Positions 1 to 64,000 of a stretch of 64,000 bases of DNA are shown piece by piece (position 1 is the first letter of the stretch; every line of letters begins with the position of its first letter). The DNA is taken from contig CM041292.1 in assembly GCA_023052935.1 (NCBI GenBank), positions 203,755,799 through 203,819,798 of the forward strand, written 5' to 3'. The DNA comes from Piezodorus guildinii (lineage: Eukaryota; Arthropoda; Insecta; Hemiptera; Pentatomidae). Both the position numbers and the translations under genes were made by a program. The notes under the pieces are model-generated. The model saw only the letters and a list, made by a program, of their open reading frames with translations. It did not search any database and was not told the DNA's origin.

Positions 1-170
1 AATCTTATCACCCATATTTAAACCTTTCTCGGTACACGTCACTTTTTCTATGACATATTCTAAAGCTATATTAAATAAACCAGGTGAAAGGGAGTCACCC
101 TGTTTCAAACCCGATCGCACCTCAAATTTCTCGCAGTAATTATGACCGATTCTAAAACTTTGATCATTAC
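1..170 (-). mobile_element. LINE-A reverse transcriptase fragment
   Basis: The reverse complement reads as the palm region of a non-LTR reverse transcriptase (SGLKQGD followed by LSPxLFNIALEYVI), nearly matching 10.47-10.68 kb and the start of the 62.06 kb copy. It runs off the left edge and stops at the Hel-1 element beginning near 177. It is a broken remnant and no complete protein is possible. The clade is unresolved; the 3' tails of sister copies are (ATT)n. Confidence 0.8.
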
Positions 171-176
171 TTTTTT

Positions 177-1087
177 ACTCTCACTTACTATATATAGTAA
201 GGGGAAGTATTGCGATCGTGAAAATTTTCGAATTCCAGTTTTCAACGGAAATACACGTTTTAGGGTCCCCTGAGTCCAAATAACCAAGTCCCGCAAAAAG
301 GTCTGTGTGTGTGTGTGTGTCTGTCTGTGTGTGTGTGTGTGTGTGTGTGTGGTAACTCCCGGGCGGAAACGGTAAGTCCTATGAAACTGAAATTTCATAT
401 TTAAGACAACTATACGTCCGAGACGTGACAAAACTTTTTTCATCAAGATGAGCTTACCAGAAGAGGCACTTTATACCATGCATTTTGCACCTTTTTTCGA
501 TTTTCTCAAAAACGGTTCCGACGATTTTGATTAAACTCGCTATATCGATGTAAAATTTAATGGGCTTTAATATCATGTAGGTTTTATTTGGATAAAAATG
601 GTCTGACAGGGCTTCAATACCGATATTTTAAATTTTCTTCTTCTAAAGTACCTTTAATTTTGTAGATTCAATAATAATAACTAGATAATCTTGTTAACGC
701 TGATGAAAAACAGGTAAATATATAAATTGAATCAATTCGATACCCAACTAAAGGAGAAAACAGAAAAAATATTTTTTTAATGCAATTTTTCGTTTTTGAA
801 CATAAGAGCAGTAATATACATGTATGATATACCGTTGGAAAGCTAAAGATTTTAGAAAAAATATCATCTCATACACAAGCTTTTAGAAGTTAATAGAGAG
901 TGATGAGAAGAAGATAAAACTAACTGATTATTTTAGATAATAATATAATAGTTTTTTTAATGAAACACATGTTTCTATATAAATTAAATTTATTTTCACG
1001 TATTTTTAACTCTAACTCTATTTGAAAATTCTTTCATTGATTTTTCAAATTGATGTAAGTGAAAGTCGAGTGTTGCCCGCACCAGAT
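177..1087 (-). mobile_element. Hel-1 Helentron-like non-autonomous element, copy 1
   Basis: Near full length. The 3' palindrome TTACTATATATAGTAA lies at 185-200, the internal (GT)n tract at about 304-351, and the 5' end (TGCCCGCACCAGA on the plus strand) at about 1074-1086. The subterminal repeat ACTTTCACTTAC is present at both ends with single changes. No coding capacity is credible. The layout (subterminal inverted repeats, 3' hairpin, internal microsatellite, no TIR, T-rich borders) is that described for Helentron-derived HINE/DINE-1 elements. The family assignment is inferred from structure. Confidence 0.8.
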
Positions 1088-1594
1088 TTTTTTTTATAAT
1101 TATATAATAATTTATTTTTAAATCAATCCGTTATTGTCATTTCTTTCCCGCAAAATTTTCTGCTAAATGCTTTGAAATGTTTTAACCGCCTAAAATTAGC
1201 TAAATGTTAGTTTCTTTATTTCTGGCCGAGTGTTAATCAGCAATTTAACGTGTTTGTCAGCTTGTTTATTTTGACACAATATAGTCGCTATAAAATAGTG
1301 ATGTAACAAGTTATGCAACCGCAACTGCTTATAAAAGCGATTGTTTTAATCGTGTTTGTATAAATTTTCTTAAATTTATTTTATGTTAATGTATTTATTT
1401 GCTTTGAAACCCTTTTTATTTCGTATAAGTAAACATCAGGTCGTTGTTATATTTCAATAAAAATTAATTTCTTTTTTTTAAACACATTATTTTTATTTAA
1501 AGGTTTAAATTAAAGAACAGTAAAACTTACCTCAGCGATTTCTCGAGAATTTCTTTAATTTCTTTACTTGGAACAAAGATATTTTTAAGTACAA
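1088..1594. other. AT-rich spacer, nothing recognised
   Basis: Very AT-rich sequence between two Hel-1 copies whose 5' ends face each other. I see no open frame of interest, no tRNA-like box and no repeat shared with the rest of the window. Confidence 0.5.
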
Positions 1595-2443
1595 TCAACA
1601 CACGACTTCCACTTACCTAAGTTTTTTTAAAGTCGATTAAAGAATTTTCAAATATAGTTAGAGATAAAAATGAGTGAAACCATTACAGAGAATTAATTAA
1701 ATGGAATTTCTATAGAAACATGTGTTTCATTAAAAAATCTATTATATTATTATCTAAAATAATGAGTTAGTTTTATTATCGGCTTTTCATCACTGTTTAT
1801 TAACTTTTAAAAGCTTGTGTATTAGTTAATATTTTTTTTCTAAAATCTTTAGCTTTCCAACGGTATATTACATATGTATATTACTGTCTTTATGTTCAAA
1901 AACAAAAAATTGCATTAAAAAAATATTATTTCAGTATTTTCCTTTAGATGGGTATCCAATTCATTAAATTTATATATTTACCTGTTTTTCATCAGTGGTA
2001 ACAACATAATATAGTTATTTTTATAGAATCTACAAAATAAAAGGTACTTTAGAAGAAGAAAATTTAAAATATCAGCATTTAAGCCCTGTCACACCATTTT
2101 AATCAGAATGAAACCTACATGATGTTACAGCGTATTAAATTTTACATCGATATAGCGAGTTTAATCAAAATCGTCGGAACCGTTTTTGAGAAAATCATAA
2201 AAAGGTGCAATATGCATAAAAAAAATGGCTCTTCTCTTCAGCCGATTTTGATGAACATTTTTTTGTAACATCTCGGACGTGAGGTTGTCTTAAATATGAA
2301 ATTTCAGTTTCATAGGACTTTTTGTTTCCGCCCGGGAGTTACCACACAAACACACAGCCTTTTTTGCGGGACTTCGAAAACTGGAATTCCAAAATTTTCA
2401 CCATCACAATACTTTCGCTTACTGTATATAGTAAGTGAAAGTA
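1595..2443 (+). mobile_element. Hel-1 element, copy 2
   Basis: Plus orientation. The first bases of the 5' end (TCTGGTGCGGG) are missing; it starts at CAACACACGACTTCCACTTAC. The (GT)n tract is shrunk to a short CA-rich run near 2344, and the part reading CTTGGTTATTTGGACTCAG in other copies is deleted. The 3' palindrome ACTGTATATAGT followed by AAGTGAAAGT is at about 2421-2443. Inverted relative to copy 1. Confidence 0.78.
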
Positions 2444-2615
2444 AAAAAGCCCTACACTTACGAAATGTAGGCAAAACGTGATTTTTTTTTATTTAAACCC
2501 ATTTAGCCCTTAAACGATAGGTCCAAGCGACAAATGTTGTAAAACGAAAAATATTTTTCATTAAATTTTTAACGGTAATGCTATCTTAAAATTGTAGATT
2601 TAAAAAAGCGTTATA

Positions 2616-3513
2616 TTGGGTTGATGCAAAATTAATGCAGGTTTCCTCTATTGCAATATCTTAATTCCAATTGTGTAAACAAAGCTAATCCTAACATTGA
2701 TCATTATTATACCAAAACAAACCTTATCTAATACCCTCTCTTTCACCATGAATTTGTTTAGTAAAATCGTTTTGTTCAGTGTGTTCAAAGGTCTTGAATC
2801 GAAAATGTCAAAGTGCGATTTTCGTCAAATTTATTTTTACGAATTTCAATTAGGGCGCAGCGCTGCGCAAACGGCTCGTAATATTAATGAAGTGTGGGGT
2901 CAGGGGGCTATTAATGAGTGCACGGTGCAGCGTTGGTTCCAGAAGTTTCGCAGAGGAGATTTCGACCTCGAAGACAAGGAAGGTCGGGGCCGTCATCTTG
3001 CTCTGGACAACGACCAGCTGAGGTCAAAAGTGGAAGAAGACCCAACCAAAACCACACGAGAAATGGCGGCGGAACTCGGAACTCAAAAATTGCAACGTCT
3101 TTGCCCAGCATTGATGAATCGGAAGGGCCGATCCTGCTCCACGATAACGCCAGACCACACGTTGCACAACCAACGCTTCGACGACTGCACGAGTTGGGCT
3201 ACGAAGTTCTCCAACATCCGCCTTATTCACCTGACCTCTCTCCTACAGACTTCCACTTTTTCAGGCATCTGGACAACTTTTTGAGGGAGAAAAATTTTCA
3301 AAACCAGGACGACATTGAAAATTCTTTTCGTGATTTCATTGAGTCCAGGGATTCGGATTTTTTTTCTGGTGGAATAAGAAAGCTTGTTGAACGTTGGCAA
3401 AAGTGCATTGATTCAGATGGAAATTATTTTGATTAAATATATATGGTTAAAGTAAAGATATGGCGTATTTACAATACCTACTAAAAACCTGCATTAATTT
3501 TGCATCAACCCAA
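2616..3513 (+). mobile_element. MLE-1, internally deleted mariner-like transposon
   Basis: An 898-bp element bounded by perfect inverted repeats of about 29 bp starting TTGGGTTGATGCAAAATTAA and flanked on both sides by TA (2614-2615 and 3514-3515), the mariner target duplication. Autonomous mariners are about 1.3 kb, so roughly 0.4 kb is missing from the middle. The ends look intact enough to be moved in trans if a matching transposase exists elsewhere in the genome. Confidence 0.92.
2805..3436 (+). pseudogene. mariner transposase remnant (MLE-1), central catalytic part deleted
   Basis: Begins at the ATG of MSKCDFRQIYFYEF. The N-terminal paired helix-turn-helix part is readable (RSAAQTARNINEVWG, then VQRWFQKFRRGDFDLED) to about 3090 in one frame. 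After a deletion junction, the C-terminal part continues in another frame with LLHDNARPHVAQ and YSPDLSPTDFHFF, which carry the second and third acidic residues of the mariner D,D34D triad, and ends at TAA 3434-3436. The first catalytic Asp region is missing, so this copy cannot encode active transposase. Confidence 0.9.
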
Positions 3514-4395
3514 TACTCTTAGCCAAAGGGCATGTTCATTTTATACCTTTGTGTACCTACATTGTGACTAAACATCTTAATATCACTAATTGTAAATAGT
3601 TTTTTTTTATTATTGAAACTTGATATTAAAAGATGCTTTCGGAAATCGCTTTCGGTTGGTTTTAATTTCCTTATGAATCCGTTATTACAGCAAAAAAATA
3701 GTTATTTACTAACAGGCAAAATAGAACAAGTTATTTGGATCCATCCACATGGAAAAAAATGTAGAACGGCGTCTGTTTTTTTTCGGGTTCTTTTAGATTT
3801 TAATATATATATATATACATATTTTAAAATATCATCTGTAATAAAAGTTTTTATTTTGGGATTGGTAGTCTGTATTTAGAGAAGAAATTTTCGTGTTTAA
3901 TTCTTATCATTATTCCTTCTGGTTAGAAATGTACTAAAAATTTACTGGCGTTTAACTTTTCACATCAGAGGTTTAGCCCGAACTAGATCCGAATCGGAAA
4001 GTAAACAGGACTTTTAACAGCCTATTGGTTAATATAACAGTGCCAAAAGAGAAATCTGGACGTGTGAAAACTTCCTACTCTTGTTTAGTTTTCTCAGTTT
4101 CTAGAAGCACCTGTTAAACTTTTTTATCTAAACAGAATTAGAAATTATATTCGATAATATCCACTGATATTCTTTTTTCGAAAAGGCATTGACTTAACAT
4201 TCCATTACGGCATAGAAATTTCGTTCGAAAATACTTAAATCACTATCTGGACTCTTTTAAAATTTTGCTAGGTGTACCTCAAAGCAGCGTATTTGGTCCA
4301 ACACCTCAAACGAAAGAGAAAAGAACTGAATCAACGATATAAAATCCAATCTTTTCAATCAAAATTACTTCTGCAATTGTAAATGCCCCCTTTTT
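3514..4395. other. AT-rich spacer, nothing recognised
   Basis: Contains a short (TA)n run near 3803-3816 and T-rich stretches. No coding region, RNA gene or repeat of this window is recognised. Confidence 0.5.
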
Positions 4396-5291
4396 ACTCT
4401 CACTTACTATATTTAGTAAGGGGAAATATTGCGATCGTGAAAATTTTCGAATTCCAGTTTTCAACGGAAATACACGTTTTAGGGCCCCGAGTCCAAATAA
4501 CCAAGTCCCGCAAAAAGGTCTGTGTGTGTGTGTGTTTGTGTGGTAACTCCCGGGCGGAAACGGAAGTCCTATGAAACTGAAATTCCATAATTAAGAGAAC
4601 TATAAGCCCGAGATGTTACAAAATCTTTTCATCAAATAGCTTATCAGAAGAGCACTTTATACCAGCATTTTGCACCTTTTTTCGATTTTCTCGAAAACGG
4701 TTTTGACGATTTTATTTAAACTTCGCTATATCGGTGTAAAATTTAATTGGCTTTAACATCATTTAGGTTTTCATTTGGATTAAAATGGTTTGACAGGCTT
4801 AAATGCCGATATTTTAAATTTTCTTTTCCCCTAAAGTACCTTTAATTTTGTAGATTCATAAAAATAACTATATTATCTTGTTACCACTGATGTAAAACAG
4901 GTAAATATATAAATTGAATGAATTCGATACCCAACTAAAGGAGAAAACTGAAAAAATATATTTTGTATGCAATTTTTTGTTTTTGAACATAAGAGCAGTA
5001 ATATACATGTATGATAATACCGTTGGAAAGCTAAAGATTTTAGAATAAATATTATCTCATACACAAGCTCTTAAAAGTTAGTAAGAGTGATGAAAAGCCG
5101 ACAAAACTAACTGATTATTTAAGATAATAATGTAATAGATTTTTTAATGAAACATATGTTTATATAGAAATTCCATTTAATTAATTCTCTGTAATGGTTT
5201 CACTCATTTTTTTCTCTAACTATATTTGAAAATTCTTTAATTGATTCTAAAAACGGAGGTAAGTGAAAGTCGTGTGTTACCCGCACCAGAT
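4396..5291 (-). mobile_element. Hel-1 element, copy 3
   Basis: Minus orientation, near full length. The 3' palindrome is slightly decayed (TTACTATATTTAGTAA, 4404-4419), a (GT)n tract lies at about 4519-4542, and the 5' end GCACCAGA is at 5283-5290. It abuts a Jockey-like fragment without spacer. Confidence 0.8.
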
Positions 5292-5296
5292 TTTTA

Positions 5297-5475
5297 TGTA
5301 TCTAACGAGACCCTACATACTGACCTGGACATTCCATTCGTCATTGCAACTGCCACTGATCGCTACAATAAATTTCGCGACAGACTGACCCTAAATTCAA
5401 ACCAGCTCAGCAGAACCTATTAACTGCCAGAAACCCATCTAATCGAGGAGCTGGCCAAGAGACCTCCTATATTGA
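5297..5475 (+). pseudogene. Jockey-like LINE C-terminal fragment
   Basis: Reads VSNETLHTDLDIPFVIATAT then DRYNKFRDRL, which aligns with the RT C-terminal segment VTNKLIHRDLNIPLVADLA of the copy at 41.9 kb. A stop and frameshifts follow. It is only the last part of the ORF2-like protein and starts exactly where the neighbouring Hel-1 copy ends, so Hel-1 probably inserted into or beside an older LINE. Confidence 0.65.
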
Positions 5476-6118
5476 TAGTTATTATTATTTTTTTTAATCT
5501 ATCTCATAGTATAATTTAAACATATTATTTTTTTTCCAAGATTATACGAGAAAATAGTTCACTTAAATACTCTAACATCATGTTAGGATTCATAAAATCG
5601 CAGGATCTTATCAATCAATAAAAAAATCATATCTCTTGGACAAAACTGTGTCTAAGAATGATTCAAATTTGAACAAAACGAACCAATATTAAAATATAGT
5701 GAAAAACAACACGCCCTATACATCACCTTACTTGGTGAGGGGGAAAAGTTGACGTGCAACAAAACATCATTGATTTGTTGTACTGCGATGCTTTTGTTGA
5801 CTTTACTTTTCAGGGAATTGTCAACAAAGCACGAAGCACTGAATCAGTTAATAATTAAACTGCTCAATAAGATAGATTATTCGACCAGGCAACCATACTT
5901 GTAATAGTGGAACATGAAACCAAAACATTGTGTCGCGAGAGAGTACAACATGGCATTAAATAACTGTTATAGTGCGCTTATTTGAGCATATTCAAATTTA
6001 TCTAAGTAATTATATATATAAAGCTCGACCTTAAAAATTATGACACAAACCATGTCATTTTTAACAATTGATTTTTTTTTTACTCTTTCGTAGATATCAG
6101 CTGAAAGCTATTAAAAAA
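5476..6118. other. spacer, nothing recognised
   Basis: AT-rich, with no supported gene or RNA. It separates Hel-1 copies 3 and 4, whose 5' ends face each other. Confidence 0.45.
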
Positions 6119-7003
6119 ATCTGGTGCGGGCAACACACGACTTTCACTTACCGATACCGACTTATACTTACCAATTTGCAAGTACAGTAAGAGCTAAAAA
6201 TTAGTAAAACCATTAAAAGAATAAATTAAATGGCATTTCTATAGAAACGTGTGTTTTATTAAAAAATCTATTATATTATTATCTAAAACAATCACTTACT
6301 TTTATCGGCTTTTTATCCCTCTCTATTAACTTTTAAAAGCTTGTGTATAAGATAATATTTTTTCTAAAATCTTTAGCTTTCCAACGGTATATCATACATG
6401 TATATTACTGTTCTTATGTTCAAAAACTAAAAATTGCATTAAAAAAATATTTTTTCAGTTTTTTCCTTTAGTTGCTTTTCAAATTAGCTCAACTTGCATA
6501 TTTAGCTGTTTTTTATGAGTGGTAACAAGATAATATAGTTATTTTTATAGAATCTACAAAATCAAAGGTACTTTAGAAAATATAATTTAAAATATCGGCA
6601 TTTAAGCCCTGTCAGACCATTTTAATCAGAACAAAACCTACATATTACAGCCCATTACATTTCACATCGATATAGCGAGTTTAATCAAAATCGTCGGAAC
6701 CGTTTTCGAGAAAATCGAAATAAGGTGCAAATGCATTGTGAAGGGCCACTTTACTCTTCTGGTAAGGTTATTTTGATGAAAAGGGTTTTGTAACGTCTCG
6801 GGAGTATATTTGTCTTAAATATGAATTTTCAGTTTCATAGGACTTACCGTTTCCGCCCGGGAGTTACCACACACACACACACACACACACTCTTGGTTAT
6901 TTGGACTCAGGGGGCCCTAAAATGTGTATTTCCGTTGAAAACTGGAATTCGAAAATTTTCACGATCGCAATACTTTCCCTTACTATGTATAGTAAGTGAA
7001 AGT
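6119..7003 (+). mobile_element. Hel-1 element, copy 4
   Basis: Plus orientation, both ends present: TCTGGTGCGGGCAACACACG at the 5' side, (CA)n at 6870-6890, and the palindrome region TTACTATGTATAGTAA followed by GTGAAAGT at the 3' side. The hairpin has one central mismatch. No coding capacity. Confidence 0.85.
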
Positions 7004-7075
7004 AAAAAAAAAGTTATAATATTAATTTTATTCGTTAGTGAAAACCATAAATGATAGTAAATTACCAGAATTTTT

Positions 7076-7205
7076 TTAATTTATTTAACGTCCCTTTATG
7101 CTGCTGTGGCTAAACGGACGATGCTACAGTGGGAGTCCTAAATTTTGTCTTTCCATGTTTACTTAAGATAGGACGGCTCTGACGTTTCCGATGAAGGACG
7201 GCTAA
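7076..7205 (-). mobile_element. SINE-1 fragment (3' part)
   Basis: The plus strand reads TTATTTAACGTC, then CGATGCTACAGTGGGAGTCC, the reverse complement of the SINE-1 3' body and tail. The tRNA-like head is absent. It runs straight into a Hel-1 fragment, suggesting an old recombination or truncation at 7205. Confidence 0.7.
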
Positions 7206-8542
7206 ATATGCAAGTTGGATGAATTTGATGACCAACCAAAGGAAAAATCAAACAATTTTTTTAAGCAAATTTTTTTTTTTTTTTTTTACTATTAAACATA
7301 TTAATATATTAATAACAGTTAATATGTTAATAATTAATATTAAGAACATTAATATAGACATATAATATACTGTTAGAAAGAGAGAGAGATTTTAGAAAAA
7401 AATATTATCTGATACACAAAGATGTCAAATGTATTATAATGTGACTAATAGGGAATAAACTTATAACTGATTAACAATTTAATGTATTGGGTTGTGTCAC
7501 ATGAAATGACCGTTTTCAAGGTAAAGGTTTTTTATTGAAAATACGATATGAAAACAAGATAATTTTATTCGAAGTATTTACCTTCTTTTTCTATACATTT
7601 TTCCCAACGTGACACCAACTTTTTTATCCCCGAACTGAAAAACTCTGAGCTTTGAAGTGAAACAAAATCTGAAAACGCACTTGATCATCATTTTCAAAAA
7701 TTTTTCCTTTGACGAAGTTGTCTAAATTCCTGAACAGGTGGTAATCTGTTGGAGACAAGTCGGGAGAATATGGTGGGTGCGGAAGAACTTCGTAGCCCAG
7801 TTCTTTCAATTTTTGCACGGTATGTTTTGAAACATGGGGTCTTGCTGCCGCTCAGTCAGATCATGAGGTACCCATGTATCGAGCTTTTTTACTTTCCCAA
7901 TACACTTTAAATGTCTGGAAACGGTAGATACACTTGCATTTAGTTGTGCTGAGAGTTCTTTAACTGTTTGGTAGGGGTTTCCTTCTACTGTATGTTTGAG
8001 GACATAGTTGTCTATTACGGACGGAAATCTTCCTCGTGGCAAATTTTCCAAGCTGAAAACTTAGCAAACCAACGGCAAAAGGTCCGTTCATTAACACTCC
8101 CTTCCCCAAACACCTTGCAAATATTTCTAGCGGCCTCAGCTGCTGAATGGCCGAGTTTAAACTCGTAAAAAAATATTAATTGAAAATCGCGTGTTTCCAT
8201 GTTCATATTTGGAGGTATACTAAAAAGTTATTGGTAATTGATTGGGAAGCTAATGTTTATAATACAAAGGTAGAGGATTAGTAACTGTTTACTTTAAATA
8301 TGTAAACATTTGGAAGAAAACAACAGAGACCTACAAAATCCTTTATGTATTTCAGAAACTATAAAAACGGACATTTCATGTGAAACAACCCAATAGTTAT
8401 ATTAGAATCTAAATCATATGTTTCTAACGAAAATTAATACACGTTTTATTAAAAATATTTTTCAAATTGAAAGATATTTAATAGTTTTTAAATAGATTTT
8501 AACAGTCGAGGTAAGTGAAAGTCGTGTGTTGCTCGCACCAGA
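7206..8542 (-). mobile_element. Hel-1 5' half, split by an MLE-2 mariner
   Basis: Hel-1 sequence at 7206-7486 resumes at 8394-8542 and ends with the 5' terminus GCTCGCACCAGA. The 907-bp mariner at 7487-8393 sits at a TA in the middle. The 3' hairpin half is missing. An A/T-rich expansion lies near 7261-7350. Confidence 0.72.
7487..8393 (-). mobile_element. MLE-2 deleted mariner-like element, copy a
   Basis: Flanked by TA on both sides. The ends are imperfect inverted repeats (TTGGGTTGTGTCACATGAAA against the complement of TTTCATGTGAAACAACCCAA). On the minus strand the transposase N-terminus (MNMETRDFQLIFFYEFKLGH, then VNERTFCRWFAKF) and the segment up to WVPHDLTERQ are readable. The frame is then joined to ARPHVSKHTVQK-like sequence and KLKELGYEVLPHPPYSPDL followed by SPTDYHLF. 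The span between WVPHDL and HDNARPH, including the first catalytic Asp, is deleted. A 13-nt deletion after the first ~60 codons adds a frameshift shared with copy d. Confidence 0.92.
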
Positions 8543-8545
8543 TTT

Positions 8546-9134
8546 ATTTTTCAGTTACAGCAAAGGATTCCACCAATCATTTTCTGATCCTTGCAAGCCT
8601 AAGAAAATAATATCTACAGGCGGGGCTTGGAGTATCATTTTGCATACAGACAAAAAAAATTATTAATTGCTCCTATTATATTTAAGGTAATTATTTGTGA
8701 TAGCAGTCGAACTTTATAGACTATTAATTTAATGGTGTATCTCCTTTTATTATCTCCCTCCCTTAATTTGTTATCTTATTTTAAACAATTATAAAAAAGA
8801 ACAGAGTGTAAATGGGCATTAGAAAAAGTTGTGGGATGGCAGTAATGATGAATGCTAAGTGTTTTGGATGTAATAACACGAGCATTAATCATTTTTACCT
8901 GAAAAAAACCCAATTAAGAATAATTGATGTTTTGCCAAGGCGAGAACAACAAACAAGCCGGTTGCCTTTGAACAATCTCTCGAGTTATCTTCGATTTTTC
9001 ATTCCTATTGCAATAATTCGGAGGTATTTATTCTTTTTAATAGTTCCATATTCGCTTGTTTTTCACGTTTTATGTAATATTCACGTGGGGAAATAGAGAT
9101 CTTGTTTAAATTTTGTTGACCGATTGGATGAAGA
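8546..9134. other. spacer, nothing recognised
   Basis: Includes an open frame of 94 codons (8812-9096, plus) without recognisable domain, codon bias or splice context. I do not support it as a gene. No repeat of this window maps here. Confidence 0.4.
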
Positions 9135-9375
9135 GACATATATCTTTGGGTTGTTTGCGATTGTAGCTAATCGGACGATGCTACTGGGGAACCATAACAA
9201 TTTTTTATCCAACTTTGATTAGAATAGATATTTTAAGAAATACCTGGCACCGTACGGGTATAACCAAGGATTTTTTAATTCTAAAAAAAAAACACAGCCT
9301 TCTGCTTGGTTTGAATCCGCTGCCTTGGACAAAGCAGGCTGTTATTTAAGAACCTACACCACAGATGACCATATG
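9135..9375 (-). mobile_element. SINE-1-related element, divergent
   Basis: Minus-strand SINE-1 relative: the 3' body (GCTAATCGGACGATGCTAC on plus) at 9160, the AAGGATTTTTTAAT segment at about 9266, and a decayed B box (GGATTCAAACC on minus) near 9310. It lies head-to-head with the next SINE-1 copy. Confidence 0.6.
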
Positions 9376-9403
9376 TACATATCTAGGATCATTTATAGTC
9401 ACG

Positions 9404-9658
9404 GGGCGGGGGTTACCTGTAGCATGGTGGTTAGCAAAACAGCCTCCTATACCAAAGGTCTCGGGTTCAAACCAGCTGGTGGCTGTCCTTCGGAGAGGAC
9501 GTTAAAAGGTGGTCTCGAGTCTGTCCGACGTCAGGTACTCGTTAAAGATCCCTATCCTAATTAAATATTTAAGCCTGGATAAGCAAAATTTAGGACTTTC
9601 ACTGTAGCATCGTCCGATTAGCAACAGTAGCATAAAGTGACGTTAAATAAATAAACAA
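9404..9658 (+). mobile_element. SINE-1 tRNA-derived element
   Basis: Plus orientation. The head resembles a tRNA promoter: an A-box-like TAGCATGGTGG and the B box CGGGTTCAAACC near 9462-9473. The body follows with TCCTTCGGAGAGGACGTTAA, ACTCGTTAAAGATCCCTATC and the tail GTGACGTTAAATAAATAAAC. Transcription by RNA polymerase III from the internal boxes is the known mode for such SINEs. The partner LINE is not identified. Confidence 0.8.
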
Positions 9659-9811
9659 ACTGGACTAATAGTTGTGAATAGAGATGAAATTCATACAGAT
9701 AACACTGGAACGACGGTAATAGTACAAAAATAGGAATAATATTGAAAGTGTATTGAAACTTTTTTTGACGTATCATTAACAAACGACATTCTGCCTCGGT
9801 TGATATTAAAG

Positions 9812-10375
9812 TTTTTTTAATATTTATTTATTGAAATTTACAACTGTAATTTATATTACAACAAGTAATTATGCTAAAAGAAAAATCACATGAGACAGAA
9901 TCGTAGAGGAACAACCCAACGGTAGCACTCCAGAAATATTTAAAACTAGAAGGTCTCGAGGCCATCTTCTTTTCAGACGCCTCGGAGGATTATCAGGAAT
10001 CGACCAGGAGGCTTCGGTTGAAACTAGTTGGTTGGGATGGGAAAGGAGTTTGTCATAGAAGGATTGATATCTAGATCGGGCCAACTCAGCGATATACGGA
10101 ACATTCAAGTCTTTATGGATTAGTTGTATTCGTGACAAAGTAAGGAGCATTGAGGATTTTACGAAGGGTTTTGGATTGTAGTGATTGGATACGGGAAGAA
10201 TTTGATGGTTTAGTAGAGCCCCAAAGCTCAACTCCGTAAGTCCATATAGGCCTTATGATGGTCAAAGTGATGAGCCTTTTGTAGTTAAGTGGAAGGTTAG
10301 AGCGTCTGTCTAGTAAGTGTTGAAGTAATCGAAAGCGGCGAGCAGTTTCTTTTCGTTTCAGTCTTGTGTGCGGAT
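9812..10375 (-). mobile_element. Jockey-like LINE 3' end (5'-truncated)
   Basis: The minus strand carries the C-terminus of a Jockey-type reverse transcriptase protein: IQLIHKDLNVPYIAELARSR, then NPPRRLKRRWPRDLL, preceded by SLTILRPIWTYGVELWGST-like sequence in shifted frames. The 3' UTR ends in a T-rich run on the plus strand (poly-A on minus) near 9812-9835. It is truncated and frameshifted. The RRLKRRWPRDLL signature recurs at 28.8, 42.1 and 54.0 kb. Confidence 0.82.
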
Positions 10376-10446
10376 TCCAGATATTAAAGTCAAAATGAAA
10401 ATAAATAATTTTTTTTTCTTTCTTATATTAGTATTAATTAACATCA

Positions 10447-11477
10447 TGATTGAACAGAGAATACCTAAAAAGTTAGTAAACCTAGTAGAGATGTGTTTGT
10501 CGGAAACATTCCATAAAGTTAGAATCGGTCATAATTACTCCGAGAAGATTTGAGGTGCGATCGGGTTTGAAACAGGGTGACACCCTTTCACCTGTGTTAT
10601 TTAATATAGCTTTAGAATATGTCATAGAAAAGGTGATGTGTACCGAGAAAGGCTTAAATATGGGGGACAAGATTCCGGTTTTGGGATATGCCGATGATCT
10701 GGTACTGCTAGGTGAAGACACGGAAACCATACAACTAAATACAAGTGTGTTAATAAAAACCGGTAAAGAAATAGGACTCGAATTAAATACCGATAAGACG
10801 AATATATGATTAGTAGCAGGAACGGTGGCGATTTTGGTGATATTGATGTATCAGGGCATACTTTTGAACACGTTGAGAAATTCAAGTATTTAGGTTCAAT
10901 TATAACTAGAAAAAATGAAATCCAGGAAGAAATAAAGTCCCGGTTAAAGGTGGGAAATGCGTGTTATTATTCAGTTGCTAAGTTACTTAGTTCGCGGCTT
11001 CACTAAAAACTTAAAGGTTAGAATTTATAAAACTATTATTCTTCCAACGGTTCTTTACGGATGTGAAACGTGGCCGCTTACTTTGAAGGATGAACAACGG
11101 CTTAAGGTCTTCGAAAATAAGGTATTGCGTAAAATATTTGGTCCGAAGAGAGATAAGGCCACTGGGATTTAGAAGTTGCACAACGCGGAGTTTGTACCCT
11201 GTGAATATAATTGACTTAGTGCATCGCGGAGACTCAAATGGGCGCGTAAAGTTGTTGGGCTCGGTGAGGAACGGATTCCGAGAAAGTTGGTATTTGCTGA
11301 TCCGACTGGTAGGCGTCCGAAAGGTAGGCCGAAGCGTAGATGGGAGGATTGCGTTAAGGCTGATCTCGGGAGCTTGGGCTTGATTGGTGAACATTGGACG
11401 AGTCTGTGTAGGCAGAATTTGGTGGTATCGGCATCGAACCTTCGGGTTCGCTAAGCCTACTATTATTATTATATCAG
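10447..11477 (+). mobile_element. LINE-A 3' half with RT palm and C-terminal region
   Basis: The longest LINE-A copy. In shifting frames it reads MIEQRIPKKLVNLVEMCLSE, SGLKQGDTLSPVLFN, VLGYADDLVLLGED (the YADD catalytic motif of reverse transcriptase, about 10684-10716), VRIYKTIILPTVLYGCETW, and GRRPKGRPKRRWEDC, ending RRNLVVSASNLRVR. The 3' end is GTTCGCTAAGCC followed by (TAT)n. Several frameshifts and stops (for example near 10555, 10806 and 11170) make it a pseudocopy. The upstream endonuclease domain is absent. Confidence 0.85.
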
Positions 11478-12051
11478 TATTAATAATTTACACATTGGGA
11501 AATTGTTAAGTTGAAAATAAATAGCCTTGCAAATTAATAACATGCTGTATGGAAACTTCAAGTGTTTTGTGGTGATAGGTACGTTACGCTGTTCACTTAA
11601 GAGTAAATGTTTGTGCGTTAGTCCTCAGGGTCCTGTTCTGAGTCTTGTCAATAACACTGCCTCTCTTCTGTTATTCTGGATCGATGATTTCCTGGAAAAT
11701 ACAGTCTTTTATTTTATTTTTAAGTATATTTTCCTTGTTTTGTTTCAATTCAGGGAACATTTGTCAAGAATTAATAAATTTATAATCCTGTAAATTTCAT
11801 TTTGAATTTTCGAGAGAACAACATTAATTTAAGTCATCTAATGAGCAAACAACAAACACTAATTAAATCATTATTGATATTGATTTATTTACAATGCTCC
11901 CTTATCTTAGCAATTACTATTGATTCACGTGGCAGGAGTTTAAAGAAAAAAGTAGGGTTAAATCAAATTTAGATTATAATGAATTTGGATTAAAAAGACT
12001 ATGTGACTTTTAGTTCACAGATCATCAATCCTAAAAATATTGGCACTTTTT
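11478..12051. other. spacer, nothing recognised
   Basis: AT-rich. An 88-codon open frame (11527-11793, plus) has no recognisable domain and is not supported as a gene. Confidence 0.4.
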
Positions 12052-13024
12052 ACTTTCACTTACTATATATAGTAAGGGAAGTATTGCGATCGTGAAAATT
12101 TTAGAATTCTAGTTTTCGACGGAAATACACGTTTTAGGGTCCCCTGAGTCCAAATAACCAAGTCCCGCAAAAAGGTCTGTCTGGGGTTTAACTCCCGGGC
12201 GGAAACGGTAAGTCCTATGAAACTGAAATTTCATATTTAAGACAACTATACGCCCGAGACGTGACAAAACTTTTTTCATCAAAATGAGCCTACCAGAAGA
12301 GGCACTTTATACTATGCATTTTGCACCTTTTTTCGATTTTCTCGAAAACGGTTCCGACGATTTTGATTAAACTCGCTATATCGATGTAAAATTTAATGGG
12401 CTTTAATATCATGTAGGTTTTATTTATATAAAAATGGTCTGACAGGGCTTAAATGCCGATATTTTAAATTTTCTTCCCCTAAAGTACCTTTAATTTTGTA
12501 GATTCAATAATAATAACTAGATTATCTTGTTAACACTGATGAAAAACTGGTAAATATATAAATTGAATAAATTCGATACCCAACTAAAGGAGAAAACAGA
12601 AAAAATATTTCTTTAATGCAATTTTTCGTTTTTGAACATAAGAGCAGTAATATACATGTATGATATACCGTTGGAAAGCTAAAGATTTTAGAAAAAATAT
12701 CATCTCATACACAAGCTTTTAAAAGTTATTGGAGAGTGATGAAAAGAAGATAAAACTTACTGATTATTTAAGATAATAATATAATTGATTTTTTAATAAA
12801 ACACATGGTTCTATATAAATTCAATTTGATTAATTCCATTATAATTTCACGTATTTTTATCTCTAACTGTATTTGAAAATTCTTTCATTGATTTTAAAAA
12901 TGGAGGTAAGTGAGAGTTGTGTGTTGCCCGCACCGGATTTTTTTTATCTCTAACTGTATTTGAAAATTCTTTAATCGGTTTTTAAAACGGAGGTAAGTGA
13001 AATTCGAGTGTTGCCCGCACCGGA
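12052..13024 (-). mobile_element. Hel-1 element with duplicated 5' terminus, copy 6
   Basis: The 3' palindrome lies near 12056-12075. The (GT)n tract is almost lost (GTCTGTCTGGGG). The 5' terminus occurs twice in tandem: one ends at about 12938 and a second at 13024. The two 86-bp blocks share TATCTCTAACTGTATTTGAA through GCACCGGATTT but differ at several bases, so the duplication is not very recent. Confidence 0.82.
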
Positions 13025-13036
13025 TTTTTTTTTTGT

Positions 13037-13416
13037 GTTACAAGTTATTATGAATATAAAAAGTATCATCAAGGGATTTATTTGAATGAAATTTATATAT
13101 TAAATTTTCAGTAACCGAAAGATAAGATTATATGTGTCGATATGTTTCATTGTGAAATTTAAAATAAAAGTTTTGATAATTTCCAATCGCTTGTGACCTT
13201 GCCTCTTTATTTACCAATGACCTAGACCTTCAATTCAATTCGAGCGTCCTCCAAGAACCGACCGCAAGAAATTAAGGAGTAAGCCATGGTAAACCAAATG
13301 AGAAATTTTAAATCGTAACTCAGTTATAGATAATAATGCAATACTATGCTGTTCATTTCAATTAGTATGTTAAAATCGATGAGATGGATGCATAGAGGAT
13401 TGGAGCAGCGGTATTT
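13037..13416. other. spacer, nothing recognised
   Basis: No supported feature. Base composition is a little less AT-rich than its neighbours around 13185-13290. Confidence 0.4.
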
Positions 13417-13420
13417 TTTT

Positions 13421-13755
13421 ACTTTCACTTACTATATATAGTTAGGGAAAGTATTGCGTTCGTGAAAATTTTCGAATTCCAGTTTTCGACGGAAATAAAC
13501 GTTTTAGGGTCTCCTGAGACCAAATGACCAAGTCCCCGACAAGACAACTATACGCCCGAGATGTTACAGGAACTTTTTCATCAAAATCGGCTGACCGGAA
13601 AAGCCACTTTATACCTAGCATTTTGCACCTTTTTACGATTTTCTAAAAAACGACTCAAACGATTCTGATTAATCTCTCTATATGGGTGTAAAATTTAATT
13701 GGCTTTAATATCATTTAGGTTTCATTCTGATTAAAATAGTCTGACAGGGCTTAAA
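13421..13755 (-). mobile_element. Hel-1 3' part, copy 7
   Basis: Starts with ACTTTCACTTACTATATATA and runs to GACAGGGCTTAAATG. The (GT)n region is deleted (CCAAGTCCCCGACAAGACAA). It is broken by the LINE fragment at 13764-14155 and joined beyond it to an oppositely oriented Hel-1 piece. Confidence 0.75.
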
Positions 13756-13763
13756 TGTAACAT

Positions 13764-14155
13764 TTATTTATTTATTACCCTCCCCTGCCTTGAGGCAATA
13801 CGGGTATTGCTGCTGTGGGAAGTACTATAGATACAACCCACAACTGCTATGAAACTAATCACTCAGCATGCTAGTGGGTCTTCGGATGTTCGGTGGACTT
13901 CTTCATACTTCTCTCCTACCTCGAGTTGAAGTGGCTTGGACCAATCTGTTCCTTCCACCCGTATACAAAGGCTTTGTAGTACGGGTAGTTTTGTTTGGAT
14001 ATGAGATTAGGGATATCGCCCTCTGTGAGGACGTAGAGTCCTGTGTCCCTCAGGAGCTTCATTCTCAGTGCCTCATAAGTAGTACAGGCAAGGAGAATAT
14101 GCTCGGCGGTCTCCGGAACACCACAACTGGGACATAGGGGACTGACATTTACATT
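13764..14155 (-). mobile_element. LINE C-terminus with zinc knuckle, flanked by TSD
   Basis: The minus strand reads CPSCGVPETAEHILLACTTY then EALRMKLLRDTG, the Cys-His knuckle (CxxC...H...C) found after the RNase H or RT region in many insect LINEs. A (TAAA)n-like tail on minus lies at 13764-13777. An 8-bp direct repeat TGTAACAT flanks the piece (13756-13763 and 14156-14163), so I read it as a 5'-truncated insertion into a pre-existing Hel-1 foldback. Confidence 0.78.
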
Positions 14156-14242
14156 TGTAACATCTCAGGCATATAATAGTCTTAAATATGAAATTTCAGT
14201 TTCATAGGACTTTTAGTTTCCTCCCGGGAGTTCTGGGTCAAC
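14156..14242 (+). mobile_element. Hel-1 fragment, copy 8
   Basis: Short plus-oriented piece: GTCTTAAATATGAAATTTCA followed by GTTTCATAGGAC and CTCCCGGGAGTT. It is the internal part just before the microsatellite position and directly precedes copy 9. Confidence 0.7.
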
Positions 14243-14248
14243 AAAAAA

Positions 14249-15083
14249 TCTGGTGCGGGCAACACACGACTTTCACTTACCTCGATTTTTAAAATCAATG
14301 AAAGAATTTTCAAATACAGTAAGAGCTAAAAATACGTGAAACTATTAAGGAATTAATTAAATTGAATTTATTTAGAAACATGTGTTTTATTAAAAAATCT
14401 ATTATATTATTATATAAAATAATAAGTTAGTTTTATGTTCATTTCATCACTCTATATAAACTTTTAAAAGTTTGTGTATGAGATAATATTTTTTCTGAAA
14501 TCTTTAGCTTTCCAACGGTATATCATACATGTATATTACTGTTCTTATGTTCAAAAACGAAAAATTGCATTAAAAAAATATTTTTTCTATTTTCCGCTTT
14601 AGTGAGGTATCGAATTTATTCAATTTATATATTTTCCTGTATTTTATCAGCGTTAACAAGATAATATAGCTATTTTTATTGAATTTACAACATAAAAGGT
14701 ACTTTAGGGGCAGAAAATATGGGCGTTTAAGCCCTGTCAGACCACTTTAATCAGAATAAAACCTACATGATATTAAAGCCCATTAAATTTTACATCGATA
14801 TAGCGAGTTTAATCAAAATCGTCTGAACCGTTTTCGAGAAAATCGAAAAAAGGTGCAAAATGCATGGTATAAAGTGCCTCTTCTGGTAAGCTCATTTTGA
14901 TGAAAAAAGGTTTGTCACAGGAAAGGAGTTACCACACACACCACACACACACAGAGACCTTTTTGCGGGACTTGGTTATTTGGACTCAGGGGACCCTAAA
15001 CGTGTATTTCCGTTGAAAACTGGAATTCGAAAATTTTCACGATCGCAATACTTCCCCTTACTATATATAGTAAGTGAATGTAA
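14249..15083 (+). mobile_element. Hel-1 element, copy 9
   Basis: Full-length plus copy: TCTGGTGCGGGCAACACACG at the start, (CA)n at about 14933-14952, and the perfect palindrome CTTACTATATATAGTAAG near 15057-15074. The ACGCCCGAGAC segment before the microsatellite is partly deleted. Confidence 0.86.
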
Positions 15084-16300
15084 AAACGTTTCTGAAGTTG
15101 AATAGAATATAAAAATAACATATTATTGATCTTGAAAACTAGGGTTTTGCGTTTAAGATAATGTTAGTAATTACCTTCGCATCCTAATTGTAATTTAGAA
15201 AGGACATGGTTAATTAAAACAGCTGGTCAGTCGCTGAGTCGCCAAGTAACTTAATCTACCCATTTTCTGAAAAGAGAAGTTACTATTCCCCCTGAAAAAC
15301 GTTTCTGAAGTTGAATAGAATAAAAAAGTAACATATTATTGATATGATATTTTGCGTTTGAGTTAATATTGCTAATTAATTACCTATCACATCGCAATTG
15401 AAATTTAAGGCGGCGATACACGGTGAGAAATAGGGTATGTGTAGGTGAGGTGAAAGTTCTCTCGCGAGAGTAGAGGGTGGTGAAAACTGCGTGAGAGTAA
15501 AAATGTGCACGTGTATACGGTGAGAGTACGCAACATTACTCGTCCAAATGGCGGATGTGTGAACAGCTGATTATTCAGGAAAGTTGTTGAAAAGGTTGGT
15601 AAGCTCTGTTTAGGTTACCAAGTTCTTATGTAAAGATGAATGTTCAATTGGTATCATCTTGTTTTAATAATAATAAGAGTAATGTCTAAAAATGTTTTCG
15701 ACATTTTTATACAAATTTACTTACTAACTACCTACAAACGTCAACAACAACACAAGTGACAAGTGACGGGAACATGCACGCCACCTATGACAGCAAAATT
15801 GCTTTGTAAAATCACTTTCAATTTTTTCTATTTTTATTTCGAATTTTAACGCAAAAAAAAAAATATTATGAATCTCAAAAAAAAATATATATATATAATT
15901 TCTAATCAATAAGTGTAGAATTAAAATGTAATATCCAAACAGTGAAAATATACATATTATTAAATAATGGTTTTGGATCTATAAGCACAATTAAATATAT
16001 ATGAATATAAATAATCTATTTTTAGTTAAAGTTTGACCAAAATAATATAACAAATGATATTGTTATTAATTATCGTTATGGAAAGTAGATGAAAGTGTGA
16101 TATAGTACATCAACTATCACGATATTTACTTCCACCAACTTTCCAGCGCGCTCAACGATGTAAATATCGCCATCTCACCTCACTTACACATACCCTATTT
16201 CTTACCGTGTATCGCCGCCTTTAGAAAGGAATTGGTTAATTAAAACAACTGACCAAGTAGCTTAAGTCTACCGATGTTCTGAAAAACTAATCTTTAAAAG
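15083..16300. repeat. tandem duplication, second half interrupted by a MITE
   Basis: Block 15083-15290 (AAAACGTTTCTGAAGTTGAA onward, including GTAATTTAGAAAGG and GGTTAATTAAAACAGCTG) recurs from about 15293 to 16290 with about 80-85% similarity by eye. The second copy is split at AAATTTA by an 810-bp inverted-repeat element. The first copy preserves the uninterrupted site. Confidence 0.75.
15410..16221. mobile_element. MITE with about 45-bp TIRs, Harbinger-like
   Basis: The ends are inverted repeats starting AGGCGGCGATACACGG and continuing through AGAAATAGGGTATGTGTA and GTGAGGTGA, with few mismatches. The target duplication is TTA (TTTA also fits). A 3-bp TTA/TAA duplication is typical of PIF/Harbinger, hence the tentative superfamily. 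No transposase is visible, so it is non-autonomous. A perfect CTCTCGCGAGAG palindrome lies near 15458-15469. Confidence 0.75.
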
Positions 16301-16394
16301 GATTTCTTTTTGTGATATTTATTCCTCTCTCAATTTGATATACCAAACCCAATCAGCACAGATGAAATTCTGAGTTATTTGTCTGTCTCTACTC

Positions 16395-16640
16395 ACATAT
16401 AGGGAGTGGCGTGGTATAGTGGATAGAGCATTAGGCTACTGCTCTCCGGCTGACTTATTTATTCTGTTTTTTTCAGCCCTAAAGCGACCCTCGTGAATGG
16501 AGACCCTCCTGGGGCACACCCAGCCTCTATAAAGTCGGTACCCGAATTTAGAGGAGGAAAATCTGGCGTTTTGGCCTAATCACCTCCTTGCACAATCGTT
16601 GGTCTTAAAACAGTACGAATCTCTATAATTATTAAACCCA
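16395..16640 (+). mobile_element. SINE-2 tRNA-derived element, copy 1
   Basis: The head GTGGCGTGGTATAGTGGATA then GAGCATTAGGCTACTGCTCTC contains a good A box (TGGTATAGTGG). The B box is missing, apparently deleted between CTCTCCGGCT and GACTTATTTATTCTG. The body (TATAAAGTCGGTACCCGAAT, CTGGCGTTTTGGCCTAATCA) matches the copy at 21.2 kb. No poly-A is seen. Confidence 0.68.
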
Positions 16641-16654
16641 AGACTTACTTTCTT

Positions 16655-17486
16655 ACTTTCACTTGCTATATATAGTAAGGGAAAGTATTGCGATCCTGAA
16701 AATTTTCGAATTCCGTTTTTCAACGGAAATACACATTTTAGGTTCCCCTGAGTCCAGTCCGGGCGGAAACGGTAAGTCCTATGAAACCGAAATTTCATAT
16801 TTAAGACAAATATACGCCCGAGACGTGACAAAACCTTCAAATCAAAATGAGCTTACCAGAAGAGGCACTTTATACCATGCATTTTGCACCTTTTTTCGAT
16901 TTTATCGAAAACGGTTCCGACGATTTTGATTAAACTCGGTATATCGATGTAAAATTTAATGGGCTTTAATATCATTTAGGTTTCATTCTGATTAAAATGG
17001 TCTGGCAGGGCTTAAATGCCGATATTTTCTTCCTCTGAAGTACCTTTAATATTGTTGATTCTATAAAAATAACTATATTATCTTGTTACCACTGATGAAA
17101 AACAGGTAGGTATGTAAGCGAATTTAAAAAACAACTAAAGGAGAAAACTGAAAAAAAATAATTTAATGAATTTTTTTGTTTTTGAACATAAAGGCAGTAA
17201 TATACATGTTTGATATACCGTTGGAAAGCTAAAGTATTTAAAAAAATATTATCTTATACACAAGCTTTTAAAAGTTAATAGAGGGTGATGTAAAGAAGAT
17301 AAAACTAACTGATTATTTTAGATAATAATACAATAGATTTTTTAATAAAACACATGGTTCTATATAAATTCGATTTAATTAATTCTTTAATAGTTTCACG
17401 TATTTTTATCTTTAACTGTATTTGAAAATTCTTTCATTGATTTTAAAAACGGAGGTAAGTGATGTCGTGTGTTGCCCGCACCAGAT
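16655..17486 (-). mobile_element. Hel-1 element, copy 10
   Basis: Palindrome variant CTTGCTATATATAGTAAG at 16662-16679. The microsatellite and its left flank are deleted (GAGTCCAGTCCGGGCGG). The 5' end GCCCGCACCAGA is at 17475-17486 with a shortened subterminal repeat (GTAAGTGATGTCG). Confidence 0.8.
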
Positions 17487-17695
17487 TTTATTTTCTATTT
17501 ACATATATCATAACGTCAATAGCTTAAGTGTCATATATTTTTTTTTTAAAGAATAATATACAGGATCCTTATCTATCGAACGCCTTTGATATTCTGATGA
17601 TTATTAAACAAAATCTTTATTAAACGAAAACAATTGCATAACATCGAACTGTAACTATCACATTAATCATTATATAACTCTGTATCGAAACTCTT

Positions 17696-17975
17696 TGAAT
17701 GTTTGTTTATTCATTTAACGTCAGTTTATCCAACTATGGCTAATCAGACGATGCTACAGTGGGACACAAATTTTCCAATCCAGTTTTTATTAGAATAGGG
17801 ATCTTTAACGAGTACCTGACATCGCACAGGCTCTGGATCACTATTATACGTCCCCTCCGAAGGATGGCATTACCAAGGATTTTTTATCCCTCTTTAAAAA
17901 CTTCTAGGGGTATTTGTCAGTTTTGGACTTTCGATGTTTAGCATAGAGGGCTATTATGCTAGCAACAACAGGTGA
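17696..17975 (-). mobile_element. SINE-1 element, divergent
   Basis: The plus strand reads GTTTATTCATTTAACGTCAG, ATCTTTAACGAGTACCTGAC, CGTCCCCTCCGAAGGATGG and AAGGATTTTTTATCCC, followed by a decayed head (B-box region GGACTTTCGATGTTTAGCAT). All SINE-1 landmarks are in the expected order on minus. Confidence 0.75.
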
Positions 17976-18339
17976 CTCCCACTCTTAGGGATTTAGAAAT
18001 GGACGAAAAAAAAAAGAAAAAAAAACTCACAATCTTTAAATGCTTTTTAAAATAAATATTCCCCATTTCCTTGCATCATGGCTTTGATATCTGTTTTAAG
18101 ACATTGCAATAATTGAAACTGCGCAATTCAAATAATACGGCAGATTAAGCTGTAAGAGGTCTAAAGTTTTTCTAGGGCGAATCGCAATGTTCTCCGCATT
18201 TTATTATGCACATTCTAAATCAATCCTTTGATAAAAGGTACTGATTAAATTTTTTTTTCTTTTCTTTTTTAATTTTTATGGAAGTTTTTCTTAATATTAA
18301 CACTTAAATGAGCACACCTTAACTTCCTTTTGTTAGTTA
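17976..18339. other. spacer, nothing recognised
   Basis: A-rich run near 18007-18025 and T-rich run near 18250-18275. No supported feature. Confidence 0.4.
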
Positions 18340-18500
18340 TTTACTTTATTTCATAACCATTCACATCTATCAACGTTTCGGGTTTGTTCCCCCATTCCCA
18401 AGACATATTTTTTAAAAAACATTTTCTCACATACAACCCACCACTTCACATCATAGCCCACTGCTATTCGTCCATATGTTCATTGGCTTACTAATACTAA
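18340..18500 (-). mobile_element. Penelope-like element terminal fragment (PLE-2 family)
   Basis: The plus strand CATTCACATCTATCAACGTT followed by TCGGGTTTGTTCCCCCATTC matches 48.19-48.25 kb. On minus this is a G/C stem followed by CCCGAAACGTTG, similar to the GAAAC core found next to Penelope-like ends. The segment CCACTGCTATTCGTCC then ATATGTTCATTGGCTTAC also matches 49.38 and 50.85 kb. It is a decayed end without coding sequence. Confidence 0.55.
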
Positions 18501-19002
18501 AGCCAATATTATCTTTCAACAATCTCGGTGAAAATCGACAAAACGGAGAATAATTATAATTAATATGGTATACTAGATTAAAAATATATATAATGACTAA
18601 TTACTTTACGATAAGATTCAACTATATCTACCCGACACCAGCTGAAATTGGAGTTGTTTAAAGTTGACTTAGCAATGAATTATGTTGAACTTGAATACTG
18701 CTGTTAGTAATAATCAATATTTACAAATCTGACTACAATTTTATTTACAATCAATATATCTATATAAACATTAAGAGCTTTTCTTTAATGTTTGAATCTC
18801 TGGAGCCAAATCTTCAGCTTTCTGCTTTTTTGCTTCCAATTCCTTTACCTGAAGTTTGACTTTTCTCTTGCCACAGCCCTCCTCTCCTGTCCTTTTATGA
18901 TATTAAATATTAAATCACTTTATGATATTTGCCACATCACAGCAAGTAGGCATATTGGAACTTTTCTCTGAGTGAAGAAGAAAACGATGTTATTTAAAGA
19001 CC
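18501..19002. other. spacer, nothing recognised
   Basis: AT-rich, no supported gene, RNA or repeat. Confidence 0.4.
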
Positions 19003-19722
19003 ATTTTCTCTGCCCAAAGAACATATTTTCTGACTTTTTCTTATGTTTTTAAAATCTATGACTTTTCCCTGATGCTAGACACATAGAAGAAAGTTGCATT
19101 TTTTTTATGGTATTAATTTTATATTTTAGTGCAAATAATATAACGGAGCAGGTGTTCAAAGTTTTTAAAAATGTAATTGTTTTTCGTCTTATCTAAAGCA
19201 ATCTGCTATGTCATATTGCAATAATTTTGGTAAATAAATGTAATCTCACCAGTCATTTTAAATTTACTAGAATTACTAAATTTACAAAACCATACTTGAG
19301 GTATTATAATATATTAATTAATATTAATACTCTTTTATACTAGTAATTGATTGTTTTCCCGGACCAAAGAACAAATTTTCTGACTTTTCCCTGACTTTTT
19401 CTTATGTTCTTAAAATCTCTGACTTTTCCCGATTTTCCCTGTTGCTAGACAACAGAAGAAAATTGCATTTATTTTTATGGTATTAATTTTATATTTTAGT
19501 GCAAATAATATAACGGAGCAGGTGGGCAAAGTTTTTAAAAATGTAATTGTTTTTTGTCTTATCTAAAGCAATCTGCTATGTCATATTTCAATAATTTTGG
19601 TAAATAAATGTAATCTCACCAGTAATTTTAAATTTACTAGAATTACTAAATTTACAAAACCATACATGAGGTATTATAATATATTAATTAATATCAATAC
19701 TCTTTTATAATAGTAATTGACT
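19003..19722. repeat. 370-bp tandem duplication
   Basis: Two adjacent units with high similarity. The landmark TAACGGAGCAGGTG is at 19141 and 19511, a period of 370 bp. Both contain TCTGACTTTTTCTTATGTT, GGTATTAATTTTATATTTTA and ATTACTAAATTTACAAAACC. The second unit carries a short extra repeat of CTGACTTTTCCC. No open frame spans it. Function unknown. Confidence 0.85.
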
Positions 19723-20120
19723 TTAAAATATATTAATTGAATATTGAATATTGAACGAATGTATATAATGACGTATGAGATGGTTCCAGGGGGATCAATA
19801 GAAATCGATGCATTGATTGCATCTTGTTACTTGGACCAAAATAATAAGAAATAAGGTAAATAAAAAAAATATTTTATACTCTTTTATGTCATAGAATTGA
19901 TTTCTAATAATAAATAAGAAAACTCCAAGTCCAAATCCAACCTGAGTTAATCCTAAGAAGAGAGCACAGCTACATCTTGTTACTTTTCAAGTCGAAACTT
20001 TGATAAATTAATATTTTTCATAATAATTTATTGATCACCACCCGAACCGTACCATCATTCAATAACCTATTTTAAGGAAAATAATTTTTTTTTTTTGTAT
20101 TTCGCAGAGTATAGGAAAGT
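19723..20120. other. spacer, nothing recognised
   Basis: No supported feature. Confidence 0.4.
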
Positions 20121-20122
20121 TA

Positions 20123-21039
20123 TTGGGTTGTGTCCCATAAAATGTCCGTTTTCAAGGTAAAGGATTTTTATTAAAAATACGATATGAAAACAAGATCATT
20201 TTATTCAAAGTATTTACCTTCTTTTTCTACAGATTTTTCCCAACGTGACAGCAACTTTTTTTATTCCCGAACTGGAAAACTCTGAGCTTTGAAGTGAAAC
20301 AAAATCTGAAAACGCACTTTTCACTTGATCATCATTTTCAAAAAGTTTTCCTTTGACGAAGTTGTTTAAATTCCTGAACTGGTGGTAATCTGTTGGAGAT
20401 CAGTCGGGAGAATATAGTGGGTGCGGAAGAACTTCGTAGCCCAGTTCTTTCAATTTTTGCACGGTATGTTTTGAAACATGGGGTCTTGCTGCCGCTCAGT
20501 GAGATCATGAGACACCCATGTATCGAGCTTTTTTACTTTTCCAATACACTTTAAATGTTTGGAAACGGTAGATGCACTTGCATTTAGTTGTGCAGAGAAC
20601 TGTTTAGTAGGGGTTTCCTTCTACAGTATGTTTGAGGACATCGTTGTCTATTACGGACGGAGGTCTTCCTCGAGACAAGTTTTCCAAGTCGGTATCCCCA
20701 GCTGAAAACTTAGCAAACCAACGGCGAATGGTCCGTTTATTAACACTCCCTTCCTCAAACGCCTTGCAAATATTTCTAGCGGCCTCAGCTACTGAATGGC
20801 CGAGTTTAAACTCGTACAAAAATATTAGTCGAAAATCGCGTGTTTCCATGTTCATATTTGGAGGTATACTAAAAAGTGAGTAATTGATTGGAAAGCTAAT
20901 GTTTATAATACAAAGGTAGAGGATTAGTAACTGTTTACTTTAAATATGTAAATATTCGGAAGAAAACAACAGAGACATGCAAAATCCTTTATGTATTTCA
21001 GAAACTATAAAAACGGACATTTCATGTGAAACAACCCAA
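20123..21039 (-). mobile_element. MLE-2 deleted mariner-like element, copy b
   Basis: Flanked by TA. The minus strand has the longest N-terminal frame of the family: MNMETRDFRLIFLYEFKLGH, then FAKFSAGDTDLENLSRGRPP and VIDNDVLKHTVEGNPY. The 13-nt block lost in copies a and d is kept here, but a separate deletion follows GNPY. The central deletion before ARPHVSKHTVQK is the same as in the other copies. The C-terminal PHPLYSPDxSPTDYHQF region follows with changes. Confidence 0.92.
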
Positions 21040-21179
21040 TAATTCGTACGTAGATTTCCAAAGAGTACCATGGCCAGAAAATTTTAAGCAAGTGTAAAAA
21101 ACTATCAATAATTTATTATTGAACCAACTTATTTGATTATTTTATAATCAGGTTATAACTTTTTTTTTTTTTTTTTATA

Positions 21180-21400
21180 AATAATATAGCAATAGTCTAC
21201 TATTCACCGGGCCCATGGTTCGAACCACGTCTGAGGCAGAATTATTTATTCTGCAATTTAAAGAGTGGAGTGGTCCTGGGGTATGGAGTCTCATAAAGTA
21301 GGTACCTAAAAATTGGGAAAACCTGGCGGCTGAGGATGATCTATTCGCCTAATCACTTAATTACACAGCCGTTTACCGTGAAACACTTCCAATCTCTTGA
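21180..21400 (+). mobile_element. SINE-2 element, copy 2
   Basis: Has the B box ATGGTTCGAACCACG (21214-21228) missing from copy 1. The shared body follows: GGCAGAATTATTTATTCTGC, CATAAAGTAGGTACC, CCTGGCGGCTGAGG and GCCTAATCACTTAATTACAC. The A-box region is replaced by a T-run at 21160-21177, so the head is truncated. Confidence 0.68.
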
Positions 21401-23052
21401 ATGTAATGACACGTCATGGGTTGTAGAGGTTCAGATTTGTTTATGTTACGAAAACTATTATATTGATATGATGTCGTTTTTAAAGGGTTTGAGTATTATT
21501 TTCATAAAATTGGACGAAATTTTGATACAACTAGGCATTTAGAATATATATATGTAAAAATGTGAACTCCTTCTTTGCCAATGGTTTTCAAATACACACA
21601 TAAGACTATTTGTTTCTCATTATGAAATTAAGTATTCCAAATAAATTGTTTCATTTAAATATCTATATATATATGTATAAGGCCAGTTTATTATAACATC
21701 ATGTTCCATTCCTTAGTAGTATACTACATGAATGATAATATTACAATAATTTACAAATGATAGTAGTATTAGATTTAACAATTATTACAGAATAATGTTT
21801 CAAATGAAATAGAACAAAATAAATAAAGTAACTAACATTAAATATAACAAATTTAAAATAAAATTTTAGTCAACAGAATTACCTACACTGCCCATCTTTA
21901 GTCAGTGCCCATCTTTAGTCAATGCCTTTAATGAATTTAAGTATGTCAGTCTTGAATTTAGAGAACAAATTTTGTTCCGTCTCTGGCCAGTTTCCATTTT
22001 TAATGAAATCTTTGTCTGTCAAAAATTTTGCAGTCATAAAGTATATGTTTAAAATTTTGAATTTGTCCGTATGCGTCACATAAATCTGTTTGTATTATGT
22101 TAAATCGTTTGAGATAATGTTTTGTGTTTCCGTGTTCTGTGATTAGTTATATAGTTATATATATAAGGAAGCTTTTTAGTTAAGGGTTGATCTCCTAGTA
22201 CTGTTAATCTACAAGACACGGGTTCAAATCCGTAGGTATTGTATCCGTATATAAATATGGATGAATAAACGGTCTATCCTGAGTAGCGTTACCCGCATTA
22301 GCTACTTCAGTACTTTTTATTATATTATGGAGTTTCCATCAAATCAATCCTTCATGCACATTTTTCCCGCAAATATACCACGTTCCAAATATGGTCTGAA
22401 ACGTTTTAGCTGGTTAAAACTGACAAAATGGTGGCTTTTTTCTGACTACTGCTAATTTCACGTTATATCTCTAATAGTTCTGAACCGATTTCAATGATTC
22501 TTTTTTTGTTTTGTAGAAAATTTAATTATCTATGACATAGCACTAATGACGTAAGATAGCACGTGTCTTGATCTTGTAAATTTGCGGCTTAAATATATAG
22601 ATCAACGTATGTTTTTTCTTTTGTTTAGCGCGCTTTACTCAATCTAAAACTCTATACATATTTTTCTCCATCTCCGAAAATAACTGAATTATTAAATTAC
22701 AATCGGCCGCCATTTTAAAAAATAACCAGCTTATAACAACGTCTAGGTGTCAACATCATCGTTGCATGTCCTAGTATTTTTGTGGCGAATTTCAAAAATG
22801 TTGGTCTAGTAGTTTCGGCTGAGTCACACTAGTGACGCGGATGAGAGCGAGGCGCTAGGATCTCTTGGACTCCGCTTTTTCCTCTATAAGTGCAGGAAAA
22901 GGCCCAGTCCGGGGTTCCTTTAGCAAATTTTAAATATTGTATAAAGTTATGATTGTTTGTATGATGTTAATGTATTTATTACTTCTTTATTTCATTTATT
23001 TGTATTTATCTCAATTATAGGTTGTTTTTTTTGTTTTTTTTGAAAAATATTA
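21401..23052. other. long spacer with a possible tRNA-like B box
   Basis: Mostly unassigned AT-rich sequence. At 22185-22245, TTGATCTCCTAGTACTG and ACGGGTTCAAATCCG resemble a tRNA-derived head with a good B box, but I find no second copy and no tail. At 22790-22920 a GC-richer tract (GTGACGCGGATGAGAGCG) has no recognised relative. No coding region is supported. Confidence 0.4.
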
Positions 23053-23763
23053 TATGAGAGAAGTTGAGGTTGAGGGTGCAGTCAATTTAAAACACAATTA
23101 AGCGTAAACTTAATTTATTGGTGCCGACGTTTCGGCCTAAATTATAGGCCTTCTTCAGGACTATAAGAAAAACAAAAAACAAAGATAACAACCAGCAGTG
23201 GAATACAATATATAAAGATGATAAGAAAAATAAATTGTACTAAAGATTACAAACAAAGTGAAAAAGTAGTAATGACAATTGATAAATGTAATAATTCCTA
23301 CAAACAAAAACAAAAGAGGGGAAGACATTTTAATAAAAGGTGTGTTATATTTTACAGTTTTAATTAATTACTTATTTAATTAATGTGAGACGTTATAAAG
23401 TTAAACAATAAAGCAAGTGATGAATGTCAAAAAATAGTGATAAAATAGTTATAATAGCGAGAAATTATGAAGTTAAAAAATTTTTAACTTAAAAATTGTT
23501 AACTTGACTTGTAGGAATTATTACATTTATCAATTGTCATTACTACTTTTTCACTTTGTTTGTAATCTTTAGTACAATTTATTTTTCTTATCATCTTTAT
23601 ATATATTGTATTCCACTGCTGGTTGTTATCTTTGTTTTTTTGTTTTTCTTATAGCCCTGAAGGAGGCCTATAATTTAGGCCGAAACGTCGGCACCAATAA
23701 ATTAAGTTTACGCTTAATTGTGTGTTAAATTGACTGCACCCTCAACCAACTTCTCTCATATAT
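23053..23763. repeat. 250-bp inverted repeat, Penelope-type termini (PLE-3)
   Basis: Left arm 23053-23303 and right arm 23511-23763 are near-identical inverted copies around a spacer of about 207 bp. Each arm contains GCCGACGTTTCGGCC, a GGCC stem, and TGGAATACAATATAT. Penelope-like elements are known to carry such terminal repeats with hammerhead-type motifs, and inverted arrangements occur. No RT sequence remains between the arms, so this is an end-only derivative. Confidence 0.75.
23126..23158 (-). ncRNA. hammerhead-ribozyme-like motif in Penelope-type arm
   Basis: The minus strand reads CTGAAGA, then stem II AGGCC/GGCC(T) around TATAATTTA, then GAAAC and GTC: all conserved core positions of a hammerhead (CUGANGA, GAAA, UH) in order. 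Stem III is minimal, and stem I is limited to about 3 pairs (GUC with GGC, one wobble). The opposite arm at about 23655-23690 (+) has CTGAAGG, losing a core A. Self-cleavage is inferred, not shown. Confidence 0.5.
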
Positions 23764-24000
23764 ACACACAGTCAATCATTGTCACTTCATGAAAAATATT
23801 ATATTTTATTTAATTTGACTTTATCACTGTATACTGTATATATTGTGTGAATGGGATCTTATATCACTATTACTAATGTTTATATAGAAACAAATTGTAA
23901 TATATCTCAATAAATAAATATTTGTTGACAGCGGACAAACGGATTTTTTTTTATTCTTTATGTATCTTGAAAATTAAGCACTCAAATTTTGGGTATTTTT

Positions 24001-24879
24001 ACTTTCACTTACTATATATAGTAAGGGGAAGTATTGCGATCGTGAAAATTTTCGAATTCCAGTTTTCAAAGGAAATACACGTTTTAGGGTCCCCTGAGTC
24101 CAAATAACCAAGTCCCGCAAAAAGGTCTGTGTGTGTGTGTTAACTCCCGGGCAGAAACGGTAAGTCCTATGAAACTGAAATTTCATATTTAAGACAACTA
24201 TACGCCCGAGACGTGACAAAACTTTTTTCATCAAAATGAGCTTATCAGAAGAGGCACTTTATACCATGCATTTTGCACCTTTTTTCGATTTTCTCGAAAA
24301 CGGTTTCGACGATTTTGATTAAACTCGCTATATCGATGTAAAATTTAATGGGCTTTAATATCATGTAGGTTTTATTTGGATAAAAATGGTCTGACAGGGC
24401 TTAAATGCCGATATTTTCTTCCCCTAAAGTACCTTTTATGTTGTAAATTCAATAAAAATAGCTATATTATCTTGTTAACGCTGATAAAATACAAGAAAAT
24501 ATATAAATTGAATAAATTCGATACCCCACTAAAGCAGAAAATAGAAAAAATATTTTTTTAATGCAATTTTTCGTTTTTGAACATAAGAGCAGTAATATAC
24601 ATGTATGATATACCGTTGGAAAGCTAAAGATTTTAGAAAAAATATCTCATACACAAGCTTTTAAAAGTTAATAGAGAGTGATGAAATGAACATAAAACTA
24701 ACTGATTATTTTAGATAATAATATAATAGATTTTTTAATAAAACACATGTTTCTATATAAATTAAATTTAATTAATTCTTTAATAGTTTCACCTATTTTA
24801 TCTCTAACTGTATTTGAAAATTCTTTCATTGATTTTAAAAATGTAGGTAAGCGAAAGTCGTGTGTTGCCCGCACCAGAT
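24001..24879 (-). mobile_element. Hel-1 element, copy 11
   Basis: Full-length minus copy with perfect palindrome CTTACTATATATAGTAAG at 24008-24025, a short (GT)n at 24126-24139, and 5' end TGCCCGCACCAGA at 24867-24879. It keeps a continuous non-coding frame through the microsatellite that also appears in other copies. I treat this as repeat identity, not a gene. Confidence 0.86.
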
Positions 24880-24884
24880 TTTTT

Positions 24885-25795
24885 AAAAATTTATTTGGTC
24901 GATTACAAAGGTTCATTATTTAAAATAACAAACCAAAATTAAAAAATTTACAAACACTCTAACGTAGTATTTGTGTATTGAGCACATAAACGGGCGTTTA
25001 AAATTCACTGTTTAATGATTTAACAGCCGCCCGAAGAACAATATTTTGACATGTAATGTTAACTTATCGCTTCGCTTAATTGATAATAACAAGCTTTAAA
25101 CAGTTCAGCTAAAGTAAACAGTTGCCAGTTTTTTTTTTTATCTGAGACACGTAGCTGTACCATACTTTCCTTGTTCAAAAGGAAATAAAAGCTGATGTTT
25201 ACCGCTGATTTTGAAAGGGGAAAAAAAATATGCCAAATATACTATTTTCGATAAAGCCTTATCATTGCTAGACAATAAGACTAGATAGAAATCTTGATAA
25301 ATAAATGCTTGTACTAAGGTGAAGACTGTTTTGACATTGCGTCAGCACTGTTTTACCAACTGAAATGTTTATAGAAAGCTGTTTGAATTATTATTGCTTT
25401 CGACCGACAGTTGACATAGAGGGTGTTTTATTGTCCTCTTCTAAACATCGGTATATCTATATATATGCTTGGTAATGGCCGACTCCACGGAGGGTAATAA
25501 AAAAAGAAAGGTAATGCCTCAGCTAACTCCTCGGCATTAGCGTCGCCCAAACAAAAAATTTCCTTACAAAGACGTCCGCCTTTAATAGTAGGGCAGTTTG
25601 TTTACCCTTTCGAAAACAATGGGTGGGGCATTTGAGCTTCTCTTTGGGGATCAAGTTTAAATAGATACAACAAAATTATTTTCAGCTTCCTTGTCGACTT
25701 TTTATTACATTTACCTTCCGACAATACCTGTCATTGTGAGGCATATCGTTGAGAGTGTTGCAGAACTACAGCAATAATGATAAAATTAATTAGAT
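24885..25795. other. spacer, nothing recognised
   Basis: AT-rich. The small region 25470-25560 (GGCCGACTCCACGGAGGG, then CCTCAGCTAACTCCTCGG) is GC-richer with short inverted pieces, but it has no family match in the window. Confidence 0.4.
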
Positions 25796-26400
25796 TGATT
25801 TTCTCGAAAACGGTTCCGACGATTTTGATTAAACTCGCTATATCGATGTAAAATTTAATTGGCTTTAATATAATGCAGGTTTCTTTCTGATTAAAATGGT
25901 CTGACAGGGCTTAAATGCCGATATTTTAAATTTTCTTCCTCTAAAGTACCTTTAATTTTGTTGATTCTATAAAAATAACCATATTATCTTGTTAACATTG
26001 ATGAAAAACAGCTAAATATGCAACTTGAGCAAATTCGAAAAGCAACTAAAGGAAAAAAGTGAAAACATATTTTTTTAATGAAATTTTTCGTTTTTGAACA
26101 TAAGAGCAGTAATATACATGTATGATATACCGTTGGACAGCTAAAGATTTTAGAAAAATATTATCTTATACACAAGCTTTCAAATTTAATAGAGAGTGAT
26201 GAAAAGAAGATAAAACTAACAGATTATTTTAGATAATAATGTAATAGATTTTTTTAATAAAACACATGTTTCTATATAAATTCAATTTAATTAATTCTTT
26301 AATAGTTTCACGTATTTTTTTATCCCTAACTGTATTTGAAAATTCTTTTATTGATTTTAAATATAGAGGTAAGTGAAAGTCGTGTGTTGCCCGCACCAGA
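25796..26400 (-). mobile_element. Hel-1 5' two-thirds, copy 12
   Basis: Lacks the hairpin and microsatellite third. It begins at TTTTCTCGAAAACGGTTCCG and proceeds to the 5' end CCCGCACCAGA at 26400. It directly abuts a LINE fragment. Confidence 0.78.
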
Positions 26401-26424
26401 TTTTTTTTCCGCACGAATTGGCCA

Positions 26425-26894
26425 CCAAGAACCACGTGAATATCATTCTGTCTTCTTCACATCTTTCATCTTCCTTTTTCTCCAATATTCTTTCATCTTC
26501 CTGGACTGTTCCTCCCGCTCTTCCTTTGTCCATTTTCTCCCCTGTTTCTTTGTTTTTCCTGTAAGAACCCCAAATTCTTTTAGCTCTCTATCTAAGCAGT
26601 CTTGCTTTGCATAACCACCCATATTCTTATAGCCTAGAACTTTGTCAAAAATCTGTTTGTTCAGCCTCTGATTGTTCATTCTTACCATATGGCCATAAAA
26701 CCTCAGTCTCCTAGTTCTGATGACCACTTTAAGGTTTTCCAAATTTCTATATATTTCTTCATTAGATTTCATCCTGAAGCCATCTTGTGTTATTTTGGGT
26801 CCATGAAGCCTCCTAAGAATTTTTCTCTCAATCTTGAGAAATTTCTCACGAGTCGGAAGGCAAACTGTTTCCATACCATACAATATTGTTGGTC
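26425..26894 (-). pseudogene. LINE RT C-terminal fragment (family B)
   Basis: A minus-strand open frame of 146 codons. It starts at MYGMETVCLPTREKFLKIER and contains KILRRLHGPK, GFRMKSNEEIYRN and RRLRFYGHMVRM. These are hallmarks of the region after the RT palm in several insect LINEs (tyrosine-rich YGMET, then RRL.F.GH..RM). The palm itself is absent and the frame ends in a Lys/Arg/Glu-rich tail. Its upstream side joins a SINE-1 array at 26895, and this exact junction is repeated at about 27425. Confidence 0.75.
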
Positions 26895-27606
26895 TTACTG
26901 GGGACGTAAAAAGGTGGTCCCGAGCCTGTGCGATGTCAGGTACTCGTCAAAGATCCCTATCCTAATAAAACCTGGATAGATAAAATTTAGAACTCACACT
27001 GTAGCATCGTCCGATTTTCCACAGTTGTATAAAGTGACATTAAATGAACAAACAAAACAATCAAATAACCAGCAGGTGGGTTTTTTTAAAGGGAGTAAAA
27101 AATCCTTAGTTATGCCGTCCTTCGGAAGGGACGTTAAAAGGTGGTCCTGAGCCTGTACGATGTCAGGTACTCGTTAAAGATCCCTATTCTAATAGAACCT
27201 GGATAGATAAAATTTAGGACTCCCACTGTAGCATCGTCCGATTAGCCACAGTTGTATAAAGTGACATTAAATGAACAAACAAAACAATCAAATAACCAGC
27301 AGGTGGGTTTTTTAAAGGGAGTAAAAAATTCTTAGTTATGCCGTCCTTCGGAAGGGACGTTAAAAGGTGGTCCTGAGCCTGTGCGATGTCAGGTACTCGT
27401 CAAAGATCCCTATTCTAATAAAAACCATACAATATTGTTGGTCTTACTGGGGACGTAAAAAGGTGGTCCCGAGCCTGTGCGATGTCAGGTACTCGTCAAA
27501 GATCCCTATTCTAATAAAAACCTGGAGAAAAAATTTAGGACTCACACTTTAGCATCGTCCGATTTTCCACATTTGTATGAAGTGACATTAAATGAACAAT
27601 CAAATG
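26895..27606 (+). repeat. SINE-1 tandem array (four units)
   Basis: Four head-to-tail SINE-1 bodies: GATGTCAGGTACTCG occurs at 26932, 27159, 27385 and 27481 (spacings 227, 226 and 96 bp). Each has ACGTTAAAAGGTGGTCC-like sequence and three have the GCATCGTCCGATT tail region. The fourth is preceded by CATACAATATTGTTGGTCTT, duplicating the LINE/SINE junction at 26878-26897. This indicates segmental tandem duplication rather than four independent insertions. Confidence 0.85.
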
Positions 27607-28324
27607 TACATAACGTATCTCCGTATTACGCATGGATAAATAATAATATTTATAAATAGATACAAAATACGCATTTAGTTAGATACATGAGAATGTAAGG
27701 ACGGAAATGACGACTGTAGTTGTTGCTTTTCTCCATAAGTGTCAACACATTTAAAAACACGCCTATGAGTCAGCCATTATCACCTAACCTATTTTTAGCT
27801 ATTTATCTGTTGTTTATTTGATTTATGTTTTGATGTTTGTTTCATAGTTCTCAAGTTTCTCAGAATGGAAAATATCTAATATTTACTTTTGTTAATATTT
27901 TAAACCGTCGGGCCGATAAGATTTATGCAGGCGTTAAGAGGTCTTTAACTGAAAGGGGGAGGTTTGTGTGTTGATAAGTTGCTTAGAGGAGCAGTTTAAA
28001 TTTGGTTTACAGATTATTCTATAAATAGTTTTCTATTGTATACATGGATTCTGTGCCAATTAACACAAACATGGTCAGAAAAGCTTAAATTTGAGATTTC
28101 TCCTGCACTGGAAATAACCACATTTTACATTAGTATGGGTGTTTCTTAGGGGTTTTAATATGTAGTTTATACAAGATTAATTTTGAATTGATAATTTTCT
28201 CCTCAACTTAAACTAAAAAAATCTCTCTGACTGAGAAAAACAATAGATATGACATGCATAGAACATTGGATATGCTTTGGATATTTCTACCTATATAATC
28301 TATTGATCTCAGTCAGGAAGAAAC
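27607..28324. other. spacer, nothing recognised
   Basis: No supported gene, RNA or repeat. Confidence 0.4.
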
Positions 28325-28505
28325 TAAACCAGCAAACGCACGGCCGTATAGACGGTAAATCGCGTTGCCCAATAACCAGATGATTGAGAAAACTAAGAAT
28401 AGAATAATTACGAGTTCGCGTCTCGGGCCAAGAGGCTTTTAACTCGATATGTATTCCCCGCCCTCAACCCCTTCCCAAGGAAACCACTGTATAGCCCAAG
28501 GGTAA
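28325..28505 (+). mobile_element. SINE-3 element, divergent copy
   Basis: Shares ATTACGAGTTCGCGTCTCGG (B-box region), CCCCGCCCTCAACCCC, and AAACCACTGTATAGCCCAAG with the clearer SINE-3 at 52.3 kb. The A-box half is decayed. It ends just before Hel-1 copy 13. Confidence 0.6.
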
Positions 28506-28514
28506 ACAAAAATA

Positions 28515-29563
28515 TCTGGTGCGGGCAACATACGACTTTCACTTACCTCCATTTTTAAAATCTATGAAAGAATTTTCAAATACAGTTAGAGATAAAAATA
28601 CGTGAAACTATTAAAGAATTAATTTTTTTTTTTTTTTTTTATATTTTTATTGAAATTTACAACTGTATTTTGTAATACAACTAGTAAATATGCTGGTAAA
28701 GATAAAATACATGAAAAAACATGAAGGAGACTGCCCATTGGCAGCACTCAGTAGTCAATCTAAACAAGGAGATCTCGAGGCCATCTTCTTTTCAGACGCC
28801 TCGGAGGGAAGAATTAATTAAATTGAATTTATATAGAAACATGTGTTTTATTAAAAAATATATTATATATATTATCTAAAATAATCAGTTAGTTTTATCG
28901 GCTTTTATCACTCTCTATTAACTTTTACAAGCTCTTGTGTATTATATATTTTTTTCTAAAATCTTTAGCTTTTCAACGGTATATCATACATGTATATTAC
29001 TGCTCTTATGTTCAAAAACGAGAAAATATTTTTTCTGTTTTCTCCTTTAGTTGGGTATCGAATTTATTCAATTTATATATTTACCTGTTTTTCATCAGCG
29101 TTAACAAGATAATCTAGTTATTATTATTGAATCTACAAAATTAAAGGTACTTTTGGGGAAGAAAATTTAAAATATCGGGATTTAAGCCCTTTCAGACCAT
29201 TTTTATCCAAATAAAACCTACATGATATTAAAGCCCATTAAATTTTACATCGATATAGCGAGTTTAATCAAAATCGTCGAAACCGTTTTCGAGAAAATCG
29301 AAAAAAGGTGCAAAATGCATGCTATAAAGTGCCTCTTCTCTGGTGAGCTCATTTTAATGAAAAAAGTTTTGTCACGTCTCGGGCGTATAGTTGTCTTAAA
29401 TATGAAATTTCAGTTTCATAGGACTTACCGTTTCCGCCCGGGAGTTACCACACACACACACACACAGACCTTTTTGCGGGACTTGGTTATTTGGACTCAG
29501 GGGACCCTAAAACTTGTATTTCCGTTGAAAACTGGAATTCGAAAATTTTCACGATCGCAATAC
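28515..29563 (+). mobile_element. Hel-1 element lacking the 3' hairpin, copy 13
   Basis: Plus copy beginning TCTGGTGCGGGCAACATACG. It has (CA)n at 29450-29465 but stops at ACGATCGCAATAC, 15-20 bp short of the usual palindrome, then runs into unrelated AAAGAAATAAAAGG. A Jockey-like piece is nested at 28625-28808. If the hairpin is the replication stop signal, this copy is terminally defective. Confidence 0.83.
28625..28808 (-). mobile_element. Jockey-like LINE 3' end nested in Hel-1, with TSD
   Basis: A short 5'-truncated insertion (184 bp). A T-run at its left is the poly-A tail on minus, followed by the 3' UTR, ending in the conserved CTCGAGGCCATCTTCTTTTC then AGACGCCTCGGAGG coding end (PPRRLKRRWPRDL). 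It is flanked by an 11-bp target duplication AAGAATTAATT at 28614-28624 and 28809-28819. Confidence 0.9.
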
Positions 29564-30237
29564 AAAGAAATAAAAGGTATAGGAGGTAAATAATTAATCT
29601 AATAAAAAAATGTATTCATAATAATTTATATAAATTTCGGCATAGGTACATTGGTAACTTTTTGCATTCAAACCGATATAATAAATAATAAGCTCCTAAG
29701 CCATAGATTCTACCTATTCTAGGTAGATATTTGGTAATGTAGAGAAAACATGATTTTTTCACTGAAACCAAAATATCTCCTAAACTAAACAGTAGGTAGT
29801 AGCTACAATATATTATGTAACAAAACATATTTTACAATAAATTTCTTATTAGTTTCAGCAATAGGGAAATTTTCTATCCGGACAATATAACTAACGCGTC
29901 TCGAACGTTTTACATTTATGAGGAAGAAAAAAAAGTTACGCTAAAAAAAGAACCCAGCCAAAAGAACGTATGAATTATTCATAAAAAAAAAAAAAAAAAT
30001 TTAACCCATCATTTAAAAGACCTTAAATTGGATTTAACAACGGAGGTAAGTAGAAATCTTAATTTGTGCACACCAGGTTATTTTAAATACTACTATGACG
30101 CCAAAAGTGAGTGAATTTTAACATTTATTTATAAATATAGATTATTTTTATCAACGTATATATTATTTTGTTGTCTGATATCCTCATTCAGTTGTGAGTA
30201 AGGCAATCCTGCAGAAAATTACTACAACTCTATTTCT
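29564..30237. other. spacer, nothing recognised
   Basis: AT-rich, with a poly-A run near 29985-29999. No supported feature. Confidence 0.4.
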
Positions 30238-31127
30238 ACTTTCACTTACTATATATAATAAGGGAAGTATTGCGATCGTGAAAATTTTCGAATTCCAGTT
30301 TTCAACGGAAATACACGTTTTAGGGTCCCCTGAGTTCAAATAACCAAGTCCCGCAAAAAGGTATGTGTGTGTGTGTGGTAACTCCCGGGCGGAAACGGTA
30401 AGTCCTATGAAACTGAAATTTCATATTTAAGACAACTATACGCCCGAGAGGTGACAAAACTGTTTTCATCAAAATGAGCTTACCAGAAGAGGCACTTTAT
30501 ACTATGCATTTTGCACCTTTTTTCGATTTTCTCGAAAACGGTTCCGACGATTTTGATTAAACTAGCTATATCGATGTAGAATTCAAGGGGCTTTAATATC
30601 ATGTAGGTTTTATTTAGATAAAAATGGTCTGACAGGGCTTAAATACCGATATTTTAAATTTTCTTCCCCTAAAGTACCTTTAATTTTGTAGGTTCAATAA
30701 TAATAACTAGATTATCTTGTTAACGCTGATGAAAAACAGGTAAATATATAAATTGAATAAATTCGATACCCAACTAAAGGAGAAAACAGAAAAAATATTT
30801 TTTAATGCAATTTTCCGTTTTTGAACATAAGAGCAGTAATATACATGTATGATATACCGTTGGAAAGCTAAAGATTTTAGAAAAAATATCATCTCATACA
30901 CAAGCTTTTAAAAGTTAATAGAGAGTGATGAGGAGAAGATAAAACTAACTGATTATTTTAGATATTAAAATAAAAGATTTTTTAATAAAACACATGTTTC
31001 TATATAAATTAAATTTATTTAATTCTTTAATAGTTTCACGTATTTTTAACTCTAACTCTATTTGAAAATTCTTTCATTGATTTTATAAATTGACGAAAGT
31101 GAAAGTCGTGTGTTGCCCGCACCAGAT
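30238..31127 (-). mobile_element. Hel-1 element, copy 14
   Basis: Near full length on minus. The palindrome has one change (CTTACTATATATAATAAG), (GT)n is short at 30363-30378, and the 5' end TGCCCGCACCAGA is at about 31114-31126. Confidence 0.84.
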
Positions 31128-31134
31128 TTTTTAT

Positions 31135-31470
31135 AATAAAATATTAAAAAACAAAGCAGAATTAAAATAAAAACCCTACATACGGACTTACAACAACCAA
31201 CATATACGAACACTATATTCTAGTTTTCACTGTAAACTTAACGAACACGACAATAGTCTGCTTAAAAATATGTCAATAGCTGAAATGCCAGTCAGATGAA
31301 GGCAAAAGAGAAGCTGGATGAGAGACCTCCTCTACCTAAATCAAAGCCTAGCCAAGAGGTGCTGCTGGGCAGTTTCCTTCCTCATGCCTACCATGTCTGA
31401 TCTCACATTTGTACAGCACATTTGCTTCTGACAGGTGTGGATAAAGATATATGAAGCGAAGAAAAAAAGA
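31135..31470 (+). pseudogene. Jockey-like LINE C-terminal remnant
   Basis: Around 31305-31430 one frame reads RQKRSWMRDLLYLNQSLAKR then CCWAVSFLMPTMSDL, resembling the Jockey-like end motif RRLKRRWPRDLL plus a longer tail. The upstream part is decayed. Confidence is limited because only the end motif is convincing. Confidence 0.45.
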
Positions 31471-31538
31471 TAATTAAAATAGTTCAGAATACATTACTTT
31501 CTATAATCTATGACACTGCTATCTTAGCTATTAAACTA

Positions 31539-32378
31539 TTGGGCTGTGTCACATGAAATGTCCGTTTTCAAGGTAAAGGATTTTTATTAAAAATACGATA
31601 TGAAAACAAGATAATTTTATTCGAAGTGTTTCCCTTCTTTTTTCTACACATTTTTCCCAACGTGACACCAACTTTTTTATCCCCGAACAGAAAAACTCTG
31701 AGCTTTGAAGTGAAACCAAATCTGAAAACGCACATCATTTTCAAAAAGTTTTCCTTTGACGAAGTTGTCTAAATTCCTGAACAGGTGGTAATCTGTTGGA
31801 GAAAAGTCGGGAGAATATGGTGAGTGCGGAAGAACTTCGTAGCCCAGTTTTTCAATTTTTCACGGTATGTTTTGAAACATGGGGTCTTGCTGCCGCTCAG
31901 TGAGATCATGAGGTACCCACGTATCGAGCTTTTTTACTTTCCCAATACACTTTAAATGTCTGGAAACGGTAGATGCACTTGCATTTAGTTGTGCTGAGAG
32001 TCCTTTAACTCGTTGGTAGGGGTTTCCTTCTACTGTATGTTTGAGGACATCATTGTCCTCGGAGCAAGTTTTCCAAGTCGATATCCCCAGCTGAAAACTT
32101 AGCAAACCAACGGCGAATAGTCCGTTCATTAACACTTCCCAAACGCCTTGCAAATATTTCTAGCGGCCTCAGCTGCTGAATGGCCGAGTTTAGACTCGTA
32201 CAAAAATATTACTTGAAAATCGCGTGTTTCCATGTTCATATTTGGAGGTATTAGTAAGATGATTAGTAACTGTTTACTTTAAATACGTAAACATTCGGAA
32301 GAAAACAACAGAGACCTGCAAAATCCTTTATGTATTTCAGAAACTATAAAAAGGGAAATTTCATGTGAAACAACCCAA
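31539..32378 (-). mobile_element. MLE-2 deleted mariner-like element, copy c
   Basis: Shortest of the four copies (840 bp). The left end is TTGGGCTGTGTCACATGAAA; the right flanking TA is mutated. It carries the same central deletion joining LTERQQ to the ARPHVSKH frame, plus further small deletions (18 nt in the GRPPSVID region, the VNERT region and the 3' helix). It keeps the 13-nt block lost in copies a and d. Confidence 0.9.
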
Positions 32379-33179
32379 ATGTCATGGAAATTTTACATCA
32401 TTTTCCTAAAACAAAAAATTTCTCAAACTAATCATATTGGACATTTTCTGTTCATTTTATAATCTCACTTTGATTTTTTCTGAGTTGTTTGTTCAGAAGT
32501 ATCATTCGAAGTTATTTTGGCCCAATATTGAATACCCATAATGCTTTGGTGGGACTACCATACGATAAGATGGGCTGTAAACATTTCGAGGACACCGTAA
32601 AAGTTATTTTTATTATACAGACGTAAAAGAAAAAAAAATATGGATAAACAAAGCTGCTTTGGTAAGTGGCTGGAAAGTAAAAAGGATTGCTGTTTACTGA
32701 ACTCAAGTGGCCGCGTAGAAGAAGGGTCTTATGAATTGTAAACCAAAGCCAACTGTAAACTCTTTAGCTTTTACTTTGATGTTCAAAAGTCTCACACTTC
32801 TACTCGTGTGTTGCCTCCTCGCACTATTTTGACTGGATAATTAACTACGCGGGATAAAATATAGTTAAGAAAAACATGCCAGTTAAACCACCAGAACGTG
32901 GGGAAGAACAGTGTTCGAAATAAATGTTTGCTTTTTTAGTACATTAACATTTTACAACATTGTAGGTGATCTCTCGAATTCCTTTCTATTTTCACTTTTG
33001 TTTATTTGTTATTAGGGGACCTTTTCTGTCCTGTTCTATCAGTTTGTGTTTTACATCCCATACTCTTCAACCGAACACCCAGAAGTATGGTGTCAGAACC
33101 GGAGAATTAAAACAAATTCCCATAAATAATCTTTACCCTTCATCTTAAATCTATGACTTGCTCCTTTTAATCCTTCCAT
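32379..33179. other. spacer, nothing recognised
   Basis: No recognised repeat or gene. Confidence 0.4.
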
Positions 33180-33249
33180 CTTCTATAGCCAACCGTGTGA
33201 GGATCCTTTCTGTAGAGCCTGATCTACGAATCCCTCTCCTGTACCAATC

Positions 33250-33827
33250 TTATCCTTCCTTCTTTTAAAGACCTCCTTATTATCGGGCTGATTTAGCGGC
33301 ACGTCATGCGGTTTCCGAGGGTCTTGAACTTCAAGGTGTGAGCCTGCCTGACCTTGTCACTTCAATTCAATCGAGCATATTGGGTTGGGAGTGGGTGGCC
33401 CTCGAGAACAATAAGCTTCCCCTTATTCGGCCCCGCGTTGGCCCTTGGGGGTCCTCCTGCCGGCCGTCTCGACGCGAAGAGGTTGTGCTCGCGCGACTTC
33501 GCATAGGACACTCTAGGTTGACCCACGGTTATCTCATGGCCCGTGGACATCCGCCTCTCTGCCGATCATGTCAGGTTCCTCTCTCAATACTCCACATCCT
33601 CACAGAATGCCGACAATATACCGCTTCACGTATTCTTTTCAACCTCCCCACCGATCTGTCGCTTCTTCTCTCTGATTCCTCTCCTCATATAACTAACATC
33701 ATTCGCTTCCTAAAGTCACACCATCTTTACTCTCAGATCTAAACTATACTCTCACTCTACTTCTATAATCATGTAACCTGTGTCTAACGGTATAAAGGCG
33801 AACATGACCCTGGTGGTTGTCGCCTCG

Positions 33828-33862
<35 letters not shown>
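33250..33862 (+). mobile_element. LINE ORF2 C-terminus (RNase H end and zinc knuckle) with poly-A
   Basis: From 33280 the plus strand reads RADLAARHAVSEGLELQGVS, the end of an RNase H domain with its final Asp. From 33430, RREEVVLARLRIGHSRLTHG and CRSCQVPLSILHILTEC follow, a Cys-Cys-His-Cys knuckle as in I, R1 or LOA-type LINEs. The frame ends at 33742 and an uninterrupted poly-A of over 30 bases closes it at 33829-33861. The long homopolymer and intact frame suggest a comparatively young, 5'-truncated copy. Confidence 0.85.
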
Positions 33863-33863
<1 letters not shown>

Positions 33864-34455
33864 CCTTGATTGAGCCTTCCTATCGGTCTCAGACCTTCAC
33901 CATTTCAGTTGGTGTTATTCTGTAGTATCCAAAAACGGCCCACTTTTGACGGTATTGTCACGTTTTTCACTCGGTCTCTTCTTCTCGTTCATTCCATTCT
34001 TCTCAAATATCTCATCTCCATCGCTTGAAGTCGGCTCTTGTGCTTATTGGTTAGAGTCCAAGATTCACTTGAATATGTGAGAATCGCTATGAAAATCTTT
34101 TTATAAACGACCTTTTTTGTGTTGTTGACCCTTCTTTTTCCTCGATGAATCCTTTCTTTAAGGAACTAAAACATCTGCTGGCAGCTTTTATTCTTTAATT
34201 TATTTCGTTAATGTAGCACCGAGATATTTGAAATCCCACACTTGCTCTAACCTTGTGTTATTTAGTCTTACTCCTAATCTTAGATTTGCCTGTATTTATT
34301 TTCATGTTTATCATTTTCAACTCTTCTTATAGGATGCGTAAATTGAACAAGAGGTTTCTATAATCATTTGCCAAAACAATTATGTCGTCGGCAATTCGGT
34401 TAATACTAAGGTTGGTTGGTCTGTTTTAATATCCTAGGTGGTAAGGTCTCATTTT
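33863..34455 (-). pseudogene. LINE RT fragment (family C), part 1, interrupted by Hel-1
   Basis: Minus-strand RT remnant: INRIADDIIVLANDYRNLL (a decayed catalytic ADD motif, about 34345-34400), then KMINMKINTGKSK, VWDFKYLGA-like sequence and SKSLILDSNQ with stops. The segment that should precede it lies at 35346-35505 beyond a Hel-1 insertion. Confidence 0.7.
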
Positions 34456-35345
34456 ACTTTCACTTACTATATATAGTAAGGGGAAGTATTGCGATCTTGA
34501 AAATTTTCGAATTCCTGTTTTCAACGGAAATACACTTTTTAGGGTCCCCTGAGTTCAAATAACCAAGTCCAGACAAAAAGGTCTGTGTGTGTGTGTGTGT
34601 GGTAACTCCCGGGCGGAAACGGTAAGTCCTATGAAACTGAAATTTCATATTTAAGACAACTATACGCCCGAGACGTGACAAAACTTTTTTCATCAAAATG
34701 AGCCTACCAGAAGAGGCACTTTATACCATGCATTTTGCACCTTTTTTCAATTTTCTCGAAAACGGTTCCGACGATTTTGATTAAACTCGCTATATCGATG
34801 TAAAAATTAATGGGATTTAATATCATGTAGGTTTTATTTGGATAAAAATGGTCTGACAGGGCTTAAATGCCGATATTTTAAATTGTCTTCCCCTAAAGTA
34901 CCTTTAATTTTGTAGATTCAATAATAATAACTAGATTATCTTGTTAACGCTGATGAAAAACCGGTAAATATATAAATTGAATAAATTCGATACCCAACCA
35001 AAGGAGAAAACAGAAAAAAATATTTTTTTAATGCAATTTTTCGTTTTTGAACATAAGAGCAGTAATATACATGTATGACATACTGTTGGAAAGCTAAAGA
35101 TTTTAGAAAAAATATCATCTCATTCACAAGATTTTAAAAGTTAATAGAGAGTGATGAAATGAACATAAAACTAACTGATTATTTTAGATAATAATATAAT
35201 ATAATTTTTAATGAAACACATGTTTTTATAGAAATTTAATTTAATTAATTCCTTAATAGTTTGACGTATTTTTATCTTTAACTGTATTTGAAAATTCTTT
35301 TATTGATTTAAAAAAATGGAGGTAAGTGTGTTGCCCGCACCAGAT
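34456..35345 (-). mobile_element. Hel-1 element inserted in a LINE, copy 15
   Basis: Full-length minus copy with perfect palindrome and a (GT)n tract at about 34583-34602. The 5' subterminal repeat has lost AAAGTCG (GGTAAGTGTGTTGCC). It separates two parts of one RT gene, and the flanks are ...GTCTCATTTT and TTTTTTGACTTAGC, consistent with insertion in a T run. Confidence 0.88.
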
Positions 35346-35505
35346 TTTTTGACTTAGCTTTGTCCAGGATCGTGTCTAGAGTTGAAATAAAAAGTAATGG
35401 ACTTAGGCTGCATCCCTGCCTGATACCTTGGGTAGTTAAGAATTCATCAGATGCTTGCTTACAAGTCTTCACATTTCTTTGTGTTTTGTAAAGACACAAT
35501 CAATC
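35346..35505 (-). pseudogene. LINE RT fragment (family C), part 2
   Basis: The minus strand reads VKTCKQASDEFLTTQGIRQG then CSLSPLLFISTLDTILDKAK, the RT block GxRQGCxLSPxLF that precedes the ADD motif by some 30-60 residues. It lines up directly upstream of the part at 33863-34455 once Hel-1 is removed. Confidence 0.78.
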
Positions 35506-36299
35506 CATATACAAGACTATAACGACAAGGAACAACTCACCGTTTTCGGCTGTTTTCCACCATTTCGAAAATTTTCCGACTATTTTGAGTTAGGGCTAAT
35601 ACTAAAAGGAGCACATAATTTTTTAACCGAATTTCCATACTTTTTTCCGGCTGAATCTCGTGAACGAATCAATAGATTTTTACCATTTCAAAAGTTTTCC
35701 AAATATATTGGGATAGACTAATGAGAAAATAAATGTTCCGTCGAATTTACATTCGTTTTATTTTTATGTTCGTATTAGTCCATCCCAAAAAGCTCTACAA
35801 TTATCAAAATTGTGGAAATCCAATGATACGTTGAAAAAATCCAGCTGGTAAAGGGAATGAAAATTCGAGAGAAACCTTTATGATTATTTCCTTACTAGAA
35901 TTCTCCAAAATAGTCGCAATGGAGGAAATTCATTGATCTGTTTACGAGATAAGCCGAAAAAGCGAATGGAAATTCGGGGAAAAATTATATGCTAATTTTA
36001 AATATAGTGCGAACATTGTGGAAATGGTGATAATCCATTGATCTCATTTCCAGATACGCGCAGAAAAGAGTATTCGGCGAATAACAGTATGCTGCTTTTA
36101 GTATTAATTTACTTCAAAATAGTAGGAAAATGCGAAAAAAAAAACCCACGGAATCCGAATGACAAATTTTATTTTTCGTATCTGACCTTGCCTAAAGAGT
36201 GGGAAAATTCAGAATTTTTTTTCAAATTTCAAAATATAGAAGGAAAAAATAGGTAAATTTATTTAGCCTGCCATTTAAATTATTCCAATTTTCATTATA
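35506..36299. repeat. degenerate repeat in inverted and direct orientation
   Basis: A unit of about 70-80 bp recurs directly at about 35800-35870, 35915-35985 and 36010-36085, and inverted at about 35540-35720. Shared words include GTGGAAAT, ATCCATTGATC, ACGAGATAAGCCG and GGAAATTCGG. Units differ by roughly 25-30% by eye. No family name is recognised, and open frames across it are not convincing. Confidence 0.6.
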
Positions 36300-36683
36300 A
36301 ATAATATAAAATTTCAATTTATTCGTTATTTAAATAATAGGATGGCCGTAATGATCTCGTCGTTTATCGCCCTAAAACAGCATCCGTACCTATTTCCTAA
36401 ATATTAGATAAAACAATTATTCGGTAATCGTTATTCGAATAAAAAGATAAATTATTAGTTATCTTTTATTCGTTATTTGAAATAAATTTTGCCATGCACT
36501 GATTTGTTTAGAGGCCTGGGCCCGAACTGCGGTGTAGTGCCTAGGATGTATGTATGTATACACTGATTTATAATAATGGTCTTAATCCTAAAATATGATT
36601 TTACGAGTGTGATAAACTTGTAAATTATTTTCAATATTATTATATCAATATATTCTAAAGAAGGAAGAGCTCATTTAATTATT
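36300..36683. other. spacer, nothing recognised
   Basis: AT-rich sequence before the Penelope-like element; no supported feature. Confidence 0.4.
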
Positions 36684-36757
36684 AAGGTTGATTTTGGGCT
36701 GAATAATTCTTCCATTAATACTCATTCTTTTATTTCATCAGTAATTGAGACGTTGAT

Positions 36758-38065
36758 TTCCAAAAGGTACTAAAGGACATTTTTTTCAAATTTGATATTT
36801 TCACTATTTGTGTATTCTAATGGTTTAGTTTTATCTAAATCCATCATCAAATTTTATCAAAAAATCGTAAAAATCCTTTAGAAAAGTATTTTAAAATTTC
36901 ATTTCATTCCAAAAGGTACTAAATCCACATTTGATTTCATTCCAAAAGGTACTATATCCACGTTTCGTTCCAAAAGGTACTATATCCTATGTAACCAGAT
37001 ATAACCTTTCCTTTCATTATCTTCCAAAAGATACTATATTTCCTACTATACGGCAGAAGCACCTAATCCCGTAATATATCACCATTAATTTATTGTTTTC
37101 ATCATTTTATTCACTTTTATTGGTTCATTTAGCACGTCTTGAATCACCGCTATTATTTTGATCACTGGTTTTAACCTAATAATCAGTTTTTAGGCCGTTT
37201 TAAACAACTTAATTGCGTCGCTTTGGTTCTTTTAGGTTGTCAATTAAATTAAGTTTTTTCATAGTATTTCTTCTTGCAGCAACATAAATTTGGTTTAAAA
37301 TTTTTCAGAAACTCACATTTTAATAGAATAATGGTATTTTATGCAGCAAATAGTTGGAATTAGCATTCCACGAACTTGCTAAATATGTGAAGAAAATCCG
37401 TGCCTGATCTAACTTAGTAGTCGATTTTTTTATGTAAAATAAAAACTCAAAAGTTATTATTTATCAGTATCTATGGTTAAATATTGTTTACACGTAGTTA
37501 ATAATATAGTTAAATTTGCTAAGTTCACACAAATAGTAAATACAACTTCAAAACAAACTTCATAATTACATACTTTCTTATTATAGTGCCATAAATAGAT
37601 AAATTTTCCTTTGAATATTCACTTTCTTTATGAAAAATAGATAATAAATGTAATTAACTAACAAAGAAAGATATTTCTCAGAGGGAGAATAAGGAAATAT
37701 ACATAACTTAGTAATTAACGATATAAAGACGTTAGTTATCACTAATGTTGTATTAGGAAGGTTATAGTGACTGTTACCAACTTATCTCGCGTTATATTCT
37801 TCAAAAAAGTACTATATCCCTTTTAATTCTTTCCAAAAAGTACTATATCCATGTTTCGTTCCAAAAAGTACTATATCCATATTATACTCTTTAAAATCAT
37901 CAGAAAAGTGCAATAATTTGGAAAAATGAGTTGGCAACTCACTTAAAAATCAACTTTAGATTTTAATAAAAAAATAATCACGTAAATTGGTCCAATAATA
38001 AATAAATGCCAAATTTTTGCGTTTCCTGTAAAATTTTCTAAAGTGGATATAGTACCTTTTGGAAA
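36758..38065. repeat. dispersed 20-bp motif TTCCAAAAGGTACTATATCC
   Basis: Direct copies start near 36758, 36907, 36940, 36968, 37022, 37799, 37831 and 37859, and one inverted copy lies at 38045-38065 where the RT frame begins. Three are spaced 28-33 bp apart. Part of the motif (AAAAGGTACT or AAAAAGTACT) is nearly invariant while the spacers are not conserved. Role unknown. Confidence 0.8.
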
Positions 38066-38495
38066 TCAAAGTCTCAATTTATGCCTTAAATATAATTTAT
38101 TCAAATACAATGGAGAAATTTACAAACAATTATTTGGACTACCAATGGGTGGAGCCATGTCAGTTAATCTCAGTGGTATTTATTTAAATGACCTAATTAA
38201 TAAAAATCTAATAAAATCAGGTGTAAGACCAATGTTGTTGAAAAAATACATAGACGATATGTTACTTATAATAGACAAAAACCAACAAAATTACCTCCTT
38301 GATACCTTTAACAATCACCATAGAAGAATGATATTTACCATTGAAAAGCCTCATAACAATATAATTAGATTTTTAGATATGGATATAATTCTTAAAAACA
38401 AAATAATTAAAACAAGATGGACTAAAAAAGATACGATAAAAAAGATGAAAAAACAACAGATGTTAATAATCAAAATATTAAAGATGCTGAAATAA
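38043..38495 (+). pseudogene. Penelope-like reverse transcriptase, truncated
   Basis: A 150-codon frame with the Penelope-type RT blocks YKQLFGLPMGGAMSVNLSGI (residues 27-46) and KKYIDDMLLI (YIDD at 69-72, two of the three catalytic Asp), then IIRFLDMDIIL (residues 106-116). The motif A Asp upstream is missing, so it cannot be active. The first codons come from an inverted GGTACTATATCC motif, so the true N-terminus was probably lost and the ATG is fortuitous. Confidence 0.82.
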
Positions 38496-38980
38496 ATAAG
38501 AGCATAAACATCAAACAATTTTTCAAAATGCAATATATACCACATCTTACTAGTGAAATAAATAAAACATTATTAGCATATGATTTACCCAACATCAAAT
38601 TAGGCCTTTATAACCATAATAAATTACAAAAATTCAAAAGACCCTATAAGTAATGAAGAAAAATTAAATGTTGTATACAAAATAAATTGTCTGGACTGTG
38701 AACGTCCAAAAAAGTTAGTACTAGAACTAAACAGCACAAAAGTAATTGTAACAACAGTATAAATATAAATACAACTGCTTTATCACAACATAGCATACAT
38801 TTGAAACATAAGTTTGATATCAATAGACCACAAATTTTGGAAATAGTCAAAAATAAACAAAATAGAAAAACCATAGAGGCTATATATATCAATAAAAATA
38901 CAGATAAAACCGTGAATTTTAAAACTGACTCAAGACATTTAAGTTACCACTATTCTGATTTAATTAAAAATATAATATAA
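38496..38980 (+). pseudogene. Penelope-like GIY-YIG endonuclease remnant
   Basis: In shifting frames: NVVYKINCLDC (38663-38695; the VVYKI..C.DC entry to a GIY-YIG domain), then HLKHKFDINRPQILEIVKNK, RKTIEAIYINKN and VNFKTDSRHLSYHYSDLI. The YIGxT block expected after the CxxC has decayed. Stops and frameshifts are present throughout. Confidence 0.6.
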
Positions 38981-39418
38981 ATAATTAATAATAAATGTTT
39001 TAAAGAATTTCAGAATATGAAATAACAATAACCATATACAAGTTAAAAATTGGTCTAATCCTTAATCCAGTTGAGGACAAAGATCTCAGCAATACTCTTG
39101 TTCAGATCTCATGTATTTAGATATTGACTTCGTTTAACTATTTAACTAGCTCAATGTGTGATTAGTGAAAATGTTGGGATTACTGAATATATAACAAGGT
39201 AACTTTATAATATTTCTTTATTTATTTAACTAAGTACTATGTAACTTTGTTAAATTTTTGCTTTTATTGCCTCCTTATGATTTTAAAATTTGTTATTTAA
39301 TAGTTTTAAAGTTTTGTTATCAATTGACACCTAATTTATAAAATTTTTTAAACCATTCACTTCATTATAGTAATTTTTAATGTGATGGTAAATTGCTTAA
39401 TATAATTTTTGTAGACTT

Positions 39419-39447
39419 CTGAAGATGGGAGAATATCCCGAAACGTC
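39419..39447 (+). ncRNA. hammerhead-like motif at Penelope-like 3' end
   Basis: CTGAAGA, stem II GGGA/TCCC around GAATA, then GAAAC and GTC give the hammerhead core order. Stem III is minimal, as reported for Penelope-associated hammerheads. Stem I is weak here (one clear pair), so activity is doubtful. The motif overlaps the start of the terminal inverted repeat. Confidence 0.5.
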
Positions 39448-39508
39448 ATACTGATGAAATAAAAGAATGAGTATTAATGGAAGAATTATTGAGCCCAAAA
39501 TCAACCTT

Positions 39509-39919
39509 TTCAATATTATGTTCTTCAATATAATATAGCTATCTGGATAAAGGCCAAGAAGAGATATTCAAATGCGTTAGGTGGTGTCGGAGAAGATAGT
39601 GCGAGTTCCGTCCGTCCACTCATATTGTGAATATGATAATTATATGCGCATTATTCAAATATCACGTTTTCCTCGTTAGGATTGTTTCCTTATAGGAAGA
39701 GACTTTTAAAGAGCACTTTAAAAAAATATATGATCAACTGCAACATTAAATACCTGTCTATAAATAAAATAACGGGATATTGGTTTCCGCTAACTCGTTC
39801 TTTAACCACTGGACGGATTTTGATACGGTTTTCATCATGATTTAAGGCACGTTTTCCTCAAGGTTTATAAAAGTAAAACCCATTTAAATTTAGCCTTTCT
39901 TTAAACGGGAAAAATAAAT
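39509..39919. other. spacer, nothing recognised
   Basis: No supported gene; borders the large inverted repeat. Confidence 0.4.
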
Positions 39920-39925
39920 TATAGC

Positions 39926-40056
39926 TTTTTTCAGTCAAATTCATAATTTTTATAGTCAAATTCATAATTTTTTCAATCAAATTCATAATTTTTTCAGTCA
40001 AATTCATAATTTTTTCAATCAAATTCATAATTTTTTCAGTCAATTTCATAATTTCT
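39926..40056. repeat. 21-bp minisatellite, left arm
   Basis: Six units of TCAGTCAAATTCATAATTTTT type alternating CAGTC and CAATC. The inverted counterpart is at 40756-40909. Seven codons per unit keeps an artificial frame open; no protein is inferred. Confidence 0.9.
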
Positions 40057-40755
40057 TGTACCCATTTTATACAGGTAATATAATGAAGTTTTGCTACCAA
40101 GAACTTAACATTTTTATTAAATCTTGTTGTTGTTTATCCATTTAACGTCACTTTATGTTACTGTGCTTAATCCGACGGTGCAGCGGGAGTCCTAAGTTTT
40201 GCCTACCCAGGTTTACTTAAGATAGGGAGGGATCTTTTACGAGTCCCACTTTTTAAATCTTTTAAGAGTCATCTGTGGTGCACAAATATAAGGCGATCTT
40301 CTGGCTTTGGACTTGCGACCTTAAGTATAGAAGGCTGTTATACTTCTCTGTTATCCCTCAATGCATTCAACAAGGTGTTTGAATCTGCCGAGTTTGAACC
40401 GTGACCTTGAGCATATTAATCTTTAACACCTTTATGAATGTATCCAGGGTCACCTGTGGAGTAGTGGCTAGCATAACAGCCTTCTATACTTAAGGTCGCA
40501 AGTCCAAAACCAGAATATCGCCTTATATCTGTGCACCACAGATGACGCTTAAAAGATTTAAAAAGTGGAACTCGTAAAAGATCCCTCCCTATCTTAAGTA
40601 AACCTGGATAGGCAAAACTTAGGACTCCCGCTGCACCGTCGGATTAAGCACAGGAACATAGTGACGTTAAATGGATAAACAACAACAAGATTTAATAAAA
40701 ATGTTAAGTTCTTGGTAGCAAAACCTCATTATATTAACTGTATAAAATGGGTACA

Positions 40756-40909
40756 AGAAATTATGAAATTGACTGAAAAAATTATGAATTTGATTGAAAA
40801 AATTATGAATTTGACTGAAAAAATTATGAAATTGACTGAAAAAATTATGAATTTGATTGAAAAAATTATGAATTTGACTGAAAAAATTATGAATTTGACT
40901 GAAAAAAGC
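40756..40909. repeat. 21-bp minisatellite, right arm
   Basis: Seven units of AAATTATGAATTTGACTGAAA type, with GACTG and GATTG variants interleaved. Each unit has an A6 tract and an AATTT block about half a unit apart. Confidence 0.9.
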
Positions 40910-41291
40910 TATATATGTGACCAAGGCATAAAAAAATTATTCCTGAAATAAATGTAGTAACAAATAGACGTATAAGATACCGTTGGAAAGCGCAAGATTG
41001 TAGAAAAGTTAATATGCAATCAAATAAGTCGGGAAATTTAATAAAAAGATGTTATAAGCGTATATACTTATTCAGAAATGTTATTTGTAATGTTGTGGAT
41101 TAGGGAGGTTATAGTGATTCATGGTGATTGTACAGGTTATATACTTCCATGCAGTAGCCAAGATTTTCGAAAATGAAAGTTATAAACTAATGATGTTAAT
41201 AATTATTTTTACTTCTAGATCATTTCACAAAACAATAGTAGTTTTAATGTAAACTAAACGGGACTCACATGTAAACTAAATTAACATAATA

Positions 41292-42559
41292 CGAGGCATG
41301 TTTTTTAAGTAAGTACCGTTTTGGAAATTAAAAAAAACACGTGCAAAGATATCGCAATAATTTTATTTTTACATGGAATCCTGTACCTTAATCTACTTTT
41401 CTACATAATTTCCAACCACTGCATCACAAATGTTTTGACTTCGTTATCGTCTTGAAGACGCCGACCGCCCAGGTGTTTCTTCAAGTGCAGGAACAAATGG
41501 TAGTCGCTGGGTGCCAGATCAGGGCTGTATGGAGGATGATCTAGAGTTTCCCATTTAAATGATTTGAATCCCATCAAATTACCTTTACCCTTCGCCGCAA
41601 GCCTATGAATACCTGTCCTACTGTATCCTTTGGCAACATTCCATTAATCCCCGTTGAACAGATCCGCTACCTTGGACTCCATTTAGACAAGCGCCTTACT
41701 TGGAACTCTAGACTGAACACACTAGACTGAAACGACAAGAAACTGCCTGCAGATACCGCTTACTACAACACTTACTAGACAAACGATCAAAACTCTCTAT
41801 TTACTACAAAAGACTCATTTACATCACGATTATCCGACCTATTTGGACCTATGGCATTGAGCTATGGGGGTCCACTAAACTATCAAACTCCTCCCGCATC
41901 CAATCCTTGCAATCAAAAATCCTACGAAAAATCCTCAATGCTCCTTACTTTGTAACTAATAAACTCATCCATAGAGACCTAAATATCCCACTGGTTGCAG
42001 ACTTGGCCCGCGATAGATACACTTCCTTTAATTCCAAACTACCTGCCCACTCAAATCCGCTTGTCCGTAACCTCTCATCTACATCTATTCCCGGTAATCC
42101 TCCGAGGCGCCTGAAAAGACGGTGGCCTCGAGACCTGCTCATGAAATAAACTTTGAAGTACTACCACTGGGTTGATTCTTTACATGTCTATTCATGCCTG
42201 TTATTGTCATTCAGCCATTTTACTTATTGTATTTGTATATACAGTTGTAAAAAACAATAAAATATATTATAAAAAAAAAAAAATGATTTGATGAGATCTT
42301 TGGTCCGATTAGCCACATGTGGACGGGCATTGTCATGCAGCAAATTCCCTTACTCAACTTGCCACGTCTTTTGTTCTGGATTGCACGCTAGACGATAACG
42401 AAGTCAAAATATTTGTGATGCAGTGTCTCAAAATTCATGGAAATTATGTAGAAAAGTAGATTAAGGTACAGGCTTTCATGTTGAAATAAAATTATTGCGA
42501 TATCTTTGCACGTCTTTTTTTTAATTACAAAACGGTACTTACTTAAAATACATGCCTCG
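41292..42559 (-). mobile_element. MLE-3 mariner derivative with two 3' ends (foldback), split by a LINE
   Basis: Flanked by TA (41290-41291 and 42560-42561). Both ends start CGAGGCATGT and remain inverted repeats for about 160 bp (41292-41451 and 42391-42559), including the 3' UTR and the last transposase codons. Minus-strand coding remnants are LLHDNARPHVANRTKDLIKS (right side) continuing, after removal of the nested LINE, into FKWETLDHPPYSPDLAPSDY and DDNEVKTFVMQWL (left side). The 5' half of the transposase is gone, replaced by an inverted copy of the 3' end. Confidence 0.88.
41568..42280 (+). mobile_element. Jockey-like LINE 3' end nested in MLE-3, with TSD
   Basis: A 713-bp insertion flanked by an 11-bp direct repeat AAATGATTTGA (41557-41567 and 42281-42291) and ending in poly-A after an AATAAA-like signal (ACAATAAAATATATT). 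The coding end is intact from 41907: KILRKILNAPYFVTNKLIHR, DLNIPLVADLARDRY, then NPPRRLKRRWPRDLLMK and a stop at 42147-42149. The upstream part is frameshifted. Removing it restores continuity of the mariner reading frame around IKSF/KWET, confirming the boundaries. Confidence 0.93.
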
Positions 42560-42560
42560 T

Positions 42561-42853
42561 AATAATAATATTGCTTTATTTCGTCCTTAATAGAACAATA
42601 AGCCTCTCCCTTGGGAGGAACAAGTCTGGTATTAAAATTAAAATTAAACTTTTAACAAAATTTTCTCTTCTTAGTTCATGCTGCTATATTTTTGAACTTA
42701 AATATAATAATAATAATAATAGCTTTATTTCATCCTTAATAGAACAACAAGCCTCTCCCTTGGGAGGTACAAGTCTGGTATTAAAATAAAAATTAAACTT
42801 TTAACAAAATTTTCTCTTCTTAGTTCATGCTGCTATATTTTTGAACTTAAATA
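42561..42853 (-). repeat. tandem 150-bp LINE 3' UTR-like repeat with (AAT)n
   Basis: Two copies (about 42562-42710 and 42711-42853) of TTTATTTC(A/G)TCCTTAATAG, a hairpin CCTCTCCCTTGGGAGG, GTCTGGTATTAAAAT and TTCATGCTGCTATATTTTTG, each preceded by (AAT)n. On minus this looks like a LINE 3' end with stem-loop and (ATT)n tail, duplicated. Confidence 0.75.
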
Positions 42854-43705
42854 TAATAATAATAATAATAATAATAGGCTTAGCGAACCCGAAGGTTCGA
42901 TGCCGATACCACCAAATTCCGCCTACAAAGACTCGTCCAATGTTCACCATTCAAGCCCAAGCTCCCGAGATCAACCTTAACGCAATCCTCCCATCTCCGC
43001 TTCGGCCTACCTTTTGGACGCCTACCAGTCGGATCAGCAAATACCAACTTTCTCGGAATCCGCTCGTCATCGAGCCCAACAACTTTACTCGCCCTTTTGA
43101 GTCTCCGCGATGCAATCAGCTCAATTATATTCACAGGATGCAAGTTCCGCAATTCCGCGTTGTGCAACCTTCTAAACTCCCCAGTGGCCTCATCTCTCTT
43201 TGAACCAAATATTTTACGCAATACCTTATTTTCGAAAACCTTAAGCCGTTGTTCATCCTTCAAAGTAAGCGGCCACGTTTCACATCCGTAAAGAACCGTT
43301 GGAAGAATAATAGTTTTATAAATTCTAATCTTTAAGTTTTTAGATAGAAGCCGCGAACTAAGTAACTTAGCAACTGAATAATAACACGCATTTCCCACCT
43401 TTGACCGGGACTTTATTTCTTCCTGGATTTCATTTTTTTAGTTATAATTGAACCTAAATACTTGAATTTCTCTACGTGTTCAAAAGTATGACCTGATACA
43501 TCAATATCACCACGATCGACACCGTTTCTGCTACTATTCATATACTTCGTCTTATCGGTATTTAATTCGAGTCCTATTTCTTTACCGGTTTTTATTAACA
43601 CACTTGTAGTTAGTTGTATGGTTTCCGTGTCTTCACCTAGCAGTACCAGATCATCGGTATACCCCAAAACCGGAATGTTGTCACCCATATTTAAGCCTTT
43701 CTCGG
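42854..43705 (-). mobile_element. LINE-A copy with TSD, 5'-truncated at CCGAGAAAGG
   Basis: The minus strand encodes VLGYTDDLVLLGED (YADD changed to YTDD), KFKYLGSIITKK, ILPTVLYGCETWPLTLKDEQ, and GRRPKGRPKRRWEDC to RRNLVVSASNLRVR. One frameshift lies near 43413. The 3' tail is (ATT)n and AACTTAAATAT flanks the insert on both sides (about 42843-42853 and 43706-43717), an 11-bp TSD. The 5' break coincides within a base or two with that of the 62.06 kb copy. Confidence 0.88.
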
Positions 43706-43764
43706 AACTTAAATATGCTCACATTAAAATATTTCTGTTCAAACTAGAATTTATAACCATATAT

Positions 43765-43980
43765 TTAATGATAGATTTTTTGTAACATTGGCTACCGTAG
43801 CCCAACAATCCCCCACTGCTTGCACTAGTTGGTCCCTCCACCTCTTCGGTGGTCTTCCTCGCCATCTCTTTAGGTCGTCTTGGAATCCACTCGGTAGAAA
43901 TTCTAGACCATCCACTGAGATCCAGCCTAGCCACATGACCTGCCCACCTCCATTTCAATATTTGCGATTCCTATGGTAAA
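43765..43980 (-). pseudogene. LINE C-terminal fragment (family D)
   Basis: The minus strand reads KWRWAGHVARLDLSGWSRIS then TEWIPRRPKEMARK, with RPPKRWRDQLVQA in a neighbouring frame: the WRWAGHVAR..W...RPP.RW.D signature that closes many insect LINE RT proteins. No palm domain is nearby. Confidence 0.7.
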
Positions 43981-44202
43981 CTTTTGAGGATAATTTGTTT
44001 TTCAATTTTTTTGTTGCTGATTCGATCTTTCCTTTTAATATTTAGTATGCTGTGTGTGTGGTGATGTCACAAATGAACGCTGATTAAATTAACATTTTAC
44101 TATTAAAATTTATTTAGATAAAGTTCTTATGAAATTTAAAATTGTAATAAGTCGAATCAAATTGGAACCGTTAAACATAACAAACAAATAAACGAAACTA
44201 AT

Positions 44203-44799
44203 TTTTGCAATTTTTTGTTTTTGAACTTAAGAGTAGTAATATACATGTATAATATACCGTTGAAAAGCTAAAGATTTTAGAAAAAATATTATCTTATACA
44301 TACTATTGTAAAAGTTTGTGAAGTGATGAAAATCCGATAAAACAAACTGATTTTCGTAGATAATATTATAATAGATTGTTTAATAAAACACATGTTTCTA
44401 TTGAAACAATAATTTGTTTGTTTTGTTTATTTATTTAACGTCATTTTATGCTACTATGGCTAATCGGACGATGCTACAGTGGGAGTCCTAAATTTCGCCT
44501 ATCCAGGTTTTATTAGGATAGGGATCTTTAACGAGTACCTGATATCACACAGGTCCTGAACCACCTTTTAACGTCCCCTCCGAAGGACAGCATAACTAAG
44601 GATTTTTACTCCCATTAAAAAATCCTAGGAGCACCTATGGGTTTGAACCCGTGACCTTTGGCATAGGAGGCTGTTGTGCTAGCTACCCAGCTACAAGTGA
44701 TCCCAAACAATAATTTATTTTCGTTTATAAATTTGTTTAAAAATTCTTGAAATGATATAAATAATGAAGGTAAGTGAAAGTCGTGTGTTAAGCGCACTA
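44203..44799 (-). mobile_element. Hel-1 5' half (variant subfamily), split by SINE-1, copy 17
   Basis: Diverged Hel-1: GAACTTAAGAGTAGTAATAT, ACCGTTGAAAAGCTAAAGA, ending GTAAGTGAAAGTCGTGTGTT then AAGCGCACTAC. It has the TTATTTTCGTTTATAAATTTG segment shared with the copies at 57.9 and 59.5 kb, marking a subfamily. Confidence 0.75.
44416..44704 (-). mobile_element. SINE-1 inserted in Hel-1, with TSD
   Basis: Near full-length. The minus-strand head has TTGTAGCTGGGTAGCTAGC and the B box CGGGTTCAAACCC; the body and the GTTAAATAAATAAAC tail follow. Flanked by a 12-bp direct repeat AAACAATAATTT (44404-44415 and 44705-44716). Confidence 0.92.
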
Positions 44800-46517
44800 C
44801 ATTTTTTTATCTTCCTCTATTTTGTTGACAAACATTCGTATAACTAAATAAATATGTAGAACACAAAAAAAAAATATCTAGCACTAGATAGTGATCATGA
44901 AATCGACAAGTTTAGCTTCTATACACTCCTCATCTGTAATCTCATCTGAAATCAAACTCGTTCACGAAAATATTTAAAATAATCATACAAATTTCGTAAT
45001 TTTCTCTGTGAATTCCATAACCTTATAATATCGACCATTGGAACCTCGGCCCTCAAATGACATTCAAGCTAAAAGTAAAAATCAATAAAGAGCTATTTAT
45101 CATAAGTTTACTCTTCTTATCTTATTAGGTCCTTCAAAAAAAGTGTGTCCTTAATTTTAATGGAAAGTTTCCCCCTGAGCCTTTAAACACTCAGATGTTA
45201 ATCACACAAGAAAACATGCCTCTATTTTTGACATGTAATATATAATGAGTGAAATTTTTATTGGTCAATTGAGATGAAAATAGACCTGAAGAATGTCACT
45301 TGACTGAGATAAGATACGAAGGAAAAGGATTCTTGAAAACAACAAGAATTAATGAGATTACTCAGCTCTTATGATTATTAATAATCAAATTGTTTACAAA
45401 TAAAACACTTGAGGGTGTAAAAAAAATTGTTTTTCGTATAATTTAATTAATCGATAATTGATATTTTCGCAAAACTCCGAATCAAGGGTATAATAAAACG
45501 GGTTTATGTCGCTGCTCAACTAATTGCATTGATTTTACTAGTTTTCCGTTTCTATTAATAACGTTTCTATTAATTTTTTTATTTTTTTTTTTATTTAATG
45601 TTGAACTAATTTTTTTCAGGACAGGGATAGATAATTCATTATTTAATAAGGTGTAGATTCTTTAAGGTGAAGGTCGATTTCTGTGAATAAAATTGGAGGC
45701 TGATTTATAATAATAATAATAATAAATTCTTTATTTATTCTGGTACTAGTCCCTTAAGAATAATATGACAAGAAAATTAAAATAAACACTTTAGAGTCTT
45801 AGAGTATAAGAACAAACAAAAACAAAAAAACAATACAAATTATAAACAAAATAATAATAATAATAATAATAATAAATTAAAAGCAACTTCAAATAAAAAT
45901 ATTGAAAATTAAACAAAATAATAAATAAAATAAGAGATATGTATATTTATACAATTTTGAAAAAAAAAAAAAGAAATTTACATTTATTTTTTTATTATTT
46001 TTTTAGGGGGTTTAATAATATACTAATAATATAACATGTGCAAAATACAACATAACATAAAACAGAATACAAGGAAGTAAGAATATTAGTCATAACCGTG
46101 GATGTGACAATCGGGTTAATTGTAAAAGTGTCAGGGATTAAAGAATTGAACAGAGTTAATTCTATAAATGTTAACAGTTTATAAGTCCTTGGTATCTGTC
46201 AGAAAGGAAAGCAATAGGTATTTAAATTGATAACACAAATTTAGACTGAGAATTAAAAAAAAAAAATAAAACGTAAGTAGCTAAAACATATAGGAAATAA
46301 TTATTAGAATAATGAATTATGAATTTAAATATAAAGCATAACAAAAATATTGTAAATAAAAAATTAAAATATTCCAAAACAAAAATAATATGTCTTCTTT
46401 AAGGAAACAATATAAATATTTGACAATAAGTCTGTAAGTTCAAAAAAAACCTCAGGCAAAGTTATCTAAGTCGGCTGTTATCTAGTTATCTATACTTCAC
46501 CACTCTTTTATTAAAAA
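44800..46517. other. long AT-rich spacer with (AAT)n microsatellites
   Basis: (AAT)n at about 45707-45725 and 45849-45875, long A/T homopolymers near 45570-45590 and 45959-45972, otherwise unassigned. TTTATTTATTCTGGTACTAG at 45730 faintly resembles the LINE 3' UTR at 42.6 kb. No gene supported. Confidence 0.45.
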
Positions 46518-47101
46518 TCTGGTGCGGGCAACACATGACTTTCACTTACTTCCATTTTTAAAATCAATGAAAGAATTTTCAAATACAGTTAGAGATAAAA
46601 ATACGTGAAACTATTAAAGAATTAATTAAATTGAATTTATATAGAAACATGTGTTTTATTAAAAAATATATTATATTATTATCTAAAATAATCAGATAGT
46701 TTTATCGGCTTTTATCACTCTCTATTAACTTTTACAAGCTCTTGTGTATGAGATAGTATTTTTTTCTAAAATCTTTAGCTTTCCAACGGCATATCATACA
46801 TGTATATTACTGCTCTTATGTTCAAAAACAAAAGTACATGGTAAAAAGTGGCTCTTCTGGTGAGCTCATTTTGATGAAAAAAGTTTTGTCACGTCTATAG
46901 TCGTTGTCTTAAATATGAAATTTCAGTTTCATAGGACTTACCGTTTCCGCCCGGGAGTTACACACACACACACAGACCATTTTGCGGGACTTGGTTATTT
47001 GGACTCAGGGGACCCTAAAACGTGTATTTCCGTTGAAAACTGGAATTCGAAAATTTTCACGATCGCAATACTTCCCCTTACTATATATAGTAAGTGAAAG
47101 T
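46518..47101 (+). mobile_element. Hel-1 element with internal deletion, copy 16
   Basis: Both termini are intact (TCTGGTGCGGGCAACACATG; palindrome CTTACTATATATAGTAAG with AAGTGAAAGT) but only 584 bp long. About 300 bp is missing at TTCAAAAACAAAAG/TACATGG. (CA)n at 46961-46974. Confidence 0.87.
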
Positions 47102-47119
47102 AAAAAATATTAAATTCAG

Positions 47120-47220
47120 TATTAGATCAGTCCGTACGCTAAACTGAAACAAGAAACTGCTCTCCGCTTTCGGTTAATTCAACACTTACAGACAGACGCT
47201 CTAACCTTGTTATAACTGCT
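47120..47220 (+). pseudogene. short Jockey-like fragment
   Basis: CTAAACTGAAACAAGAAACTG then CGCTTTCGGTTAATTCAACA matches the LKRQETxCRYRLLQHL segment of the Jockey-like copy at 41.73 kb. Too short for more. Confidence 0.4.
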
Positions 47221-47439
47221 TTATTATTTAATTTTTAAATGTTTCCGTAGAAATAATGTACTTTAACTTAATTTTGACTTAAAAGTTCTGCACTTGACTT
47301 CATCTGGCGAGTTAAGTGAAAATAGTTGGTTGCGTACCTGATTTTGTATATATATTCTCCATTCTACATAGAACCTTGTTTAATTTGTCTAAACCTTTAA
47401 CTAAGTTATTGAATTTTTTTAATTAATAAAATAGGATTT

Positions 47440-47867
47440 TAGGAAACAACTTCACTCGCCCATTTGAGTCTTCGCGATGCTATCAATTCAATTGTAATCA
47501 CAGGATACAAGTTCCGCAATTCCGTGTTGTGCAACGTTCTAAGCTCCCTAGTGGCCTCATCTTTCTTCGGACCAGATATTTTGCGCATTTCCTTATTTTC
47601 GAATACCTTAAGCCGTTGTTCATCCTTCAAAGTAAGTGGCCACGTTTCAGATCCGTAAAGAACCGTCGGAAAAATAATAGTTTTATAAATTCTAACCTTT
47701 ACGTTTTTAGACATAAATAATAACACGCATTTCCAACCTTTAACCGGGACTTAATTTTTTCCTGGATTTCATTTTTCTTGTTATCGTTGAACCTAAGTAC
47801 TTGAATTTCTCTACGTGTTCAAAAGTATGCCCTGACACATCCATGTCACTAAGATCGCTACCGCGAA
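47440..47867 (-). pseudogene. LINE-A internal fragment
   Basis: Minus strand: KNVKVRIYKTIIFPTVLYGS then ETWPLTLKDEQRLKVFENK, and RNLYPVITIELIASRRLKWA. Both the palm and the 3' tail are missing. More diverged than the copies at 42.9, 51.0 and 62.1 kb. Confidence 0.75.
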
Positions 47868-48184
47868 GATTTATATAGAAAATTTATTTATGTAAAAATA
47901 AATAAAAAATTAATAAAGGAAGAGGAAGTGCCAAAATATTTTACTGATAATAAATGCACTCTTCAATTTAGTGACATTCAAAAAGTTATATAGTACTTGG
48001 CTCCTTTTCCTGTTTGTATAAAATATTGCCTCTTTTTCTTTGTTATTTAATCTTATTGTGGTTTCCTTCGAAGTAAGAAGTATGTGCTTTTGATTTGATT
48101 TCCTCTGAGACGTCGCCAATATGGTCGCCCAATAATAAATATTATATACCTAATAATACCTTATAAATCTTTGTGTTTATCTAT

Positions 48185-48305
48185 TTTATTTCACAACCAT
48201 TCACATCTATCGACGTTTCGGGGTTGTTTCCCCATTCTCAAGACTGAAACAATTTTTTTTAAACTGTGATTAGTGAATAAAAATACATTATTTAAATATT
48301 TGTCT
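48185..48305 (-). mobile_element. PLE-2 terminal segment with hammerhead-like stem
   Basis: On minus: TTGAGAATGGGGAAACAACC then CCGAAACGTCGATAG. The GGGG/CCCC stem and CGAAACGTC match the 3' half of a hammerhead core, but the 5' core reads CTTGAGA instead of CUGANGA, so I do not call a ribozyme here. Same family as 18.34 kb. It is separated from 49.28 kb by a LINE insertion. Confidence 0.55.
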
Positions 48306-49275
48306 TTAGCATAGCAAGGGGGGTCAAACAAGGGGACTGTTTAAGCCCTTTGTTATTCTTGCTCTACATGGATGAAGTGGCCACCATATGTAAAAGAAGA
48401 ACGGAGAGGACCTTCCTGGGCCGTAGAAACATTCGCCCAGTAGTGATTCAACTTCTCATCTACGCGGACGACATTGTTCTTGTGGCGGACACGTAAATAA
48501 ATTACAGCAAGCGGTAACTGAATGGCATGAAGAGCTTAGTCGAAAAGGAATGAAAATAAATACCAGCAAAAGCAAGATTCTACAAGTGGGAAGGCAAGCG
48601 GAAGTAATGTCCATATATACTGTAAAAGAGAGGAAATGGAAGTGGTTACGGATTTCACCTACCTCGGCACAGTAATAGAAAAATCTGGGAAAGTAGACTC
48701 TGAAATATCAAATAGAATCATGAAGGCATGATAATGCATTCTACTATCAGATATGCAATACTGTAGTAGGGAAGCGAGAGGTGGGTAGAGGTGTTAAGCT
48801 CCATATCTTCAAGTCAGTATATTTGCCTATACTACTATATGGAGCTGAAAGCTGGATATTGACGGACCGGCAGGAGAGCAGAGTCACAGCTGCTGAAATG
48901 AAGTTCCTGCGAAGAATAGTCGGAAAGACAAGAAGAGATCGTGTCAGGAATGAGCGGATACGCCAGGAACTGGAGGTTGCGCCGTTAAAGGAAATTCTGC
49001 AAACCCGCCAGCTGAAGTGGTTCGGCCACGTTATTAGAATGGAGGATCACAGAGATCCTCTAAAAACTATGGATTACGTGCCAGATGGGAGAAGGCCTCG
49101 GGGGCGACCAAGGATGTCCTACCTGGAGTACGTGGACAGGCTTTGCAGAGGAAGAGGGAAAGATCTCCGCCAGGCCAGGAACCTAGTGGGAATAGAGAGG
49201 ATTGGAACCGGTGGCTGAACGCTCCCCTACGCTGATACGGCACAACAGGGAGAAGCAAAAGAAGAAGAAGTCTTT
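48306..49275 (+). mobile_element. LINE RT fragment (family E), YADD palm to C-terminus
   Basis: GVKQGDCLSPLLFLLYMDEV at about 48330-48390, LLIYADDIVLVAD (catalytic YADD, about 48450-48488), a frameshifted stretch, then an intact frame at 48781-49218 with LPILLYGAESWILTDRQESR, LKWFGHVIRMEDHRDP and RRPRGRPRM. It ends in an (AAG)n-like tail. A short direct repeat GTCTTT flanks it (48296-48301 and about 49270-49275), fitting insertion into PLE-2. No endonuclease part is present. Confidence 0.82.
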
Positions 49276-50892
49276 GAAAAATTATCTTCACCAATTTGTC
49301 ATAATTAATTTAAAACTCACTAATATTATTTACCTTATTTTTTTAAAAACACTTTCACATATATAATTCATTACTTCACTCCATAGCTTACTGCTATTCA
49401 TGGGTGTTCATTGGCTGACTGTTTCTATTATTTTTCTATTTTAAACTTTGTGCCTTTTCCAGTATTCCTATGTAATCCTTGTGCTTTTTATTTATTTTTA
49501 TTTCTATTAATTATATGTCCTATTGTTATATTTATTTTTAAATTTTACCTTTGTTGGGATATTCTTGTTTTTAATTTTTTAAATGTTTCTCCTAGAAATA
49601 TGCCTTCACGATTTTTACAGTCTATTTTGTATATTTCATTTTGTTTATCCATTTTTTCTATTTTATCTTTCATTTTACTTAAATATTTTTCTAATTTGTT
49701 ACTATTTTATAGACCAAATGATATGTTTGGTTAAATATCCCATATATCCAATTGTGAAAATATAAAAAACACAAACACAGAAGCATTATCATCCCACAGT
49801 ATAACAAAACAACTTTGAAAACACAATAATTTTAGACACATTACCAAAAATAATAGCAGGAAAATAAATTTTAAAACAGATACAAAAAACCTAGGAACAC
49901 ATTATGTGTGTTGAGATGAGTGACATTAAAACGAAATAAAAGACTGGGCTAACGTAGACTCGATCCCGTATCGAAAAGGGCCGGTCTTGAGTACTTAATC
50001 ATTAAAATAAAAAAAATGGTAATATTAAATAAAAAGATAAAATTGAAAGTAAACAAAATAAATAAAAGTTTAATAAAAAAAATATGAGGAAAATTTACAA
50101 AAAATATAAAAACCATTTGATTTATAAAAAATAAAAAAATCTTCTATTAACCTAACTGTAAAAAAAAATAAGTTCTAAAATTGGGTTAGTAGGTTAGTAT
50201 TACTACTAATGGTACAAAAAAATGAATACATATAGTGAGAAAAAAAATTATATAGGATAATTATCTGTCCATAAATTCTTTGGTTCCGCACGACGGGTAG
50301 GCGATTGTGATCCACTGGAAGGACGGTTGGTTATGTTCCACACGACGGGTAGGCGATTCTGGAAGGACGGTTGGTTATCTTCAAAAAGATGAGACGAAGT
50401 CCTGATCGAAGATGGGTTTGAAGGCCTAACGAAAGAAGCAAGAAGCGTGCTCTCTGCTTACCGGTGCGATCGGTACTGTTCGAGGGCAAGGGGGCACTGT
50501 TATCTGTCTAATCCCTAACTACACTTGAATATAAACACTAAAAGACGTAAATATAACATATAAACTAACAAAAAAATATTTTCCTCATTAAAAACTATTT
50601 TTAATTTAATTTGATTTTTAAATTATAAACAAAATATATACAGGTAAAAAAAAAAAAAAAAAAATTATAATGTCCAGGCTCAAACAGACATCATAAATAC
50701 GGTAAAATTTTAAAATAAATATAACAATAGCCCAAGAACCATAATTAGGACATATAATTAATAGAAATAAAAATAAAAAGCACAAGGATTATATAGGAAT
50801 ACTGGAAAGGTACTAAGTTTAAAATTGGAAAATAATAGAAACAGTAAGCCAATGAACATGTGGACGAATAGCAGTAAGCTGTGGAGGCCATA
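49276..50892 (+). mobile_element. PLE-2 Penelope-like remnant with inverted ends
   Basis: Segments 49378-49520 and 50739-50892 are inverted copies (GCTTACTGCTATTC, TTCATTGGCT and TTATTTCTATTAATTATATG). Between them, 49780-49915 (+) reads TIILDTLPKI then KINFKTDTKNLGTHYVC, resembling the end of the Penelope-like nuclease region seen at 38.9 kb (VNFKTDSRHLSYHY). At 50287-50378 CGACGGGTAGGCGATT...GGAAGGACGGTTGGTTAT occurs twice in tandem. 50400-50500 is GC-richer and unassigned. Confidence 0.55.
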
Positions 50893-51032
50893 GATCTCCT
50901 TATTCCTACTCCTCCATTGTCCAACCTCACATGTGGGCCCATAGATTTTTAGGACAATATCAAGATCGAAATCAGTAGTTCTTTTTTATGTCCTTTAGTG
51001 TTCCGCAGTGCTTATAAATTTTTGCTACATTA

Positions 51033-51765
51033 AATAAATAAATAATAATAGGCTTAGCGAACCCGAAAGTTCGATGCCGATACCACCAAATTCCGCCTAC
51101 ACAGACTCGTCCAATGTTCACCATTCAAGCCGAAGCTCCCGAGATCAGCCTTAACGCAATCCTCCCATCTACGCTTCGGCCTACCTTTCGGACGCCTACC
51201 AGTCGGATCAGCAAATACCAACTTTCTCGGAATCCGTTCGTCATCGAGCCCAACAACTTTACTCGCCCATTTGAGTCTCCGCGATGCAATCAGCTCAATT
51301 ATATTCACAGGATGCAAGTTCCGCAATTCCGCGTTATGCAACCTTCTAAACTCCCCAGTGGCCTCATCTCTCTTTGGAACCAAATATTTTACAGCAATAC
51401 CTTATTTTCGAAAACCTTAAGCCGCTGTTCATCCTTCTAAAGTAAGCGGCCACGTTTCACATCCGTAAAGAACCGTTGGAAGAATAATAGTTTTATAAAT
51501 TCTAATCTTTAAGTTTTTAGATAGAAGCCGCGAACTAAGTAACTTAGCAACTGAATAATAACACGCATTTCCCACCTTTAACCGGGACTTTATTTCTTCC
51601 TGGATTTCATTTTTTCTAGTTATAATTGAACCTAAATACTTGAATTTCTCTACGTGTTCAAAAGTATGACCTGATACATCAATATCTCCAAGATCGACAC
51701 CGTTTCTGCTACTAATCATATATTTCGTTTATCGGTATTTAATTCGAGTCCTATTTCTTTACCGG
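51033..51765 (-). mobile_element. LINE-A copy with 13-bp TSD, just upstream of the forkhead exon
   Basis: Minus strand: KFKYLGSIITRKNEIQEEIK, ILPTVLYGCETWPLTLEG, and GRRPKGRPKRRWEDC to the RVR end, with an (ATT)n tail at the left. One or two frameshifts (near 51388 and 51430). The direct repeat TTTTGCTACATTA at about 51020-51032 and 51766-51778 marks the insertion site. It ends 84 bp before the exon and is antisense to it. Confidence 0.92.
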
Positions 51766-51830
51766 TTTTGCTACATTAGTTAATGTATTTATGCTTATTT
51801 AAAAGAATACGAAAATGAATTAACAACGGA

Positions 51831-51849
51831 TTTTTTTTTTCCTTTGCAG
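51831..51849 (+). promoter_or_regulatory. splice acceptor of forkhead exon
   Basis: T10 followed by CCTTTGCAG gives a strong polypyrimidine tract and AG at 51848-51849. A plausible branch site is the TTAAC of GAATTAACAAC about 25-30 bases upstream. The downstream base starts codon AGA in phase 0. Confidence 0.88.
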
Positions 51850-52197
51850 AGACAGGAGGAGCAGTACCCGAGGTTCGAGAAGCCCCCGTACTCCTACATA
51901 GCCCTCATCGCGATGGCGATATCCTCATCCCCCGAGAGGAAGCTGACCCTGCGCGGGATCTACAGGTACATCCTGGAGAGGTTCCCGTACTACCGGGAGA
52001 ACCAGCAGGGCTGGCAGAACTCCATCAGGCACAACCTCTCCCTCAACGACTTCTTCATCAAGGTGCCGCGAGAGCGGGGAGAGGGCGGCGGCAAAGGCAG
52101 CTATTGGACCTTGGATCCAGTGGCGGCGGCCAACATGTTCGAGAGGGGCAACTTCAGGAGGAGGCGGACCAGGAGGCACAGGGACATCCTACACCAG
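51850..52197 (+). CDS. FoxL1: forkhead transcription factor, internal exon with complete DNA-binding domain (FoxL1-like)
   Basis: A 348-nt, phase 0/0 exon encoding 116 residues, the only clear host coding sequence. The forkhead domain runs from about residue 11 ([14 protein letters not shown]) to 108. Recognition helix H3 is [16 protein letters not shown] (54-69) with the DNA-contacting N57, R60 and H61. Wing 1 is [13 protein letters not shown] and wing 2 is [16 protein letters not shown], whose basic run also serves as a likely nuclear signal. The factor would bind DNA in the nucleus and regulate development. The FoxL1 choice rests on the GSYWTLDP plus RRRRTRR ending; FoxC, FoxE or FoxL2 are less likely. 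Unusual: F at the usual Cys of LNDCF (residue 68 or 69), and one extra residue each in wing 1 and after DP. The exon is GC-rich with GC-ending codons, unlike everything around it. Neighbouring exons are not identified. Confidence 0.93.
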
Positions 52198-52203
52198 GTA
52201 GCT
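52198..52203 (+). promoter_or_regulatory. splice donor of forkhead exon
   Basis: CAG/GTAGCT: consensus CAG then GT. Reading through it gives VASY and a stop at 52210-52212, so the coding sequence must leave the exon here. Position +5 is C rather than G, so the site is somewhat weak. Confidence 0.82.
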
Positions 52204-52284
52204 AGTTATTAATTACTAAAGTAATTACTTCATCTTCTAAGCTGCGTTTATGGATGATCCCAGTATAAATGTACTTAATAGGGG

Positions 52285-52493
52285 GGCGGGGTAGCTTAGC
52301 GGGTTGCTTTAAAAGCGCGTTGCCTAGCAACACAGAGGACCGATTAATTTGAAACCCAAAAAATTACGAGTTCGAGACTCGGTGCTGTGGGGGACTTTTA
52401 TTTCAGCATTTATCCCCCGCCCTCACCCCCTGGCCGAGAAACCCCGTATAGCTTCAAAGGCGAGGTAGGGGTGAAAAAAAAAAAAAAAAAAAA
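52285..52493 (+). mobile_element. SINE-3 tRNA-derived element with TSD, inside an hAT end
   Basis: The head GGGGTAGCTTAGCGGGTTGC contains an A box (TAGCTTAGCGGG) and the B box GAGTTCGAGACTC lies near 52369-52381, both internal pol III promoter elements. The body CCCCCGCCCTCACCCCCTGG follows, then A(20). It is flanked by GTACTTAATAGGGG (52271-52284) and GTACTAAATAGGGG (52494-52507), a 14-bp TSD with one mismatch. It begins 87 bp after the forkhead exon. Confidence 0.92.
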
Positions 52494-52501
52494 GTACTAA
52501 A

Positions 52502-53475
52502 TAGGGGTTGCAAACCGGTGTCATTTTCAATCCGGCCGGATCCGGATGGCTCGACAAAATCAGGTTGATTTTCACTTTTCGGTCCAAGATGAACTGTTAG
52601 TGAGTATAATTATAATCATAATAAGAAGTTTATAAGATAAAAGTTATGTTAGGATTAGATATGGAGCAAAAAATTAAAGTTTAGTAGTTTAGGTAACTAG
52701 TAAAATTTTAATGGCTATTAACACAGTAGGCTATTGATTAACGTTTTCTAACACCCTTTTTCCAAATTGATTTTTGATAATATATCATAAAGTTATTAGT
52801 ACTTAGATACTATTTGAAAAAATAAATATTGTCAGTAGAATAATTTAGAGATTTATACTTATAATACAAACTCGTTATTGTGATAATTATGCCATTCATT
52901 AGACAGATTCATCAAAATATGATGGTGTCTATTATAAATATAAGACTTTTTTTTTAGCTTTATCAAGTAATATAAAATTATTGTTATCACAATTCCCATC
53001 TGAGTTAATTACGCAAGGATAATTATATACGATTTTATAAAGTTACTTAATGAATTAATTGAGGTATCTGAGAAAGTGAAGTATGGGAAGAGGTGAGCAG
53101 TAACGTAGCTAAGTTCTACTGTATTTCAATAGATTTGTAACCAGTTTTTTTATAATTCAGTACCTTAACACTTGAGTGCGTCAGTAATTTCAAGCCAATT
53201 TATAGGACGCTATAACTCGCGTATATCCAAGATAATAATATATGTTAACTTACATTTAGGCGAAGCACCGACAAAACAATAAACACAGTATTGTCTTGCG
53301 AAAGGCGAACGAATGATCTAAACTGAACGGATGGCGTGATGTATTTTGGCGTCGAACGAGAACACCACATGTACCAAATGTAACGCATTCGAAGTACTTT
53401 TTTTTTTATTAAACTGCACTATTTTTGGCCAAAAATTGCTATAATCGGATCCGGTTTTCTTGATTGCAATCCCTA
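52502..53475. mobile_element. non-autonomous hAT transposon with 8-bp TSD
   Basis: Ends TAGGGGTTGCAA and TTGCAATCCCTA are inverted with one mismatch. Flanked by the perfect 8-bp repeat GTACTAAA (52494-52501 and 53476-53483), the hAT signature. Subterminal CCGGATCCGG-type words lie at both sides (52542-52553 and about 53446-53456). 974 bp, no transposase recognised. Confidence 0.88.
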
Positions 53476-53749
53476 GTACTAAAGCGTACCTGCAAAATAA
53501 GAATGACCATAAACGCATTATTACATTTTATTGTTAAATTTTCTATAATAATGGAGATCACACTCACATGCTGCGTATTGCTCAAAAACTATTAATATCA
53601 GATACCTAGTTCGTATACGTCTCTTTACTAAATCCCATCCACTGCTGATGATGCAGAAAATAGATGTATAAGATTATTATTATAGAAAAAAGATACCATC
53701 TTAAATAAAAACTTATTCAATACATAAATCACGTCTACTGAAAACTTTT

Positions 53750-54525
53750 TCAACAACAATTTTTATTGAGTAAAATTACTATCTGTCCCAATTTGGACAT
53801 TAATAGTGGTGCTGAAAGATATCATACATACTACATTCATACAATATTTACACGGCATAAAATTACAATAAAATATATACACAATAATGAATCAAAACAA
53901 TAGTCAAGAATTCACTTATACCTATATACACATACACACACTCATACATACATCACATTGAGTGGAGAATCTAGCCAGTGCTAGAACTCCAATATATTTA
54001 CAAAAGGTCGTGGGGCCACTGTCGTTTCAAACTTCTAGGTGGGTTGTATGGATGAGTGGAGCTGGATAGGGATTGAGCTAGAGGATTAGGATGATGAAAT
54101 AGGTTCTGGTGGAATTTGGAAAATTTGGATGGAATTAGTTCTGAAATAAATGGAACATTAAGGTCGTGGTGCAAGGTATAGTTGGAGACATAATAAGAAG
54201 CATTTACTATTGTACGGAGGACTTTGGATTGAAAGGATTGAATGCGTTTGATGTTAGATACGTTTAGCTGTCCCCCACAGTTCAAGTCCGTAGGTCCAAA
54301 TGGGCTTCAGTATTGTCTTGTAGATTAATAATTTGTTGTCAACTGTAAGTTCAGATTTTCTGTTGAGTAGTCGGTATAACTGTCCGAATCGTCGGTTGAG
54401 TTCTTGTCTTTTAAGTTTTGTATGTGGGTTCCAAGTCAATCTTTTATCTAACAGTAAGCCAAGGTACCGGACTGTATCTGAAGGAGGAATTGGAATGGAA
54501 TTGAAGTAAACTGGCGACAGGAGTT
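53750..54525 (-). mobile_element. Jockey-like LINE 3' end
   Basis: Minus strand: RYLGLLLDKRLTWNPHTKLK then RQELNRRFGQLYRLLNRKSE, LLIYKTILKPIWTYGLELWG, and after a frameshift near 54270, SFQSKVLRTIVNASYYVSNY, LHHDLNVPFISELIPSKF and NPPRSLKRQWPHDLL. This is the classic Jockey C-terminal order. The 3' UTR extends to about 53750. 5'-truncated. Confidence 0.85.
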
Positions 54526-54655
54526 AGGGATCTTTAACGAGTACCTGACACCACCTTTTAACGTTCCCTCCGAAGAACGGCATAACTAGGGATTTTCTAC
54601 AATCTACGGACTCCCATTAAAAAATCCTAGGGCTACCTGCGGGTTTGAACAAACC
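54520..54655 (-). mobile_element. SINE-1 fragment
   Basis: The plus strand shows AGGGATCTTTAACGAGTACC, TTAACGTTCCCTCCGAAGAA, AAAAAATCCTAGGGC and CGGGTTTGAAC; the 3' tail and upstream head are cut off. Confidence 0.7.
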
Positions 54656-54882
54656 TTTTTATCATTACATTTTTAAACGAAGTTTATAACCCCTGTATAC
54701 CCAGAGGCACATCCTTGAGGGGAACATTTTGCATATCTTCCTGTCCCATCAGTAGCTTAAGTGTAAACAAAATAAGGAAATGGACCTCCTTAAAGCTTAT
54801 CCCGTTAACTATAATTCTATTGTAAAATGTAATGCTAGAAAAATTCTTTAATAATTGCTGTAAAAGAGAGTAATTTGACATA

Positions 54883-55792
54883 TTGAGTTGTGTCACATGA
54901 AATATTCGTTTTCAAGGTAAAGGATTTTTATTAAAAATAGATATGAAAACAAGATAATTTTATTCGAAGTATTTACCTTCTTTTTCTACACATTTTTTCC
55001 AACGTGACACCAACTTTTTTATCCCCGAACTGAAAAACTCTGAGCTTTGAAGTGAAACAAAATCTGAAAACGCACTTTTCCCTTGATCACCATTTTCTAA
55101 AAGTTTTCCTTTGACGAAGTTGTCTAAATTCCTGAAGAGGTGGTAATCTGTTGGAGACAAGTCGGGAGAATATGGTGGGTGCGGAAGAACTTTGTAGCCC
55201 ATTTCTTTCAATTTTTGCATGGTATGTTTTGAAACATGGGGTCTTGCTGCCGCTCAGTGAGATCATGAGGTACCCATTGTATCGAGCTTTTTTACTTTCC
55301 CAATACACTTTAAATGTCTGGAAACGGTAGATGCACTTGCATTTAGTTGTGCTGAGAGTCCTTTAACTGTTTGGTAGGGGTTTCCTTCTACTGTATGTTT
55401 GAGGACATCGTTGTCTATTACGGACGGAGGTCTTCCTCGGGGCAAGTTTTCCAAGCTGAAAACTTAGCAAACCAACGGCAAAAGGTCCGTTCATTAACAC
55501 TCCCTTCCCCAAACACCTTGCAAATATTTCTAGCGGTCTCAGCTGCTGGATGTCCGAGTTTAAACTCGTGCAAAAGTATTACTCGAAAATCGCGTGTTTC
55601 CATGTCCATATTTGGAGATATACTAAAAAGTAGGTAATTGATTGGGAAGGGATGTTTATAATACAAAGGTAGAGGATTAGTAACTGTTTACTTTAAATAT
55701 GTAAACTTTCGGAAGAAAACAACAGAGACCTGCAAAATCCTTTATGTATTTCAGAAACTATAAAAACGGACATTTCATGTGAAACAACCCAC
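54883..55792 (-). mobile_element. MLE-2 deleted mariner-like element, copy d
   Basis: Left flank TA; right flank CACTAG with the terminal A changed. The minus strand has MDMETRDFRVILLHEFKLGH, the 13-nt deletion of copy a, the QTVKGLSAQLNASASTVSRH segment, the common central deletion, and an intact C-terminus to VSRWKKCVEKEGKYFE and stop. It shares more with copy a than with b or c. Confidence 0.92.
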
Positions 55793-56043
55793 TAGAAGCT
55801 ACCCAATACGTTATTAGATAAAAATATAAACGTGCTCAGAAGGATTCCGTCACTAATTATAAGATCGTATTTCAGCTGAATACTAATTTCAAAAATAACG
55901 AAATATTCCAACTCTGCTATGACAGATTAACTAATTATTCTGCAATTCTAGCTAGAAGAGTTTACGGAAATCCCTTTATGTGCTGAAGCAAAGGCCCAAC
56001 ATTCAAGACCAACAAATACAAATATGGGTAGCCTATAATTTTT

Positions 56044-56300
56044 ACTTTCACCTACTATATATAGTAAGGGAAAGTATTGCGATCGTGAAAATTTTCGAAT
56101 TCCAGTTTTCAACGGAAATACTCATTTTAGGGTCCCCTGAGTCCAAATAACCAAGTCCCGCAAAAAGGTCTGTGTGTGGTAACTCCCGGGCGGAAACGGT
56201 AAGTCCTATGAAACTGAAATTTCATAGTTAAGACAACTATACGCCCGAGACGTTACAAAACCTTTTTCATCAAAATGAGCTTACAAGAAGAGGCGCTGTG
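56044..56300 (-). mobile_element. Hel-1 3' quarter, copy 18
   Basis: The palindrome CTACTATATATAGTAAG and short GTGTGTG tract are present. The element breaks off at CTTACAAGAAGAGGCGCTGTG, where a mariner end is fused. Confidence 0.8.
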
Positions 56301-56319
56301 TTCATGTGAAACAACCCAA
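56301..56319 (-). mobile_element. solo MLE-2 terminus fused to Hel-1
   Basis: TTCATGTGAAACAACCCAA is the last 19 bases of the MLE-2 right end, followed by TA. No other mariner sequence is nearby, so this is an end left by deletion or gap repair. Confidence 0.75.
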
Positions 56320-56599
56320 TAATTATGAATCCTAAATTTCTAAATCACTCGATACTTTTAAGGATTATTGGCTAGTATTAAGGTATTGAGATATTATTGA
56401 TGATCCATATAATGCGGAGGTAAGAGAAGTTAAGTTCTCTAAGATTTACAATTAATTCGATAGGTAATGTGGCGCTGTATACTGTTCCCCCTGTCCAAAA
56501 CGTGGAGCTAATTTTCTTATAAACTATTTTTTTATAATCTTGACCAAAAAGTGAAGGGATGAAATTAATTTAATTAACAAATTATGCACTTTGTGTTTT

Positions 56600-56730
56600 T
56601 ATTCCTTTAATGTCACTTTATGCAACTAAGGCTAATCTGACGAGGCTACAGTGGTCCTAATTTTTGCCTCTCTAAGTTTTATTAAGATAGGGATCTTCGC
56701 ACATGCTCGGGACCACGTTTTTTGCGTCCT
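56600..56730 (-). mobile_element. SINE-1 fragment
   Basis: CTTTAATGTCACTTTATGCA, GGCTACAGTGG, TATTAAGATAGGGATCTTCG: the reverse complement of the SINE-1 3' body, decayed. It joins Hel-1 sequence at about 56731 as at 7.2 kb. Confidence 0.62.
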
Positions 56731-56969
56731 AATATCATGTAGGTTTCATTCTGATTGAAATAGTCTGACAGGGCTTAAATGCCGATATTTTAAATTTTCT
56801 TCCTCTAAAGTACCTTTAATTTTGTAGTTTTTATGAAATTAGCCATATCATCTTGTTGGCATTTCTATAAAACAGGTAAACATTTAAGGTGAACGAATTC
56901 GATATCCAACATCCTAAAGGAGAAAATTGCAAAAATATTTTTTTATACAATTTCTGTGTTTTTGAATTT

Positions 56970-57415
56970 TTTTTTATTTATATTTTATTGAATTTTACAA
57001 CTGTATATTACATAAATACAATAAGTAATTATAATAAAGGGCGTAAAAGGCTTGTGAAGAAACTACCCAGCGGTAGTACTTCGATGTTTATTTAAGTAAG
57101 TAGATCCCGAGGCCATCTTCTTTTCAATCGCCTCGGAGAGGAATAAATCAGGAATATGTGAGGTTAATAGGTTGCGGACAAGAGGGTTTATGTGGGCTGG
57201 GAGTTTGGAATTAAAAGTGCTATATCTGGAACGAGAAAGGTCTGCTACAAATGGATATTAAGGTCGTTATGGATGATTTTATTTGTGACTAAGTAAGGAG
57301 CATTCAGGATTTTGGATTGTAACGATTGGATGCGGGAGGAATTAGATAGAGACCCAAAGCTCGATTCCATTTGTCCAAATAGATCTGATGACAGTAATAT
57401 AAATGAGCTTTGGTA
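56970..57415 (-). mobile_element. Jockey-like LINE 3' end nested in Hel-1
   Basis: T-run at the left (poly-A on minus), 3' UTR TTTTACAACTGTATATTAC, then the CCCGAGGCCATCTTCTTTTC end motif and decayed upstream coding sequence. The repeat TTGAATTT lies at 56962-56969 and 57416-57423. Confidence 0.82.
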
Positions 57416-57641
57416 TTGAATTTAAAAACAGTAATATAAATGTATGATATACCGTTGGAAAGCTAAAGATTTTAGAAAAAATATCATCTCATACACAAGC
57501 TTGTAAAATTTAATGGATAGAAATGAAAAGCCTATAAACTAACTGATTATTTTAGATAATAATATAATAGATTATTTAATAAACACCTGTTTCTATTAAA
57601 ATCCAATCTAAATAATTCTTTAACAATTTATTTTCGTTTCT

Positions 57642-57907
57642 TGTTTGTTTGTTTATTTATATAACGTCACTTTCTGCTACAGCGGGAGTCCTAAATTTTG
57701 CCTATCCAGGTTTTATTAGGATAGGGATCTTTAACGAGTACCTGACATCGCACAGGCTCGGGGCCACCTTTTAACGTCCCCTCCGAAAGACAGCATAACT
57801 AAGGATTTTTTACTCCCATTAAAAAATCCTAGGACCACCTGCGGGTTTGAACCCGTGACCTTTGGCATAGGAGGCTGTTATGCTAGCCGCCCAGCTACAA
57901 GTGATCC
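57642..57907 (-). mobile_element. SINE-1 nested in Hel-1, with TSD
   Basis: Full-length minus copy. Landmarks CGAGTACCTGACATCGCACA, CGTCCCCTCCGAAAGACAGC and GCGGGTTTGAACCCGTGACC (B box on minus). A 12-bp direct repeat ATTTTCGTTTCT at 57630-57641 and 57908-57919. Confidence 0.92.
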
Positions 57908-57993
57908 ATTTTCGTTTCTAAATTTGCTTAAAAATTATTAAATTGATATATAATAACGGAGGTAAGTGAAAGTCGTGTGTTGCCCGCACCAGA

Positions 57994-58492
57994 TTTTTTA
58001 AATAAATAAGATATTTGTGGCTTATATAAATCTAGTTAATTTTTCTTATCGGAAGAGACTTGATTGGATTTTATTGTTGACAAGGGGACGTAGTGTAAGT
58101 AGGTAGGTAATTGTTCTTGAGTTCATAAAACAAAAAATAAATCAATCAATTATCAAGATCCTTGCCACTTTGATGAGGGTTTTTTTATTTATTATTATTA
58201 CACTCGTTATGAGGTATATTTGCCGACTTGATGATATTTAAATAAGACACTTATATAATGTTATTTAAAGAGAATTATACAACAGTAATTTTAGCAAACT
58301 GTTAAACAATAAACGTAAATAAGTAAACATCCTTTCTTTTCATATCATCTGTCATTGGTTCATTCACATAACTATCATCGTTTCTTTTCATATGACTATC
58401 ATTGGTTTTTTTTCGTTACTTGTACATCATTGTACAATTGTATTATTAATTAATTTTTAATACACTGTTCGATATTCCTAAAACAAAAAAAA
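57994..58492. other. spacer, nothing recognised
   Basis: AT-rich, with a short repeated CATATCATCTGTCATTGGTT / CATATGACTATCATTGGTT pair near 58340-58410. No gene supported. Confidence 0.4.
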
Positions 58493-58535
58493 TCTGGTGC
58501 GCGCAACAACCTACTTTCGTCATTTATATATAGCA
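58493..58535 (+). mobile_element. Hel-1-like 5' terminus only
   Basis: TCTGGTGCGCGCAACAACCT then ACTTTCGTCA corresponds to the Hel-1 5' end with changes. The expected internal sequence is replaced by a 21-bp minisatellite. Confidence 0.55.
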
Positions 58536-58640
58536 TTTCCAAGTCAAATTCAACCTTTTCCAAGTCAAATTCAACCTTTTCCAAGTCAAATTCAACCTTT
58601 TCCAAGTCAAATTCAACCTTTTTCATTTCAAATTCAACCT
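58536..58640. repeat. 21-bp minisatellite (five units)
   Basis: Unit TTTCCAAGTCAAATTCAACCT; four units nearly identical and a fifth diverged. Different in sequence from the 21-bp array at 40 kb, although the period is the same. Confidence 0.93.
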
Positions 58641-58805
58641 CTTTCGATTTCAATAAAATAATAAAAATCAAAATAACATAATTTTATGTTTTTATGGTTA
58701 TTTTAATTACACATTATATTTTTAGCCCTTGGGGCTTGTTAAATGTTCCCAGGTGCTTTTTTACATATAATTAGTCACGATTATAATAATAAGTATAACC
58801 GATAC

Positions 58806-59446
58806 TTTAATTTATAGACATTTTCGATACAAGGTCTGGTAGTCGGATTAGCGGGGGTCCGTTTTATTTTAGTTTTATAATCGCGGGCTAAAATATGATC
58901 AATAGAGGTTTATTTTAACTTTTTCGTATTTATTGGATAGTAGGCTCAGTAGATGCGTTCACAAAAGTTCGTTACCGATTATACTATTAATTTTAATCGC
59001 GCTCGCTCAAGTAAAGGTTTATTTAACTTTTTCGTATTTATTGGATACTAGGCTCAGTAGCTCCGTTTCCAAAGGTTCGTTACCGATTACACTATTAATT
59101 TTAATCGCGCTCGCTCAAATATGGGTTTATTATGACTTTTTCGTATTTATTAGATACAAGGCTCAGTAGCTGTGTTCCCAAAGGTTCGTTACCGATTACA
59201 CTATTAATTTTATTCGCGCTCGCTCAAAACTGGGTTTATTATAACTTTTTCGTATTTATTAGATACAAGGCTCAGTAGCTGCGATCCCAAAGGTTCGTTA
59301 CCGATTACACTATTAATTTGAATCGCGCTCGCTCAAATATGGGTTTATTATAACTTTTTCGTATTTATTGGATACAAGGCTCAGTAGCTTCGTTTCTAAA
59401 GTCGCGTTACCGATTATACTGTTAATTTTTATCGCGCTCGTATATG

Positions 59447-59447
<1 letters not shown>
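58806..59447. repeat. 109-bp satellite-like tandem array
   Basis: GGCTCAGTAG-type landmarks at 58943, 59051, 59160, 59269 and 59378: period 108-109 bp, five good units plus a divergent first unit from 58806. Each has GTTCGTTACCGATTA, ATCGCGCTCGCTCAA and AACTTTTTCGTATTTATT. Unit-to-unit differences are few in the middle, more at the ends, as in arrays maintained by unequal exchange. Confidence 0.93.

Positions 59448-59448
<1 letters not shown>

Positions 59449-59496
<48 letters not shown>
59449..59496. repeat. (AT)n microsatellite
   Basis: A nearly pure AT run of about 48 bases (a few initial interruptions) lying between the 109-bp array and a Hel-1 fragment. Confidence 0.95.
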
Positions 59497-59497
<1 letters not shown>

Positions 59498-59502
<5 letters not shown>

Positions 59503-59985
59503 CATTATTAAACAAATACAGAAACGAAAATAAATTTTTATAGAATTATTTACATTGGATTTTAATAGTAACATGTATTTTATTAAATAATCTATTAAAT
59601 TATTATCTACGACAATCAGTTTGTTTTATCGGCTTTTTATCACTCTCCGTTAACTTTTACAATAGTATGTATAAGATAATTATTTTTTCTAAAATATTAA
59701 GCATTCCAACGGTATATTATACAAGTATATTACAGTTCTTAAGTTCAGAAAATAAAAATTTAATTACAAAAAATATTTTTTCAGTTTTCTCCTTTAGTTG
59801 GATATCGAATTCGTTCAAGTTATATGTTTACCTGTGTTTTAGCAATGCTAAGCAGATGATGTGGTCAGTTTCATAAAATCTACAAAATTAAAGATACTTT
59901 AGAGAAAGAAATTTTAAAATATCGGCATTTAAGCCCTGTCAGACTATTTCGATCAGAATGAAACCTACATGATATTAAAGCCCGT
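59498..59985 (+). mobile_element. Hel-1 internal part (variant subfamily), copy 21
   Basis: Plus orientation: CAGAAACGAAAATAAATTTT, CAACGGTATATTATACAAG, GGCATTTAAGCCCTGTCAGA, ending CATGATATTAAAGCCCG. Both termini are missing. Together with 58493-58535 it may be one element expanded by the two tandem arrays. Confidence 0.72.
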
Positions 59986-59997
59986 CCTCGCCGCTCC

Positions 59998-60435
59998 CTG
60001 AAATAATAATATACTCAGCGAAATGGCTTACCACCAACCTTGCCTACATAATTCCATGCAATAAACACCGTTTTATACCGAGCTCCCAGTATCAGACTAC
60101 GATTCTCCCACCTACGTTTTTATCCCTTGGACGACAACCATTTATTTGGTTTATATGGACTTAGTATTAATCATAGTTTTAGTAGCATAATAACTTAGTA
60201 TTAATAGCATATTAACTTAGTGTTAATGGTATATTAACTTAGTACGGGCGCTGCTAAGCTATCAGATCCATTGTATTCATGGGATACAAGCTCTGCAATT
60301 CTGCGTTGTGCAACCTTGGAATTCTCATGAGCCCCATCCGTCTTGGGGCAATTTTTACTCTAATTCTCATTCTCGAATGTCTTCATAACGGTTCATAAGC
60401 GAATATGGAAGGATAATAGTTTTCTAAATTATAGG
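59998..60435 (-). pseudogene. divergent LINE-A relative with inserted minisatellite
   Basis: On plus, GCTATCAGATCCATTGTATT then CATGGGATACAAGCTCTGC matches LINE-A minus sequence (GCAATCAGCTCAATTATATT) at about 75%. At 60150-60245 a TTAGTATTAAT(A/C)-type repeat of about 27 bp occurs three to four times. An older, related family or subfamily. Confidence 0.55.
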
Positions 60436-60677
60436 AAAAAGTAAGGAAGAAGCTGGACAGATGAACGAAGAAACGGAATAAAGGAGAAGAAAACTACTGG
60501 TAAAAGAAAAGCAAAGGAATTATATTTTAAGGTCCCATATAGGTCTATATTACGAGACGTAAATAAATAAGAATGGTATTAAGATAGGGAGACAAAAATA
60601 TTCAACTCTTGGAGCGACTAAAGTTTAAATCAGGTCTTTTAGAAGACCGCTAGCAACACTTTATCAAGTTAGGAAGT

Positions 60678-60965
60678 GCGATTTTTTTTATTTATTTAAC
60701 GTCACTTTATGCTACTATGGCTAATCGGACGATGCTACAGTGGGAGTCCTAAATTTTGCCTATCCATGTTTTATTAGGATAGGGATCTTTAACGAGTACC
60801 TGACATCGCACAGGCTCGGGACCACCTTTTAACGTCCCCTCCGAAGGACGGCGTAACTAAGGATTTTTTACTCCCATTAAAAAATCCTAGGACCACCTGC
60901 GGGTTTGAACCCGTGACCTTTAGCATGGGAGGCTGTTACGCTAGCCACCCAGCTACAAGTGATCC
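60678..60965 (-). mobile_element. SINE-1 with 13-bp TSD (reference copy)
   Basis: Best-preserved SINE-1. On minus: GGGATCACTTGTAGCTGGGT, GGCTAGCGTAACAGCC, B box CGGGTTCAAACCC, GGTGGTCCTAGG, CCGTCCTTCGGAGGGGACG, GATCCCTATCCTAATAAAAC, CGATTAGCCATAGTAGCAT, and GTTAAATAAATAAA followed by an A run. Flanks CAAGTTAGGAAGT at 60665-60677 and 60966-60978. Confidence 0.94.
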
Positions 60966-60978
60966 CAAGTTAGGAAGT

Positions 60979-62060
60979 TAACAATTAACCTCAACAAAAT
61001 TCGTTATTAACAAATTTATAAAATAAAGATCAAACAACAGGTTTCGATACGCGATAGGATGAGCATAGCGTGCTTAATTGAATCAGTGTTTTACTATCAG
61101 TATTTTACCCCCTTTATTGATTTCTAAAGTTGTATGTTTCTTCATTCGATCCGTGAAGGTGTTAAAATTCGATAGTTTAAAGTATTTTGATGGATGTTGG
61201 AGAATAATAAAATAAATAAAGTTCGAAAATAAAAGTTATTTTAATTAACTAAAAGAACGATTTTAACACAATTAAAATTATGAAAAATAAGACATAAAAA
61301 AAAATAAACTTCTGCTTGATAATGAAATAAAATTTAAAGAAACGTTTTTTAGGTCCACACATACAAGATCTTTAACTATATCACCACAAAACAACAAGGT
61401 ACACAATGCACACAATTCAGGTAATTGGTTGGTTACCTCAGTGTTGCAGGTAAAAAATTAATATTAATAATTAAAGTACTTTCCACCTGGCAACACTGAG
61501 GGGTCTGAAACAGTCGTGTAACCTCCGTGTTTTGATTGATAGTGCAACCGTTACAGTATTAATTAATTGTTGATTCTGAAACAGAGTTCAAACAAATCAA
61601 AATTATTTTCAATATTTATTATATAACAAATTATAACACCTAAATACCACTTCATTTATATTTATTTTATTTTTTTCCATGTGTTATATGACAAATGTTT
61701 ACAGAGTCTTGAAAAAATTAGTATAACTCGGCTTACATCAACGCCCCTTCTATATTTGAGCCTCTTCCTGTGAAAGCCCGTCAATCTCGAAGGCTCTTGT
61801 CATAACGGCCATCCCCTGCTTTTATCGTTAAATACACACACAGTGTTGGTGTATCACGCTGCTTCTAATGAGTCAGTCAGAAAACCAATATATTTCGTAT
61901 TCAGTAAAAGCTTCAATAAATCTCTTAGCTTAAGGGATTACGACTAAAAAAAAATCCTAACACCTTGTACGATAATAATCATTGAAAAAAATATAGCTCG
62001 CATCACAATTTAATACATACATTTTAAAAGTATACATTGTGTAATTTAATTCAATTTATG
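60979..62060. other. spacer with a short inverted repeat
   Basis: CCTCAGTGTTGCAGGT (about 61436-61452) and ACCTGGCAACACTGAGG (about 61484-61500) form an inverted pair around 31 bp. Otherwise unassigned AT-rich DNA, no gene supported. Confidence 0.5.
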
Positions 62061-62909
62061 GACCGAGAAAGGCTTAAATATGGGTGACAAAATTCCGGTT
62101 TTGGGGTATGCCGATGATCTGGTACTGCTAGGTGAAGACACAGAAACCATACAACTAAATACAAGTGTGTTAATAAAAACCGGTAAAGAAATAGGACTCG
62201 AATTAAATACCGATAAGACGAAGTATATGATTAGTAGCAGAAACGGTGTAGATCATGGCGATATTGATGTATCAGGTCATACTTTTGAACATGTAGAGAA
62301 ATTCAAGTATTTAGGTTGAATTATAACTAGAAAAAATGAAATCCAGGAAGAAATAAAGTCCCGGTTAAAGGTGGGAAATGCGTGTTATTATTCAGTTGCT
62401 AAGTTACTTAGTTCGCGGCTTCTATCTAAAAACTTAAAGGTTAGAATTTATAAAACTATTATTCTTCCAACGGTTCTTTACGGATGTGAAACGTGTCCGC
62501 TTACTTTGAAGGATGAACAACGGCTTAAGGTTTTCGAAAATAAGGTATTGCGTAAAATATTTGGTCCAAAGAGAGATGAGGCCACTGGGGAGTTTAGAAG
62601 GTTGCTCAACGCGGAATAGCGGAGTTTGTATCCTGTGAATATAATAGAGCTGGTTGCATCGCGGAGACTCAAATGGGCAAGTAAAGTTGTTGGGCTCGAT
62701 GAGGAGCGGATTCCGAGAAAGTTGGTATTTGCTGATCCGACTGGTAGGCGTCCGAAAGGTAGGCCGAAGCGTAGATGGGAGGATTGCGTTAAGGCTGATC
62801 TCGGGAGCTTGGGCTTGTATGGTGAGCATTGGACGAGTCTGTGTAGGCGGAATTTGGTGGTATCGGCATCGAACCTTCGGGTTCGCTAAGCCTATTATTA
62901 TTATTATTA
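62061..62909 (+). mobile_element. LINE-A copy with short TSD, 5'-truncated at ACCGAGAAAGG
   Basis: Plus copy: VLGYADDLVLLGED (YADD intact, about 62101-62142), KTKYMISSRNGVDHGD, a TGA stop at 62317-62319, ILPTVLYGCETCPLTLKDEQ, a frameshift near 62615, then IELVASRRLKWASKVVGLDE and GRRPKGRPKRRWEDC to the RVR stop at about 62887. The 3' tail is (TAT)n. TTATGG lies on both sides. Very similar to the 42.85 and 51.03 kb copies. Confidence 0.88.
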
Positions 62910-62920
62910 TTATTATGGAA

Positions 62921-63299
62921 CTCTTGGAATCGATTAAGTAATATGTTCTTCGACTTTATAGGTTATTTAATCTTTCCTAAATCCTCTAGTTTTCCGGTAC
63001 ACACATTATTACTCTTATGGTCGATATTTCGTTCGAGGAGGTATTTCTCAATTGGTCAATAAATTCTTTCAGTATTTCTATTTATCCATTTATAATTTCT
63101 GTTAAAAATGACAGATTGTTGATTATATCACATTAAAAACAATTTCAGACTATTTCAATTAGGAAAAAACTTAACACAAATTAAACACGATTTGATAATA
63201 CATAAGTACAAATAAATAAGAACAAAGAAAGGTATCATTTTTAAAATCAAAATCAAAGCAGTGTTTTTATAATTATTATTATAATGTTTTATTTCTCTC
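62921..63299. other. spacer, nothing recognised
   Basis: AT-rich; no supported feature. Confidence 0.4.
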
Positions 63300-63359
63300 A
63301 GGTAACTGGAGCCTCATCTACTTCCCGGATTAAAGTCAAGGGAAAGTAGAAGGTTTTAC

Positions 63360-64000
63360 TTATTTAAAAATTTTCTAACAATTGTGGAGGTATCCAGCAG
63401 AACTGCTTTCTGTGCTAGTTTTAGATGCTTGTGGTCTAGGCCAAGCTCTTCTGTGCCCTCCTTCGTGCTTTTTAGTATTAGACCATTTGAAGAGAGAACT
63501 ATTGGAGTTGTTGCAACTTTTTCCAGGCGGTAGAGAGATTTCAGTTATAGAGAGAGTTCTTGATATTTCCTAATTTTTTCAGCTCTAGTGCTTAACAGAT
63601 TGGAGTCACATGAGACAGCAATATCGACAATTCTGGCCATTTTGTTGGTTTTGTCTAACACCAAAATATCTGGACGATTATACAGCACTTTGTGGTCGGT
63701 GATAATCTGTTCATCCCAGTAAACTTTTACGTCTTTATTTTCCATAAGTTTTTCAGGGGTACACCGATAATAGGGTATCTCTTCACCCCCCAACAATCCC
63801 AGAGCTCTGCACAGACCTTGGTGGTAAATTTTAGCAACGTTATTATGCCTCATTAAATAGTCCGTTCCTGCCAAAGTTTCACAACCATTTGTTACATGCT
63901 GAATAGACTCGTGGGTCTTGGAGCAAAGGCACATTTATCTGTTATCATATTTTCCTTCATTATATGCCTCCTGTATGCTCTCGTTGGAACAACTTGGTCC
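63360..64000 (-). mobile_element. R2-like LINE C-terminus with zinc knuckle and restriction-like endonuclease
   Basis: Runs off the right edge. Minus frame 63934-63545: CLCSKTHESIQHVTNGCETL (CxxC-type knuckle), KVYWDEQIITDHKVLYNRPD, then ILVLDKTNKMARIVDIAVSC. This is the PD...D pattern of the restriction-like endonuclease used by R2/R4/NeSL-type elements. After a frameshift near 63540 the tail continues (VATTPIVLSSNGLILKSTK, LAQKAVLLDTSTIVRKFLNK) to a stop near 63358. It lacks a complete RT within the window. Confidence 0.78.

What the first reader, a model, noticed from the sequence alone, without database searches (positions are those of the whole stretch)
177..59985. An abundant Helentron/HINE-type repeat family (Hel-1) dominates the window
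About 20 full or partial copies share a TCTGGTGCGGGC 5' end, a 12-bp subterminal inverted repeat ACTTTCACTTAC, an internal variable (GT)n tract, and an 18-bp palindrome CTTACTATATATAGTAAG just inside the 3' end. They have no TIR and no TSD that I can see, and T-rich borders. Seen: the structure and copy number. Known: HINE/DINE-1 elements have subterminal inverted repeats, a 3' stem-loop and a core microsatellite, and insert at TT. Inference: Hel-1 is such a family, apparently present at very high copy in this genome.
Basis: partly seen in the sequence, partly recalled or inferred. Interest (0 to 1): 0.8.

Follow-up and report, generated by a model that had tools for sequence, protein, structure and literature searches.

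The report
Abundant non-coding rolling-circle-type transposon family

Summary
The repeat is real. A 10-copy majority consensus (891 bp) matches 13.1 kb (20.5%) of the window; chaining gives 21 copies or pieces, 11 with both ends. The motifs named are far above chance. It is not local: it makes up 9.2% (bootstrap 5.8-13.1%) of 27 ten-kb stretches of the same genome and occurs in 18 of them. The host is stink-bug-like (97% Forkhead match to Halyomorpha halys). One insertion has two diverged paralogous empty sites without duplication of non-T host sequence. Border T-runs are too long for random T|T sites, but the empty sites disagree on whether they are host or element, so an oligo-T duplication is not excluded. 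The 3' stem-loop is weak and without covariation. No Rep/helicase partner was found; the whole-genome search did not complete. Verdict: new family of a known kind, HINE-like (0.8); interest low to moderate.

The parts
177..1086 (+). full copy (strand = HINE orientation, T-run|ACTTTCACTTAC...CACCAGA|T-run); longest (GT)n of the ten aligned copies
1596..2442 (-). copy with 5' end, lacks the last 11 bp of the 3' end
4396..5290 (+). full copy; weak, diverged paralogous empty site at 54149-54243 (-)
6120..7003 (-). full copy
7190..8542 (+). interrupted, diverged 3' part (consensus 492 onward, three pieces) with 3' end at 8542
12052..12937 (+). full copy
12941..13024 (+). 3'-terminal 84 bp of another copy, joined to the preceding copy through a T-run
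13421..13757 (+). 3'-truncated copy with internal deletion
14154..14232 (-). internal fragment
14249..15081 (-). full copy
16655..17485 (+). full copy without the (GT)n tract
24001..24878 (+). full copy; two paralogous empty sites (L006:8626-8740, L020:1674-1786)
25797..26400 (+). 5'-truncated copy with intact 3' end
28515..29563 (-). copy lacking the first 30 bp (5' subTIR and palindrome); carries an insert at about 28625-28808 related to the 56967-57415 insert
30238..31126 (+). full copy
34456..35344 (+). full copy; 3' subTIR partly deleted
40964..41015 (+). short internal fragment
44206..44797 (+). 3' part, colinear with the copy at 56044-57993 through its SINE-like insertion
46518..47101 (-). 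internally deleted copy with both ends
56044..57993 (+). copy with both ends, interrupted by an insert at about 56298-56729 (with a SINE-like piece), a LINE-like piece (about 56967-57415) and a SINE-like insert flanked by a 12-bp repeat (57630-57919)
58493..59983 (-). related longer member: Hel-1 internal part at 59532-59983, 109-bp and 21-bp tandem arrays, 3' end GTTGCGCGCACCAGA

Best explanation
Hel-1 is a non-autonomous, non-coding family of Helentron-associated interspersed elements (HINE, DINE-1-like) in a stink-bug-like genome. In HINE orientation it reads: T-run, 12-bp subTIR ACTTTCACTTAC directly at the 5' border, 8-bp TATATATA spacer, imperfect complementary repeat (mostly GTAAGGGGAAGT or GTAAGGGAAAGT), (GT)n from about position 127, AT-rich body, 3' subTIR GTAAGTGAAAGT 20 nt before the end, CGTGTGTTGCCCGCACCAGA, T-run. 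Likely mechanism (inferred): the Rep/helicase of an autonomous Helentron recognises the end structures, nicks at the T-run, peels off and copies one strand and joins it into T-rich sites, with no duplication of other host sequence. Shown here: anatomy, copy number, T-rich borders, two paralogous empty sites for one insertion. Inferred: Rep/helicase dependence, single-strand intermediate, nick position, polarity.
For: Order of features matches published HINE/DINE-1: 5' subTIR 0-4 nt from the end, complementary repeat beside it, microsatellite on that side, 3' subTIR followed by a short palindrome, T-rich target, no TSD (PMC4067079; PMC7492417; PMC2374699). The 5' end with the consensus arm folds far better than shuffles (z -7.4, 0 of 200 shuffles as good). 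No Pfam hit at E up to 0.1 in six frames of one copy. Border T-runs exceed random T|T sites: 9 of 11 copies total 10 or more Ts against 1.6% of random T|T sites. Copy 24001-24878 has two paralogous empty sites with no duplication of flanking non-T sequence. A public 74-aa conceptual protein (P0001) runs through an element 5' end, an A-run and then SGARN, which the complement of a 3' end, TCTGGTGCGCGCAAC, would encode: apparently a head-to-tail junction (the codon reading is mine, its DNA was not seen).
Against: No Rep/helicase partner seen: none in six frames of one copy, none in 35345-46518, no Rep motif above shuffles in 274 kb. The 3' end folds no better than shuffles (z 0.15); its 5-bp stem has a G-T pair, is matched by 22% of shuffled tails and shows no covariation beyond shuffles. 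The terminal columns are well conserved (97.6% over the last 21) but so are some internal ones (bins range 90-99%). Oligo-T TSD is not excluded: 9 of 11 copies share 4 or more Ts on both borders; copy 46518 also shares a non-abutting TTTAATA in both flanks. Empty-site support is thin: at 45 bp or more on each side, 1 of 16 real junctions against 9 of 1000 random ones.
Confidence: 0.8

Rival explanations
1. A MITE-like DDE transposon derivative with a short oligo-T target site duplication: cut-and-paste, the Ts on both sides being host duplication.
For: Border T-runs have modes of 5 and 6; 9 of 11 copies share 4 or more Ts on both borders and run lengths correlate weakly, r = 0.42. Three of the four empty paralogs looked at closely have fewer Ts than the filled site.
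Against: The inverted repeat is terminal on one side only; on the other it lies 20 nt inside a non-repeated end. T number varies 1-10. Of the two paralogs of copy 24001, L006 has 11 Ts, as many as the filled site in all, and L020 none at the junction; neither shows a single T5.
Confidence: 0.1
2. A Helitron2/proto-Helentron-type or other rolling-circle derivative rather than a Helentron proper.
For: Without a partner protein these groups cannot be told apart here; PMC4067079 says Helitron2 has asymmetrical terminal inverted repeats and palindromes at both ends (passage).
Against: The combination of subTIR, adjacent repeat, microsatellite, 3' subTIR and T-rich target is the one reported for HINE/DINE-1.
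Confidence: 0.15
3. A non-autonomous retroelement (SINE-like) with a poly-A/T tail.
Against: No tRNA or Rfam match in the window, homopolymer at both ends, no non-T TSD abutting the borders of 11 copies, while a SINE-like insert in the same window is flanked by a perfect 12-bp repeat.
Confidence: 0.03

Closest known systems
HINE families of Metaseiulus occidentalis and Culex (PMC4067079; passages, and sections 6 and 7 read)
   Different: 3' subTIR lies 20 nt from the end (38-60 reported); the 3' stem here is at the lower size limit and folds no better than chance; no partner found
DINE-1 / INE-1 of Drosophila (PMC2374699; passages read)
   Same: 5' subTIR 0-2 nt from the end, adjacent partial inverted repeat, microsatellite-containing block, TT preference
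   Different: subTIR sequence differs; DINE-1 has a 7-11 nt 3' stem, here 5 bp with a G-T pair; most copies here have no central tandem repeats
Cg_HINE of Crassostrea gigas (PMC7492417; passages read)
   Same: left side: subTIR, complementary repeat 1-12 bp away, microsatellite; right side: subTIR plus palindrome; central tandem arrays, as in the member at 58493-59983 here
   Different: sequences were not compared; tandem arrays are the exception here
Canonical Helitrons, e.g. Hel-2 of insects (PMC4344730; passages read)
   Same: inverted repeat structures near the ends, microsatellite after the 5' subterminal repeat in Hel-2
   Different: no 3' CTRR end and no A|T target; T-rich target instead

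Membership tests
HINE / DINE-1-like (Helentron-associated) | 12-15 bp subTIRs, at or near the 5' border and internal at the 3' border | tested here: met
   ACTTTCACTTAC at the 5' border, GTAAGTGAAAGT 20 nt from the 3' border
HINE / DINE-1-like (Helentron-associated) | complementary repeat or palindrome at the 5' subTIR | tested here: met
   hairpin z -7.4 with the consensus arm; 22 of 27 5' ends align at 94% mean column identity, the 5 most divergent having been left out; the arm is an imperfect complement in all 22
HINE / DINE-1-like (Helentron-associated) | short stem-loop after the 3' subTIR | tested here: inconclusive
   z 0.15; 5-bp GTGTG/CGCAC with one G-T pair, 22% of shuffled tails reach it; 90% of cells pair, no covariation beyond shuffles
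HINE / DINE-1-like (Helentron-associated) | microsatellite on the 5' side | tested here: met
   (GT)n near position 127 in 8 of 10 aligned copies
HINE / DINE-1-like (Helentron-associated) | T-rich target | tested here: met
   T-runs at both borders; whether all Ts are host is open
HINE / DINE-1-like (Helentron-associated) | no target site duplication | tested here: inconclusive
   no non-T duplication abutting the borders of 11 copies or in empty-site alignments; oligo-T duplication not separable
HINE / DINE-1-like (Helentron-associated) | autonomous Helentron (Rep/helicase/endonuclease) with the same termini | not tested
   The genome search did not complete (17 requests); partial scans negative
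Canonical Helitron | 5' TC, 3' CTRR, insertion between A and T | tested here: not met
HINE orientation: T-run|ACTTTC ... CACCAGA|T-run.
TIR/MITE transposon | inverted repeats at both extreme ends with fixed-length TSD | tested here: not met
   one repeat is 20 nt internal; border T number varies. A T-only TSD of variable length is not excluded
SINE | RNA-derived head and long TSD | tested here: not met
   no Rfam or tRNA hit; no non-T TSD abutting the borders

The most novel reading that the evidence does not exclude
Border T-runs are part of the moving DNA, so that successive element units are joined head to tail through one shared T-run (P0001 reading; three 3'-end/T-run/3'-fragment chimeras: window 12937/12941, L005 about 5142, L002 about 9028). 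Hel-1 would then keep traces of rolling-circle multimers with a T-run as the joint between units, in a family of the order of 100,000 ends in one genome. (Odds lowered from 0.2 on recheck: empty paralog L006 holds as many Ts as the filled site.)
Probability: 0.15. Interest if true: 0.5.

Novelty: new member of a known kind. Interest (0 to 1): 0.3.

Why it matters
It adds a stink-bug-like genome to those in which HINE-type elements are a large component (about 9% of a small sample), and supplies a consensus, borders and a reasoned orientation for finding the autonomous partner. Many copies with measurable T-runs, and some apparent head-to-tail junctions, make it a usable case for testing where Helentron-type nicking and joining occur.

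Tried and rejected
Whole-genome search for the termini or a Rep/helicase partner: not completed. Exact 20- to 32-base pieces in IMG/VR viral contigs and GTDB genomes: 0 hits. Text search for a 13-base piece: 0 papers. Seven literature searches: I saw listings only (20 of 156 papers); no listed title or abstract start describes this family. The library holds only open-licence PMC papers, PMC3845634 on Rhodnius and Bombyx elements is not held, and no Repbase or Dfam was available, so the family may already be catalogued.

Considered and dropped: an empty site at 15295 for copy 14249-15081 (only one flank matches); a long autonomous parent at 56044-57993 (a copy with nested insertions); the trailing 84-bp piece at 12941 as a recent local duplication (no closer to its neighbour than to the consensus, 0.893 against 0.905; likewise in L005, 0.914 against 0.954, and L002, 0.786 against 0.810). 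The spanning hits of L018 (E 0.004) and L021 (E 2e-13, only about 24 bp on one side) are not counted as proof. The 4396 site (69% over 101 columns, E 5e-6 in the window alone) did not pass E 1e-3 in the larger set and is supporting only. Random-junction control: spanning hits in 36 of 1000 at 20 bp and 9 of 1000 at 45 bp on each side, 5 of these 9 from one stretch (L001) whose hits lie within L001 itself; real junctions 2 of 16 and 1 of 16, so the count of empty sites is not significant in itself. One of the 17 copies with both ends (L005:44-1056) was left out there for lack of flank. Rows dropped: one truncated 3' end (window 1596) and one cut by a stretch end (L013) before the 3' stem count (38 of 40 kept); five divergent 5' ends before (22 of 27 kept).
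Full report
OBSERVATION. A majority consensus from ten copies with both ends is 891 bp; BLAST with it covers 13,111 bp, 20.5% of the window. Chaining gives 21 copies or pieces: 11 with both ends, 2 with only the 5' end, 4 with only the 3' end, 4 internal. The ten aligned copies lie at K2P 0.024-0.113 from the consensus and 0.041-0.165 from each other, so no very recent burst is seen in this window.

HOST AND ABUNDANCE. The one clear gene piece, a Forkhead domain at 51784-52212, is 97% identical over 84% of the query to fork head domain-containing protein L1 of Halyomorpha halys; the next named hits are Nesidiocoris tenuis (80%) and Cimex lectularius (85% over 77%) (best 120 of 1690 listed): a stink-bug-like hemipteran. 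The genome-wide search tool did not complete, but stretches could be taken: 27 of 10 kb at round coordinates, 21 on C1 and one each on C2-C7. Hel-1 makes up 24,859 of 270,000 bp (9.2%; bootstrap over stretches 5.8-13.1%), in 18 of 27 stretches. The 20 3' ends extrapolate to about 88,000 (44,000-145,000) in the 1.19 Gb of C1-C7; this rests on a small, C1-heavy sample. Exact motif counts in the sample are 11, 31 and 16, against 0, 1 and 0 for the reversed motifs. The window is about twice as rich as the sample mean, within the range of single stretches (up to 32%).

ANATOMY AND ORIENTATION. (GT)n at about 127 ... GGTAAGTGAAAGT CGTGTGTTGCCCGCACCAGA | T-run. Published HINE/DINE-1 elements have, on the 5' side, a subTIR 0-4 nt from the border, a complementary repeat beside it and a microsatellite, and on the 3' side a subTIR followed by a short palindrome, in T-rich target (PMC4067079; PMC7492417; PMC2374699). 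PMC2374699 itself says that 5' and 3' are arbitrary without an ORF, so this is homology of parts, not proven polarity. The 5' hairpin is strong with the consensus arm (z -7.4; -8.5 for an idealised perfect arm that none of 22 aligned ends carries). The 3' end folds no better than shuffles on either strand (z 0.15 and 0.77); its stem GTGTG/CGCAC is reached by 22% of shuffled tails; over 38 3' ends (32 distinct) 90% of cells pair but covariation does not exceed shuffles. I count that feature as inconclusive. The last 21 columns are 97.6% conserved, but 30-column bins elsewhere range from 90 to 99%, so this alone does not single out the end.

BORDERS AND TARGET. T-runs are 1-9 (13 5' ends) and 1-10 (16 3' ends). 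Random T|T sites have a mean total run of 3.6 and only 1.6% reach 10; 9 of 11 full copies in the window do. Either long T-runs are strongly preferred, although A/T runs of 10 or more occur at only 0.34 per kb away from the borders, or Ts arrive with or are duplicated by the insertion. Paralogous empty sites disagree. For copy 24001-24878 (T5 and T6), L006:8626-8740 holds 11 Ts at the site, as many as both borders together, as if a host T-run had been split, but it also lacks 9 nt of the right flank; L020:1674-1786 has no T-run at the junction (a T6 lies some 9 nt on). For copy 4396-5290 (T5 and T5) the paralog 54149-54243 reads TTCTTATT, and for L021:2199-3131 (T7 and T5) L021:1478-1587 has TTTATTTTT. 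None shows duplication of non-T host sequence. The control matters: random 890-bp deletions give spanning hits in 0.9% (45 bp or more on each side) to 3.6% (20 bp or more), real junctions in 1 of 16 and 2 of 16, so the case rests on the alignments of one insertion, not on the count.

TANDEM JUNCTIONS. The 135-aa conceptual ORF at 29186-29593 found one protein with E up to 0.001 (11 candidates), P0001, 97% identical over 27% of the query; P0001 as query found only itself. It reads through an element 5' end (...SQYFPLLYIVSES), six lysines (A-run) and SGARN, which is what TCT GGT GCG CGC AAC, the complement of a 3' end as at 58493, would give. I read it as 3' end, T-run, 5' end head to tail; the DNA was not seen. 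In three places among 40 3' ends a 3' end is followed through a T-run by another copy's 3'-terminal fragment starting at an internal T-run (window 12937/12941; L005 about 5142; L002 about 9028); these fragments are no closer to their neighbour than to the consensus, so they are not simply recent local duplications. Multimers, template switching at T-runs, or nested insertion followed by loss could each explain them.

CODING AND PARTNER. No Pfam family at E up to 0.1 in six frames of one full copy. In the longest gap between full copies, 35345-46518, six frames give only a weak reverse transcriptase. The Helentron Rep motif 2 given in PMC4067079 has one 3-mismatch hit, with stops, in 274 kb, against 0, 1 and 2 in shuffles. 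The rest of the window was scanned for domains only through ten chosen ORFs. Partner unknown.

VERDICT. A family of a known kind, HINE/DINE-1-like, about 0.8; ordinary in principle, notable for abundance. Membership is anatomical; the defining Rep/helicase partner remains untested, the 3' stem-loop and the absence of any TSD inconclusive.

Noticed in passing
57630-57919 (pieces also at 7071-7172, 9497-9659, 17694-17900, 26901-27604, 40124-40247, 40567-40688, 44412-44625, 54525-54600, 56591-56722, 60682-60905): SINE-like repeat (227-bp unit when in tandem at 26901-27423) inserted in a Hel-1 copy between perfect 12-bp direct repeats ATTTTCGTTTCT; it has tRNA B-box-like letters (my reading from recall), but ARAGORN and Rfam found nothing.
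   Followed up: partly
58493-59983: Related longer member with 109-bp x 4.9 and 21-bp x 5.2 tandem arrays and a (TA)n tract, recalling HINEs that carry satellite-like arrays; 3' end GTTGCGCGCACCAGA. One search for its matching 5' end in the window found only its own 3' end.
   Followed up: partly
12937-13024; L005 about 5142; L002 about 9028: 3' end joined through a T-run to another copy's 3' fragment that begins at an internal T-run; three cases among 40 3' ends.
   Followed up: partly
2679-3436 and 20604-20939 (-): Remnants of mariner-type transposase (Pfam HTH_48 in both; DDE_3 below cut-off in the first).
   Followed up: no
37986-38495; about 43446-43757 (-): Reverse transcriptase remnants, RVT_1 matches below the curated cut-off; the first reads like a Penelope-type RT (recalled, not tested).
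   Followed up: no
56967-57415, 41799-42279, 9806-10283, 28628-28813: Repeat shared by four places, two of them inside Hel-1 copies; LINE-like by my reading of the conceptual ORF at 41712-42149, without a Pfam match.
   Followed up: no
39926-40054 and 40758-40907: Two 21-bp tandem arrays with inverse-complementary units, with SINE-like pieces in opposite orientation at 40124-40247 and 40567-40688, suggesting an inverted arrangement.
   Followed up: no
51784-52212: Forkhead-domain exon, closest to a Halyomorpha halys fork head L1 protein.
   Followed up: yes
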